The position numbers and the translations under genes are program-made. A DNA stretch of 64,000 bases from Dactylorhiza incarnata. Lineage: Eukaryota; Streptophyta; Magnoliopsida; Asparagales; Orchidaceae. Under the pieces are notes generated by a model, which saw nothing but the letters and a program-made list of their open reading frames with translations, was not told where the DNA came from and did not search any database. The stretch is taken from NCBI GenBank assembly GCA_033032865.1, contig JAWHQI010000065.1, positions 5,456,001 to 5,520,000 of the forward strand, given 5' to 3'. Below, piece after piece: positions 1 to 64,000 of the stretch (within the stretch, counting starts at the first letter, position 1; every line of letters starts with the position of its first letter).

Positions 1-1
1 G

Positions 2-1535
2 TTGGCAGATTGCGAGCCGCACTCCTACGACGAAGCTGCCCAGGAGAAAACTTGGAGGACGGCGATGGGTGCTGAGATAGCCTCCATAAAGAAGAATGAC
101 ACCTGGAGGTTGGTCGATCCACCCGCAGGCCACAAACCCCTCGGGGTGAAGTGGGTCTACAAGGTGAAGAAGAACAAGGAAGGAGCTGTGGAGAAGCACA
201 AGGCGAGACTCGTCGTGAAGGGCTACAGGCAAGTCCAAGGAGTGGACTACGACGAGGTCTATGCCCCAGTGGCGAGGATTGACACCATCAGGTTGATCAT
301 CGCACTGGCAGCTCACCATGGGTGGAAGGTCTCGCAGATGGACGTGGTGTCGGCCTACCTCAATGGCTACTTGGAGGAAGATGTGTACATCGAGCAGCCT
401 CCTGGATATGAGGTGAGGGGCCAGGAGAGGAAGGTGTGCAAGTTGAACAAGGCACTATATGGTTTGAAGCAATGGGCTCGTGCATGGAATGGAAGGATAG
501 ATGCATACCTCCATAAGCACGGCTACAGGAAGTGTCCTTACGAGTATGCTCTGTACACCAAGGTGGAAGAAAACGGTGATATCATGATCGTATGCCTATA
601 CGTAGACGATATGATATTCACCGGGAACAACCCGGTTATGTACGAAGAATTCAAGAGGATGATGAAGAGGGAGTTTGAGATGACCGATCTGGGAGAGCTG
701 ACCTACTTCTTGGGTGTCGAGGTGAAGCAGGATGAAGATGGCATTTTCATCTCACAGAAGAAGTATGCGGAGGAGATCTTGAAGAAGTTCAGGATGGAGA
801 ATAGCAAGGCTATCTTCACTCCCGCTGATCCCGGAACAAAGTTGAGGAAGGACTCGAAGGAGGAAGGAGTTGACCCAACCATGTTCAAGAGCCTGGTTGG
901 GAGTTTAAGGTATCTGACCTTCACCCGACCAGATATTATGTACGCTGTTGGAGTAGTGAGCAGGTACATGGAGGAACCAAAGCAGGATCACTTCACGGCT
1001 GCGAAGAGGATCCTGAGGTATGTGAACGGGACGAGAGGTCATGGTCTGATGTACTCCACTGGAGAGGAGTTGAAGTTAGTCGGCTACTCGGATAGCGACT
1101 ACGGACGATCGGAAGAGCACTTCCGGGTATGCGTTCAATATGGGAACCGCGACGTTCTCATGGAGTTCGAAGAAGCAGGCTACTATAGCCTTGTCATCAT
1201 GCGAAGCGGAGTATATAGCGGCGGCGGCATGCGCCTGCCAAGCCATCTGGCTCAGGAAGTTATTAGAGGAGCTACATCATGTGCAGGAAGGGTCAACGAC
1301 AGTGTTAGTGAATAACATGTCGGCCATCCAGCTCGCGAAGAACCCGGTGCTGCATGGGAGGAGCAAGCATATCGAGACTCAATATCATTTTCTTCGGGAG
1401 CAAATGGAGCAGAAGACCGTGGAGGTCGTGTATTGCCCTACCGGAGAGCAGGTCGCGTATATTTTCACTAAGGCTTTGAAGGTGGAGACGTTCGCGAAGC
1501 TCAAAGGCAAGCTCGGCATGTGCTGCCAAGCTTGA
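2..1535 (+). pseudogene. Copia element A1: 3' part of gag-pol (reverse transcriptase, RNase H)
   Basis: This is the C-terminal part of a Ty1/copia polyprotein whose 5' part lies before the window. The start reads as the copia reverse transcriptase, with the ARLVVKGYRQ and QMDVVSAYLNG blocks and the catalytic YVDD at 599-610. RNase H follows, with the SSCEAEYIAAA block and a KHIETQYHFLRE block near the end. The frame shifts by one around 1105, inside the segment that normally reads SDYxGDxRKSTSGY, so RT and RNase H are no longer in one frame. The TGA stop is at 1533-1535, just before the polypurine tract. The product would reverse-transcribe element RNA in cytoplasmic particles if it were intact. 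The copia assignment is firm; I do not assign a lineage. Confidence 0.93.
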
Positions 1536-1544
1536 GGGGGAGTT
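1531..1544 (+). other. Polypurine tract of element A1
   Basis: A purine-rich run (GAGGGGGAG) sits directly before the TGTTGG start of the LTR. It is the usual plus-strand DNA primer of LTR retrotransposons. It begins inside the polyprotein stop region, as in other copia elements of this window. Confidence 0.8.
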
Positions 1545-2412
1545 TGTTGGTTTTGAGCTGTGTTGACTTGGTCAACAAGTTTTATTTAAAAGCTTTTATT
1601 ATTAAGTTTTTAAGATGTATAGGTGGAGGAGAGAGAGAGCCGCATTTATTGCGGAGAGAGAATTTGTTTGGTTTTACTTTGCCTATAAATAGGCGTGTAA
1701 CCCTTTGATTTTTGAGTAGAGGTGAATAGAAGAAATTGAGTTTAAGTTTATGTAGAAACTAGAGAGAGAGAGAGGAAAGAGTGGCATGAGATTTTTTTTC
1801 TGGCAGAAATATAGAGTGTAGAGAGAGAGTGAGATTTAGAGTTTAATTCCCGCAGGAACTCATCTCGGTGGAATAGTTTTTTTTTTCTCGCATTCCTCTC
1901 TCGCCAGCCCGTCTCCCGCAGGTTTTTCCCGCCTGGAAGTTCTCGCCCAGTCCTTCTCGCCGCAGGGGGTTCTCGCGTGGAGGAGCATCTCGCCAAGTTG
2001 TTGGTCTCGCCAGAAGCAGACCCTACTCGCAGGAAGTTCCCGCTACAGCCAGCTCGCCGGAGTTGCTGTGGAGAAGATCTCGCCTGAAGTTGTCTCGCCC
2101 ACGTGGAGGAGAAAGGGGAGCAGCCTGCTCGCACTCGCTGATACAGGAGTCTCGCCGGAGTGGTTGAAGGGAGATCTCGCCGTGAGTTGTGAGAGTGCTC
2201 GCCGAGAGTGGTTGTACTCGCCGGAGTCAAGGTTGAGCTCGCGCGAGGTAGAGCTCTCGCCGAGTAGTGGTGCTCGCGAGGTGGGGCTCGTCGTGTGGAG
2301 TTTGCCGAAAGGTGTTAGCGCCGAAGTAAGCGTACTTGTCGGAGGATTGACGAGGAGAAGAGGTGCTCGGCAAAGGAGACTGTGTTGAGGTAGCGAGGTC
2401 GCGCTTCCAACA
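1545..2412 (+). repeat. 3' LTR of copia element A1 (right end uncertain)
   Basis: The LTR begins TGTTGG after the polypurine tract. A TATA box (CTATAAATAG) lies near 1683. Downstream of it, about 1890-2300 is crowded with the word CTCGCC/CTCGC, repeated some twenty times in an irregular, non-tandem way. The right end is my estimate: it is placed at CCAACA (2412), because LTRs of this type end in CA, but no second copy or target duplication is available to prove it. Open frames through this stretch on both strands reflect its CG-rich composition and are not genes. Confidence 0.6.
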
Positions 2413-3051
2413 GTATGGAGGAAATTCCAAGCATGCAGCAGCTCGAAGGGATTGTGTGGAAGGAGTGAAGCTAATATTTGAATACGGTTGTCTTGCACTT
2501 GGAGCAAAACTATAGTTTTGGAGGGAGAGAATAGTTTTACTCTCCCTGATGATCACAGCTCCACTACCTGCTCAAGTTGGAAGGAGACCAACTTTTTTTC
2601 ATTTTCCTCCCACACTTTTCTGGCCACCGAAACCCAAAGAGGAGGCCTTGGCTTGGTAAAATTGGAGGATTGTCGAAGGTTTTCGACCATGTTTGTTTAG
2701 GGAGATCATTGCCTCCGTTCATACCTCCGCAGAACGTGTTGAGGTGAATCTTTCTCACAAGTTTAGGATCGCCTGTGCCTCTCAAAAGAGTTTCAATGTA
2801 TAGATCTTTGGCCTGGATGAAGACTATTTCTGTTAACACTCAACTTCATTTCAACTTACATAAAAAGTGACTAGCAGTTTTGGTGAAAATCTGTATATCA
2901 ATTTTTCATTCGTGTTATGTCACCCTGACAGCAGAGTTATTTTTGTTATCTTTTTTATATGCGATTGGAAGAAGACTTGTACTTTGGATGATCAACTCAA
3001 CCTTAGGTTGAATACACAATGTCTCTACCAAGTCATTTCGACTGCAGATCC
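2413..3051. other. Sequence between A1 LTR and element A2, no assigned gene
   Basis: No retrotransposon domain is visible here. On the minus strand about 2564-2820 an open stretch of about 85 residues contains a block reading LNTFCGGMNGGND, followed by a basic segment. It is bounded by an AG (acceptor-like) near 2820 and an AG|GT (donor-like) near 2567, so it could be an exon of an unknown or captured gene. I do not recognise the protein. The rest is AT-rich and unremarkable. The tract continues beyond the A2 insertion at 9365. Confidence 0.3.
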
Positions 3052-3074
3052 TGTTGAATGTTGAAGTGCTGCAT

Positions 3075-3105
<31 letters not shown>

Positions 3106-3676
3106 CGAGTGGGGCGAGTTGATGGTCCCAGGCGAGTGGAGGAAGAGGAGAGGCCATGCGAGTGGGATTCTGGAGCCATGCGAGTGGAGCAAGTGATGTG
3201 TGCTGTGCTTGTGAGGGAGTGGAGTTGGCTAGTGTATGAAGAGAAGAAGTGTTGTGCTGTGCATGGAGTTTGAAGATGGCGAGTGGGGTGTGTGTGTGTT
3301 AGGCGAGTGGAAGCTTGGGGGGCTGCCTACTATGGCTGGCGAGTGGAATGAGGAGGAGTGCATGCTTGTGAGGAGAGGTGAAGTTGGCGAGTGGAGACTG
3401 CATGCAGGGGGTGTGCGAGTGCAATCCTTGCCGAGTGGGAATTGTGCATGGAGGGGGGTTGCCTTGAGTTGGCCTTGCCGAGTGGAGCAGGAGGAGGGGG
3501 CTGCCTTGTGATGTTGGCGAGTGCGAGTGCACTTGTGTTGTGCTTGCCGAGTGGAGAGTGTGATGTGACATGCGCATGCAAAGGTTGTGTGCGTGTGCAT
3601 GCAAAAGGATACCCCCCCGACCCTACCTCATTGTGTTTTCCTATAAATACCCCCCTAATGTTGTGTAATGCTAATG

Positions 3677-3754
<78 letters not shown>

Positions 3755-4093
3755 AGAGAAGAGTTGAGAGAGTGGGAGTGTGCCTACACCCCAAGAGGTC
3801 CAACCCCAACCCGCATCTCAGCGAGAGGTGGAGAGTGCACTGTGAGGTGAAGAGTGCAGGGTTGAGTGAGTTGAAGTGGAGAGTGCGTTGACAAGCTCAA
3901 CGACACCTAGTGGAGAAGCGGACCTTGTCCGCGACAAGTTTTATTGTTTTTCATATATCCCAGCTGACGTGATTCAAGGTGTATGCACCTTGTAGCCAGC
4001 TTGTCGTTGTTGTAATCTGCCTAGTTATAAAGAGTTACTTCGTCTTTGTTCATCGTTGGTGTTCTTGTACTTAAAGCACACAAAAATTTAACA
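3052..4093 (+). repeat. 5' LTR of element A2
   Basis: Starts TGTTGAATG and ends TTTAACA, directly before the primer site. A 31-nt G run occupies 3075-3105. From about 3105 to 3560 the word GCGAGTGG or CCGAGTGG recurs roughly fifteen to twenty times without fixed spacing. A TATA box (CTATAAATA) is at 3641-3649, followed by a long GA microsatellite (about 3680-3757). A segment around 3911-3938, starting GGAGAAGCGGAC, is conserved in the LTR of element B although the word arrays differ entirely. The array lies upstream of the TATA box, in U3. Confidence 0.95.
3680..3757. repeat. GA microsatellite in A2 5' LTR
   Basis: About 78 bp of nearly pure GA, just after the TATA box, so it would be in the 5' leader of the RNA. 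The 3' LTR has a slightly shorter copy (about 8955-9022). GA leaders of this kind often differ in length between LTRs through slippage. Confidence 0.9.
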
Positions 4094-4110
4094 TGGTATC
4101 AGAGGTAGGT
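4094..4110 (+). promoter_or_regulatory. Primer binding site of element A2
   Basis: TGGTATCAGAGG follows the LTR directly. It matches the common copia primer site complementary to the 3' end of initiator methionine tRNA (TGGTATCAGAGC in most plant elements), with the last base changed. Confidence 0.85.
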
Positions 4111-4155
4111 TGCTGAAGCGGCGCGTGCTATCGAGGTTCAAGATTGACATCCAAG

Positions 4156-5973
4156 ATGGACGCCGGAGGAGGTTATGCGAGAGGACTAGACATTGAGCTG
4201 CTCACCCAGACCAACTACAAGAAGTGGAAGTCATGCATGGAGAGCTACCTGCTTGGAGAGGACCTATGGGAGGTCGTTGGAGGAGAAGAGCAGGCAGAAG
4301 TGTTTCCTATCGATGACAATGGTCTAGCTGTGAGAGAGTGGAGGAAGACCAACGCCAAGGCGGAGTTCACCTTGAAGAGAGCTATCTCTCCTGACTTGTT
4401 CGACCACATCATGGGGTGCAAGTCAGCGTTAGAGATCTGGAGTGCCCTTGATGGGATATTCAACAAGAAGAATGTAGCGCGGCTACAGTTCCTGGAGAAT
4501 GAGTTGGCGCGGTCCACTCAAGGAGAGTTGTCGGTATCCACCTTCTTCTTGAAGGTGAAGAACTTGTGTGCTGAGATCTCGGCCTTGGATCCTGACGAGC
4601 CGATCTCAGAAGCGAAGCTGAAGAGGCACATACTCCGAGGTCTGCGGAAGGAGTATGTTCCGTTTATCACATCTGTGCAAGGATGGGCTAATCAGCCCAC
4701 CTTACTGGAGCTGGAGAACCTGCTGTCGTCACAGGAGAGCTTGGCGAAGCAGATGGCAGGAGTGTCTATCTCAGGGGGAGATATCGAGGCGTTGTTCTCA
4801 GGAAAGAGGAAGTCTTGGGAAAAGAAGAAGAAGAACTCCGGAGATGGACCTTCTACGTCATCTCAGGGAGCTAGGGAGAACTTTCTCCCTCCATATGACC
4901 AGAGGGGGAGACCCCTTTGCATTGCCTGCAAGAAGTATGGGCACATGGCAAAGGAGTGCCGGTCTAATCTCAAGGCCGGTCTTGCTGCTGAGAGAGAGGA
5001 AGACCACCGGAGAGGTGGTGACCATCAAAGAGGTGGAAGAAGAGGAGGAGGAAGAGGTCGAGGTCACCAGGGTGGTGAAGGCGGAGACAACTGCTTCTTG
5101 GCTGAGATGACGGCAACGTCAGTCGATGCCTTAGCCTCGGTCAGCTTCGAGAACGACTGGATAGTGGACTCCGGTTGCGAGCACCAGCTCACTGGAGATG
5201 TGTCTAAGTTTGCCTCCTTGAAGGCATATGGTGGAACTGATGCTATCATCACGGCGGATGATACGGTGCATCCAGTTGAGAAGGAAGGGATGGTATCCCT
5301 GGGAAGTGAAGAGAAGCCCGTGACACTGAAGAGTGTGTATCACGTGCCGGGCATGAAGAAGAATCTCTTCTCGGTTGCGAATGCAGTGGATGCAGGATAC
5401 CACGTGCTGTTCGGACCGAAGGAGGTGAAGTTCCTGAAGAACCTGTCTTCAGTTGATGCTGATGTCACGCTCACCGGGAGAAGGGTGAAGGACTTGTACG
5501 TTCTCTCTACAAGTGCCTATGTGGACAAGCTAAAGACCAACGACAGCGCAGCGATCTGGCATGAGAGGCTAGGTCACGTGGGGATAGACAAGCTGAAGAT
5601 GATTGCGGCGAAGGGCCTGATGTCTGGCCTGCCCAATCTCTCTTCTTGCGGCGACGGCCATGTGTGTGAGGGTTGTCAGTTTGGAAAGTCACATCGACTT
5701 CCATTTGACAAGTCAGAGACCAGGTGTAGGGCATCTCTTGAGTGCATACATGCTGATGTGATGGGGCCGTGCGCCACCCTGACCTATGGAGGAAACAAGT
5801 ATGCGCTGGTCTTGGTGGATGACTACACCCGCTACACGTGGGTGTACTTCATGAGGGAGAAGGCGGAGGTGTTTGAGAAGTTCCAGGAGTGGAAGGAACT
5901 AGTGGAGGGGAGGTTGAACCTGAGGGTGAAGAAGTTAAGAAGTGATAATGGGGGGGGGGGAGTTTACCTCTAA
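4156..5973 (+). pseudogene. Element A2 gag, protease and integrase N-terminal part
   Basis: The natural ATG is at 4156, soon after the primer site; an in-frame TTG at 4144 is not needed. Residues 1 to about 240 are copia gag (UBN2-type capsid). A CCHC zinc knuckle (CIACKKYGHMAKEC) lies at about 4918-4960, then a Gly/Arg-rich tail. The aspartic protease motif is WIVDSGCEHQ (about 5158-5190). The gag-pre-integrase zinc region (HERLGH, CEGCQFGK) and the integrase core with the first catalytic Asp in HADVMGPC follow. The frame is lost at the second catalytic site: codons for SDNGG have become an 11-nt G run (5950-5960), so translation ends at 5973. The gene is therefore broken by homopolymer slippage. 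Confidence 0.93.
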
Positions 5974-7330
5974 CGCTTTTAACTCTTTCTGCAGGAAGTT
6001 CGGCATCCGGCGAGAGCTCTCCTGCGCCCACACCCCTCAGCAGAATGGGGTGGCAGAGAGGAAGATCCGCCATCTGGTGGAGACAACCAGGAGTTGGCTA
6101 CATGCCAAGGGGATCCCCAAAGTCTTATGGGCGGAGGGAATGGCATGTGCCACCCATGTGATCAACCGGCTACCTCTGAGTCCCAACAGGATGGTGTCTC
6201 CACACCAACTCATGTTCGGGGAGAAGCCAGATGTGAGTCACATGAGGGTGTTTGGCTCTACCTGCTTCGTGCACGTTCCAGAGGCTGAGAGAACCAAGTT
6301 GGAGCCGAAGGCGAGGAAGTGTGACTTCATCGGCTACGACGAGAGGAAGAAGGGATGGAAGTGCATGAACCCGCAGACCCACAAGTTCGTCGTCTCGCGC
6401 GACGTTGTGTTTGACGAACTGATCTCGTATCAGGGAGTCTCTTCTGTGGTGCTGCCGGAGAGTGGAGAATCAAGCAGGGGAGAAGAGAGAGTCACTGAGG
6501 ACTCTATGGTGGAGTTGGAGTTATCTCCAAGTGCCCCATCGCCATCTGGCTCAAGGGGAGCATCTGTCTCAGGGGGAGCTTCTGGCTCAGGTGGAGCTTC
6601 AAGCTCTAGAAGCAGGGGGAGTGCTGCTTCAAGAGAAGTTGAAGGAGGAGCTGGAGAGGAGGAGTCTATCGGAGCGGTAGAAAGTGGCCAAGCCTTGAGG
6701 AGGTCGAAGCGGACCATCGTCCCGCCTGCTCGCTATAAGGAGGGGAACTTCGTTAGTTTGGTCTCTTGCTTCTTCGCAGGACCACTCGACGAGAGGGAAC
6801 CTGCCCGCTTTGAAGATGCTGTTGGTACCAAGGAGTGGGACGTGGCCATGGATGAGGAGATGGAGGCCCTGAAGAAGAACGAGACATGGGACCTTGTTCC
6901 CAAGATGGAGGGCATCAAGCCTGTCACCTGCAAGTGGGTGTACAAGGTGAATAAGAGAGCTGATGGAGAAGTGGAGCGGTACAAGGCTAGGCTTGTCGCT
7001 CGAGGTTTCTCTCAAACCTATGGAGAGGACTATGAGGAGACCTTCAGTCCTGTAGCGAAGATGACGTCGGTGAGGACGATCATTGCCCTAGCAGCGTGCA
7101 GAGGGTGGAAGCTGTGGCAGCTGGACGTGAAGAATGCATTCCTATACGGAGAGATAGATAAGGACATATTCATGGTGCAACCACCTGGATGTGTCCAAGT
7201 CTCAGCCACGTCATGTCTGCAAGTTGAAGAAGGCCCTCTATGGGTTGAAGCAGGCACCGAGAGCCTGGTATGGGAAGATTGCAGAGTATCTGCAGTTCTG
7301 TGGTTACGGTGCCTCAGACTCAGACTCTAG
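5942..7330 (+). pseudogene. Element A2 integrase C-terminal part and start of reverse transcriptase
   Basis: In the next frame, integrase resumes with the FTSNAFNSF and HTPQQNGVAERK blocks and ends in the usual GKRRV-like region of copia integrases. A Ser/Gly-rich linker (about 6470-6640) precedes the RT, which begins near TWDLVPKMEG. RT blocks ARLVARGFSQTYG and [11 protein letters not shown] (metal-binding Asp) are intact. A second frameshift occurs at about 7190, inside the PPGYV block, after which this frame reads nonsense until 7330. The G run at 5950-5960 lies at the junction with the upstream part. Confidence 0.92.
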
Positions 7331-8342
7331 CATGTTCGTGAAGAAGAGTGGAGATCTTCACGTGCTGGTGCTGCTGTACGTCGACGACATGATCATGACA
7401 GGGAACAACGGTGAAGAGGTCGCGGTGCTGAGACAGCAGCTAGCCATCCGATTTGAGATGAAGGATCTTGGTGAACTGCACTATTTCCTTGGACTTTAAG
7501 TGGAGAAGAGAAGTGGCGGGCTGCTCGTGACCCAGAAGGCGTATGCCGAGAAGATCATCGAGAGATTCGGCATGAAGGAGGGGAAGAGCAGCTCCGTTCC
7601 ACTGGAGGTTGGGCTGAAGCTTCGGAAGGAAGAAGGGAGGATTCTTCCTGATCCGAAGATCTTCCGGGCACTGGTGGGGAGCCTTATCTATCTGACCATC
7701 ACAAGGCCGGACATCGCCTTTGCTGTCGGCCGAGTGAGTCGGTACATGCAGGAGCCGCGGAAGCCTCATGTGGAGGCAGCCAAGGGAATACTGAAGTATG
7801 TGAAGGGCACCCTGGAGATGGGGTTGTTCTATGGAGGGAGGACCGACTTCAAGCTGCATGGCTACACAGATGCAGACTACGCAGGAGACGCTGATGACCG
7901 CAAGTCGACATCAGGTTACGTGTTCATGTGTGGAGCCACTGCCATCTCGTGGTGCAGCAAGAAGCAGGACTCCATTTCCCTCTCCACCACTGAGGCCGAG
8001 TACAAGGCGTCGTCCTTAGCAGCTCAGGAGTGTGTCTGGCTGAGGAGGCTGGTGGAAGATGTGGATGAGAAGGTCAGCGGACCTACTGTGCTGCGTGGCG
8101 ACAACGAGAGCGCTCTGAAGCTGGCAACCAACCCAGTTTGTCACGCAAGGACGAAGCACATAGAGATCGAGCACCACTTCATCCGAGAGAAGGTGTTGGG
8201 TGGCTCGCTTGCGGTAGAGCACGTGCGGAGTGAAGAGAACCTGGCGGACATCTTTACAAAGCCCCTATCTGCGGGGCCGTTCAAGAAGCTTCGCGCTTGC
8301 CTTGGAGTTGTCCCTGATGCACACTTCAAGGGGGAGTGTTGA
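7191..8342 (+). pseudogene. Element A2 reverse transcriptase C-terminal part and RNase H
   Basis: The third frame carries [17 protein letters not shown], the catalytic YVDD (7377-7388) and the FLGL block. A TAA at 7498-7500 interrupts the protein just after FLGL, where the family has Gln. RNase H follows with DADYAGDxxDRKSTSGY, STTEAEYKAS and KHIEIEHHFIREK. The terminal stop codon TGA (8340-8342) lies inside the 3' LTR (TGTTGA), so the LTR itself ends the reading frame. The polypurine tract AAGGGGGAG (8328-8336) overlaps the last codons. Confidence 0.93.
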
Positions 8343-8952
8343 ATGTTGAAGTGCTGCATGGTGGGGGGGGGGGGGGGGGGGGGCGAGTGGGGCGAGTTGA
8401 TGGTCCCAGGCGAGTGGAGGAAGAGGAGAGGCCATGCGAGTGGGATTCTGGAACTATGCGAGTGGAGCAAGTGATGTGTGCTGTGCTTGTGAGGGAGTGG
8501 AGTTGGCTAGTGTATGAAGAGAAGAAGTGTTGTGCTGTGCATGGAGTTTGAAGATGGCGAGTGGGGTGTGTGTGTGTTAGGCGAGTGGAAGCTTGGGGGG
8601 CTGCCTACTATGGCTGGCGAGTGGAATGAGGAGGAGTGCATGCTTGTGAGGAGAGGTGAAGTTGGCGAGTGGAGACTGCATGCAGGGGGTGTGCGAGTGC
8701 AATCCTTGCCGAGTGGGAGTTGTGCATGGAGGGGGGGTTGCCTTGAGTTGGCCTTGCCGAGTGGAGCAGGAGGAGGGGGCTGCCTTGTGATGTTGGCGAG
8801 TGCGAGTGCACTTGTGTTGTGCTTGCCGAGTGGAGAGTGTGATGTGACATGTGCATGCAAAGGTTGTGTGCGTGTGCATGCAAAAGGATACCCCCCATCC
8901 TACCTCATTGTGTTTTTCTATAAATACCCCCTAGTGTTGTGTAATGCTAATG

Positions 8953-9024
<72 letters not shown>

Positions 9025-9359
9025 AAGAGTTGAGAGAGTGGGAGTGTGCCTACACCCCAAGAGGTCCAACCCCAACCCGCATCTCAGCGAGAGGTGGAGA
9101 GTGCACTGTGAGGTGAAGAGTGCAGGGTTGAGTGAGTTGAAGTGGAGAGTGCGTTGACAAGCTCAACGGCACCTAGTGGAGAAGCGGACCTTGTCCGCGA
9201 AAAGTTTTATTGTTTTTCATATATCCCAGCTGACGTGATTCAAGGTGTATGCACCTTGTAGCCAGCTTGTCGTTGTTGTAATCTGCCTAGTTATAAAGAG
9301 TTACTTCGTCTTTGTTCATCGTTGGTGTTCTTGTACTTAAAGCACACAAAAATTTAACA
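8337..9359 (+). repeat. 3' LTR of element A2
   Basis: Same structure as the 5' copy: TGTTGAATG start, G run of 21 nt (8363-8383), GCGAGTGG word array, TATA box at about 8919-8926, GA microsatellite (about 8955-9022) and TTTAACA end. It is 1023 bp against 1042 bp for the 5' LTR; much of the difference lies in the homopolymer and microsatellite. Confidence 0.95.
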
Positions 9360-9364
9360 GATCC

Positions 9365-9650
9365 GTGGTATCAAAAAACTTGCAGATTCAATGTAATTGT
9401 AAATCGGAATGAGTTCATTGTAGTATAATTGTAGGTTTGCATGCCTACAGAATTTTCTTTTTACAACCAATATGCACATAGTTGAATATATGCGGCTGTC
9501 GTAGAATAGTGCCCCATTGTTTCTACTTTGTTTAGAACCTGAAGTAAGGGTTGTTCCCACGCGATGTAAGATTCTAAATTGCTATGAAATTCTTTAAGCT
9601 TACTTAATGTTAAAGTTAATGAATGACTATTCACTTCTTCTGGTAAAAAC
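9365..9650. other. Short AT-rich tract between elements A2 and B
   Basis: This is the continuation of the sequence into which A2 inserted. It is AT-rich and I see no gene, repeat or retrotransposon domain. Its last five bases (AAAAC, 9646-9650) should be the target duplication of element B, but the matching copy is lost with the end of B's 3' LTR. Confidence 0.5.
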
Positions 9651-10291
9651 TGTTGAGAATTGTGAAGTGAGCTAGCGCAGGCGCTAGCACTAGCGCCGGC
9701 GCTAGCCCAACTTCCAGATGGCAGCTCCGGAATCTATAAATAGGGGGGCAACCCCCCTACAGAGTATATCAGAGAAAGAAGGAGACTTGAGCGGTATGAA
9801 TAGGCGGTCTCAGTGAGAGCGAACTTGGAGTAAGTTCAGCAGAGGAGCTTGGGCGGTCTGAATAGGCGGTCTCAAGTGGGAGTGAACTCAGAGTGAGTTC
9901 AGAGCGACCTAGAGCATGGTTCACGAGCTGTGTGAGATCGCTGAGATAGCGCAAGCGCTAGCGGGTAGCGCAGGCGCTAGCGGTCTGTTGTGGTTTGGCG
10001 GCCTGCATCTGCGGTCTCATCAGGAGAGTGCAAGCAGCGAGCTCGCGCGGTCTGAGATAGCGCAGGCGCTAGTGCTAGTGCATATGCTAGCGAGTATAGG
10101 AGAAGCGGACTCTGTCTGCGACTAGTTGTTGTTTCTTATTCTTGTCTGTTGTGAATCAAGTTGTATGCGACTTATATTCAGTCCATTCTCTTATAATTGT
10201 TGTAACTACTTGCCAAGCAATAAAGAAGTATTTTTTTTGTTCATTCTTGGTGTACTTTTCTCAGTGTTCTATAGATCTTGAAAACTTCACA
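9651..10291 (+). repeat. 5' LTR of copia element B
   Basis: Begins TGTTGAGAATTG and ends ACTTCACA before the primer site. The TATA box (CTATAAATAG) is early, at 9734-9743. Two groups of palindromic words flank the transcribed part: 9671-9688 is GCTAGCGC-AG-GCGCTAGC with perfect arms, and 9690-9705 is a second perfect palindrome around CGCCGGCG. More copies lie at 9944-9980 and 10055-10092. After the second group comes GGAGAAGCGGAC (about 10099), which is shared with A2. The 641-bp LTR is thus a sister of the A2 LTR with a different word array. Confidence 0.92.
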
Positions 10292-10308
10292 TGGTATCAG
10301 AGCCAGGT
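10292..10308 (+). promoter_or_regulatory. Primer binding site of element B
   Basis: TGGTATCAGAGCCAGG directly after the LTR matches the initiator methionine tRNA primer site exactly through TGGTATCAGAGC. Confidence 0.87.
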
Positions 10309-10346
10309 TGGAACAAACACTGAGTTACAAGTACTGAGCAACCAAG

Positions 10347-12642
10347 ATGGATGGCAGAGGAGGCTATGCGAGAGGTCTTCGCATTGAGTTGCTTACTCAG
10401 ACCAATTACAAGAAGTGGAAGTCTTGTATGGAGAGTTACCTGCTTGGAGATGACCTATGGGAGGTCGTTGGTGGAGATGAGCAAGAGGTAGTTGTAGCTG
10501 CCGGAGACAATGGTCCAGCTGTGAGAGCTTGGAGGAAGACTAACGCCAAGGCGGAGTTCACTTTGAAGAGAGCAATTTCACCTGACTTGTTCGACCACAT
10601 CATAGGTTGCAAGTCAGCGTCTGGCATCTGGAAATCCCTCGATGGGCTATTGAACTAGAAGAATGTAGCGCGACTACAGTTTTTGGAGAATGAGTTGGCG
10701 CGGTCCACTTAAGGAGAGTTGTCGATATCTACCTTCTTCCTGATGGTGAAGAATCTATGTGCAGAGATCTCGACATTGGATCCTGATGAGCTGATCTCTG
10801 AGGCGAAGCTGAAGAGGCATATACTCCGAGGCTTGCAGAAGGAGTATATTGCGTTTGTTACGTCTGTGCAAGGATGGGCTACTCAGCCCTCCATACTGGA
10901 GCTAGAGAACCTGCTGTCGTCACAGGAGAGGCTGGCGAAGCAGATGGCGGGAGTGTCTATCTCAGGGGGAGATAGCGAGGTGTTGTTCTCAGGCAAGAAG
11001 AAGACCTGTGACAAGAAGAAGAACTCCGGAAATGGGCCGTCAACGTCATCTCAAGGAGATAAAGGGAAGTTCCTTCCTGCTCATGATGAGAGAGGGAGAT
11101 CTCTTTGCTATTCCTGCAAGAAGTACGGGCACATGATAAAGGACTGTCGGTCAAATATGAAGGTCGGGCATGTTGCTGAGAAGGAAGGAGGCCACTAGAG
11201 AGGTAGAGTGAGAGGTGGAGGTCACCAGGGTGGTGAAGGCGGAGACAACTGCTTCCTGGCTGAGATAACGACCACGCCTGTTGATGCCCTAGCCTCCGTA
11301 ATCTTTGAGAATGACTGGATAGTGGATTCTAGTTGCGGGCACCATCTCACTGGAGATGTGTCCAAGTTTGCCTCTCTAAAGCCATATGAAGGAACGAATG
11401 CTATTATCACTGCCGATAATAAGGTGCATCCAGTTGAGAAAGAAGGGACGATATCCCTTGGAAGTGAAGAGAAGCCCGTGACACTGATGAGCGTGTATCA
11501 TGTGTCTGGCATGAAGAAGAATCTCTTCTCGGTTACAAATGCAGTGGATGCAGGATACTACGTGCTGTTTGGACCGAAGGAGGTGAAGTTTCTGAAAAAC
11601 CTGTCGTCGGTTGATGCTGACATCACGCTCACAGGGAGAAGGGTGAAGGATTTGTATGTTCTATCTGCAAATGCCTATGTGGACAAGCTGAAGACAAATG
11701 ACAGCGCTGCGATCTGGCATGATAGCCTAGGTCATGTGGGGATGGACAAGCTGAAGATAATGACTGCAAAGGGCCTGGTGTGCGGCCTGCCTAATCTCTC
11801 TTCCTACGACGACGACCATGTGTGCGAGGGGTGTCAATATGGAAAGTCACATCAACTTCCGTTTGACAAGTCGGAGACAAGGTGTAAGGCACCTCTTGAG
11901 TGCGTACACGCTGGTGTGATGGGGTCGTGCGCCACCCTTACTTATGGATGCAATAAGTATGCGCTGGTTTTGGGGGATGACTATACCTGCTACACGTGGG
12001 TTTATTTTCTGAAGGAGAAGTCAGAAGTGTTTATGAAGTTCCAGGAGTGGAAGGAACTTGTGGAGGTGAGGCTGAACCTGAGGGTGAAGAAGCTGAGAAG
12101 TGATAATGGGGGGGGGGGGAGTTTACGTCTAAAGAGTTTGCTTCTTTCTGCAGGAAATTCGACATTCGGCGAGAGCTCTCTTGCGCTCATACCCCTCAGC
12201 AAAATGAGATTGCAGAGAGAAAGATCTGCCATCTGGTGTAGACAACCAGGAGTTGGCTACATGCCAAGGGGATTCCCAAGGCCTTATGGGCAGAGGGAAT
12301 GACATGTGCAACTCATGTGATCAACCAGCTACCTCTGAGTCCTAACAGGATGGTATCTCCACACCAACTCATGTTCAGGGAGAAGTCAAATGTGGGTCAC
12401 ATGAGAGTGTTTAGTTCTACCTGCTTCGTGCACGTCCCAGATGCCCAGAGAACCAAGTTGGATCTGAAAGCATGGAAGTGTGTCTTCATCGGCTACGATG
12501 AGAGGAAGAAGGGGTGGAAGCACATGGATCCGCAGACTCACAAGTTCGTCGTCTCGCGCGACGTGGTGTTTGACGAACTGATCTCATATCAGGGAGTCTC
12601 TTCTGTGGTGTTGCTGGAGAGTGAAAATTCTAGCAGGTGTGA
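10347..12642 (+). pseudogene. Element B gag, protease and integrase (5' half, interrupted)
   Basis: The ATG at 10347 starts a gag nearly identical to that of A2 (GGYARGLRIELLTQTNYKKW). Stops occur at 10656, about 10710 and 11196, and one at about 12239. Recognisable parts are the zinc knuckle (CYSCKKYGHMIKDC, about 11106-11150), protease (WIVDSSCGHH, in which DSG has become DSS), the integrase zinc region (CEGCQYGK) and the integrase core. At SDNGG a 12-nt G run (12108-12119) breaks the frame at the same place as in A2. The coding region stops at 12642, where the SIRE-like LTR begins after TGTGA. The missing 3' half is at 54791-56930 on the other strand. Confidence 0.92.
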
Positions 12643-14193
12643 TGAAAGTGAGGTTAGATGTTAAATTAACTCTAGGGGGGTGAATAGAGTATTAAAACTT
12701 TTTACTTAATTTTATAGCGGAATTAAATTAGTGATATATATATGTGTGTAGCAGAGTGATTTATAAGAAACTGAAAATAAAACACAGCACAACACAAACA
12801 CAGAAAAGTAAAGCAATCACAGAGGACACAAGTAGCTATAGTAGTTCCCCAATAAACCTAGGTGCGTCTACTCTTCTACCACCCTTGGTAGGAATCCACT
12901 AGGATTTTTGATCAGGTGTCCTAGCACCAATGCACTTTTGATAAGGTGCCCAAAAACCAAACAGGATTTTTTGATCAGGTGTCTTGCCACCAAGAGGTAA
13001 ACTTTTGAAGGGAGTTTTAACCCTGCACAAGATGGAAAGGGAAAGGAGTTTATGAAGTTCTTCTCTGTCAATATGCTGAGAGAAGACTCTAGTGTATGTT
13101 GATGTAGAAAAACTCCCTCTGTCTGATATGAAATTGTTTGACAGTAGATTGGCTGGAATCTTTCTTTTGAATGTATAAACAAATCTTCTTGTAGCTGATT
13201 AAACTGAGAGAATGATTTCTTCAGTTGGTTGTTGCTCTTTTGAAGATCTAAACTTGCAGCTGATCACTGAGAGATGAATGTAGATGTTCTCAGAAAATGA
13301 ATGTTGCTTGAGGAAGAGGATGAAGATGATCTGTGTAGCTTTTCTTTCTTTCTTTCTTCCTGTACAGAAAAATCTGTAATATGTTCCGTCTATCTCCTGT
13401 CGTGAAAAACTATGGGAGTAATACTGTATATCTTCTTCCTTTTTCTCTTTTGAAATCTCTGACAGATATTAAATGCAAATCCCTTATATTAAGGAATATA
13501 ATATATCTGGGAACTGTAAATCTGCTGCACCGTTTACCTTTTTCCTTTTCCATGAAATTTCAGCGACTATAATATTGGAATAATAAAAGGAAATATATTA
13601 TCCTTACTTATCTGATATAATATATCCGTTGCTGTAGTCGATCTGAGTTCAGAGAATGAATAATATAATCTTCTGAAGAAAATATGCTGTGGAGAAATTT
13701 TCGTCGATCTCAACAAATTTCGTCGACCTCAGAGCTGTGTTCGTCGATCTGAAGATATTCGTCGAACGCAGACTGAGTTCGCCGAACTAAGGAATTCGTC
13801 GACCACTGAGCCTGGATAATTTCGTCGACCGCCGAGCCGCTGAGCAAATTTCATCAACCGCTGAGACGGGGTCTGTTCGTCGACCGCTGAGACAATCTGT
13901 TCGTCGACCGCTGAGCTGAGGCACTGAGCCGCTGAGATAGAAGCAAGTCGTTCGTCGAACGTAGAGAGCAGGCCGTTCGTCGAACGCAGAGAACATGTCG
14001 TTCGTCGAACGCAGAGAGCAAGCCGTTCGTTGAACGCAGAGTGTAGTTCGTCGAACGCAGAACCTGAATGATTTCTTGAGTTCTAACAGCCTAAATTCTT
14101 GACCCATTGACTATACATTGGGGTCAACTTGATCCTAGTCAGCAGATAGTGATCCTAGCCCAAATCAGTAATAGGGTTGTTCCAACATTCTCC
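12643..14193 (-). repeat. SIRE-like LTR (3' LTR of the element split by inversion)
   Basis: On the minus strand it begins TGTTGGAACAAC (14193) and ends CACTTTCA (12643). The plus-side flank is TGTGA (12638-12642) in element B. The minus-strand upstream flank (14194 onward) is a polypurine tract (AATAGGGGGAGAA), so this is the 3' LTR. The interval 13700-14075 carries at least a dozen copies of TTCGTCGA followed by ACC or ACG, arranged with GCTGAG or GCAGAG words. It is closer to the LTR at 56931-58454 than to the solo LTR at 62349-63941, as expected for the two LTRs of one insertion. CACCTGATCAAAA-type words recur at 12890-13000. Confidence 0.9.
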
Positions 14194-14610
14194 CCCTATT
14201 TGGGTTAGGACACTATTTGACAACAAAATTGAAAACAAACAAAAACAACAGAGCATATATATATCTGATATATTTTAAATATTTCATCAGATATAAGAAA
14301 TATGATACTCTGAGTTCTGAAACATTTTATTGAAAATAAAACTAATAAAAATACATAATCAGAACCTTTGATTTTCTCTGAATTCTGCTTTCTGAAATCT
14401 GAAATTGTCTGAACTGAGTTCTTGCTTTCTGACTTTCTGATTAGCTGAGCTTGTATCTGCTATGTCTGAATTTGATGTCTGAGCTATATTTGCTAATTTT
14501 CAGCTTTCTGAAATTGTTGATCTGAACTGTAGCTTTATGATCTGAATTTGATATCTGCTTTAACTTCTATATCAAAAGCTGTATGCTGAAATTGCAATAT
14601 ATGAAGCTTG
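14194..14610 (-). mobile_element. 3' end of SIRE-like element interior (non-coding)
   Basis: Read on the minus strand this AT-rich stretch ends in a polypurine tract (14194-14208) directly before the LTR start at 14193. It contains many CTGAATT/CAGATTT words but no coding sequence. Length and position fit the untranslated tail that follows RNase H in SIRE-like elements. Its left neighbour on the minus strand (above about 14610) is unrelated LTR sequence, so the interior is cut here; the matching 5' part is at 58455 to the window end on the plus strand. The breakpoint is uncertain by several tens of bases. Confidence 0.75.
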
Positions 14611-15364
14611 TTCATAAATCATTTCCCTCTTCCTTAAGGTGGGCGGCGATGGAGTGGCGAAAAAGGGCGAAACTGGAGCTCTTGGGCGCGGGAAAGAAGA
14701 TTGATCCGATTAGGGCGGATTCTGCAGCTTTTATAGAAAAAGATCACAAATTTGGTCACGCACGGTCGAACGCATGATCGTGCATGAACCGTGCGATACT
14801 TACCACAGCTCAGAATGGCCAGAAGGGGAGGAAGCGCCCGTGCGTTTTACTTACGCACGATCGAAGCCGATCGTGCGTAAAATCGCACGGGCAAATTCCG
14901 ATTGAATGAAACAGGCACACAGGGGGGCTCGTGCGTTTTACTCATGCACGGTCGAAGCCAATCGTGCGTAAGTACGCACAAGCAAATCCAGCTCTCCATT
15001 TAGCCCAGGGATACACGCACACGGTCAGAGCGATCATGCGTCAAGGAATCGCACGACCTTGTGATTCATGCAGATATGAATTCTAGGCATAACGGAGATC
15101 TGCTCGCTCGTATGCATAACCAAAACATACGCTGGGCAAACACCTCCAGCACAAGCATAATAATAGAAATACAATGGGGAGCACAATGTGCATACCCCCA
15201 GCAATATAGTGCGCAATTCCACACCACAACAGGCCAAAACATGCACTTCGTGTGAGAAGAGTGAACAAGTGAAATATAAGCATTAAAGAACTAAAAGTGA
15301 AGTGCAAGTGCGTGAAAATGAGCTCAGATGAGTCCGAAAAACTCTATATAAATAGGACTCATCA
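14611..15364 (-). repeat. Athila/Tat-type LTR fragment with large hairpin
   Basis: On the minus strand it begins TGATGAGTCC at 15364, like the LTRs of element I (34224-35657), with a TATATAAATAGG stretch just inside. It is cut at about 14610 by the junction with SIRE sequence. The centre has nested palindromes: 14851-14863 and 14868-14880 are perfect 13-bp arms (TTACGCACGATCG) around AAGC, and GCCCGTGCG/CGCACGGGC form outer arms (about 14836-14894). More CGCACGAT words follow to 15060. No second copy is present in the window. Confidence 0.65.
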
Positions 15365-16046
15365 GTAGGCGAGGTCTCCTTCAAAGCCTCCCATTAGCGA
15401 GTTCCTCGACATATCGGTGGAATGATCTCACGAGACGAATTTCTCACTAACAATATCCTTTTCTAACAACACCAACCATCTTGCTGAGGTCCTCTCAACC
15501 GCTAAACTGGTGTGGTATTTTGCGGGGGAGGCTATTCACAGACCTCCCCTAGGATTGTCTATAAATAGGACCTCAGGGGTACAAAAAAAAGCACGTTGCC
15601 CCCCTTCAAGCTCTTTACTTCTCAAGTTTGAGCATTCCTTGTGCCTAGCTCAACTCTTGGCTTTTGATGGGAAGTTCCTATAGACTTCCAGGTACTTGGC
15701 AGGACCTCCTCGCTATAGCACTCGAGTCTTGTGTGTAGACGATCCTAGTTCTTTCTCTCTGTTGCCCTTGCCATCAAGTCTGGGGTGTTAGACCTCGAGA
15801 TTTGTAATATCGGGCTACCCATTTGGTTTGAACTCTTGTGAATTGATTTCTATGTTCCAGCAGATAGTACACCTAGAAAGCGATAAAGAAAATCTTAGAT
15901 CAGCAAACCACTAATCTCCTTTCCCTGCATGCATGGTCACTAAAATAGGTCGTTCATTGTTGACTCAATAACTTCGTAATCCCTCTAGTGCCCACATGGG
16001 CGCTTAATGGGGGTAGGGATGAGGGCAGCATACTCAACACATTGCC
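15365..16046. other. Unclassified tract, possible LTR piece
   Basis: No coding sequence. A TATA box (CTATAAATAGGACC, about 15560) with a purine-rich leader after it suggests part of another LTR in plus orientation, but neither end nor a second copy is visible. The last bases, TTGCC (16042-16046), flank the Tekay LTR and would be its target duplication if the other end were intact. Confidence 0.35.
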
Positions 16047-19000
16047 TGTCACGACCCGCATTTTCCCATGAATTTAATAAATATTATCAGAGCAAGGGGA
16101 AAATACGCATTATGATGCCACGTCCTGCAAGGGACAGCTACAGATGCTCAGGCAGCCACTACTCAGGAAAATTTATAAAAAAAGACATAAATTTTTTTGA
16201 GTTAAATAGAGAATTTATATTTTTTTAGCTTAAGACCGTGTCCCTCGGTCCAGTGGATCAACTAGTCCACGAGTAGAAATCTATACATACGCAACAGAGA
16301 GATAGTTTCATTTTATCCTAAATGAGCATGAAGATCGAACATTCCAGCTATGATATGCACATCCCTAGATTTAGTTTAAGTAAAGAAGGAGTTTTCTACG
16401 ATCTTCAAAGTTGGTGACATTTACTTAAAATCATGCTATGCAAGAATGCCATTTTATATACATAAAATAACTCATGCATCCTAACATAAAACTTTCCAGA
16501 GAGCAAGTATATATATTAACCAGAAAGTAACAGCAAAAAATCTAGCAAGTAATCTAACACTGGAAAACCAAAGCTACAACCGAAGCAAAGGAACAACTAC
16601 CTCACAACAGTGAGGGGAAAGCGGACAATTGCAACTAACCGCAGCTCCGAAGACACCAACTCTACCACCCAAACAACTATTGCTCTGAGCCTGAGACATT
16701 CAAAAGAAAAGAATGCCTCAGCAAGAAAGTGCAAGTGGCAACAAGAATAAAACTAAGATTTTCAATAAACAATGGTTAGCAACAAATCAAAATATCAGAT
16801 TTGCAGGAAAAGAGCTTTTAACAGTTACACAATCATTAGCTTGAAACAACCCAAGCCAGCTCAATCGAGTGCACTCGGTAAGAGAAATGCTTGTACCAAA
16901 AGTAATGGCCATATATATATATATTTAAGCACTTGAGACTGATCAGCTCGAGAAAAGGGCATCATTTAACGTCGGGCAAAACACAAAGCCTCCGATGTAT
17001 GATCCACAAAAAAGGCACTATGACGGTGGTACATTCCACTAACGCTCACAGCCCTACAAACCAATAGGAGTGTTGTGGTGGTGACTCCAGTCCACACAAA
17101 CCAACAACCCAAACAGAGGTACCATGGATGTGACTCTTAGCTCACACAAACAACAGACTCCGACAGAGCATATATAGCTCTCATAACCAACAGGACAAAC
17201 AAAAGAGTGTCAGGCAGGAAAACAGGCTTACATCTAGATTTAACCACAACTCATGACGAGAGAAACAATATGCATATGATTCAGCAATTACTAATTAGAT
17301 CAACTTTCAACTTATAAAAAGGTTGAAGATTTCAGCAAGCCGACACCATACAAGACTTGGTGTCGGAACACAACAATGATAAGCTTAACACGAAGGCCAA
17401 ACACCAGAATAATACTCAACGGTTCATTATAAAACACTCGGTGAGTCCAAACTTGATTCCTAACAAACTTCTCGTAACAACACGACGAAAGCCACGAAAT
17501 AACACCATAAATGATCACTTAACATTACGGTACTTCTCGACGAATAAAACATAACTTCATCTAAAGTCTCAACAAATGAACTCAACGCACTCAACACCAT
17601 AATTTACGATACCCAAGAACACCTGGCAAAAAGTACTTAAATTATTGATAAAACAATTCGGGATATACGATGAAATCGACAGAAAGACTTATCAAAGTCG
17701 ACGGGAAGACTTAACAAAGTTCGACGGGAATATTCAAAGAAAATCGACTGGAAGAGGGCCCGATCAACGGGACGGGATCCTGATTGACAGGACGGGAGCC
17801 CGATCGACGAGGGGTCCCGTCGATTCTAACTTAAAAGATTAACAAACTTGAATTGCCTGCTCTCTCCCGTCGATCGACGGGATGCCGATTTTAACTTGAG
17901 ATTTTCACAAAAAAAAAATCTTCCAACCACCAACACATTCCACCAGAGCTCAAACTGAACTTCAAAACACATGAAAAAGCTTCAAAAGAAATAACCAAAC
18001 ACTCTTAAGAAGAGTAATCTTTTCTAAACCAAGGAAAGTCTTAACAGACTACATGCATCATAACTAAACATATAAATATAGAAACTAAGTACATTCAAGG
18101 GAATGACAGCAGGAATCAAGAAATCCAAACAATAACCATAAGGAAAAGCAACAACCACTAGCCTAAACTCAACAGGCTATGCATACAAGGAAGAAGGAGA
18201 GAACTGAAAAGAAGGACTTTCAATCACACAGCAAAACAAGCCAAAGAGAACTACTACTACTTGAAGAACACAGCTAACAAGAGAGCCTAGCAAAACTAAT
18301 TTCAGGAACAAGGGTCATCAAGGAGAAGGAAAACTATTTGCAGCCCATAACCACTAAGAGAACCTTTACATCCAACCAGATTACTAAATACAGCGAGGAA
18401 GAAGCATTACCCCTCACTGAGAAAGTTAACACAAAATACAAAGAAGACTGAGTCGGAAAGGGTTTAAATACTCAGAAATCAATGACAAATTACACAGAAA
18501 ACCTTGGAGTTCTGGACAAAAATTTTGGACAGAAAGGCTAATAAATTCTGGGCAGAAAGCGAGAAATTTCTGAACAAGTCTATGGTACAAACATGAATCA
18601 AAACACTCAGGAAGAAAGCTGATTTCTGAGAATACACATAAAATAACTTTTCTGAAAGAATCTATCAGAACAACAAGAAAGACCACAGACAAAACTGCAC
18701 TTGCAATAAAGGATAAGAGAAACAAGACAAGGAAAAAAAGTCTCCAACAAGGGAAAAGGGAAAAATCGACGGGAGGTCCCGTCGATCGGCGGGAGGTCCC
18801 GTCGATCGGCGGGCGGTCCCGTCGATTCTGACTTAGAAAAATAGATGAAAGAAGTTTCCCCAACTAAGACCAAAGATCGACGGGTTGTTCCCGCCGATCG
18901 ACGGGAGGTCCCGTCGATCGACCGGAGGTCCCGTCGATCGACGGGATGTCCCGTCGATTTGTACTTATAACACAATTTTCCTTTTTTTCATTTTCTAAAC

Positions 19001-20011
19001 CAATCCAACATACTTATATCCAGACCAGCCCTGGACTACCAGCACAAACCTCAACTCCAACACTTCATTTAGGGTAAGTAACCGAATCAACACTCATTAC
19101 CAAGATACCAAAAATAAGAAAAGAGAAGTAAATTGGAGAAACATGCCAAAGGAAGCAGAAAATAAACCACCACTTGCCTATATCTCGAACCACCAAAATA
19201 CGTCCTCTCAATCCCTCCACGCCAAGGATCGGCTCAAACACGGCCTAAGCATGAAGAATCTACGAAGATTTGGATAAAAAGAGGGTTAGGGCCACTAACC
19301 CTAGCGCTAAAAATCTACGAAGCAGACAAAACTTACTACGCATGCGAAGAGCACGGCGAGAGCTTTCCAAATCTATGCTCCGGCGAAGATTTTGTGCACC
19401 GGAGCTCCAGCGGCGGCGGTCGGAAAGCTCAGGAAAACCACACTCTCTACCTTTTTCTCTCTCTCAAAACCTTTGGCTCGGGAAATTAGGAAGGAAGAAG
19501 AAGATGTAGATGAATAAAACATATATATATAGGTAAACAGATAGTTGATGACAAGTAATTTGTAATAATAACAACAATAATAATAATAGGAATTAGAAAA
19601 GAGGGGCCGAACCAATGGTCGCTGATTCCAACGAAATTCGCACCAAAGACACAAGTCTACGCTACGAATCCAACGGAGATGTCGAAATCAAAATCCGACG
19701 AGCAAATCTCAAGATATAAATTTTCTAAGTTTACGGCGAACGATAATTCTACAAACCTTTGGAAAAACTCTGGGGATCCAATATCACTCGGATCGCAACG
19801 AGACTTCGACGAGCATTTCTAAAATTAATTAATTTAAAATTTTTAACGCAAAATCTTTCAACTCCGGTACACTCCAAAAAATTTGGTCGGCTTTACCAAA
19901 TGAACGCACAAACGATGGAGCACTGCTAACTCCGCACTAACATAACGCCCTTGCGTCAAAAATGATGTCAAAGAAGGATAAAATAATTCCTGAAAATTCA
20001 GGGGCGTTACA
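16047..20011 (-). repeat. Element F 3' LTR, complete, 3965 bp
   Basis: It is an uninterrupted copy and shows the empty sites of two insertions found in the other LTR: CAAGG at 19223-19227, and the CCTCG site near 16988, here CCTCC. Two clusters of the word TCGACGGGA occur at about 17690-17890 and 18766-18957. The second holds palindromes TCGACGGGA-GG-TCCCGTCGA at 18766-18785 and 18898-18917, and a tandem run of the same 20-mer to 18957. Open frames through it (for example 18426-18975, minus) are LTR composition and have no recognisable domain. Confidence 0.88.
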
Positions 20012-20257
20012 GTCACCCCACCAAAAAGAAAGTTTTGTCCCAAAACTTAGAACCAAAACTTAGAACTCGAATGAATAAAAAGGGCAAAGGGGGAGATAAG
20101 CTCACACTCGTTGGATAGAAATGCTAACCGAAGAGGGCTAGGAGAACGGATGCGAATAAGATTTCTTCTTAGCACTCAAAATAGATCACCTGATCCCTGA
20201 TCAAGGTTCACGATAAGTATCCCAAATCCAATACCTCCCAATTAACCTAAACGAGGG
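20012..20257 (-). mobile_element. Element F interior, part next to the 3' LTR
   Basis: Non-coding. On the minus strand it ends in the polypurine region just before the LTR (20012-20045). Element D interrupts it after GAGGG (20253-20257); it resumes at 25830. Confidence 0.75.
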
Positions 20258-20922
20258 TGTTGAAGCCAAGCGGTCTCGAAGGATTGAAGCCGCGCGATCT
20301 GAAGCCAGCGGTCTGTGCGGTCTCCAATAATCAGACCGCGGGTTCTCCTCTGATGTACCAGATCGTGCCAGATGAAGGCCGGCGATCTCCAGCTCTATCA
20401 GACAACTGTTTGATAACCGCGGTCTGTGCGGTCTCCATGCATCAGTCCGCCACTTCTCCTCAAGTATGCAAGGTCGCATCTTGTGAAGGTCAGCAACATT
20501 CCGCCTCTCCAAGCAGTCTAGAGCCAGCGGTCTCAGCGGTCTCCAAGTGCAAGACTGCCAGTTCATCTCGGATATACCAGATCGCTTCTTATGGAGAGAA
20601 GTGGTCTGGCCCTCCCGGTCTCTCCCTTATGGGGGAGCGTTCGCCAGAACGATCTAACCGTCCGACGATCTCCTCTGTCACACGACCTTCCTCCTGTCGT
20701 GTGATCGCCCGACCTCACTCCAGATCGCAGAAGTCGCTGCGGTCTCAATATTCCTGACCGCCCAGACCGCCCATCTCTCTTGTGTATTGTGTATTTGTAT
20801 TTAGTCCCACATCGTATATTTGTATTTTACTGTTTCCCTCCTGTCTATATAAAGGAGGCAATACTCTTGTAATACTTAGATTTTTGGAAATAAAAAATTC
20901 CTGTTATTTTCAAGTTCTCACA
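20258..20922 (+). repeat. 5' LTR of element D
   Basis: Begins TGTTGAAGCC and ends GTTCTCACA. The word GCGGTCT and its complement AGACCGC recur over 20265-20770, partly as inverted pairs: GCGGTCT (20317-20323) and AGACCGC (20333-20339) with a 9-nt spacer. The GCGGTCT words continue into the leader after the LTR (about 20965-21060). The TATA box (CTATATAAAGG) is at about 20846, only about 75 bp before the LTR end. The array is open in one frame (166 codons), which matters at the 3' copy. Confidence 0.94.
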
Positions 20923-20940
20923 TGGTATCAGAGGAGTCGA
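20923..20940 (+). promoter_or_regulatory. Primer binding site of element D
   Basis: TGGTATCAGAGGAG follows the LTR at once and matches the methionine tRNA-type copia primer site, with the final C of GAGC replaced. Confidence 0.84.
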
Positions 20941-21070
20941 TCTCTTCTGCCGATCTCTACTTTCTGACCGCACAATCCGTACGGTCTCATATCTCTCTCT
21001 CCGACCGATCTTTCACCTCCTGACCGCGCGATCTCATCTATCTTCTCGAGACCGCGCGATCTCTCTTTTC

Positions 21071-22156
21071 ATGGGTACCCCATCTAAGACTGCAACACCA
21101 CCTCCCCAACCCCTGCCAACTCCTGTGGCTATTTTTACCCCCTCTGGAAACCTTGGCACCTCCTCCAAGCTCACTGGCTCTAATTATGCTGATTGGAGTG
21201 TCTCCTTCACCTTCCTCTTACGCTCTCAACGCAAACGCCATCATCTCACCGATGATCCTCCTCCCCGTGGATCTGCTACCTTTGATGATTGGGATGCTAA
21301 TGATGCTCTGGTCTGCACCTGGCTTGCTAACAGTCTCTCTGATGAGTGCCTTCCTATCATTCGTCATGATGAGACAGTCAAGGCCGCCTGGAACCATCTT
21401 GCGGCCCTTTACTCAAAAGGTTCCAAAACCTCCCGCATCTACACCTTATATGCAGATCTCTTTGCCCGCCCAACCATGGATCCCACCACAACATATCAAG
21501 CAGTTTAGGCCCTTGGGGCTGAACTCCTTCAACATCGGCCCTTCTCTGCTGATCTTGCTGAACAACATAAACACTTCCAAGAGCTCCTGGTTGTGTGTTA
21601 CCTTCTCGGTCTTCCGGAGTCCTATGATCTGATACGACAACAAATCCTTGGAGAAGCTGAATCTCCAACTCTTGATGCCACCGCTGCTCGGGTCTCTGCT
21701 GTTACCTCCCTTCTCCAACGACCCTTGTTGTCGTCCCCTCCTCCTCCGGAGAGCTTTGCTCACAAGGCTGAGCGTGGTCACACCGGTGGCCGTGGTGGAT
21801 CTCTTGGTGGTTGTGGACCTCCGCGGCACATCTGTTCGCATTGTGGTCGGAGGGGTCACACAATTGATCGTTGCTATCCCAAGCATCCTCACCTTCGCCC
21901 TCTGGCTGCTGCTTCTCAACCGGGTACTAGCTCACCGTCTGCTTCTGTTGCTACCTCCTCAGGTAGCGTGCATGTGGTTACTGAAGGTAAATGGCTTATT
22001 GATTCTGGAGCAACAAATCATATGACAGGAAACCCTCACCTTTTCTCTCAGTTACTAGAACACGAGAATTTACCTCCGGTTCTAACGTCAGATGGTTCTC
22101 CCTCACATGTGTGTGGGACTGGAATAGTTCAAGTCACTCCGACTATCTCTCTTTAG
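21071..22156 (+). pseudogene. Element D gag and protease, with an internal stop
   Basis: The ATG at 21071 lies about 150 bp after the primer site. The first 145 codons are copia gag (LTGSNYADWSVSF near the N-terminus). A TAG at 21506-21508 interrupts it, but the same frame continues as gag (LLGLPESYDLIRQQILG). A zinc knuckle (CSHCGRRGHTIDRCYPKH, about 21838-21890) and the aspartic protease motif (WLIDSGATNHMTG, about 21991-22030) follow. A second TAG at 22154-22156 falls just before the block [15 protein letters not shown], again without a frame change. Both stops look like single-base changes, so readthrough in principle could still give a nearly complete polyprotein. Confidence 0.92.
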
Positions 22157-24019
22157 AACACTCTTTATGTGCCTACTTTTCCATGCAACTTACTATCAGT
22201 CAAGGCACTCTCTCAACAATTACAATGCTCTATTATGTTCACTCCGACTAACTGTTATTTTCAGGATCTTCATACGAAGGAGACAGTTGCTACTGGGACT
22301 GAGAGTGGAGGCCTCTACTTCCTTGACGTTCTTGCTGCTCACTCTGTTTCTACCGTCTCTGATTCTCTCCATCAATGGCACCTCCGTCTTGGGCACCCTC
22401 CACCTCGGCTGCTGTATCAACTTCTACCTCGCCTCATCAAAGATACCTCTCCTCTCAACTGTGAAGCTTGTCAATTAGGAAAGCACCATCGGGCTTCCTA
22501 CCCTGCCAAACATGGACGTAGCTCGACACGTCCATTTGATCTCCTCCACTCGGACATCTGGGGTCCTTCTCCTATCAAGACCGTAGGAGGGAGTAGTTTG
22601 TATTTTGTTACTTTTATTGATGACTTCACTCGCTGTACTTGGGTGTATCTGTTAAAAGATCGCTTAGAACTTTTTTATGTTTTCAAAACTTTCTATAATG
22701 AAATTTCCACTCAGTTTGGAGTGTCTATCAAGACTATTCGCACTGATAATGCTAAAGAGTATGTTTCTCATCTATTTTCTGAGTTTTGCATGAATCATGG
22801 TCTTATACATCAGACTAGTTGTCCTTATACTTCTCAACAAAATGGGATAGCGGAACGTAAGAATCGTCACCTCCTCGACATGGCTCGCACCTTACTCTTC
22901 CAGATGAATATGCCCAAAGCCTATTGGGGTCATGCCATCCTCATCTCCTGCTATCTCATTAACCGCATTCCCTCCACTCTTCTTCACGGCTCCACCTCCT
23001 TCTCTCTTCTATATCCCACCTCACAAACCTTCTCATTACCTCTCAAGGTGTTCGGTTGTACTGCGTTTGTCCACACTCCTTCCCCAGGTCGGGACAAACT
23101 CTCTCCTCGGGCCGTTAAATGCATCTTTGTTGGTTATTCTCCAACTCAGAAAGGGTACCGATGCTATGATCCCCTTCTCCGCAAACAATATGTTTCCGCT
23201 GATGTCACCTTCTTTGAAACTGTTCCATACTATTCTCACTCTTCCACCTCTCCGCCTCCTGCGCCTAGTCCAACAACACCGCTTATTTACTCTCCACCAC
23301 CACCACCACCTACTCTCCCAACTCCACCACCTCTTCCTTTCCCTCCACCTCCTCCAGCATCTTATTCCACCTGTCCTCCTACTCCGGGGCCTTCTCTCCC
23401 GGCTCTTGGGCCAGCACTATCTTCTTCTGATGATGACTCTCCTGCAGATATAGTCACCACTGAAGACCTCCCTATTGCTCTTCGGAAGGGAGTTCGCTCA
23501 TGTACGCAACACTCTATTCACGATATTATAACTTATGCTCAACTTACCCCCTCTGCTAGGGCTTTTGCTATTGCTATTACAGATACTGCCACCCCAACCA
23601 GTTATCAGGAGTCTCTTGCCATCCCACATTGGAAGGCTGCCATGGATGATGAAATCTCCACCCTTCAGGACCGTGGCACTTGGACTCTTATTCCTCCACC
23701 TATTGGGATAGATGTTGTTGGGTGTAGATGGGTCTTTGTGATAAAATATTGTGCTGATGGCTCTGTTGACCGCTACAAAGCTCGCTTGGTTGCCAAAGGT
23801 TTTACTCAGACATATGGAGTAGACTTCTTTGACACTTTCTCACCTGTCGCTCGTCTTACAACCATCAGGGTCCTCTTCTCTGTGGCCGTCAACAAAGGTT
23901 GGCAACTCTCTCAATTGGATGTCAAAAATGCCTTTCTCTATGGTGATGTTCAAGAGGTTGTTTTCATGGAGCAACCTCCAGGGTATGTTGCTCCGGGGAG
24001 ACTCGTGTATGTAAGCTAA
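22157..24019 (+). pseudogene. Element D integrase and start of reverse transcriptase
   Basis: In frame with gag after the second stop. The integrase zinc domain ([20 protein letters not shown]) precedes the core, with Asp in LHSDIWGP, Asp in RTDNAKEY and the [14 protein letters not shown] block carrying the catalytic Glu. A Pro/Ser-rich linker spans about 23240-23420. RT begins at about 23600, with [13 protein letters not shown] and [11 protein letters not shown]. One base is missing near 24000, in the block after PPGYVAPG, so this frame ends at 24017-24019. Confidence 0.92.
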
Positions 24020-25632
24020 AGAAGGCCATCTATAGTCTTAAGCAAAGTCCTCGCGCCTGGTTCGAAAAATTTAACGAGGTTATCAAGATCATTGGTTTTT
24101 CCCGTAGTTCTGCGGATCACTCTCTCTTCATTCGCAAGACATCTCATGGAATGGTTGTTCTGGCTGTATACGTTGATGACATCCTTCTCACAGGTGATGA
24201 TGTTGAAGGTGTCTCCCTTACAAAGAAACATCTCCTCCAACACTTTGTGACCAAAGATATGGGGACCCCCAAGTACTTTCTGGGCATTGAAATCTCAAGG
24301 AAGCATAGCTCCATTGTTCTCTCACAACGGAAGTATGCTATTGATCTTCTAAAGGAAACAGGTCTTCTGGGTGCTAAACCTGCTAAATATCCTATGACAA
24401 TTGTAGACAACAAACTCTGGACTGACAACTCCCCTCCTCTACCTGATAGCACTAGATATCATCGTCTTATAGGCAAGCTCATCTACCTAACTGTAACAAG
24501 ACCTGATATCTGCTATGTTGTTGGGAAGGTCAGCCAATTCATGCAAGCTCCGAAGGAATGTCATCTTCAAGCTGCTTTAAAGATATTAGAATACGTTAAG
24601 GGATCTCCAGGGAAGGGACTTCTGTTCCAAAGGAACAACCATCTCAAGATAGAAGCCTATTCAGATGCTAGCTACGCTGATGATAAAGGAGACAGGAAAT
24701 CCACATCTGGGTTCTGCAACTTCGTAGGAGTAAATCTGGTGAGCTGGAAGAGCAAGAAACAAGTAGTAGTATCCAGATCAAGTGCTGAGGCCGAGTACAG
24801 AAGCATGGCCCAAACCACATGTGAGTTAAAGTGGTTACGAACTCTCCTTCTTGACTTAGGAGAAGTTTACAACCATCCATTGCCAATGTTCTGTGACAAC
24901 AAAGTTGCAATCTATATATCTCAGAACCCAGTCTTTCATGAGAGAACCAAACACATTGAAGTGGACTGTCATTTCATCAGGGAAGAAAGCTTGAAGAAAC
25001 AAATCTGTACTCCCTTCGTAACTTCGGATAAAGAGCTGGCTGATATCTTCACCAAACCGATATCTTCATCCTTCTCCGATGTGTGTAACAAGCTAGGCAT
25101 GATTGATATATATGCTCCAGCTTGCGGGGGAGTGTTGAAGCCAAGCGGTCTCGAAGGATTGAAGCCGCGCGATCTGAAGCCAGCGGTCTGTGCGGTCTCC
25201 AATAATCAGACCGCAGGTTCTCCTCTGATGTACCAGATCGTGCTAGATGAAGGCCGGCGATCTCCAGCTCTATCAGACAACTGTTTGATAACCGCGGTCT
25301 GTGCGGTCTCCATGCATCAGACCGCCACTTCTCCTCAAGTATGCGAGGTCGCATCTTGTGAAGGTCAGCAACATTCCGCCTCTCCAAGCAGTCTAGAGCC
25401 AGCGGTCTCAGCGGTCTCCAAGTGCAAGACTGCCAGTTCATCTCGGATATACCAGATCGCTTCTTATGGAGAGAAGTGGTCTGGCCCTCCCGGTCTCTCC
25501 CTTACGGGGGAGCGTTTGCCAGAACGATCTAACCGTCCGACGGTCTCCTCTGTCACACGACCTTCCTCCTGTCGTGTGATCGCCCGACCTCACTCCAGAT
25601 CGCAGAAGTCGCTGCGGTCTCAATATTCCTGA
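24016..25632 (+). pseudogene. Element D reverse transcriptase C-terminal part and RNase H, running into the LTR
   Basis: After the frameshift, RT continues with [15 protein letters not shown], the catalytic YVDD (24169-24180) and the FLGIE block. RNase H shows DASYADDKGDRKSTSG, SRSSAEAEYRSMA and KHIEVDCHFIRE. Unusually there is no stop before the polypurine tract: the frame crosses the LTR start (25133) and ends with TGA at 25630-25632, adding about 165 LTR-coded residues with repeated PAVCAVS/SAVSKC units. Whether this tail is ever made is unknown. Confidence 0.9.
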
Positions 25633-25824
25633 CCGCCCAGACCGCCCAGACCGCCCAGACCGCCCAGACCGCCCAGCTCTCTTGTGTACTATGTATTTGT
25701 ATTTAGTCCCACATCGTATATTTGTATTTTACTGTTTCCCTCCTATCTATATAAAGGAGGCAATACTCTTGTAATACTTAGATTTTTGGAAATAAAAAAT
25801 TCCTGTTATTTTCAAGTTCTCACA
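25133..25824 (+). repeat. 3' LTR of element D
   Basis: Follows the polypurine tract CTTGCGGGGGAG. It has five tandem GACCGCCCA units (about 25632-25676) where the 5' LTR has two. In this copy the inverted pair around CCATGCATC has perfect GCGGTCT/AGACCGC arms, while the 5' copy has one change. The TATA box is at about 25746. It ends CTCACA at 25824, before GAGGG. Confidence 0.95.
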
Positions 25825-25829
25825 GAGGG

Positions 25830-26834
25830 AATCACCTAAAAGGAAAGAACAGCCCTGAAGGACCTGACCCAACATCACCGAGTCTCTAGGGGAACTTAAC
25901 ACTAAGGGGGATCTGCTAAACGATCAACAACCTAACGATGACCGTCTGCGAAACTCTCTAGCCAAAAGATCGAGTAAAACTCAAATCGAAAAGAATGCAC
26001 GCTCATCATCCTCTACCTTAACTCGCATATAATCGATATAATGAAAATCTAAATCACCGTCTCACTGCGCACACCTGAGGATTAATCCTCTAACCTAAGA
26101 GCACACTCTGACGCACTACGCACTAGTGCCATCTATTGCAATTACGAACGAACCGCTTATCTACACCTAGCTTAAGACACAACAACTAGCAAACTAGAAT
26201 CTCCCAACTCGATACAGATCAGAAAGGAATAGATACTTGCTCTTGTTGTTATCTTGCTCTGGGAATTCATGAAATGATGATATGCTTTCGACTTAGGATG
26301 ATAAATCATCATACTATTGACCCTTGTGCATATAACATGAATGCACGAATGCTTAACATCTTCCTTTTAAAACCATGAGTGTACTTGTGTCATCATGTAG
26401 ATCTCCAGCTTGGCACGTGTGCTTATGCAATGTTATGCAATGCATGCAGTGTTATGTAGTCTAAGAAAGGCCTTAATGCATGTTATGAGTGGCGTACACA
26501 TGTGATCTTATGCATCACATACTACATATTACTGCATGTAACGAAAAAGAAAAACCAATGGACGTGCATGCGACCTACGTTATGCATCCCATACTACATA
26601 ACAGTCGCATGTAGTCAACTATGAGGATCCATATATAGACATATATTATGCATCTCATACTACATAATATGCCCTATATACTTCTTTCATGCTTATGAGT
26701 ATAGTGTCCATGCTTCAGCCGAGATCTACCTATGACCCATCGGTGGGTGTATGCAATGAATAACATTTCTCACCGGGTGGTTAACCGGGCCAACCAGACT
26801 ATCCCAGCAACCCGGTCAACCTCCTTTGATATCA
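25830..26834 (-). mobile_element. Element F interior, part next to the 5' LTR
   Basis: About 1 kb with no coding sequence in any frame worth reporting. A tract rich in CATGCAT/ATGTTATGCA words and TACTACATA repeats spans about 26330-26680. On the minus strand the bases next to the LTR (26810-26834) read TTGATATCAAAGG, a degenerate form of the TGGTATCAGAG primer site used by Tekay elements. The stretch supports the view that F carries no proteins of its own. Confidence 0.65.
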
Positions 26835-27696
26835 ACTGTCACGACCCGCATTTTCCCATGAAATTAATAAATATTATTAGAGTAAGGGAAAAATATGTGT
26901 TATGATGTCACATCTTGCAGGGGACAGCTACAGACGCTCAGGCAGCCACTACTCACAAAAATTTATAAAAAAAGACATAAATTTGTTTGAGTTAAATAGA
27001 GAATTTACATTTTTTAGCTTAAGGTCGTGTCCCTCGGTCCAGTGGATCAACTAGTCCATGAGTAGAAATCTATACATATGCAGCGAAAAGATAGTTTCAT
27101 TTTATCCTACAGGAGCATGAAGATCGAACATTCCAGCAATGATATGCACATCCCTGGATTTAGTATAAGTAAAGAAGGACTTTTCTATGATCTTCAAAGT
27201 AGGTGACATTTACATAAAATCATGCTATGCAATAATGTCATTTTCTATACATAAAATAACTCATGCATCCTAACATACAAACTTCCCAGAGAGCAAGTAT
27301 GTAAACTAACCAGAAAGTAACAGCAGAAAAGCTAGCAAGTAATCTAACACTGGAAAACCAAAGGTACAACCCAAGCAAAGGAACAACTACCTCACAACAG
27401 TGAGGGGAAAGCGGACAACTACAACTAACCGCAGCTCCAAAGACACCAACTCTACCACCAAAATTGCTACTGCTCTGAGCTTGAGACATTCAAAAGAAAA
27501 GAATGCCTCAGCAAGAAAGTGCAAGTGGCAGCAAGAATAAAACTAAGATTTTCAATAAACAATAGTTAGCAACAAATCAAAATATCAAATTTGCAGGAAA
27601 AAGCTTTTAAAAGTTACACAATGATTAGCTTGAAACAACCCGAGCCAGCTCAATCGAGTGCACTCGGCAAGAGAAATGCATGCACCAAAAGTAATG

Positions 27697-27738
<42 letters not shown>

Positions 27739-27805
27739 AGCACTTGAGATTGATCTGCTCGAGAAAAAGGGCATCATTTAACGCCGGGGAAAACACAAAG
27801 CCTCG
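26835..27805 (-). repeat. Element F 5' LTR, part 1
   Basis: Its bases align with 16047-17000 of the other LTR. It includes an (AT)n run of about 36 bp at 27699-27735, which is much shorter in the other LTR. It is cut after CCTCG (27801-27805), the target duplication of element G. Confidence 0.88.
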
Positions 27806-28504
27806 TGTTGAAACCAGAACTTGGTCTTTTGTGGAGCTCGGGCCCCCAACAGGTTGGGGGGCAGCTAGCACTTACTGATTCCTCAGAGGGAAACAGACCA
27901 AAGACTCAAAACTAGACACAGACCCTTGGTCGCAGCGAGAATGTCCCACCACACATCCGGAAGATCTTTGAGCGCTTCCCCTCCCAAGCCAAAGCTGAGA
28001 CTAGGCACCTTGGAGAGCCTGAGATCTAAGCCAAGATAACCTAGGGAGGAGGAAGCTCAGAGTACTGAGATTGGAATCCTCTCCAAAGGTGCCCTTCAAG
28101 GTCTATTTATAGTTTTCTACTTACGGTTTGCTAATAGCGGGATTCCGCCTCACACTTTTGCTATGCGCAACCCAAAATGGTCTGCCAACAACCAAACCCT
28201 GCTGTTTGGATAGGCTAAATGCAGACCACCAAGGGTTTTCAGGTATAATCACCCCTGGACCCTTACTGGCGAGCCGCCCACAAGGGCTCCTCTCGTGAAC
28301 TGAGAGGCCTGACTCGCTCGCCTTCCTGCGAGCGGTCGACGAGGGCCCGACACACTCACCTTCCTGCGAGCAGTCGACGAGAGCCCGGCTCGCCCGCCTC
28401 CTTGCGAGCGACCCTAGAGCACCTGGCTCGCCTTCCTTCCTATCCTTCTTGCATGTTGATCCCTTGGCCTCCGCTCACCTCTTGGCGAATACCGAGGTTG
28501 TACA
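27806..28504 (-). repeat. 3' LTR of element G
   Basis: On the minus strand it begins TGTACAACC (28504) and ends GGTTTCAACA (27806). The TATA box on the minus strand (CTATAAATAGACC) is near 28100. Around 28265-28425 the words CTCGCC, GCGAGC and GTCGACGAG alternate. A purine-rich tract (AAGAGAGGGAATTG on the minus strand) lies just upstream, at 28505-28518. Confidence 0.9.
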
Positions 28505-28618
28505 CAATTCCCTCTCTTCGCGAGGCTACCTTAGGCTCACGAAGAAACATCCAACCCCTGGTGTTCGCTAGCCTCTTGATGAAGTGGTGAGAATCTTTTG
28601 GTGGGCCCCATGCCCAAT

Positions 28619-29860
28619 GCTATAAATACCATTCTCTCTGGTCGGTACATGAACTTTTTCTCCCTCTTCTCCCTTTTGCTACTCGTCACCATATTCGCCA
28701 AGATGACAAAAAAGGAATAGATATTGGCTCGCCTCAAGTCCTCGCAGTCGACTCAAAAAGCCAAAGCTACCGAGCTCGCTCCCTAGATCTCCCAGCAACC
28801 TACTCCGCCTCCGCCTCAGGTTAAGAGGGCTAAGACCATCTGACGGCCGTCCGGTGAGGATGAGTAATCACCATTGTCTCCGTCTCCCCACCACGAGCTC
28901 GTCTCGCAGGTTTTACTGTCGAAGGTTCGATAATCCAAGTATTGCTCAACTAATTTTGTTTCTTTGCTCGCAGAACCCTCTTAGGGAAATCTCTCCAGGC
29001 CAACACCAACGGGGTCCCACCTCGCAACCCCCGGGAGGACTGACCTCCCTCCCCCCAGGTTTGAGGGCTACCGACCTGCGAGCCCCATCCTCGCGACCAG
29101 GTGAGTTATTCGCCTCGCTATTTCTTGTATTTCTTTGCTTGCTGAATCGCATTATTTCTTTCATGCAGTGACCCCTTTCGCGACTCCGGAGAGGAAAACC
29201 ACCTCTCCGGATGGCTCACCAGCCCCACCTAAAATGACCATCATCACCCCGGGGTTGGCGCTCTACGCCAACGGAGCCCGGGTGGGTCGCTACTTGGCCG
29301 ACCCCGGGGTCGCGGATGACTCGACGTACCGCCCGGGCTTGGGGAAATCTATTACTCTTGCCTTCACTGAAGCCTTCAAGGGCCATCCAAGCTCTTCTCG
29401 CCCGCGAGCCCGTACCATCCTCATCTCGCCAGGTTAAAATTTTTTTTGGATGCCTCTTTCCTTTCCTTATCGCTGATTTCTTTCTCGCATGTGTTCCCCC
29501 GACCCCGCCTGCCGAGTCGAAGCACGGAGAGGAGGAGCTATCACCCCCGCCCTTGCCGAACCAGCTCTCGGACTTCCTGGGGGACCCCGGCAACCCGGAG
29601 TAGATGAAAAGGCGGGTCACCAAGCTATTCTAGAAGTACGGCCTTATGCTGTGAAACCTATATGATTAGAACCGGATGGAAAGGACCGCTTACGTAAAGA
29701 GGTTCGCCGCGATGGAGGATGCGAATGCGCGTGTCCTTGCCGATATGCGCCAGGTTGCTCGCGGCGAGGTCACCTCACCCGGGGTGCACCTCGCGTGAAT
29801 CGAGGATCAAATGCGCCTGATGCAGCGTGAAGTCCAGTCGGTTTGCGAGTATTAATACCC
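28619..29860 (+). pseudogene. Antisense gene remnant 1 in element G
   Basis: Plus-strand gene-like sequence, opposite to gag-pol of G. A TATA box (CTATAAATACC) is at about 28619. ATG at about 28701 opens a frame rich in Lys, Ser and Pro with several in-frame stops. AG|GTGAGT near 29099 and TTTCATGCAG near 29168 look like a donor and an acceptor; the next exon contains the block MTIITPGLALYANGARVG. A later part to about 29860 could form a coiled coil (AAMEDANARVLADMRQV). I do not recognise a family with certainty. Stops show it is no longer functional. Confidence 0.5.
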
Positions 29861-30313
29861 AAAAGTGGCCGCGCGATCTGGGTGTGAGACCGCGGTCGCT
29901 GGAAATGGATCAACTACTAAACAGTTGTTTTTTATTATTTGTTGCTCGCTCTTACTATCCCTCCCCCCTTTGGGGGGTTTTCAACAATTTATGAATTTGT
30001 AATAAGGATATTTTTGCTCGCTCGCGAGCTTTCCCTTTCGCTTTCGATTATTTCTATCGTTATGTTAACTGTGCTCGCATGTTGCTAATTTATGCTTCTT
30101 ATGCATGTCTGGCCTTACGTCTCGCGAGCTACTGCCTCACCTTCACGACCTTTACTTTTTCCTCCGCAGCTTGGCTTGCTAATGGCGTGTTAGAGGATGC
30201 CGCCGGGACACGAGCCCATCCGGAGCAGATAAGGTCCAAGAAGTCGAAACGTCACCGCGCAGACCAGCTATCCACACCCCCTGGTGCTTCAAATCCTTCC
30301 CGCCCTTTTCATT

Positions 30314-33300
30314 CTTATAAATAGCCATCGGTTTTTACGTTCTAAACACCGCATTAACTATCTTCAATCTTTCTTCTCTCTTCCAGGCTCTCTCGCAATT
30401 CTCAGCTTGCACTCGTGCTTCCTCCGGTTTGCTATTATAAAATGTTGACGGAGACTCCGAGGGGCGGTCTAGGTGCGCCGCGGCCTACTGCGACCATCCT
30501 TTCTTCTGCGCCTCGTTCATCGACGAGTAGTTCCTCCCCACGGTGGATAGATACATCCCCTCGGGGTTTGTAGTTCGCCGCCCGGCAAACACAGTCACCG
30601 TCAACGAGCCGTCCACTGAAGAGCTCGCCATCCCCATTGCTCACTTCAAGAATGGGTTGCAACTCCCCCTATGGCCGGAAGTACGCCAGGTAACTTACTC
30701 AACTATTACATCTTTTGTTCACTTCGCCAACAGCACGCTAACCCCTCTTTGGTGAATTTCTCAGGTACAAAAGTACTATGGCGTCCTGCCGAGCGAGCTG
30801 ATCCCAAACGCGATCGTCGTTATAGTCGCGTTCTCCAGCTACCTGCGGGAGGAGAGGATGGAATTCAACCTGCTCATCTTCCGCAAGATCTTCTCCTTCC
30901 GCGCCAACAAAGATGGGACAACCCATTTCGCAAGCCGGCACGTTACTTGATACGTAAAATTTTCGATATAAATAATTTTCTCCAAATTTTATGAACTATA
31001 GGCAAGAGCACCTATCGTTCATAGCATAGGATATTTAAAACAAATAAATATCAAGTGTCGTATTCCACGGGTCTGTTGATTAGTTCTACTCACGCAAATT
31101 ATAATTATTATTTTATCGGAAATAAAATAGAGTTTTGAAAATAATTTAAAGAAAAGAAACATTTGATCAAGAATCCTTCTTAAGTAAAATATTTCGTAAA
31201 TCTAGAATTCATAAGAAATTGATTTAGACAAAACTTGACCGTGGAGGATCCCAAAATATGGTAAACCCTCTCTCGAGAGAACTACCACCTAACCTTAGGT
31301 TGATCGATCAAGATCCCTCGGCCAGTCGAAACCCCTAAGCTTGCTTTATGCGGTGAGCCCCACTATTGGATTTGACTCCAATCCGGAAGATTTGCGTCAC
31401 CCTCTCTCGAGGAGTGCAAACAATTCTTTCTACCGATGAGCGATCTATCCGTATTTACGGATCTCTCGATACACTAAAATACCGATCAAACTTGATTATC
31501 ATACCCTAGAAATATGAAACCAATAATTGCAAATCAACGGTAAATCTTAGTTTCCAAATCCAAACTATGAATAAAAGATTATGAAATACAAAAGCTTAGG
31601 AAATCATCGGATCAAATGCTATTAGTTAAACATGATTTAAAAAGAAGAACAATTTTATTTCTAAGAAAAGAAATAACACTTACAAGAAATAAAATTCTAA
31701 TCTAGGAATTAAAAAGTGCAAGACAAAAAGTAAACTGCTTATTTAAAATTACACTAATAAAATGCAGGAAAACTAAGCTAAGAATGATCCAATCGAAGCA
31801 TGGACTGGATTCCCATCACTTTGGCAGCAGCTGACTTTTATAGGCAGAAAATTGGTGAATCACGCCCTTGGTCACGCCGGTGACCAAGGGCGTGTAAGCT
31901 GCGTACCTGCGTCTTGAAAGCCCGGGAACGTTGGGGAAGAGAAACCGCCAAAATTGATCATCTCGACAGGTCACGGCCTAGGTCACGCCCGTGACCTAGG
32001 GCGTGTCTTGACCGAGTCAGGAAACGGTGGGAAACGACGCGATCTGGAGTTAATCTGGCAGTTGTGGGAGCGGTCACGCCCCTTGGTCACGCCCGTGACC
32101 AAGGGCGTGTAAGCTGGAACGGCTCAGCGGCGGAAACTGCTTGTATTGAATGCTTGTTGGGAGAGTCACGCCCGTGACCTGAAGGTCACGCCCTATGTCA
32201 CGCCCGTGACTTGGGGTGTGTAATCTTAAACCGACGTGGCAATGTCATCCGGGAGCTGAAGGCGGAGCACGGCCGTGACCATGGTCACGCCCCCAGGTCA
32301 CGCCCGAGACCTGGGGCGTGTACTGAGGATTTTCACAGATTTGTTCTGGAATTTCCCCTGAACACGACTGTGGGCTTGAATTTGCTATTAGCAGACCCAG
32401 ATTACCTCAAAACACAAAATAAAGTAAATTATATATATTAAACTAAAATTATATAAAAACTAATTAATTACTACTAAAATATTATATAAAAATAACTATA
32501 AATAATGCACTATCATTACAGTCTGCGAGACAGTGAACAAGAGCCACTACTGGCACCAGAAGTTCGTCCTCGTCAAAGGACCCTTCGGCAATATTCCTTT
32601 CTCCCCCTCCAGCGAGATGATGCAACCTACCGCCCGCTGCCTCGCTCGGGGGTGACGACGCGAAGCTCTTCCAGTATATGGAAGGGAAGAACTTCGAGGT
32701 CGCCTACCTCCGGCAGAGGGTGGACTCGCTGCTGCCGGTCCCACAAGGAGAAGTTTTGACTCGCGCTCGCAAACTCCCATAACTTTTTTTTATTCTGATT
32801 GCTAAATCTTTCATTGCCTTTGTAGGAGTGCAGGATCTTCCCCTCCACCCCCCGAATGCGAGGAGCGCAGCCCTCTCCTCTAGCTCTCTCGCCACCGCGT
32901 CCGTCGAAGCGTGCCGAGAACCTCTCGACTTGACTTCTGGCAAGAAGCGGTCGCCGCCTGCGAGCCGGAGGCTCCCCTCCACAACTAAAGGGAAAGATGT
33001 CATGGACCTGAGCGAGCCGGAGGCTCCCCTCCCCCCGCCCGCGAGTCAAAAGGCTACCAAGGAGAGCAGCGAGACTGGGGACGCTTCCGCCGAGCCCAAG
33101 CCAGCGAGCCACAAGAATTTCGGTCTCGGCGCGAGTCTCCCGGACGCGGTTGGTGAGCTGCTGCTGGTGTGGGATCCTGACCACAACAGGATCTCATACT
33201 CTTCGCTCCTCCCCTCCTGGGTTGAGAGCGACAAGGTTAGGGGCGAGCCGTTCGCCCTTACCTTCGGGATGTATGGCCGCGAGGATGCCACAAGCTTCAG

Positions 33301-33920
33301 CGCCCTAAGGTCCAGGGTGCTCGTCTACGAGGCCATGCGAGCCCAGTTCCGGGCCATGGAGCTCACCCACATGGTGGGCCAGCGGTACCTAACTTCAGAC
33401 AGGGACTCTAAGAAGCTCAAGAGCGAGCTCTAGGAGGCCACAGATGAGGTCGCGCGCCTCAAGGGCAAAGAGGCCCTGTCGGAGGGTCTCCTCGACAGCC
33501 TCCAAGGCGGAATGGTAAGTGGTTCATACAACCTTTCCTCCTCGCTCGCCTTTTCTTTTCACCTTATGACTTAACTTTTTTTTTCAGGACGCTGAGTCAG
33601 CGAGCCAACTCCTCACGCAAAATGCCGGTCTGGAAATGGAGAACGGGCTCCTAAAAGCTCAAATCCGTGAGTTACCAGGGCTGTGCTCCCCCCGCCCCCT
33701 CCGCGAGCTGGGGCTCGCAACTGAATGCGGGACGAGGAAGAGGCGACCCGCAAGAGCTCGATGGGCTTCGCCAACCTCGTCTTCGATACCCTCAAGGGGT
33801 TTGCTTTCTAAGGATGTAATGGAGCTTAACGTCGAGGGCGTCGTCCTAGACTTGTTCACGCCGATTCCAGAGCCCGAAGATCGCGGGAGCGAGGAGGAGC
33901 TGTCCGGCGACCGGCCTTGA
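30314..33920 (+). pseudogene. Antisense gene remnant 2 in element G, Transposase_28-like
   Basis: A TATA box (TATAAATAGCC, about 30316) precedes this plus-strand gene. The readable protein contains YIPSGFVV, HFKNGLQLPLWPEV and, after an apparent intron (donor AG|GTAACT near 30690, acceptor CTCAG near 30764), YYGVLPSELIPNAI. This resembles the putative gypsy-type transposon domain found on the antisense strand of Tat elements (Pfam Transposase_28), by my recollection of the family. A TAG stands just before the first block (about 30536). A solo LTR (30948-32515) interrupts it. The rest runs through a Pro/Ser-rich segment (32828-33430) and a coiled-coil-like end (33590-33920), with a stop at 33431-33433. 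An AATAAA-type signal follows near 34000. Its function in the element is unknown. Confidence 0.55.
30948..32515 (-). repeat. Solo LTR of an Athila/Tat-type gypsy element
   Basis: A 1568-bp LTR with no interior. On the minus strand it starts TGATAGTGC and ends CGTATCA. Flanks are TTACT (30943-30947) and TTACA (32516-32520), a 5-bp target duplication with one change. The minus-strand TATA box (CTATAAAAG) is near 31840. The sequence GCAAGAGCACC near 30997 matches the GCAAGTGCACC of element I LTRs. Five large palindromes occupy 31861-32325; the first has perfect 15-bp arms (CACGCCCTTGGTCAC, 31861-31875 and 31880-31894) around GCCG. Recombination between two LTRs is the usual origin of a solo LTR. 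Confidence 0.85.
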
Positions 33921-34223
33921 GTTTTTTTTTCCATGTACATTTTTATTTTGACTGGCGAGTTCGCCGTTACATGTAATGACTACCTTTCAAGAAATGAAAT
34001 AAAGTATTTTTTTAAACTTTAAATGGTCATTTTGTCTTGCTCGAGCCAATGCTTTTTACTATGCTCGCGCTAATATATTTTGTCATGCTCGCACCCATAT
34101 GCTTAGCCATGCTCGCGTTCACACAGTTTACCTTTGCAATGGTTATAAGATTCACCGTTTTATTGTCCTTTCATTTTGTCTCTCTACCATACCCCGCGCA
34201 CACCCAATAAGGCGTTCGCGTAG
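33921..34223. other. Element G interior, non-coding tail of antisense gene
   Basis: AT-rich. The bases AAATGAAATAAAG near 33998 could serve as a polyadenylation signal for the antisense gene. Words of the form GCTCGCGC repeat at 34038-34120. It ends at CGTAG (34219-34223), the duplication of element I. Confidence 0.5.
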
Positions 34224-35657
34224 TGATGCTATGTTCGGCAAGTGCACCGATCGCTGTCAAGTAATAAATGTTGGGAATAGAATCCCCGAGTGTCGGTCTC
34301 TTGAGGAATGCAGGTTGGGTGAACGAATTGCGTTGTGTGACAATTGTTACACAAGCGGGAACAAACACAACTAGAGGGGTTTTGATTTGGTTTCCTATTA
34401 TTAACAACAATAAAAGAAGTGCGGGTCGAACTCACCGCTTCGCAAGGTGAGATGGGTGCACGACCGCGATGCCGAGCTTCGTGAGGCAGATGGACGGTGC
34501 GCAAGCGAGTGAAGTGATCACTAGTGCGAAGAGTGAGGGTCGCAGACACCTCTTCACAAATCGCCGCTAGATCTTGCTAACGCAAAATGAGCACAATGGG
34601 TGCGTGAGTGAGTGAGTGGAGGTGAAACGAATCACAATCAAATGTTGATGAACAGAGAAGAAACAAACATTGCATTTAAACTAAACATCATGATATTCAA
34701 GTTCAAATGATTCAAAGAAATACTACAAAGAGGAGAAGAGGAAGACAACCAATGGACGAAGACTAGCGGTCGTTCACGGCCGGAATGGTAGGTTGTCAAG
34801 CTACCTCCGGACTCGGGCGGACTGTGCTTCCGGCATCGAGAGACTGTCACGATCTCTCCACGTGCTTCCGTCGTCTTCTACCTTAGGATTGCTGTTCTTC
34901 TCACCGGACAAAAATGGAGACTGCTTGCTTGAGTGCTTGCGGATGGCGGAGAATGCTTCCGGACGATGGGAAAATGCTTAGGATGGCCGGAGACGACTTC
35001 CCCTTCTAGAGAAGATGAGGTGGAGATGGCTGGAAGTGGAAAACGCCGGCGTACGGACTGAAAATCCCGCTCCCGGAAGCCCGCCTATCCCCAATTTGCG
35101 GAACAGGTCATTATATAGGCGCTGGCGAAAATACTACGCACGGTCATTGGCGCACGACCAGTGGTCGTGCGCGCTGGATTTCTGTGATCGTGCGCCTGCC
35201 TGGGCGGAACCTGCAAGCTAAGAAATTTATAAAATAACATGTTCGCACGACCAGTGGCGCACGACCAGTAGTCGTGCACACTATCATAAATGGTCGTGCG
35301 TTCGGTCAAACAGAACTCAAATTTAGGGGGTTGAGTGCACACGATCAGTGGCGCACGACCAGTGGTCGTGCGCAATAGAACCAGTGATCGTGCGCAGTGT
35401 TCCTGTACAGAATTGTACCGGGAACACCTGCACGACTCCTGTTCCTACAGAAATGCTAATCAGGCCACTGAAAGTGGCACTCAACAATACGATAAGGCTA
35501 ACAAGAAAGAATAAACATAAAACACACCAAAATAGGCCAAGAAGTGCACCTAGCATAGAACGACAAATATGAGCTAAAACAAGGCTAAAGTGTAGTGGAA
35601 AGACTAGAGAAATGGCCCAGATGAGTCCATCTATGTGTATATAATTGGGACTCATCA
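34224..35657 (-). repeat. 3' LTR of element I
   Basis: On the minus strand it begins TGATGAGTCCC (35657) and ends AGCATCA (34224). A minus-strand TATA-like CCTATATAATG lies at about 35109-35119. Palindrome GCGCACGACCA-G-TGGTCGTGCGC at 35150-35172 has perfect 11-bp arms; variants continue to 35400. Open frames here occur in both LTRs and are not treated as genes. Confidence 0.94.
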
Positions 35658-37459
35658 AACCCCCAGACTTACCTGTTTGCGCGTCCCGAGCAAACACAAC
35701 CGGCGGAGTAAGGAAAATGGTGGTTGGCGTAGAGAATTGCAAATAAAGAGTCAGACGCGAAGTATCATACCCATGCAAATAAAAATTCTGTAAAAGAAGA
35801 TTTTAACTATACTAATTAATTTACAAAAGTATACATGCGTAAATAGAGATTTATTTGTACTCAGATGGTGAATCATGAAGAATTTGTGCGGTCGTGCCCG
35901 ATGTGAATGTAAACAAGCCAATCAGGAGGGTGTTGCTAAAGACCGGAATTCGGGAATAACTCCGCTGAAATCCATCAACGACGAGAACCATAAGCTTGCC
36001 CGGTTACACTCTCTCCACCGCACTAGCAAACTCAGAAGTTAAATCAATAGGACTTCGGGTTGAAATTTGGGCTTAGGTTACGGTATGATTTTCAATGATA
36101 AACGAAACGGCTACGCAACCCAAATGAGCACCATCGAAATGCTTACCCGGAACAAGCCCAAAACAGCGCAAGTGTACCACACCCCCAGACTTAGCTTGAA
36201 AAACATGTGTGTACACAGCCTACTCCAAACAAATACCAACTAAAATTTTCTATTACGCCCAAGGGGATTTCTTGTCATTTTTATTCTTTACAGATTTTTT
36301 TTTCTTTTAACTTCATTTCATTTTTTTTTCATTTATCCCCCGGTTAGTTTACAACAATATGTTCAACACACAATACACTTTCTCTTCACATCACAAAAAT
36401 TTCCATACATCACATCCAAATGTGACATGTAATTCCAGTTAACTCACTACTTGGCTGCGATAATAGGATAAGCTTCATGCATTGGTGATTTGAAAGAAGA
36501 GCTGAAACAAAAGAAAGGTAGGCACAAACTTGGCTTGCAAAGGTGAATGCATAGGTCATGGAAAACAAAGCTCAAACTAGCCAAAAATGGCCTACATCAC
36601 ATTTAACAAAATGAGTTGCTCTCGCCCATGCTTCAAGAGTCGCTTGGGGCAAGTTCTTAGCCCACGAGAAAGGTAAACCTTCCTTCCGACTCGAGCAACA
36701 CACAACTAGCGCTTGCTTACACACAACACCGTGCGACCGCAAATTTCGGTTACATTCACCAAATGAGTAAAATTAATCAAAAACTACGCAAGAATACTAA
36801 TTGTAAATTACAAGTATTGAGACAATCTAATTCTACTCAAATTTCTATGCAAGAAAGGAATATGCGACTAGAGCACTACAGGAGTCAACATCGCACTCCG
36901 ATTTGCAATTCCTAAGCTAACATCCTATTTCACATTCCAAACCAAGATAAGTGTGAACGGAAGTACACAAACAAGTGAGTGCGCGTTAAAGTGGGTGCAG
37001 TGGTGTGCGGAGAAAGTAAATAAATCATAAAACTGAAAATAAAATTACTTCTAGCATGCTAAGCACTAGTGCACGTGCAGTGAACACTCGGTACACTCCC
37101 CCCCAGACTTAAATTGGACAATCACATGAATTATGACAATGAGAATAAAGAAATGTTGAGGAAGAGGGTACCTATGCTCAGATATGAGCATACCAGAAGA
37201 TTGGCGTTAATATTGCGATGAGAATCCAAGTCCGCCACCAAAAGAAATTGCCGCACACCTGCAGGCAAAAAGGCTCCAAGCAAAAATACATAAAACTAAA
37301 CTATTAACAGGATAGCAACAAAAAATTGGATTGTCTCCCAGCATCGCTTTTGTTTTATGTCCTTAAGCTGGACCAAATATCTGTATTAAAATTGTTCAAA
37401 GAGTGCAGAAAATAAAAGTGCATAAAAAAAAAGTTTCACAAACTAAGAACTAAAAAGAA
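35658..37459 (-). mobile_element. Element I non-coding interior with three polypurine-like motifs
   Basis: Sequence AAGTCTGGGGG on the minus strand occurs next to the LTR (about 35659-35670) and again at about 36181-36193 and 37098-37111. The first is in the position of the polypurine tract. Multiple copies of this motif have been described in SIRE-like copia elements; here they are in a gypsy element. No coding sequence is seen, although full-length relatives carry pol around here. Confidence 0.75.
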
Positions 37460-39781
37460 TCAGCTGTAGGCACTTTTGTGGTGCACGTCTCCCGTAGCTT
37501 GTAAGCGGGAGGTGAAGGCTTTAGGGCCAACACTGGTGTCACCCAGTGTTCCCCTATCCTCCGCCCTCTTGCCACCGAGAGTGGCAGAGCGCGCATCGTG
37601 CAAACGCTTCTCTTGTTTAAGTTTAGCAACAGTCGGAGACTGCCAACGTTGAACGTTTTCAGATTCTCCCCTCTTAGTAGTGGGTGGCGTCGCTTCCGTC
37701 GCCGCAGTGACGACCGGATCAGCCCAAGAGATGGAATGCTTAAATTGTTTATTACATGATTCAATGCAAGAAAATAATGGGATGTCGTCCCGAATCAAGT
37801 TCAGCTTAGTATGTTTAGGACTGATGTTCTCTTCCCTCTTGGAATCATAGTCTCTCCGAAAATCCACTTTTTCCTCTCCGCTTAACTGGCATTCTTCCTT
37901 TTTTCCTTCAGATGATCCATTATCTTTCATATCTCCTGCACAACTCAGTGATTCATCAAAAATAAAAGGAGGGGGGCAAATAGATGTTTCAGTTATAGCC
38001 TTGGGGCAAGTGGAAAACGGTACCTTATTAGGTAGGAGGACACATCTCGCAGAAAAGTCAAGGGTGGCACCGCTCTCTTTCAAGAACGGTACACCCAAGA
38101 TAGGGATGGAGTGATTCTCCCGTGGTCCCAACACTTGAAAATCAGCAACCACCAATGTCCCCTCAACTGTAACTTCTACATTTTTAACTCCCCCCTCCGA
38201 TTGTATGACGGTACCGTTTGCGAGCACAAGAGATTTCCGGTCCTCCGTGTTAATTTCAAGTTGCAATTTATCAACGTCTTGCAAAGCTATAACGTTGCGG
38301 GAGGAGCCAGAATCACACAAGGCCTTCGTTTCAATTTTATTAATGGAACAGGAGATTACTAACTCACGCGGATGACCCACTTCCGCATCGCCGAGACTCT
38401 TTCCTTGGTCTATTGGGTTTTTTTCGGTATTACTAGGGAGAGTCCCATGCGACCGCTCGGTTAGCACTTGGGCCAATTGGCCCAGCTGCGTTTCCAAGTT
38501 CTGCAAGGATGCGGTTTGGTTAACCATGTTTGAGCTAGCCACCTGCATAAATTTTTCCATCATCTCCTCCAAGTTGCTCTTTTTGGGAGCTGGGGGGCCT
38601 TGGTTATATTCTGGGTGAGGTGGCCTTGGTTGGCTCCCGGAGGCGTAGGCATCGTTTTGATGCTGCCCCGGTGCCCATCGTTGGCCAGGTGCGTTGGGGT
38701 TCCATGAGAAGTTTGGGTGACTTCTCACTCCCGGATGATATGTGTTATTAAACGGCGCCCCCTTAGGTTGATTACCAACAAAATTAACGGATTCGTTTAA
38801 AGAAACGTGCGAGAAGTCACCTGATAGATCATTGCCCAAACATTCAACCGCGTGGTGTCCGCCGCCTCCACATCCTTCACACGTAATGACAGCAGCCGGT
38901 GCGGATGTAGGCGGGAGTGAATCGACCACGAAGAGACCACGAGCGCTTCTTGGTGCATTCCTCCCTGCAGTCCAAAATGTGCTGTGGGAGGCGGTGTCTC
39001 GCAGAATTCGAAGAGCCTCCTCTGGAGTATGGTTCATTAGAGTACCACCCGCAGCAGCATCGATCATCGCCCGGTAGTTGGGCTCGATCGCGAAGTAGAA
39101 TGTCTCTACCACATTCCAAGTTTGGAGCTCGTGGTTCGGGCAGTGGCGGAGAAGATCATTAAGGCGCTCCCACGCCCCGGCAAGGGTCTCTTGGTCAGCT
39201 TGGCGAAAGGTGGCGATCTCCCGCCGCAGGCTCACAATTTTATCAACGGGGTGGAATTTGGCCAGGAACTTGGATGCGAGAGCATCCCAAGTCGCAGCGG
39301 TCCCAGGAGGAATAGAATGGAGCCACACCTTGGCCTTGTCGCGAAGTGAGAATGGGAACAGTCGCAGCTTGACTGTATCGTCAGGAATCCCAGCGTAGCG
39401 GAAGGTCCCGCAGATATCGGAAAACTCTGCCAGGTGCAGGTGCGGATCTTCACTGGCCATCCCTGAGAACTGAGCATTGTTCCGGATGATGTTCAAGATC
39501 GCAGGTTTGATCTCGAACTGATTGTTCATAATGTTGGGACCGAACCCAGGATACATACTCCCAGCTGTCGGAGTGGTATAATCTCTTATCATTCGGGGTC
39601 GAGGCCTAACTACCTCTTGCTCATCTCCAGGATGGTGCTGCTCCACGTTGGGCACTCTTGGTTCAGCATCATCTGGGTTTATGTTGTCACCCATTGCTGC
39701 CTGTACGGCTGCTGCGCGCCTTCGTGCGCGAGCGGTCTGTTCGATCTCGGGATCAAAGGGTACAAGTTCTTGTCTCTGCAT
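37460..39781 (-). CDS. Gag-protease polyprotein of element I
   Basis: An intact 773-codon frame. The ATG is at 39779-39781; a TTG two codons upstream is unlikely to be used, and a TGA lies just before it. After an acidic N-terminus, residues about 90-260 are a retrotransposon gag capsid (LHLAEFSDICGTFRYAG, FPFSLRDKAKVWLHS, TWDALASKFLAKFHP), like Athila gag. A CxxC-x4-H zinc knuckle-like CEGCGGGGHHAVEC follows at about 308-321. A Pro/Gly/Asn-rich linker comes next. The protease has ALCDSGSSRNVIAL with the catalytic Asp, and LVLANGT and ILGVPFLKE downstream (about 480-590). The C-terminal 170 residues are low complexity. The product would form the particle and cleave Gag; polymerase must come from elsewhere. 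Confidence 0.92.
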   Translation of the reverse strand: MQRQELVPFDPEIEQTARARRRAAAVQAAMGDNINPDDAEPRVPNVEQHHPGDEQEVVRPRPRMIRDYTTPTAGSMYPGFGPNIMNNQFEIKPAILNIIRNNAQFSGMASEDPHLHLAEFSDICGTFRYAGIPDDTVKLRLFPFSLRDKAKVWLHSIPPGTAATWDALASKFLAKFHPVDKIVSLRREIATFRQADQETLAGAWERLNDLLRHCPNHELQTWNVVETFYFAIEPNYRAMIDAAAGGTLMNHTPEEALRILRDTASHSTFWTAGRNAPRSARGLFVVDSLPPTSAPAAVITCEGCGGGGHHAVECLGNDLSGDFSHVSLNESVNFVGNQPKGAPFNNTYHPGVRSHPNFSWNPNAPGQRWAPGQHQNDAYASGSQPRPPHPEYNQGPPAPKKSNLEEMMEKFMQVASSNMVNQTASLQNLETQLGQLAQVLTERSHGTLPSNTEKNPIDQGKSLGDAEVGHPRELVISCSINKIETKALCDSGSSRNVIALQDVDKLQLEINTEDRKSLVLANGTVIQSEGGVKNVEVTVEGTLVVADFQVLGPRENHSIPILGVPFLKESGATLDFSARCVLLPNKVPFSTCPKAITETSICPPPFIFDESLSCAGDMKDNGSSEGKKEECQLSGEEKVDFRRDYDSKREENISPKHTKLNLIRDDIPLFSCIESCNKQFKHSISWADPVVTAATEATPPTTKRGESENVQRWQSPTVAKLKQEKRLHDARSATLGGKRAEDRGTLGDTSVGPKAFTSRLQATGDVHHKSAYS

Positions 39782-39869
39782 GCACAATCACAACCAAGAG
39801 AAAACAAAACAAAGAAAATCAAAAACAACTGCTCTTGTAACAAAAGTTCACAACTCACGACGTTACACG

Positions 39870-39902
39870 CCTGAACATTCCTCGGCAACGGCGCCAAAAA
39901 CT
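39870..39902 (-). promoter_or_regulatory. Primer binding site of element I
   Basis: On the minus strand, directly after the 5' LTR, the bases TTTTTGGCGCCGTTGCCGAG appear (39882-39901). TGGCGCCGTTGCCGGGGA is the usual primer site of plant Athila and Tat elements, commonly assigned to aspartate tRNA. The match is near-perfect in the first 14 bases. Confidence 0.85.
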
Positions 39903-41336
39903 TGATGCTATGTTGGGCAAGTGCACCGGTCGCTGTCAAGTAATAAATGTTGGGAATAGAATCCCCGAGTGTCGGTCTCTTGAGGAATGCAAGTTGGGTG
40001 AACGAATTGCGTTGTGTGACAATTGTTACACAAGCAGGAACAAACACAACATGAGGGGTTTTGATTTGGTTTCCTATTATTAACAACAATAAAAGAAGTG
40101 CGGGTCAAACTCACCGCTTCGCAAGGCGAGATGGGTGCACGGCCGCGATGCCGAGCTTCGTGAGGCGGATGGACGGTGCGCAAGCGAGTGAAGTGATCAC
40201 TAGTGCGGAGAGTGAGGGTCGCAGACACCTCTTCACAAATCGCCGCTAGCTCTTGCTAACGCAAAATGAGCACAATGGGTGCGTGAGTGAGTGAGTGGAG
40301 CTGAAACGAATCACAAGCAAATGTTGATGAACAGAGAAGAAACAAACATTGCATTTAAACTAAACATCATGATATTCAAGTTCAAATGATTCAAAGAAAT
40401 ACTACAAAGAGGAGAAGAGGAAGACAACCAATGGACGAAGACTAGCGGCCGTTCACGGCCGGAATGGTAGGTTGTCAAGCTACCTCCAGACTCGGGCGGA
40501 CTGTGCTTCCGGCGTCGAGAGACTGTCACGATATCTCCACGTGCTTTCGTCGTCTTCTACCTCAGGATTGCTGTTCTTCTCACCGGACAAAAATGGAGAC
40601 TGCTTGCTTGAGTGCTTGCGGATGGCGGAGAATGCTTCCAGACGATGGTAAAATTCTTAGGATGGCCGGAGACGACTTCCCCTTCCAGAGAAGATGAGGT
40701 GGAGATGGCTGGAAGTGGAAAACGGCAGCGTACGGACTGAAAATCCCGCTCCCGGAAGCCCGCCTATCCCTAATTTGCGGAACAGGTCATTATATAGGCG
40801 CTGGCGAAAATACTGCGCACGGTCATTGGCGCACGACCAGTGGTCGTGCGCGCTGGATTTCTGTGATCGTGCGTCTGCCTGGGCGGAACCTGCAAGCTAA
40901 GAAATTTATAAAATAACATGTTCGCACGACCAGTGGCGCACGACCAGTAGTCGTGCGCACTATCATAAATGGTCGTGCGTTCGGTCAAACAGAACTCAAA
41001 TTTAGGGGGTTGAGTGCACACGATCAGTGGCGCACGACCAGTGGTCGTGCGCAATAGAACCAGTGATCGTGCGCAGTGTTCCTGTACAGAATTGTACCGG
41101 GAACACCTGCACGACTCCTGTTCCTACAGAAATGCTAATCAGGCCACTGAAAGTGGCACTCAACAATACGATAAGGCTAACAAGAAAGAATAAACATAAA
41201 ACACACCAAAATAGGCCAAGAAGTGCACCTAGCATAGAACGACAAATATGAGCTAAAACAAGGCTAAAGTGCAGTGGAAAGACTAGAGAAATGGCCCAGA
41301 TGATTCCATCTATGTGTATATAATTGGGACTTATCA
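39903..41336 (-). repeat. 5' LTR of element I
   Basis: Same 1434-bp length as the other LTR. On the minus strand it begins TGATAAGTCCC at 41336. The GCGCACGACCA palindromes lie at about 40827-41070. Its right flank CGTAG completes the target duplication. Confidence 0.94.
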
Positions 41337-41341
41337 CGTAG

Positions 41342-41765
41342 CTTCTCTTGCTTAGATGTTTGTTAGATAAACTTTCTGCATGCGTTCGCACCTGAGCAAA
41401 ACGTGGATCGCTTGGCACCTCTGGCTCTCCCAGCATGAGCCCTAGCGAACAGGGTCGGCGTTGCCTAACCTCGCTCACCACAACCTTTGCACGACTGGAT
41501 GCTACTTATTGATTCCCACGCCGCCGGTCCCACCTGACTCGCATATTTAGGTGTTACTTAGAGACTCTCCGAGCGTTTCGCGATCCAAGGATAGCCTTGA
41601 AATATTCTGTCGCCACCATGTCCAGTCGTCTCGCTATAACCACTTGACTTAGATATTTACCATTTGATATCGCTTTTTATTTTTGTGCGAGCGATCCCCG
41701 GGGCTCGCCCAGCCTAGGCCTCGCATTGAGAGATTTTGATAGCCAGGACTAGCATAAGCCGTCTC
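41342..41765 (-). mobile_element. Element G interior, unique non-coding stretch
   Basis: G sequence resumes after the CGTAG copy. No open frame with a known domain. It borders the 96-bp array; GCTCGC-type words appear near 41690. Confidence 0.5.
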
Positions 41766-42920
41766 CTTGCCAGCCTCTCCGCGAAATCGACCTGACCCAC
41801 CGGCTAATGAGAGCCCGACAACGGGATTGTCCGGGGCACTCCGGCATAAAACATTTGATACCTTGCCAGCCTCTCCGCGAGATCAACCTGACCTACCGGC
41901 TAGTGAGAGCCCAACAGCGGAATCATCCGGGGCATTCCACCATAAAACACTTGATACCTTGCCAGCCTCTCCGCGAGATCAACCTAACCCACCGACTAGT
42001 GAGAGCCCGACAGCGGAATCATCCGGGTCATTCCAGCATAAAACACTTGATACCTTGTCATCCTCTCCGCGAGATCAACATGACCCACCGGCTAGTGAGA
42101 GCCCGACAGCGGGATCATCCGGGGCACTTCAGCATCAAACATTTGATACCTTGCAAGCCTCTCCGCGAGATCAACCTGACCCACTGGCTAGTGTGTGCCC
42201 GGCAGCGGAATCATCCAGGGCATTCCAACATAAAACACTTGATACCTTGCAAGCCTCTCCGCGAGATCAACCTGACCCACCGGCTAGTGAGATCCCGGCA
42301 GCGGAATAATCAGGGGCATTCCAGCATAAGACACTTGATACCCTGCCAGCCTCTCCGCGAGATCAACCTGACCCACCGGCTAGTGAGAGCCCGGCAGCGG
42401 TATCGTCCGGGGCACCCCAGCATAAAACATTTGATACCTTGCCAGTCTCTCCGCGAGATCAACCTGACCCACCAGCTAGTGAGAGCCCGACAACGGGATC
42501 GTCCAGGGAACTCCAGCATAAAACATTTGATACCTTGTCAGCCTCTCCGCGAGATCAACCTGACCCACCGGCTAGTGAGAGCCGGGCAGCAGAATCAGCC
42601 GGGGCATTCCAACAAAAAACACTTAATACCTTGCCAGCCTCTCTGCGAGATCAACCTAACCCACCGGCTAGTGAGAGTCCGGCAGCGGAATGATCTGGGG
42701 CATTCCAACATAAAACATTTGATACCTTGCCAGCCTCTCTGCGATATCAACCTGACCCACCGGCTAGTGAGAGACCAGCAGCGGAATCATCCGGGGCATT
42801 TCATCATAAAACACTTGATACCTTGCGAGCCTTTACGCGAGATCAACCTGACCCACCGGCTAGTGAGAGCCCGGCAGCAGAATCTTCTGGGGCATTCCAG
42901 CATAAAACACTTCGAGGACT
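41766..42920. repeat. Tandem repeat, 96-bp unit, about 12 copies, in element G
   Basis: Starts of successive units (CTTGCCAGCCTCTCC or close variants) fall at 41766, 41863, 41959 and 42055, then about every 96 bp up to 42823. Since 96 is divisible by 3, three or more frames stay open along the array, giving 32-residue protein repeats. None has a start, context or composition that supports a real protein. It lies between integrase and the antisense genes; comparable satellite-like arrays are known in Tat/Ogre elements. Units differ by several substitutions, so the array is not freshly made. Confidence 0.92.
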
Positions 42921-44233
42921 CATGCTTAGAAGAAACATTGAAGACAACACATGATGAGTCAAATATGTAATAAATCAATATGAAAAGTTTAAGGGTAGAA
43001 ACGCTTTAGGTCGTCCCCACTCCGAGCCCGGCCAAGAGGTACCTCTTCCACATCATGGAGGTGGTACCCTCCTGACTTGAGCACTTTATCTACAATGCAC
43101 GGCCCTTCCCAGTTGGGATCGAGCTTTCCGACCGCGGCCCCTCTCCCGGCCGCGTCAACCTTTTTCAGGACTAGATCTCCTTTCTCGAACTACTATACTT
43201 GGATATGTTTGTCGAAGTACCGAGTCATCCACCGCTTGACTTCCTCCTGTTGGACGGTGGCTAAGTCCCGGAGCTCTTCAACCAGGTCCAAGGATAGCCT
43301 TTGCTCTACTTCATTCTCCACTAGCCATTCTTCATCCCCTTCACCCGCGGCGACCACCCTAGGGGATTTCACCTCGAACTCTATTGGAAGGACGGCCTCG
43401 GATCCGTGAGAGAGCTTGAACGGAGTATCCCCCGTGTCCGTGTTTGGAGTGGTCCTCAAGGCCCAGAGGACCGAGGGTAACTGCTCTACCCAGTTGCCCC
43501 TGAGGTTCTCGACCCTCTTCTTCAGCAAGTTCACAATTAATTTATTTGCTTCCTCCACTTGCCCATTGCTCCTCGGGTGGTGGACGGACGCAAACAGAAG
43601 ATCTCTGCCAAGTTGTGTGCAGAAGCTGACGAACTCGCCGCTGGCAAACTGCGGCCCATTGTCTGTCATTATGGCTAATGGGAGCCCGTGCCTGCAAATT
43701 ATCTCACCCCATATAAAATTTCTTACTACTTGGGACGTTACCTTGGCCAGTGCCTTCACCTCCATCCACTTGGAGAAATAATCGATCATCACTAGTAAGA
43801 ACTTTCTTTGACCACTTGCTTAGGAGAAAGGACCGACCAGGTCCAAACCCCATATTGCAAAGGGCCAGGGGGCCATGATGGTTCTAAGTCTTTTGGCCGG
43901 CAGGAGCTGGAGAGGGGCAAACAGTTGGCACTTCAAGCACTTCCTTGCGAACTCCGCTGCGACCTTGCTGAGGGTGGGACAAAAGTAGCCTCGCCTCAGC
44001 ACTTTCCCCTCCTAGGTTCGGCTCCCGGAGTGGCTGCCATACTCCCCCGAGTGGATCTCCTCCAGGACCCTCGGGACCTCCTCCGACACACAATGGGCTA
44101 GGAGCCCCGAGAGCGTCTTCCAGTATAGTCCTCCTGCATGCAAAGAGTAGTATGCTGGAAGAGGGGCACCTGTATGCAAAGAGTAGTATGCCCCTGATGG
44201 GAGTTGCTTTTTTCCTTCTTCCCGGACCAGCAC
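42921..44233 (-). pseudogene. Element G integrase and RNase H remnant
   Basis: On the minus strand the zinc-binding N-terminus reads HSGEYGSHSGSR, GYFCPTLSKVA and CLKCQLFAPLQ (about 44060-43900), then PWPFAIWGLDLVGPFS. The core (43792-43193) has MMIDYFSKWMEVKALA, TDNGPQFASGEF and HHPRSNGQVEEANK, with the three acidic catalytic residues. The C-terminal domain (GDLVLKKVDAAGRG, WEGPCIVDKV, YHLHDVEEVPLGRA) continues to a stop at about 42989. Stops break it near 43805 and around 44000. RNase H is nearly gone: only a short SSVLVREEGKK piece remains near 44225, followed by a duplicated segment of about 38 bp. This is a Tat-type integrase. Confidence 0.88.
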
Positions 44234-45660
44234 CGAGCTTACGCCTTGGGTCCTACCCCCAGGTATAGGGACAAATCCTCTCCCTGTCTCGGCCCTTGCA
44301 GCAATGGGGCATGGGTCAACTATTCCATCTGTTCCTGAAAAGCCCTTTCACACTCGGGGGTCCACTCAAAATTTTGGTTCCCCGCAGCACCTTGAAGAAG
44401 GCTGAGCACTTCTCCCCTACCCTGGAGAGAAACCTGCTTAGTCCGGCCAACTTACCTGTGAGACGCTGGACCTCCTTCTAACTCCTCGGAGACCCCAGCT
44501 CCATGATTGCCCTAACCTTGTACGGGTTATTCTCCACCCCAGCCTGGGTGAGCAGGTGTCCTAGGAACTTCCCTCGGCTGGCCCCAAAGACACACTTCTG
44601 GGGGTTGAGCTTCATCTTAAACTTTCTCAAAGTCCCGAAGGTTTCCTCAAGGTCACGGAGGTGGGGCTCGAGGTCTCGACATTTTATAATGAGGCCATCC
44701 ACAAAGACTTCCAGGTTCCTTCCCTTTTGCTCTAGGAAGACCCTGTCCATCATTCGTTGGTAGGTCGTCTATGCATTCTTTAGCCCGAAAGGCATCATTT
44801 TGTAGTAGTAGCACCCATCCCCTGTGATGAAGGAGACATCCTTGATGTCGGGGGGGGGGGGGGGGGGGGGGGGGGGTGCATGCGGATCTGGTGATAACCT
44901 AAAAAAGCATCTAAGAAACTCATTAGAGAAAACAGATGCCTGAATCAACCAGCGCGTCGATTCGAGGCAGGGGGTAGCAATCCTTAGGGCATGTCTTATT
45001 CAATAAGGAGAAATCAACAAACATCCTCCATCTCTCATCTCCCTTTTTTACCATGACCACGTTGGAGACCCAGCCTGGATACTGGATCTCTGATACAAAG
45101 TTGGCCTTGAGGAGCTTGCTCACCTACTCCCGGATGGGTGCCTCCATCTTGTCCGCAATGGACCTCTTCTTCTGGCGGATGGGGCGAGTGCCAGGGTCGA
45201 GGTTGAGGTGATGATATTCCATATCCACATCGATCCCAGGCATCTTTGCGGCGCTCCAGGAGAAGACATCCATGTTCTCTTGGACGCAAGCCAAGATCTT
45301 CCTCTGGTCCTCGGGGCTGAGTTCCCTACTGATCTTCACCTTCTCGACCATCCCTGCCCTGGTGATGACCTCCAGCTCCACCACCTCGTCCAAGGCCTCC
45401 AGCCTCGACTGCTCCGCCCAGTCATTCTCCTTCCTCTCGCCGCAAGCAAGCGCTTCGGCCCCTTCCTCCTTCTCCTCCTCCCCGATCACCATCAGCTCCT
45501 CTTCCCCTCCTTCCCGAGTCTGATCTTTCTCCCCTACTCCCCCTTCCTCTTCTACTACCTCTTCCAGCCTTGTCGGCTCCCCCATCTCCCTGTCCCATTC
45601 CTCTGCCTCTGCCATCCAGGCTCTGGTGTTCACGGCAGTCACGTAGCACTGCCTTGCCAC
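44234..45660 (-). pseudogene. Element G reverse transcriptase
   Basis: Blocks in order on the minus strand are a Glu-rich lead (45660-45300), IRQKKRSIADKMEAPIRE, VSNVVMVKKGDERWRMFVDF and LNKTCPKDCYPLPRIDALV (45123-44930). A long G run on the plus strand (44850-44876) replaces the block after QIRMHP. The MPFGLKNA region and the catalytic region LEVFVDGLIIK follow; the second Asp of the YVDD/FVDD box has become Gly. The RT end FGASRGKFLGHLLTQAGVE is clear. Frameshifts and stops separate the pieces. The gene is dead. Confidence 0.88.
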
Positions 45661-45990
45661 CTTAGGGTCCCCCCTTACCCGGACCTGGACTCCCCCTGAG
45701 TTGAACTTGATGCATAAGTGAAAAGTGGAGGGGACTTATCAGAATGCTCTAATGAGGGGCCGTCTAAATGTGGCACTGTAGCTGCTGAGGACATCCACTA
45801 TAACAAAGCGGCAGTTCCGGGACTGCCCCCCTAGGACCACATGGAGTCCCACTCCCCCTTCTACCTCCTTCCTCTCCCCCGAAAACCTAAATAGTGGGCC
45901 ATCAGAGGCCAACACCCTCCTGGACTCCACCTTCATCTCATTGAATGCCTTTTTGAAGATGACGTTGACTAAGCTCCCATTGTCCACGAG
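45661..45990 (-). pseudogene. Element G protease
   Basis: The frame 45987-45739 begins MDNGSLVNVIF, where the aspartic protease DTG/DSG triad has become DNG. SRNCRFVIVDVLSSYSATF continues as the usual Tat protease C-terminal half (FxVxDxxSxYNxILGR). It lies between gag and RT as expected in gypsy elements. Confidence 0.78.
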
Positions 45991-45999
45991 AATCTGAGA

Positions 46000-46180
46000 G
46001 ACAGTGAAGTTCTCGATGGCCGTCTAGATGACCTGGGCATTGCAGAATGGGTCTTCATGGTTCGGCATGTCCTTCTGGGTAAACGTGATTTTTTCTGCCG
46101 GGGATGGGGCTAGCGATGTCAAAGCCACACTCCGACGATAGATGGTATGGAGGCTTGCCTTCCTGGTCACCTCGATCCCT

Positions 46181-46221
<41 letters not shown>

Positions 46222-47521
46222 ATGGATCACTCTGATCCCTCCTCAGGTCCCCACATCAACCCGGTCCTCACACCTTTCTTTCTCGTCCTGAGGCAGGACC
46301 TCCTCAATCCTCACCGGCCGCTGCTCCTGTTGCACTCGCGCTCTGGCTCCCCTAACTTCCAAGAACTCTGGGCAGGTGGTCGTCATGTGACCCTCCTCCT
46401 GGTGGAAGTCATAATAGGGCAACGCCACCCCCCCTCCTCTCGGCATCTGCCCCTATGTTCCTCCTCCTATGTCAAACTCCTCCGGCCCCTGCTACTCTTC
46501 CTCTTCCTACTCTCCCTCGCCCGACTGCCATTGCCTGCTGAGGTGGTGGAGGAGGTGGCCTCGGGCCCTGCCTCCACCATAGCTGATGGGATCTTCCTTG
46601 CCCTCCTTGGAAGTTACCCCCTCCCTGGTGGAAACCCCTTCCTGATCCCTGCACCCTCCCCCTCCTTGCTGCCTCCACCTCGGCTCTGGGTCCCTTGCCT
46701 CTTCTCTTCTCCTCACTTCCGGATGTCTGACCTTCGGCTCGCTCAGTCATGCCAGCCTCTTCGAGAACTCGGGGTTGGCAGCCTCCCCCTCTATCTCCTC
46801 TGTCGCTCTCTCCATCAACTCTTTAAAAGACAAAGGAGCCCTCCTCTTGAGGTGCATTTTGAAAAACCCCTCCCGCAGCCCTACTATGAAGGCAAGCTGG
46901 AGGGTGAACCCCGACACCTCCTGGATGAGGAGGACCTCCTCCTAGAACTGATCTACATAGTGGGCTAGCGACTCCCCCGGCCTCTGCTTGATGTTGAAGA
47001 GTGCTTCAGGGTCCTTCTTCCTCTTTTTTGAGGTCGAGAAATGCAACAGGAAGCTGCGGCGCGGATCCTCAAAAGCGTAGATCGACCCCGAGGGAAACTG
47101 GTGGAACCAATCCCTTGCAAGCGTCCAACATTGGCCTAATAGAGATCATGTCTTCGAACCACTGCAGGTGCTGAATGGGGTCATCCTTGCCGGTATACAA
47201 CATCATGGCCGACTCTCTGACCCCCTCGGGGAGTGGTGCTGAGAGCACCAACTCGCAGAATGGGCTTCCTCCCTTCGCCCCCCAGACCTGCTCCACTTGC
47301 CCCACGAGCTCCCTGGGCGACCCGGCGCCTACCGGCCCCGCGCTCGCAGATGGGCCACTCGCCGGGACCCCATTGGTCGGGATCCCGCCTGCCTGGACGA
47401 CACTCGCCAGTATCCCGCTCGCACTCGCCGGACTAGGGAAAAGCTCCCGCCTTGCGAGATCTCGCTCCGGCGCCTGGGACATCGCCTCCTTGCCTGCCTC
47501 TCGCTCTTCGTCTCCCGCCAT
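46000..47521 (-). pseudogene. Element G gag
   Basis: ATG at 47519-47521, about 60 bp after the LTR on the minus strand. The capsid-like portion reads MLYTGKDDPIQHLQWFEDM, after which the frame shifts; the family block around LFNIKQRPGESLAHYVDQF is seen in another frame near 47010-46950. A degenerate zinc knuckle (YYDFHQEEGHMTTTC) is at about 46370-46420. A 40-nt run of C on the plus strand (46182-46221) sits near the C-terminal end. The gene is broken at several points and none of the pieces could make a full Gag. Confidence 0.8.
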
Positions 47522-47554
47522 GTCTCTTCCTTGGAACTTTCATGTACTATCTGC

Positions 47555-47578
47555 ACTCCACGCTCACCGCACCAAAAA
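47555..47578 (-). promoter_or_regulatory. Presumed primer binding site of element G
   Basis: On the minus strand the LTR end is followed by TTTTTGGTGCGGTGAGCGTG. By position this must be the primer site. The TGGTGC start resembles plant gypsy primer sites, but I cannot name the tRNA. Confidence 0.5.
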
Positions 47579-48275
47579 TGTTGAAACCAGAATTTGGTCT
47601 CTTGTGGAGCTCGGGCCCCCACAGGTTGGGGAAGCTAGCACTTACTGATTCCTCAGAGGGAAACAGACCAAAGACTCAAAACTAGACACAGACCCTTGGT
47701 CGCAGCGAGGAGGTCCCACCACACACCCGAAAGATCTTTGAGTACTTCATCTCCCAAGCCAAAGCTGAGACTGGGCACCTTGGAGAGCCTGAGAGCTAAG
47801 CCAAGATAACCCAGGGAGGAGGAAGCTCAAAGTATTGAGATTGGAATCTTCTCCAAAGGTTCCCTTCAAGGTCTATTTATAGTTTTTTACTTACAATCTG
47901 CTAATAGCGGGATTCTGCCTCACACTTTTGCTATGCGCAACCCAAAATGATCTGCCAACAGCCAAACCCCGCTGTTTGGAGAGGCTAACTGCAGACCACC
48001 AAAGGTTTTCATGTAAATTCACCCCTGGGCCCTTACTGGGCGAGCCGCCCACAAGGGCTCCTCTCGCGAATTGAGAGGCTTAACTCGCCCGCCTTCCTGT
48101 GAGCGGCCAATGAGGGCCCGACCCGCTCGCCTTCCTGCGAGCAGCCAGCGAGAGTCCGGCTCGCCCGCCTCCTTGCGAGCGGCCCTTGAGCACCTGGCTC
48201 TCCTTCCTTCCTATCCATCTTTACTGTTGATCCCTTGGCCTCCGCTCACCTCTTGGCGAATACCGGGGTTGTACA
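47579..48275 (-). repeat. 5' LTR of element G
   Basis: 697 bp, begins TGTACAACCCC on the minus strand (48275) and ends GGTTTCAACA (47579). The minus-strand TATA box CTATAAATAGACC is near 47875. The GCGAGC/GCTCGC word cluster is at about 48040-48190. It differs from the 3' LTR at many positions, in line with an older insertion than I or D. Confidence 0.9.
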
Positions 48276-50587
48276 CCTCGGGTGTATGACCCACACATAA
48301 AAGGCACTGTGAAGGTGGTACATTCCACTAACACTCACAACCTTACAAATCAACAAGAATGTTGTGGCGGTGACTCCAGTCCACACAAACCAATAACCCA
48401 AACAGAGGTACTGTGGCAGTGACTCTTAGATCACACAACCAACATAGCAAACATAGCTCTCATAACCAATAGGCCAAACAAAAGAGTGTCAGACAGGAAA
48501 ATAGGCTTACATCTGGATTTAGCCACAACTCATTATAAGAGAAATAGTAAGCACATGATTCAACAATTAATAATTAGATCAACATTCAACTTATAAAAAG
48601 GTTGAAGATTTCAGCAAGCCGACACCATACAAGAATTGGTGTCGGAACACGACAATGATAAGCTTAACACGAAGGCCAAACACCAGAATAATACTCAACG
48701 GTTCATTAGAAAACACTCGGTGAGTCCAAACTTGACTCCTAACGAACTTCTCATAACAACACGACGAAAGCCACGAAATAACACCATAAAAGATCACTTA
48801 ACATTACGGGACATCTCAACGAATAAAACATAACTTCATCTAAAGTCTCAACAAATGAACTTAACGCCATAATTTAAGATGCCCAAGAATACCTGGCAAA
48901 AAGGACTTAGATTATTGATGAAACAATTCGAGATATACGATGAAATCGACAGAAAGACTTATCAAAAGTCGACGGGAAGACTTAACAAAAGTCGACGGGA
49001 GGACTTAACAAAAGTCGACGGGAAGACTTAACAAAAGTCGACGGGAAACTTCAATGAAAATCGCCTGGAAGAGTTCCCGATCGACGAGACGGGAGCCCGA
49101 TCGACGGGGGGTGGGGGTGGGGGGGGGGTGCCGTCGATTCTAACTTAAAAGATCAACAAACTTGAATTGTCTGCTCTCTCCCATCGATTGACGGGACTGG
49201 AGGTCGATCGACGGGTCGGGATGCCAATTTTAACTTGAGATTTTCACAAAAAAATTCTTCCAACCACCAACACATTACACCAGAGCTCAAACTGAACTTC
49301 AAAACACATGAAAAGCATCAGAAGAAATAAACAAATACTCTTAAGAAGAGTAATCTTTTCTAAACCATGGGAAGTCTTAACAGACTACATGCAGCATAAC
49401 TAAACATGTAAATATAAAAACTATCTATATTCAAGGGAATGACAGCAGCAATCAAGAAAGCCAAACAACATCCATAAGGAAAAGCAACAACCACTAGCCT
49501 AAACTCAACATGTTATGCATACAAGGAAGAAGAAGAGGACTAAAAAGAAGGACTTTCAATCACACAGCAAAACAAGTCAAAGAGGACTACTGCTACTTGA
49601 AGAACACAGCTAACAAGAGAGCCTAGCATAACTAAATTTTAGGAACAAGGGTCATCAAGGAGAAGAACTGCTATTTGCAGCCCATAACCACTAAGAGAAC
49701 CCTTACATCCAGCCAGATTACTAAAGACAGTGAGGAAGAGGCATTACCCCTCACTGAGAAAGTTAACACAAAATGCATAGAAGACTGGGGCTGGAAGGGT
49801 TTACATACTCAGAAATCAATTGCAGATTGCACAGAAAACCTTGGAGTTCTGGACAGAATTGAAATTTTGGACAGAAAGGCTAATAAATTCTGGGCAGAAA
49901 GAGAGAAATTTCTGAACAAGTCTATGGTACAAACTGGAATCAAAACACTCAGGAAGAAATCTTATTTCTGAGAATACACAGAAAATAACTTTTCTGAAAG
50001 AATCTATCAGAACAACAAGAAAGACCACAAACAAAATTGCACTTGCATTATAGGAGAAGAGAAACAAGACAAGGAAAAAGGCTCCAACAAGGGAAAAGGG
50101 CAAAATCGACGGGATGTCCTGTCGATCGGCGGGCGTCCCCATCGATCGGCGGGCGGTCCCGTCGATCGGCGGGCGGTCCCATCGATCGACGGGAAGACCC
50201 ATCGATTCTGACTTAGAAAAATAGATGAAAGAAGTTTCCCCAGGTAAGACCAAAGATCAGCGGAATGGTTTCACCGATCGACGGGAGGTCCCGTCGATCG
50301 ACGGGATGCCCCGTCAATTTTTACTTAGCACACAATTTCCCTTTTTTTCATTTTCTAAACAAATCCAACATACTTCTATCCATCCCTGCCCTGGACTACC
50401 ATCACAAACCTCAACTCCAACACTTCAGTTAGGGTAAGTAACCCAGTCAACACTCATTACCAAGATACCAAAAATAAGAAAAGAGAAGTAAATTGGAGAA
50501 ACATGCCAAAGGAAGCAGAAAACAAACCACCACTTGCCTATATCTCGAACCACCGAAATATGGCCTCTCAAGCCCTCCACGCCAAGG
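48276..50587 (-). repeat. Element F 5' LTR, part 2
   Basis: Continues F after G (CCTCG at 48276-48280). It aligns with about 16990-19227 of the complete LTR. The TCGACGGGA words recur at 48968-49230 and 50105-50320; a G-rich run is near 49107-49129. It ends with CAAGG (50583-50587), the target duplication of the next insertion. Confidence 0.88.
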
Positions 50588-50641
50588 TGTTAGAACTTAG
50601 TCTTAATTTGGATTAGGATCCCAACTCAAATAGGGGGAGAT

Positions 50642-52301
50642 TGTTGGAACCCTAGGTTTGATTTGAGTTAGGATCCACCTTTAGTGTCTAAGTTTATATC
50701 ATAACATATATTATAACTTAGATTGAATCCTGTTAAGGTAAAAGGCTGAAAAGAAATATTCAATAATATAAATAATATAAATATATAAATATATATAATA
50801 GGCTGAAAAATATACATATTTAATAGGCAGAAAAATAAGAGAAGAAATAAAATTTCATATATTCACTGCGTTCGACGAACATCGAACGGCGCTCAGCATT
50901 CGTCGAACGGCGCTCGACGAACTATCAAGGAAGCTGCGTTCGACGAAATCCAAGTAGCGGTCGACGAATTCCAACCAGAACAGCGGTCGACGAATTCTCA
51001 GATCAGCGGTCGACGAAAAGAGGAGATCGACGAACCTTCAGTGAGGCGCTCGAAGAATTTTAACAGATGTTCAGAAACAGTAAATAAAATAATGAGGTCG
51101 ACGAATCAAATGATGAGCTCGACGAACTTGACCCTGAGCTCGACGAATTTCTGCAGCATTATTTATATATCATTAAATATTACTTATATGCTGTCAGACT
51201 TTATTATAGTAATATTTATTATTTATTCTATTTATATATTGCTATATATTACTGATCTGACATTACAGCGTGAAGCATTTAATGTTATAGCCGTTGCAGC
51301 AAAAGCAATAAATGATGTAGCCGTTGCAGCAAGCTAAAGAAAGAAATTGTTCTGCTCGAGGATTTGGGAAATGAAAGAGATATTACTCCTTTCCTCTTTG
51401 GTCGGCAAGGATTCAAACAGATAAATATACATCAGATAATATATATCAGAATAGATATATAGTTGTTATCTCTCGACAGATCATATATATATATATTGCT
51501 GTACAGATTTCATAATATACACAGAATAGATATTACATCCTCTGTACAGGAAAAAGAGGAAACAGAGAAGAAGAAGAACAGAGCAAAAAACAGAACAGAT
51601 CCAAATATATTATCTTCTTTTTGCTAACCATTTCTTGCAGATCTTCTATAACCTGAGACACCAAATCAATATCATTTGCTCAGGGAGAAGAAGAAGAGGA
51701 TCACAATCTAGAGAAGAAGCTGCATACTCAAATCTGTCATCTAAACTAAATCAGACAGGGGAGCCTTCTTCAACATCATCTTCATCAAGTGTCTTCTCAG
51801 CCAAGAGAAGAACAACATCTGTTTTTGTTTTCTTTATTTCTCCCATCTTGTAAAGGGTTAAAACTCCCTTCAAAAGTTTACTCCCGGTAACAGGCCACCT
51901 TAGCAAAAACCTGCATCTTGGTTTATAAGCATTTGATCAAAAGCTTATAGGTGAATTGGGCACCTGATCAAAACCCTCATTGGTGTGTGGACACCTGATC
52001 AAAAATACCTTGGTGTGAGGGCACCTGATCAACAACCTCTTAGTGGATTCCTACCAGTGGGTAGAAGAGTAGATGTACCCAGTTGAGGGGAACTACTATA
52101 TTTCCTTGTGTCATCTGGATTGCTTTGGTTTGCTTGTTGTTTTATTTTCTTATTTGCCGTGCTGTGATATTTATGCCCACTAAGTGTTTGTGTTTATATT
52201 TCAATCAGCAAACTCACTTATATATTTTATATATATCACTTATTTTGAAACAAAGTTAAACAAGAGTTTTAATTATATAATAAGAACTAAACTCACTTTC
52301 A
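50642..52301 (+). repeat. SIRE-like LTR (internal full copy)
   Basis: Begins TGTTGGAACCC and ends CACTTTCA before a primer site. Words GTTCGACGAA and GGTCGACGAA, plus their complements, crowd 50870-51145. At 50899-50921 the module TTCGTCGA-N7-TCGACGAA is complete. CACCTGATCAAAA words recur at about 51960-52030, as in the other SIRE-like LTRs. AT-rich sequence fills the middle. Confidence 0.88.
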
Positions 52302-53212
52302 ATTGGTATCAAAGCAGGTTGATTTTATCAATCACCCTCATCAGAGGATATCAATTGTCCCTTTCAATTGGTATCAGAGGAAGTTGATTTTTCACACAGG
52401 CTAACACCTGAATCACAAAGATCACTTAGTTCTTATTTTGTTTTTAAGAAGGTTTTTCCAAATGACACATTCAGATTTTTTAATTTCTGATCCACCTTTA
52501 TGTAATTTGGATAGTTTTAATTTATGGCAAGTTAGAATCAGATTATATATGAATGCAATAGATGAAGATATCTACAAATCTGTTTTGACAGGAACTTCAT
52601 CCTCAATTTCATCATGTGATGATCACATAAGGCTGAAAAGTGCTGATGCCAAGGCCATGGAGATATTGGCTAAATCAATGACAACAGACATTCTTCTCAA
52701 AGTGGCTGATTGTACTTCAGCAAAGGCCATCTGGAACTCCCTCTCTAGGATGGTAAATGAATCCATTCCTACTTCTTCTACTAACTGCATTTTTGATGCA
52801 GAACCAGCATTTACTCTAAGTGAGAAGAAGAAAAAGAAGAACAACAAGCCAGAAACTTCTGTTTAATGGCTATATATGGTTCAGATTACATATCAGATGC
52901 AGAATCTGAACAAGAAAAGGTAAAAGAGGTAACATCATTTCCTAATTTTACCTCTGAAAATTTCAGATCTGTTTTCAATTCACCTTGTGCAGGTTTATAA
53001 ATTTCTGAAAACAGAATCAGTAAAAAGCTAATAATAAACAAATTAATTTCTGATAAAATTAAAGAAGATTTTAAAATAACAGAAAAACAAATTATCTGTT
53101 TAGAAAATAACTTCATTAAGGCTGAAAACCTTAAACAATTAATTAAAGCTAAAGAAAAAGGAATTTCTTATGATCAGCAAATCTTATAACAAAAGGAATT
53201 TCTTATACTTTA
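52302..53212 (+). pseudogene. SIRE-like interior remnant: primer site(s) and gag pieces
   Basis: The primer site TTGGTATCAAAGCAGG follows the LTR at 52303; a second copy, TTGGTATCAGAGG, stands at about 52369 in a partial duplication that includes CTTTCA. ATG at 52462 starts a 134-codon frame to 52866: a copia gag N-terminus (DPPLCNLDSFNLWQVRIRLYM, SADAKAMEILAKSM) that jumps after LSRMVNE into a Lys-rich piece from later gag, so about the middle of gag is missing. The rest (52867-53180) resembles the acidic, coiled-coil-like gag end with stops. Confidence 0.75.
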
Positions 53213-54337
53213 ATGAAATATTACCTATATGATGTCAGACTTTATTATAGTAATATTTATTATTTATTCTATTTATATATTGCTATATATTACTGATCTG
53301 ACATTACAGCGTGAAGCATTTAATGTTATAGCCATTGCAGCAAAAGCAATAAATGTTGTAGCCGTTGCAGCAAGCTAAAGAAAGAAATTGTTCTGCTCGA
53401 GGATCTGGGAAATGAAAGAGATATTACTCCTTTCCTCTTTGGCCGGCAAGGGTTCAAACAGATAAATATACAGTAGATAATATATATCAGAATAGATATA
53501 TAGTTGTTATCTCTCGACAGATCATATATATTGCTGTATAGATTTCATAATATACACAGAATAGATATTACATTCTCTGTACAGGAAAAAGAGGAAAAAG
53601 AGAAGAAGAAGAACAGAGCAAAAAGAAGAACAGATCCAAATATATTATCTTCTTTTTGCTAACCATTTCTTGCAGATCTTCTACAACCAGAGACACCAAA
53701 TCAATATCATTTGCTCAGGGAGAAGAAGAAGAAGAGGATCACAATTTAGAGAAGAAGCTCCATACTAAAAGCTGTCATCTAAACTAAATCAGACAGGGGG
53801 AGCCTTCTTCAACATCATCTTCATCAAGTGTCTTCTCAGCCAAGAGAAGAACAACATATATTTTGTTTTCTTTATTTCTCCCATCTTGTAAAGGTTTAAA
53901 ACTCCCTTCAAAAGTTTACTCCCGGTGACAGACCACCATAGCAAAAACCTGCATCTTGGTTTATAAGCACCTGATCAAAAGCTTATAGGTGAATTGGGCA
54001 CCTGATCAAAACTCCCATTGGTGTGTGGACACCTGATCAAAAATACCTTGGTGTGAGGGCACCTGATCAACAACCTCCTAGCGGATTCCTACCAGTGGGC
54101 AGAAGAGTAGATGTACCTAGTTGAGGGGAACTACTATATTTCCTTGTGTCATCTGGATTGCTTTGGTTTGCTTGTTTTATTTTCTTATTTGCTGTGGTGT
54201 GATATTTATGCCCACTAAGTGTTTGTGTTTATATTTCAATCAACAAACTTACTTATATATTTTATATATATCACTTATTTTGAAAAAAAAGTTAAATAAG
54301 AGTTTTAATTATATAATAAGAACTAAACTCACTTTCA
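53213..54337 (+). repeat. SIRE-like LTR, 5'-truncated copy
   Basis: Aligns with about 51170-52301 of the preceding LTR from ATGATGTCAGACTTTATT onward. It lacks the first 520 or so bases, including the whole TTCGTCGA array. It ends CACTTTCA at 54337 before CAAGG. Confidence 0.88.
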
Positions 54338-54790
54338 CAAGGATCGGCTCAAACACGGCCTAAGCACGGAGAATCTATGAAGATTTGGACAAAAAGAGGA
54401 TTAGGGTCGCTAACCCTAGCGCCAAAAATATACGAAGCGGACAAAACATACCACGCACACGAAGAGCACGACGAGAGCTTTCCAAATCTATGCTCTGGCG
54501 AAGATTTTGTGCACCTGCTCAGGAAAACCACGCTCTCTCCCTCTTTCTCTCTCTCTCTAAACCTCTGGCTCAGGAAATTAGGAAGGAAGAAGATGAAGAA
54601 TAAAACATTATATATATATAGGTAAACAGATAGTGGATGATAGTAATTTATAATAACAACAATAATAATAGGAAAAAGAAAAGAGGGGTCGAACTAGTGG
54701 TCGCCGATTCCAATGAAATTCGCACCGAAGACACAAGTCGGCGCTACGAATCCAACGGAGAAGTCGAAACCAAAATCCGACGTGCAAATC
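54338..54790 (-). repeat. Element F 5' LTR, part 3, truncated
   Basis: Corresponds to about 19223-19715 of the complete LTR. Sequence homology stops after GCAAATCTCAAG; the remaining 250-300 bp of the LTR, including the TGTAACGCC start, are missing, and element B sequence follows. A 4-bp overlap (GCTA/TAGC) at the join is compatible with end joining. Confidence 0.8.
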
Positions 54791-55107
54791 TCAAGCTACC
54801 CACTAGCTCCTGCGCCATCTCAGCGATCTCACACAGCTCGCAAAGCTTACTCTAGGTTGCTCCGAACTCACTCCGAGTTCACTCCCACTTGAGACCGCCT
54901 ATTCGGACCGCCCAAGCTCCTCTGCCGAACTTACTCCAAGTTCTCTCTCACTGAGACCGCCTATTCAGACCACTCAAGTCTCCTCCTTTCTCTGATATAC
55001 TCTGTAGGGGGGTTGCCCCCTTATTTATAGATTCTGGAGTCGCCACCTGGAAGTTGGGCTAGCGTCGGCGCTAGCCCCTGCGCTAGCTCACTTCACAATT
55101 CTCAACA
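54791..55107 (-). repeat. Element B 3' LTR, truncated
   Basis: On the minus strand it begins TGTTGAGAATTG at 55107, after the polypurine tract (AAGGGGGAG, 55108-55117), and matches 9651 to about 9967 of the 5' LTR. The remainder is lost at the join to element F. The minus-strand TATA box is near 55022. Confidence 0.9.
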
Positions 55108-56930
55108 CTCCCCCTTGAAGTGAGCTCCGTCAATCAATCCGAGCAGCGAGCGAAGCCTTCTGAATGGCCCCGCGGATAGGGGCTTCGTGAAAATATCCGC
55201 TACATTGTCTTCGCTCCGCACATTCTCCACCGCAATCAAGCCACTCAGCACCTTCTCTCGGATAAAGTTATGCCCGATCTCAATGTGCTTTGTTCTTGCG
55301 TGACACACTGGGTTGGTTACTAGTTTCAAAGCGCTCTCGTTGTTGCCGTGAAGAACAGTAGGTCCATTGACCTTCTTGTCCACGTCTTCCATCAGCCTCC
55401 TCAGTCAGACACACTCCTGGGTTGCTATGCATGATGTCTTGTACTCAGCCTTTGTGGTGGATAAGGAGATAGATCCTGCTTCTTGCAACACTATGAGATA
55501 GCAGCAGCTTCACATAGAAACACATGACCTGAGGTTGACTTGCGATCATCAGCGTCACCTCCGTAATCTGCATCTGTGTACCCATGCAGCTTGAAGTCAG
55601 ACTTCTCTCCATAAGACAACCCCATCTCAAGGGTTCCCTTCACGTACTTTAGAATCCCTTTGGCTGCCTCTAGATGAGGCTTCCACGGCTCCTGCATATA
55701 CCGACTAAGTCGGCCGACGACAAAAGCAATGTCTGGCCTCGTGATAGTCAGATAGATTAAGCTCCCCATCAGTGCCCAGAAGATCTTTGGATCAGGAAGA
55801 ATCCTCCCTTCTTCTTTTCGAATCTTAAGCCCAACCTCTAGTGGAACAGAGCTGCTCTTCCCCTCTTTCATGTCAAATCTCTCGATGATCTTCTCAGCGT
55901 AAGCTCTCTGGGAAACGAACAGTCCGCCACTTCTCTTCTCAACCTGAAGACCAAGGAAATGGTGCAGTTCACCAAGATCCTTCATCTCAAAGCGAATAGA
56001 GAACTGCCATCTCAGTGCCGCAACCGCTTCACTGTTGTTCTCGGTAACGATAATGTCGTCGACGTACAGCAACACCAGAACATGAAGATCTCCACTTTTC
56101 TTCACGAACATGCTAGAGTCTGAGTCTGAGGCATCATAACCACAGAAATGTAGGTACTCCACAATCTTCCCATACCAGGCTCTCGGCGCCTGTTTCAAAC
56201 CGTCGAGGGCCTTCTTCAGATTGCACACATGATCTGGGTGTGACTTGGACACGTATCCAGGTGGTTGCACCATGAATATGTCCTTGTCAATTTCTCCATA
56301 CATGTATGAATTCTTCACATCAAGCTGCCACAGCTTCCACGCTCGGCAAGCTGCCAGAGCAATTACCGTCCTCACCCACGTCATCTTCGCCACAGGACTA
56401 AATGTCTCCTCGTTGTCCTCTCCATAGGTTTGTGAGAAACCTCGAGCGACAAGCCTAGCCTTGTACCGCTCTACTCCTCCGCCAGCTTTCTTCTTAACCT
56501 TGTACACCCATTTGCATGTGACAGGTTTGATGCCCTCCACAATGGGAAAAAATTCTCATGTCTCATTCTTCGCCAGAGCTTCCATCTCTTCGTTCATTGC
56601 CACGTCCCACTCCTTAATGCCAACATCATCCTCAAAGCAGGCAGGTTCCCTCTCGTCGAGTGGTCCTGCGAAGAAGCAAGAGACCAAACTCACAAAGTTC
56701 CCCTCTTTATAACGAGAAGGCGGGATGATGGTCTGCTTCGGACACCTCAAGGCTTGACCACTCTCTACCACTCTGGTATACTCCTCCTCTGCAACTCTTC
56801 TCCCCTCATCTCTTGGAGCACTGCTTCCCCTGCTTCCTGAACATGAAGGCCCCCCCTCCGAGCTAGATGGCGATGGTGCACTGGGAGATGGCTCCAACTG
56901 CATAGAGTCCTCAATGACTCTCTCTTCACA
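55108..56930 (-). pseudogene. Element B reverse transcriptase and RNase H (3' half, inverted)
   Basis: On the minus strand the sequence starts TGTGAAGAGAGAG (56930), the direct continuation of the B reading frame that stops at 12642, as judged from element A2. It covers the Ser/Pro-rich linker, RT (CKWVYKVKKKAGG, ARLVARGFSQTYG, YVDD at 56055-56066, HFLGLQVEK) and RNase H (DADYGGDADDRKSTSG; KHIEIGHNFIREKV). The frame is broken near 56540 and by a TGA near 55407. With the 5' half it would give a complete copia element of the same family as A2. Confidence 0.92.
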
Positions 56931-58454
56931 TGTTGGAACAACCATATTACTGATTTGGGCTAGGATCACTATCTGCTGACTAGGATCAAGTTGACCCCAA
57001 TGTATAGTCAATGGGTCAAGAGTTTAGGCTGTTAGAACTCAAGAAATCATTCAGGTTCTGCGTTCGACGAACGACTTGCTCTCTGCATTCGACGAACGGC
57101 ATGTTCTCTGCGTTCGATGAATGGCCTGCTCTCTGTGTTCGGCGAACAGCTTGCTTCTATCTCAGCGGCTCAGCGCCGCAGCTCAGCGGTCGATGAAAAG
57201 ATTGTCTCAGCGGTCCACGAAATTTGCTCAGTGGCTCAGCGGTCGACGAAATTATCTAGGCTCAGCAGTCGATGAATTCCTCAGTTCGACGAACTCAGTC
57301 TGCGTTCGATGAATATCTTCAGATCGATGAACACAGCTCTGAGGTTGGCGAAATTTGTTGAGATCGACGAAAATTTCTCGACAACAGATTTTCTTCAAAA
57401 GATTATATTATTCATTCTCTGAACTCAGGTCGACTACAGCAACAGATCTATTATATCAGATAAGTAAGGATAAGATATTTCCTTTTATTATTCTAAGATT
57501 ATAGCCGTTGGCATTTCATGGAAAAGGAAAAAGATAAACGGCGCAACAGATTTACATTTCCCAGATATATTATATTCCTTAATATAAGGGATTTGCATTT
57601 AATACCTGTCAGAGATTTCAAAAGAGAAAAAGGAAGAAGATATACAGTATTACTCCCATAGTTTTTAACACAGGAGATAGACAGAACATATTACAGATTT
57701 TTCTGTACAGGAAGAAAGAAAGAAAGAAAGAAACGCTACACATATCATCTTCATCCTCTTCCTCAAGCAACATTCATTTTCTAAGAACATCTACATTCAT
57801 CTCTCAGTGATCAGTTGCAAGTTTGGATCTTCAAAAGAGCAACAACAAATTGAAGAAATCATGCTCTCAGTGTAATCAGCTACAAGAAGATTTGTTTATA
57901 CATTCAAAAGAAAGCTTCCAGCCAATTTACTGTCAAACAATTTTAGATCAGACAGGGGGAGCTTTTCTACATCAACATCCACTAAAGTCTTCTCTTAGCA
58001 TATTGACAGAGAAGAACTTCATAAACTCCTTTCCCTTTCTATCTTGTACAGGGTTAAAACTCCCTTCAAAAATTTACCTCTTGGTGGCAAGACACCTGAT
58101 CAAAAAATCCTGTTTGGTTTTTGGGCAACTTATCAAAAGCTCATTGGTGCTAGGACACATGATCAAAAATCCTAGTGGATTCCTACCAAGGGTGGTAGAA
58201 GAGTAGACGTACCCAAGTTTATTGGGGAACTACTATAGCTCCCTGTATCCTCTGTGATTGCTTTACTTTTCTATGCTTGTGTTGTGCTGTGTTTTATTTT
58301 CAGTTTCTAATAAATCACTATGCTACACATATATATATATATATATCACTAATTTAATTCCGCTATAAAATATGGTAAAAAGTTTTAATACTCTGTTCAC
58401 CCCCCCCCCCCCCCCCCCCCTCTAGAGTTAATTTAAGATCTAACCTCACTTTCA
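56931..58454 (+). repeat. SIRE-like 5' LTR (partner of 12643-14193)
   Basis: Begins TGTTGGAACAACC and ends CACTTTCA before the primer site. The left flank is the reverse complement of TGTGA. TTCGACGAA-type words occupy 57055-57370, many with CG changed to TG (CGATGAA), more than in the partner LTR. A 21-nt C run is at 58400-58420, where the partner has 6 bases. The length of 1524 bp is close to the partner's 1551. Confidence 0.9.
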
Positions 58455-58475
58455 ATTGGTATCAAAGCAAGGTTG
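58455..58475 (+). promoter_or_regulatory. Primer binding site of the SIRE-like element
   Basis: TTGGTATCAAAGCAAGG starts two bases after the LTR end. It is a methionine tRNA-type site with G-to-A at the ninth base, as in the insertion at 52302. Confidence 0.8.
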
Positions 58476-60064
58476 ATTATAGTGTGCTTCCCCAGCACAT
58501 GGGACTCTAGGATCTGGCCTATTAAGGAAGCCAGAAGCCTCAATGAGATTACTACTGAGACACTGTTAGGCAAGCTCAAATCCTATGAGCAGCTTGTCAA
58601 ATCCAGAGAAGCTGAACAGTCCACTTCATCTCCAGCAACAAAGAAGGAAAAGAACATTGCCTTCAAAGCTACAGAAGAAGAAGGAGATACTCTTGACAAT
58701 GAGAAGTTGATGAGTCTACTTGCCAAAAGATTCTACAGGATGGCAAGAAAAGACTTCAGGAAAAAGTCATCCAGCAGCTATGAAAAACCAAGGATTGACA
58801 AAGCTCCATCTAAAGAAGTTATATGTTTTGGTTGCTGGAAACCAGGACACATTGTACCTGACTGTCCAGAGAATCAAAACAAGAAGGACAAGAAGGAAAA
58901 GAGAAAAGAAAAAGAAGAAAGAAGAGTCTTCCTCCCACAAACACAAAAAGAAGGGAAGAGGATTTGTAGCTGAAACCTGGAGTGAAACAGAATCAGAATC
59001 TTCATCCAGTTCTTCTGAAGATGAAGAAGAATCAAAAGAAAATGACCAATGCTTGATGGCCATTTTTGACTCAAGCAGTGAGTCAGGAAATGCATCATCT
59101 AGTGATGATGAGGATGATGAAGAAGAAAGAAGTTTCTGTATGATGGCTATCAATGCCTCAGCAAACAACTCAGATGAAGAAGAATCAGAATCAGAAGCTG
59201 ACAATGATGCTGATCAGGTAATTTCTAATTTTGATTTTAATTCAATTGAATTCAAAGATGAATTCAAAGTACTTTGCTTAGACTTACTCAAATCTGAGAA
59301 TGAAATAATCTCTCTCAGAAATAAGCTAGCTGAAATGAATCAAATAAGTGAAGAAAATGTCAATCTTAAGAAAGATTTGGCTGCCTCTAGAGAACAAATT
59401 ATTCTCATTGAGAATAAACTTTCTGAGGCAAAGAAATTTGAAGAATCCCTAAATGGGAGAAGCATCAAACTGATGGACATTACAAGCACTGTTAATGCTA
59501 GACTTAATAGCAAACTGGGCTTGGGTGCTTCATCAAGTGAGCCACATCTCATTAAGAAAAACATACTATCTACACCTGTAAAATTCATTTCTGCTAAGAG
59601 CAAAGAGGCTGTAGATGTAAATAAAGATATTTCAAGCAAGGTTGTTAAGAATAAAAGAACTCAGCAGAATTCGTCGAACGGAGCTCGACTAAATGAATTC
59701 AATTCGTCGAACAGAGATCGACGAAAGCTGAAGACAGATTTTCAGTATAGTCATTATATGAACGGCGCTCGACGAAATCTCATTCATTCGTCGAATGGCG
59801 ATCGACGAACTCAGCCGAGTTCGTCGAACAGAAATTATACAGAAAATTTAAAGAATTCTTATTCTAAACATACTAAGAATCCTTTCACTGAATGAATAAT
59901 TCCTCCAAGGAGATATCATCCAAAAGGCTATAAGGATCAGCCTGAAATATCCTTTATTTCTGATTTTTGTGGAAATTCAAAAAGACCCAAGGTAGTCTGG
60001 GTCAAGAACAAATAGATTGCTTTTTCTATTTTTGCAGGTACACAGCTATCCAAGAATAAAAGAA
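58476..60064 (+). pseudogene. SIRE-like element gag (N-terminus missing, frameshifted)
   Basis: Directly after the primer site the sequence enters mid-gag (FPSTWDSRIWPIKEARSL), so about the first 150-200 codons are deleted. The zinc knuckle CFGCWKPGHIVPDC is at about 58825-58866. In the Lys-rich run near 58900 the frame shifts by one, and a Ser/Glu/Asp-rich then coiled-coil gag end follows, to 59895 (TGA). Between 59670 and 59830, 23-bp inverted repeats TTCGTCGA-N7-TCGACGAA are part of the coding sequence and encode SSN(G/R)(A/D)R units. A TAA (60065-60067) precedes protease. SIRE lineage is inferred from the gag layout. Confidence 0.85.
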
Positions 60065-62348
60065 TAATGGTACTTGGACAGTGGATGCTCAAAGCATATG
60101 ACAGGAAACAAGGCCAATCTGAACAACTACAAGGCAAATCTTGGACCAAAAGTGATATTTGGAGACTCCAACTGTGGACAAACAAAAGGATATGGAAAAG
60201 TCAAGGTTGGAGAAGTCGCCTTCAAAGAGGTAGCTTATGTCAAGGGACTGAAGCACAACCTCATCAGCATAAGCCAATTATGTGATGAAGGATATCAGGT
60301 AACTTTTAATAAATCAAAATGCCTTATTAAGTCTTATGATAATATTACTGTTTTATCAGGTATTAGGCAAGGAAATATCTATTTAGTAAATTTCAACTCA
60401 TCAAAATCAAAAATCCATTTATTTAATCAATTAAGCAAACCTAGTGAACTTTGGCATAAGAGATTAAGACATGTAAATCTTAGGACCATTGCTAAATTAC
60501 CTAAGGACAATCTTGTTAGAGGATTACCTTCTGGTTCATACAAGAAGGAAGGTCTTTGTAGGGCATGTCAACTAGGCAAGCAAACTAAAAACAGTTTTAA
60601 ATCATTATCTAAAAGTGATTCACCTAGAATCTTATACTTGCTACATTTGGACCTTTTTGAACCAATAACAAAAAAGATTTTAGGGAGGAAGTCATACACT
60701 CTAGTTATTATAGATGACTTCTCTATATTTACTTGGGTGTTCTTTTTGAGAGAAAAGTCAGATAACTTTAAAGTTCTTACAGACTTTCTTAAGATCATTC
60801 AGATTGAGTATTCTACTCAGATTGCATTGATCAGAAGTGATCATGGCACTGAGTTTGAGTCTCTTCTCATGCAAGAATTCTGTGAGAAGGAAGGTATCAG
60901 GCATTGTTCCTCAACTCCTAGAACTCCTCAACAAAATGGGGTAGTTGAAAGGAAAAATAGAACCCTAATTGAATCAGCAACAACATTACTTGCAGATGCT
61001 AATTTGCCCCTATCTTTTTGGGTAGAGGCTATTAGCACAACAAATTATGTGTTGAATAGGAGTTTGATACACAAACTTAAGGGTAAGACTCCCTATGAGT
61101 TACTTAAAGAGAAGAAACCTAAAGTTAACTATTTTAGAACATTTGGTTGTAAATGTTTTGTTCACAATAATGACAAAAGATACCTTAGGAGATTTGAACA
61201 AAAATCTGATGAAGGAATTTTCTTAGGCTATTCATTAATCAGCAAAGGATATAGCATATTTAACAAATCCTCTCTTAAAATTGAAGAATCTATGCATGTT
61301 TCTTTTGATGAAACTAACATATTTTACAAGGAGAAGAATTCTTCTACCAAAGAAAACCTGCAGGTACCTACACTCTGTGAGCAACTAGAACAATTAGCTC
61401 TACAGAAGGAAGGATCTCTAAATCCTGTACAGCAGGATGGTGAAGAAAGTGATGAAGAAATCAGTGAAACTGTACCTGAAAAGGAAGCATTAAGTAACAT
61501 TCCACAAGAGGAATTAATTACAAATAATGCTGATCCCACTATGCCTGTTGATTATGTAAATATTAGAGATTACCCCAGATCTCAAATAATTGGAGACATA
61601 TCAATTGGTGTCCAAACAAGACATCAAGCTAATCAGAATCTGATGCAAGAGGAGCTCAATCAGTTTGAGAAAAACAAAGTTTGGGAATTGGTTCCTAGAC
61701 CAAAGAATCATCCAGTCATTGGAACTAAATGGGTCTACAGAAACAAGCTAGATGCAGATGGCAATATTGTGAGAAATAAAGCTAGACTAGTAGCTCAAGG
61801 ATACTCACAGGAAGAAGGAATAGATTATGATCAGACTTTTGCACCAATTGCAAGGTTAGAAGCAATAAGGATCTTTCTTGCATTTGCTGCATTCAAGAAA
61901 TTCAAGGTTTATCAAATGGATGTGAAGAGTGCATTCTTGAATGGAGAAATCAAAGAAGACGTCTATGTGGAACAACCACCGGGTTTCATCTCTCCAACTC
62001 ACTCCTCTTTTGTATTTAAGCTTAATAAAGCTCTCTATGGTCTCAAACAAGCTCCCAGAGCACGGTATGAGACCTTAGCTAGTTTTCTTTTAGAGAATAA
62101 ATTCTATAGAGGCATAGTAGACAAAACCTTATTTTTTAGGATACATAAAAATCAAACTTTACTAGTTCAAATATATGTAGATGACATAATTTTTGGCTCT
62201 ACTAATTCAAATTTATGCAAAAGATTTTCTAATCTAATGCATTCTAAATTTGAAATGAGTAGTATGGGTGAACTATCTTACTTCCTTGGTCTTCAAGTGA
62301 AGCAAACTCCAAATGGAATCTTCATATCCCAATCTAAGTATGCTAAGG
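60065..62348 (+). pseudogene. SIRE-like element protease, integrase and reverse transcriptase
   Basis: An uninterrupted frame of about 758 codons after a TAA at 60065. Protease [15 protein letters not shown] is first. The integrase zinc region ([20 protein letters not shown]) and core follow, with Asp in LHLDLFEP, Asp in [10 protein letters not shown] and [11 protein letters not shown] with the Glu. An acidic linker spans about 61340-61560. RT has [44 protein letters not shown] and YVDD at 62174-62185. The frame is interrupted in RT at 62348 (TAAGG) by a solo LTR and resumes at 63942. Domain order and spacing are those of copia elements. Confidence 0.92.
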
Positions 62349-62383
62349 TGAAAGTGGAGGTTAGATTTTTAATTAACTCTAGA

Positions 62384-62415
<32 letters not shown>

Positions 62416-63941
62416 AGAGTATTAAAACTTTTCCCTTAGTTTTATAGCGGAATTAAAATAGTGAATATATATATATATGTATAGAGTGATTTATATAAAC
62501 TAAATAAAAAACAAATTAGCACAGCACAAGCACAGAAAAGTAAAGCAATCACAGGGGACACAAGGAGCTATAGTAGTTCCCCAATAAATCTGGGTACGTC
62601 TACTCTTCTACCACCCTTGGTAGGAATCCACTAGGATTTTTGATCAGGTGCCCTAACACCAATGAGCTTTTGATAAGGTGCCCAAAAACCAAACTAGGAT
62701 TTTTTGATCAGGTGTCTTGCCACCAAGAGGTAAACTTTTGAAGGGAGTTTTAACCCTGTACAAGAGGGGATAGAAAGGAGTTTTATGAAGTTCTTCTCTG
62801 TCAATATGCTGAGAGAAGACTCTAGTGGATGTTGATGTAGAAAAGCTCCCTCTGTCTGATGTAGAGTTGTTTGACAGTAGATTGGCTGGAAGCTTTGTTT
62901 TGAATGTATAAACAAATCTTCTTGTAGCTGATTAAACTGAGAGAATAATTTCTTCAGTTTGTTGTTGCTCTTTTGAAGATCTAAACTTGCAGTTGATGAC
63001 TGAGAGAGTATTGTTGAAGTTGATCTTAGAGAATGAGTGCTGCTATTGAGGAAGAAGATCAAGATCTGTGTAGCTTTTGTTCTTCTTCTTCCTATAACTT
63101 TTTGAATATTTTTTCTCTGTACAGTTGTATGTAATATGTTCTGTATTGATGATGTCATGAAAGCTGTAAAAAGATACTGTATATCTTCTTCCCTTTTCTT
63201 TTTGATAAGATTTGAAAATCAAATCCCTTGAATTAAGGAATAAAATAATCTGTAATCAATCCTTCTGGGAACTCTAAATCTGATACGTCGTATATCTCTT
63301 TCCTTTTCCATGAAATGTCCTTTTTCGAGAAATGTCAACGACTATAATCTTGAAATAACAAAAGGAAATATATTATCCTTACTTATCTGATATAAAAGAG
63401 CCGTTGCAATAGTCGATCTGAGTTCAGAGAATGGAATACTATAATCTTCTGAAATTCTAAACTGAAATAAGAAATTTCGTCGATCTCAAGAATTTTCGTC
63501 GACCTCAGAGCTGTGTTCATCGATCTGAAGATTTTTTTCGAACACGGTCTGAGTTCGTCGAACGGAAGGATTCGTCGACCGCTGAGCCTGGATAATTTCG
63601 TCGACCGCTGAGCCGCTGAGCAAATTTCGTCGACCGCTGAGATGGGGTCTGTTCGTCGACCGCTGAACCGTTGAGACGCTGAGCCGCTGAGACTGAAGAT
63701 CGTCGACCGCTGAGACGAGCTTGAAGCAAGCCGTTCGTCGAACGCAGAGAGCATGCCGTTCGTCGAACGCAGAGAGCAGCTCATCGAACGCAGTGTGGAG
63801 TTCGTCGAACGCAGAACCTGAATGATTTCTTGAGTTCTAATAGCCTAAACTCTTGACCCATTGACTATACATTGGGGTCAACTTGATCCTAGTCAATAGA
63901 TAGTGATCCTAGCCCAAATCAATAATAGGGTTGTTCCAACA
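62349..63941 (-). repeat. SIRE-like solo LTR inside reverse transcriptase
   Basis: On the minus strand it begins TGTTGGAACAAC (63941) and ends CACTTTCA (62349). TAAGG flanks it at 62344-62348 and 63942-63946. It has no interior. A 27-nt G run occupies 62384-62410. The TTCGTCGA word array spans 63475-63810. It differs from the other two related LTRs at diagnostic sites near the start (for example AATCAATAATAGG), so it came from a different insertion. Confidence 0.93.
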
Positions 63942-64000
63942 TAAGGAATTAGTGAAAATATTTGGTATGTCTGATTCTTCCACCATGAAAACACCCATGC
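63942..64000 (+). pseudogene. SIRE-like reverse transcriptase, continuation after the solo LTR
   Basis: After TAAGG the frame of 62348 resumes (KELVKIFGMSDSSTMKTPM), the usual RT end before RNase H. The element continues past the window. Confidence 0.85.

What the first reader, a model, noticed from the sequence alone, without database searches (positions are those of the whole stretch)
12638..58454. Split target duplication shows a large inversion through a SIRE-like element nested in copia B
TGTGA stands at 12638-12642, directly before the LTR at 12643, at the point where the gag-integrase half of B ends. Its reverse complement (TCACA, 56926-56930) stands directly before the LTR at 56931, where the RT half of B begins on the other strand. 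One LTR is preceded by a polypurine tract and the other followed by a primer site, so they are the 3' and 5' LTRs of one element. In the original order, B held a full SIRE-like element flanked by TGTGA on both sides. One breakpoint is in the SIRE interior near 14610; the other should lie beyond the window, in the same SIRE interior. The inverted block would be at least 49 kb.
Basis: partly seen in the sequence, partly recalled or inferred. Interest (0 to 1): 0.93.

Follow-up and report, generated by a model that had tools for sequence, protein, structure and literature searches.

The report
A 50-kb inversion splits a retrotransposon
A stretch of repeat-rich, probably plant DNA about 50,000 bases long appears to have been flipped end to end, and the two separated halves of two nested mobile elements mark where it broke; this is a clear example of a known kind of rearrangement.

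Summary
A SIRE-like copia element had inserted into copia element B, duplicating TGTGA. Its 3' LTR (12643-14193, minus) and 5' LTR (56931-58454, plus) now face opposite ways, each still joined to its own half of B. The pair differs by K2P 0.064, against 0.142 and 0.155 to the solo LTR at 62349-63941, and is a fully supported sister pair among 11 LTRs. Six other LTR insertions in the window have same-strand duplications.

I followed the contig past the window. The plus-strand SIRE interior stops at 65208, against another LTR whose homology starts at 65210. In two uninterrupted relatives (L035, L033), 65208 and 14637 map to adjacent positions, so the element was cut at one point without visible loss. 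Simplest reading: a two-break inversion of about 50.57 kb (14638-65208), with about 5 bases of microhomology at the left join.

Not shown: the other ancestral join, because both flanking LTRs are truncated and their missing ends were not found in the 177 kb held. A third truncated join at 54794/54795 needs a separate event. Reads could not be mapped, and several genome searches did not complete. An ordinary rearrangement, unusually well documented.

The parts
9651..12642 (+). Copia element B, left part: 5' LTR (starts 9651, preceded by AAAAC) to integrase region, up to the SIRE insertion point
12638..12642 (+). TGTGA, left copy of the SIRE target duplication
12643..14193 (-). 3' LTR of the SIRE-like element
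14194..14637 (-). Last about 440 bases of the SIRE interior, with PPT next to the LTR
14627..14638 (.). Left inversion breakpoint; 14627-14637 can be assigned to the SIRE or to U, with CTCTT (14627-14631) the clearest overlap
14638..15364 (+). U, truncated D-like LTR on the inside of the left breakpoint
54795..55107 (-). B 3' LTR, truncated at 54795 where it meets a TGTCACGACCC LTR copy
55089..56930 (-). B right part (RT half), with TCACA at 56926-56930 as the second, inverted copy of the target duplication
56931..58454 (+). 5' LTR of the same SIRE-like element
58455..62348 (+). SIRE interior, primer site to reverse transcriptase
62349..63941 (-). Solo LTR with its own TAAGG duplication, nested in the SIRE
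63942..64000 (+). SIRE interior resuming after the TAAGG duplication; continues outside the window to 65208, where the right breakpoint lies

Best explanation
A SIRE-like Ty1/copia element inserted into copia element B, on the opposite strand, and duplicated TGTGA. Later two double-strand breaks occurred: one about 440 bases inside the 3' end of the SIRE interior, the other about 50 kb further along in the ancestral order, between two other LTR remnants, U and V. The 50.57 kb between them (14638-65208) was rejoined in reverse by end joining. At the left join about 5 bases (CTCTT) fit either side; the right join is abrupt, with at most one unassigned base. Shown by sequence: the split of both nested elements, the inverted target duplication, and the cut of the SIRE at a single point without visible loss. 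Inferred: that the whole 50.57 kb moved as one block in one event, that end joining did it, and that the join at 54794/54795 is an independent deletion.
For: Inverted TGTGA/TCACA exactly at the LTR edges. B halves meet in A and in 8 other genomic copies. LTR pair K2P 0.064 against 0.142 and 0.155 to the solo LTR; sister pair with support 1.000 and 100 among 11 LTRs. Of 16 stretches fetched at LTR hits, 8 hold both the left and the right interior parts, all 8 in the expected order and strand; in L035 the right part ends at 4523 and the left begins at 4514, in L033 at 548 and 557. From 65210 the sequence is another high-copy LTR. The six other LTR insertions tested have same-strand duplications. 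No N in the window or in the 12 neighbouring stretches. Neither join lies in long homology that an assembler could have confused (inference).
Against: The second ancestral adjacency cannot be demonstrated: U lacks its upstream part and V about 140 bases, and neither missing part was found in the 177 kb held, so DNA was lost at or before the event. A third truncated join (54794/54795) lies inside the block, which a simple inversion does not need. The base-level junction rests on two relatives (L035, L033); the other six with both parts align less far or have gaps between them. No reads, related species or second haplotype were available.
Confidence: 0.78

Rival explanations
1. A three-break rearrangement: only 54795-65208 (about 10.4 kb: B-right, SIRE 5' LTR and most of the interior) was flipped, and 14638-54794 was brought in between in the same or another event.
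For: There are three truncated joins (14637, 54794, 65208), not two, and the old flank-to-flank adjacency is not demonstrable.
Against: It needs more breaks than one inversion plus one deletion; nothing in the sequence requires the 40-kb segment to have moved separately.
Confidence: 0.1
2. Misassembly: the joins at 14637 and/or 65208 are not real.
For: Repeat-dense DNA; no reads could be mapped.
Against: The two cut ends are complementary in the SIRE to within about 10 bases, which independent false joins would not give; no N in the stretches held; no long repeat at the joins.
Confidence: 0.05
3. Other elements (14638-54794 and more) inserted into the SIRE interior, and a small inversion between them and B's 3' LTR followed.
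For: About 5 bases are shared at the two SIRE ends, which could be read as a target duplication.
Against: Neither break end is an element terminus: the U copies L041, L042 and L044 continue past 14627 and the four V copies continue past 65210. The lost end of B's 3' LTR was not found downstream (weak partial matches only). Element W, which would lie inside the insert, is not younger than the SIRE (K2P 0.088 against 0.064, p 0.08).
Confidence: 0.03
4. Inverted duplication: two copies of B with its SIRE, each later truncated in a complementary way.
For: Produces the same local picture if truncations happened to be complementary.
Against: Neither B/SIRE junction shows a second copy among the 39 other hits listed in each (capped lists); complementary truncation at one base of the SIRE would be a coincidence.
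Confidence: 0.02

Closest known systems
Inversions whose ancestral state is read from retrotransposon target duplications (human-chimpanzee study, PMC2603318; passages read)
   Same: Target duplications of elements at inversion breakpoints are used to tell which order is ancestral.
   Different: There recombination between two inverted elements made chimeric elements with unmatched duplications. Here one element was cut in two, apparently by end joining, and its duplication still matches, in inverted orientation.
Rearrangements in maize centromere 10 (PMC4806543; passages read)
   Same: Partial and recombined LTR elements, inversions, and microhomology at joins in repeat-dense plant DNA, attributed there to double-strand break repair.
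   Different: In the passages read, the inversions are inferred from gene order against sorghum and from centromere repeats. Here both ends of one inversion are placed to about 10 bases from the repeats alone.
SIRE (Maximus) lineage of Ty1/copia elements (recalled; no call tested the lineage)
   Same: TGTTGGAAC LTR start, LTRs of about 1.5 kb, copia domain order, five AGGGGGA tracts in the 3' part of the interior.
   Different: No tree with named references was made. A region present after the RNase H end in the neighbouring L016/L017 copies, perhaps envelope-like (recalled), is missing or much shortened here.

Membership tests
Two-break chromosomal inversion | First ancestral adjacency restored by reversing the block | tested here: met
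   SIRE interior: 65208 and 14637 map to adjacent positions in L035 and L033
Two-break chromosomal inversion | Second ancestral adjacency restored by reversing the block | tested here: inconclusive
   U (inside 14638) and V (from 65210) are both truncated; missing parts not found in the 177 kb held
Two-break chromosomal inversion | Block and marker junctions present once | tested here: inconclusive
   No second copy of either B/SIRE junction among the 39 other hits listed in each, but these lists are capped
Two-break chromosomal inversion | Joins supported by spanning reads | not testable with these tools
   No reads available
Ty1/copia LTR retrotransposon (the split element) | Integrase before RVT_2, two LTRs with TG..CA ends, primer site, PPT, 5-base target duplication | tested here: met
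   no gag family was found in the open frame 58714-59895
SIRE/Maximus lineage | Placement by an RT tree; envelope-like ORF after RNase H | not tested
   No named references used; the corresponding region looks lost or shortened here

The most novel reading that the evidence does not exclude
The SIRE first left B as a one-LTR circle by recombination between its LTRs, leaving a solo LTR between the two TGTGA copies. The circle opened at the point now seen at 14637/65208 and reintegrated nearby, between U and V. A recombination between the solo LTR and the inverted circle LTR then flipped the DNA between them. This gives the same present order from a circular intermediate that re-entered next door.
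Probability: 0.04. Interest if true: 0.6.

Novelty: new member of a known kind. Interest (0 to 1): 0.35.

Why it matters
Nested elements with a split target duplication let a medium-sized inversion be placed to about 10 bases, and dated as younger than one insertion, from a single genome without an outgroup. Scanning large plant genomes for LTR pairs whose target duplications match only as reverse complements could give an inversion catalogue that gene-order maps would miss. This locus is a worked example, not a new mechanism.

Tried and rejected
Nested-insertion model (insertion in the SIRE, then a small inversion): set aside because the break ends are not element termini. Breakpoint 2 at 64755, where strong homology to L016/L017 stops: rejected because L022, L033 and L035 run on to 65208; the L016/L017 copies differ in the region after RNase H. 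The TGTCACGACCC LTR copies as an LTR pair for dating: dropped, since no PPT-like sequence precedes 26836 and they may be separate insertions. Taken as a pair they have more transversions than the SIRE pair (127 of 3585 against 28 of 1497, p 0.0012), which would speak against a nested insertion, but I do not use it. The E pair K2P (0.235) was dropped because I had set its boundaries wrongly. A search for the lost end of B's 3' LTR nearby gave only weak partial matches. Genome searches for the closest relative of the 5' LTR (56931-58454), for the stretch across breakpoint 2 (64800-65600), for the tail of the TGTCACGACCC LTR (19300-20200) and for B's left flank (9360-9650) were sent but did not complete, so whether the LTR at 54794 is really truncated, or ends there, is not settled by copies. 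Ages: SIRE K2P 0.064 is about 2.5 My at 1.3e-8 per site per year (recalled rate, used) or about 1 My at the 3.3e-8 of PMC4806543; the organism is unknown, so neither is firm.

Full report
The window is part of contig C2806 (positions 5456001-5520000) of a 3.27-Gb assembly of 3184 contigs. I fetched the contig to 85 kb right and 28 kb left of the window, 177 kb in all, and use window coordinates continued beyond 64000.

The observation. TGTGA at 12638-12642 precedes a minus-strand LTR (12643-14193), and TCACA at 56926-56930 precedes a plus-strand LTR (56931-58454). The polypurine side of the first and the primer-site side of the second can be read. Element A, a relative of B in the window, matches B-left up to A 6489 and B-right from A 6482. 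Comparing, 8 other B-like copies have hits to the two halves that meet on the expected strand with 10-11 bases of overlap. None of the 39 other hits listed in either call spans a B/SIRE junction; the longest B-side hits run 14 and 10 bases past the LTR edge. Only 40 candidates were scored in each call, so these lists cannot prove single copy.

The LTRs. K2P between the two is 0.064 (1497 columns), against 0.142 and 0.155 to the solo LTR at 62349-63941. In a tree of 11 LTRs they are sisters with support 1.000 (FastTree) and 100 (IQ-TREE). B's own LTRs, of which the right one is truncated, differ by K2P 0.086 over 313 columns. That fits B being older than the SIRE, but the difference is not significant (p 0.21). 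As an internal control, the six other LTR insertions whose two ends I could read (A, C, W, D, E and the solo LTR) have same-strand 5-base duplications.

Following the element out of the window. The SIRE interior runs from 58455 to 62348, is interrupted by a solo LTR with its own TAAGG duplication, resumes, and continues past 64000. Strong homology to the copies at L016/L017 stops at 64755, because these differ in the region after RNase H. I therefore fetched 16 stretches at the 18 LTR-side hits. Eight of the 16 (L021, L022, L023, L025, L029, L032, L033, L035) contain both a part of the right-hand interior and a part of the left-hand interior, in SIRE order and strand in all eight. L023 and L025 gave identical figures and may be one copy held twice. 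The other eight lacked one or both parts. In L035 the right part ends at 4523 (our 65208) and the left part begins at 4514 (our 14637); in L033 the figures are 548 and 557. L022 also ends at 65208 on the right but aligns on the left only to 14395; L032 reaches 14622. The rest align less far or with gaps. So the element was cut once, without visible loss, on the evidence of two relatives at base level.

The joins. At 65208 SIRE homology ends, and at 65210 homology to another high-copy LTR (V) begins. V runs to 66778 and lacks about 140 bases that the four copies fetched have. At 14627-14637 homology to the SIRE and to a D-like LTR (U) overlaps; about 5 bases, CTCTT, fit both best. U runs to about 15364 and lacks the upstream part seen in its relatives. 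A third join, 54794/54795, links B's truncated 3' LTR to a TGTCACGACCC LTR copy that stops there, while its relative at 16046-19716 is followed by different sequence.

Interpretation. Reversing 14638-65208 restores the SIRE, and with it B with one target duplication on each side. That is the simplest history: two breaks and end joining, about 50.57 kb inverted, after the SIRE insertion. The right join is abrupt and the left has a short ambiguity; neither lies in long homology, so recombination between repeats is unlikely to be the cause (inference). The old flank-to-flank adjacency cannot be checked, because U and V are both truncated and the missing parts were not found in the 177 kb held. 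A three-break event that flipped only 54795-65208 is therefore not excluded.

Misassembly. Reads were not available. The complementarity of the two cut ends, the absence of N in the stretches held and the absence of long repeats at the joins make an artefact unlikely, but reads must settle it.

Literature. Using target duplications to read the ancestral state of inversions is published (PMC2603318, passages read). Partial and recombined LTR elements, microhomology and inversions are described for maize centromere 10 (PMC4806543, passages read). I also saw passages of PMC2773423 and PMC5379124; neither bears directly on this. The lists returned by five literature searches showed no title or abstract describing an inversion read from one LTR element cut in two with its duplication inverted. 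I read passages only, so this is no claim of priority.

Noticed in passing
L015-L017, window-continued coordinates 121347-148608: Tandem SIRE-like arrangement LTR-interior-LTR-interior-LTR on the minus strand, the two interiors sharing the middle LTR (137460-138978).
   Followed up: partly
41753-42970: Open frame of 405 codons made of about twelve 96-base tandem repeats inside element W; related arrays at 114904-115797 (L014) and in L020.
   Followed up: no
18715-18958 and 50075-50318: Clusters of short palindrome-like units (such as CGACGGGAGGTCCCGTCGAT) in both copies of the TGTCACGACCC LTR.
   Followed up: no
54794/54795: Truncated 3' LTR of B joined to a TGTCACGACCC LTR copy with about one shared base; an independent deletion or part of the same event.
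   Followed up: partly
62392-62413: Run of about 20 G near the end of the solo LTR; a similar G run occurs in the V copy L038.
   Followed up: no
50588-54337: SIRE-like element E with TSD CAAGG and an interior of only about 0.9 kb, apparently internally deleted.
   Followed up: no
L043, 262-650: A V-like LTR sits directly beside U-family sequence in another genomic copy, in the orientation that the uninverted order would have here; probably coincidence (62% identity to V).
   Followed up: no
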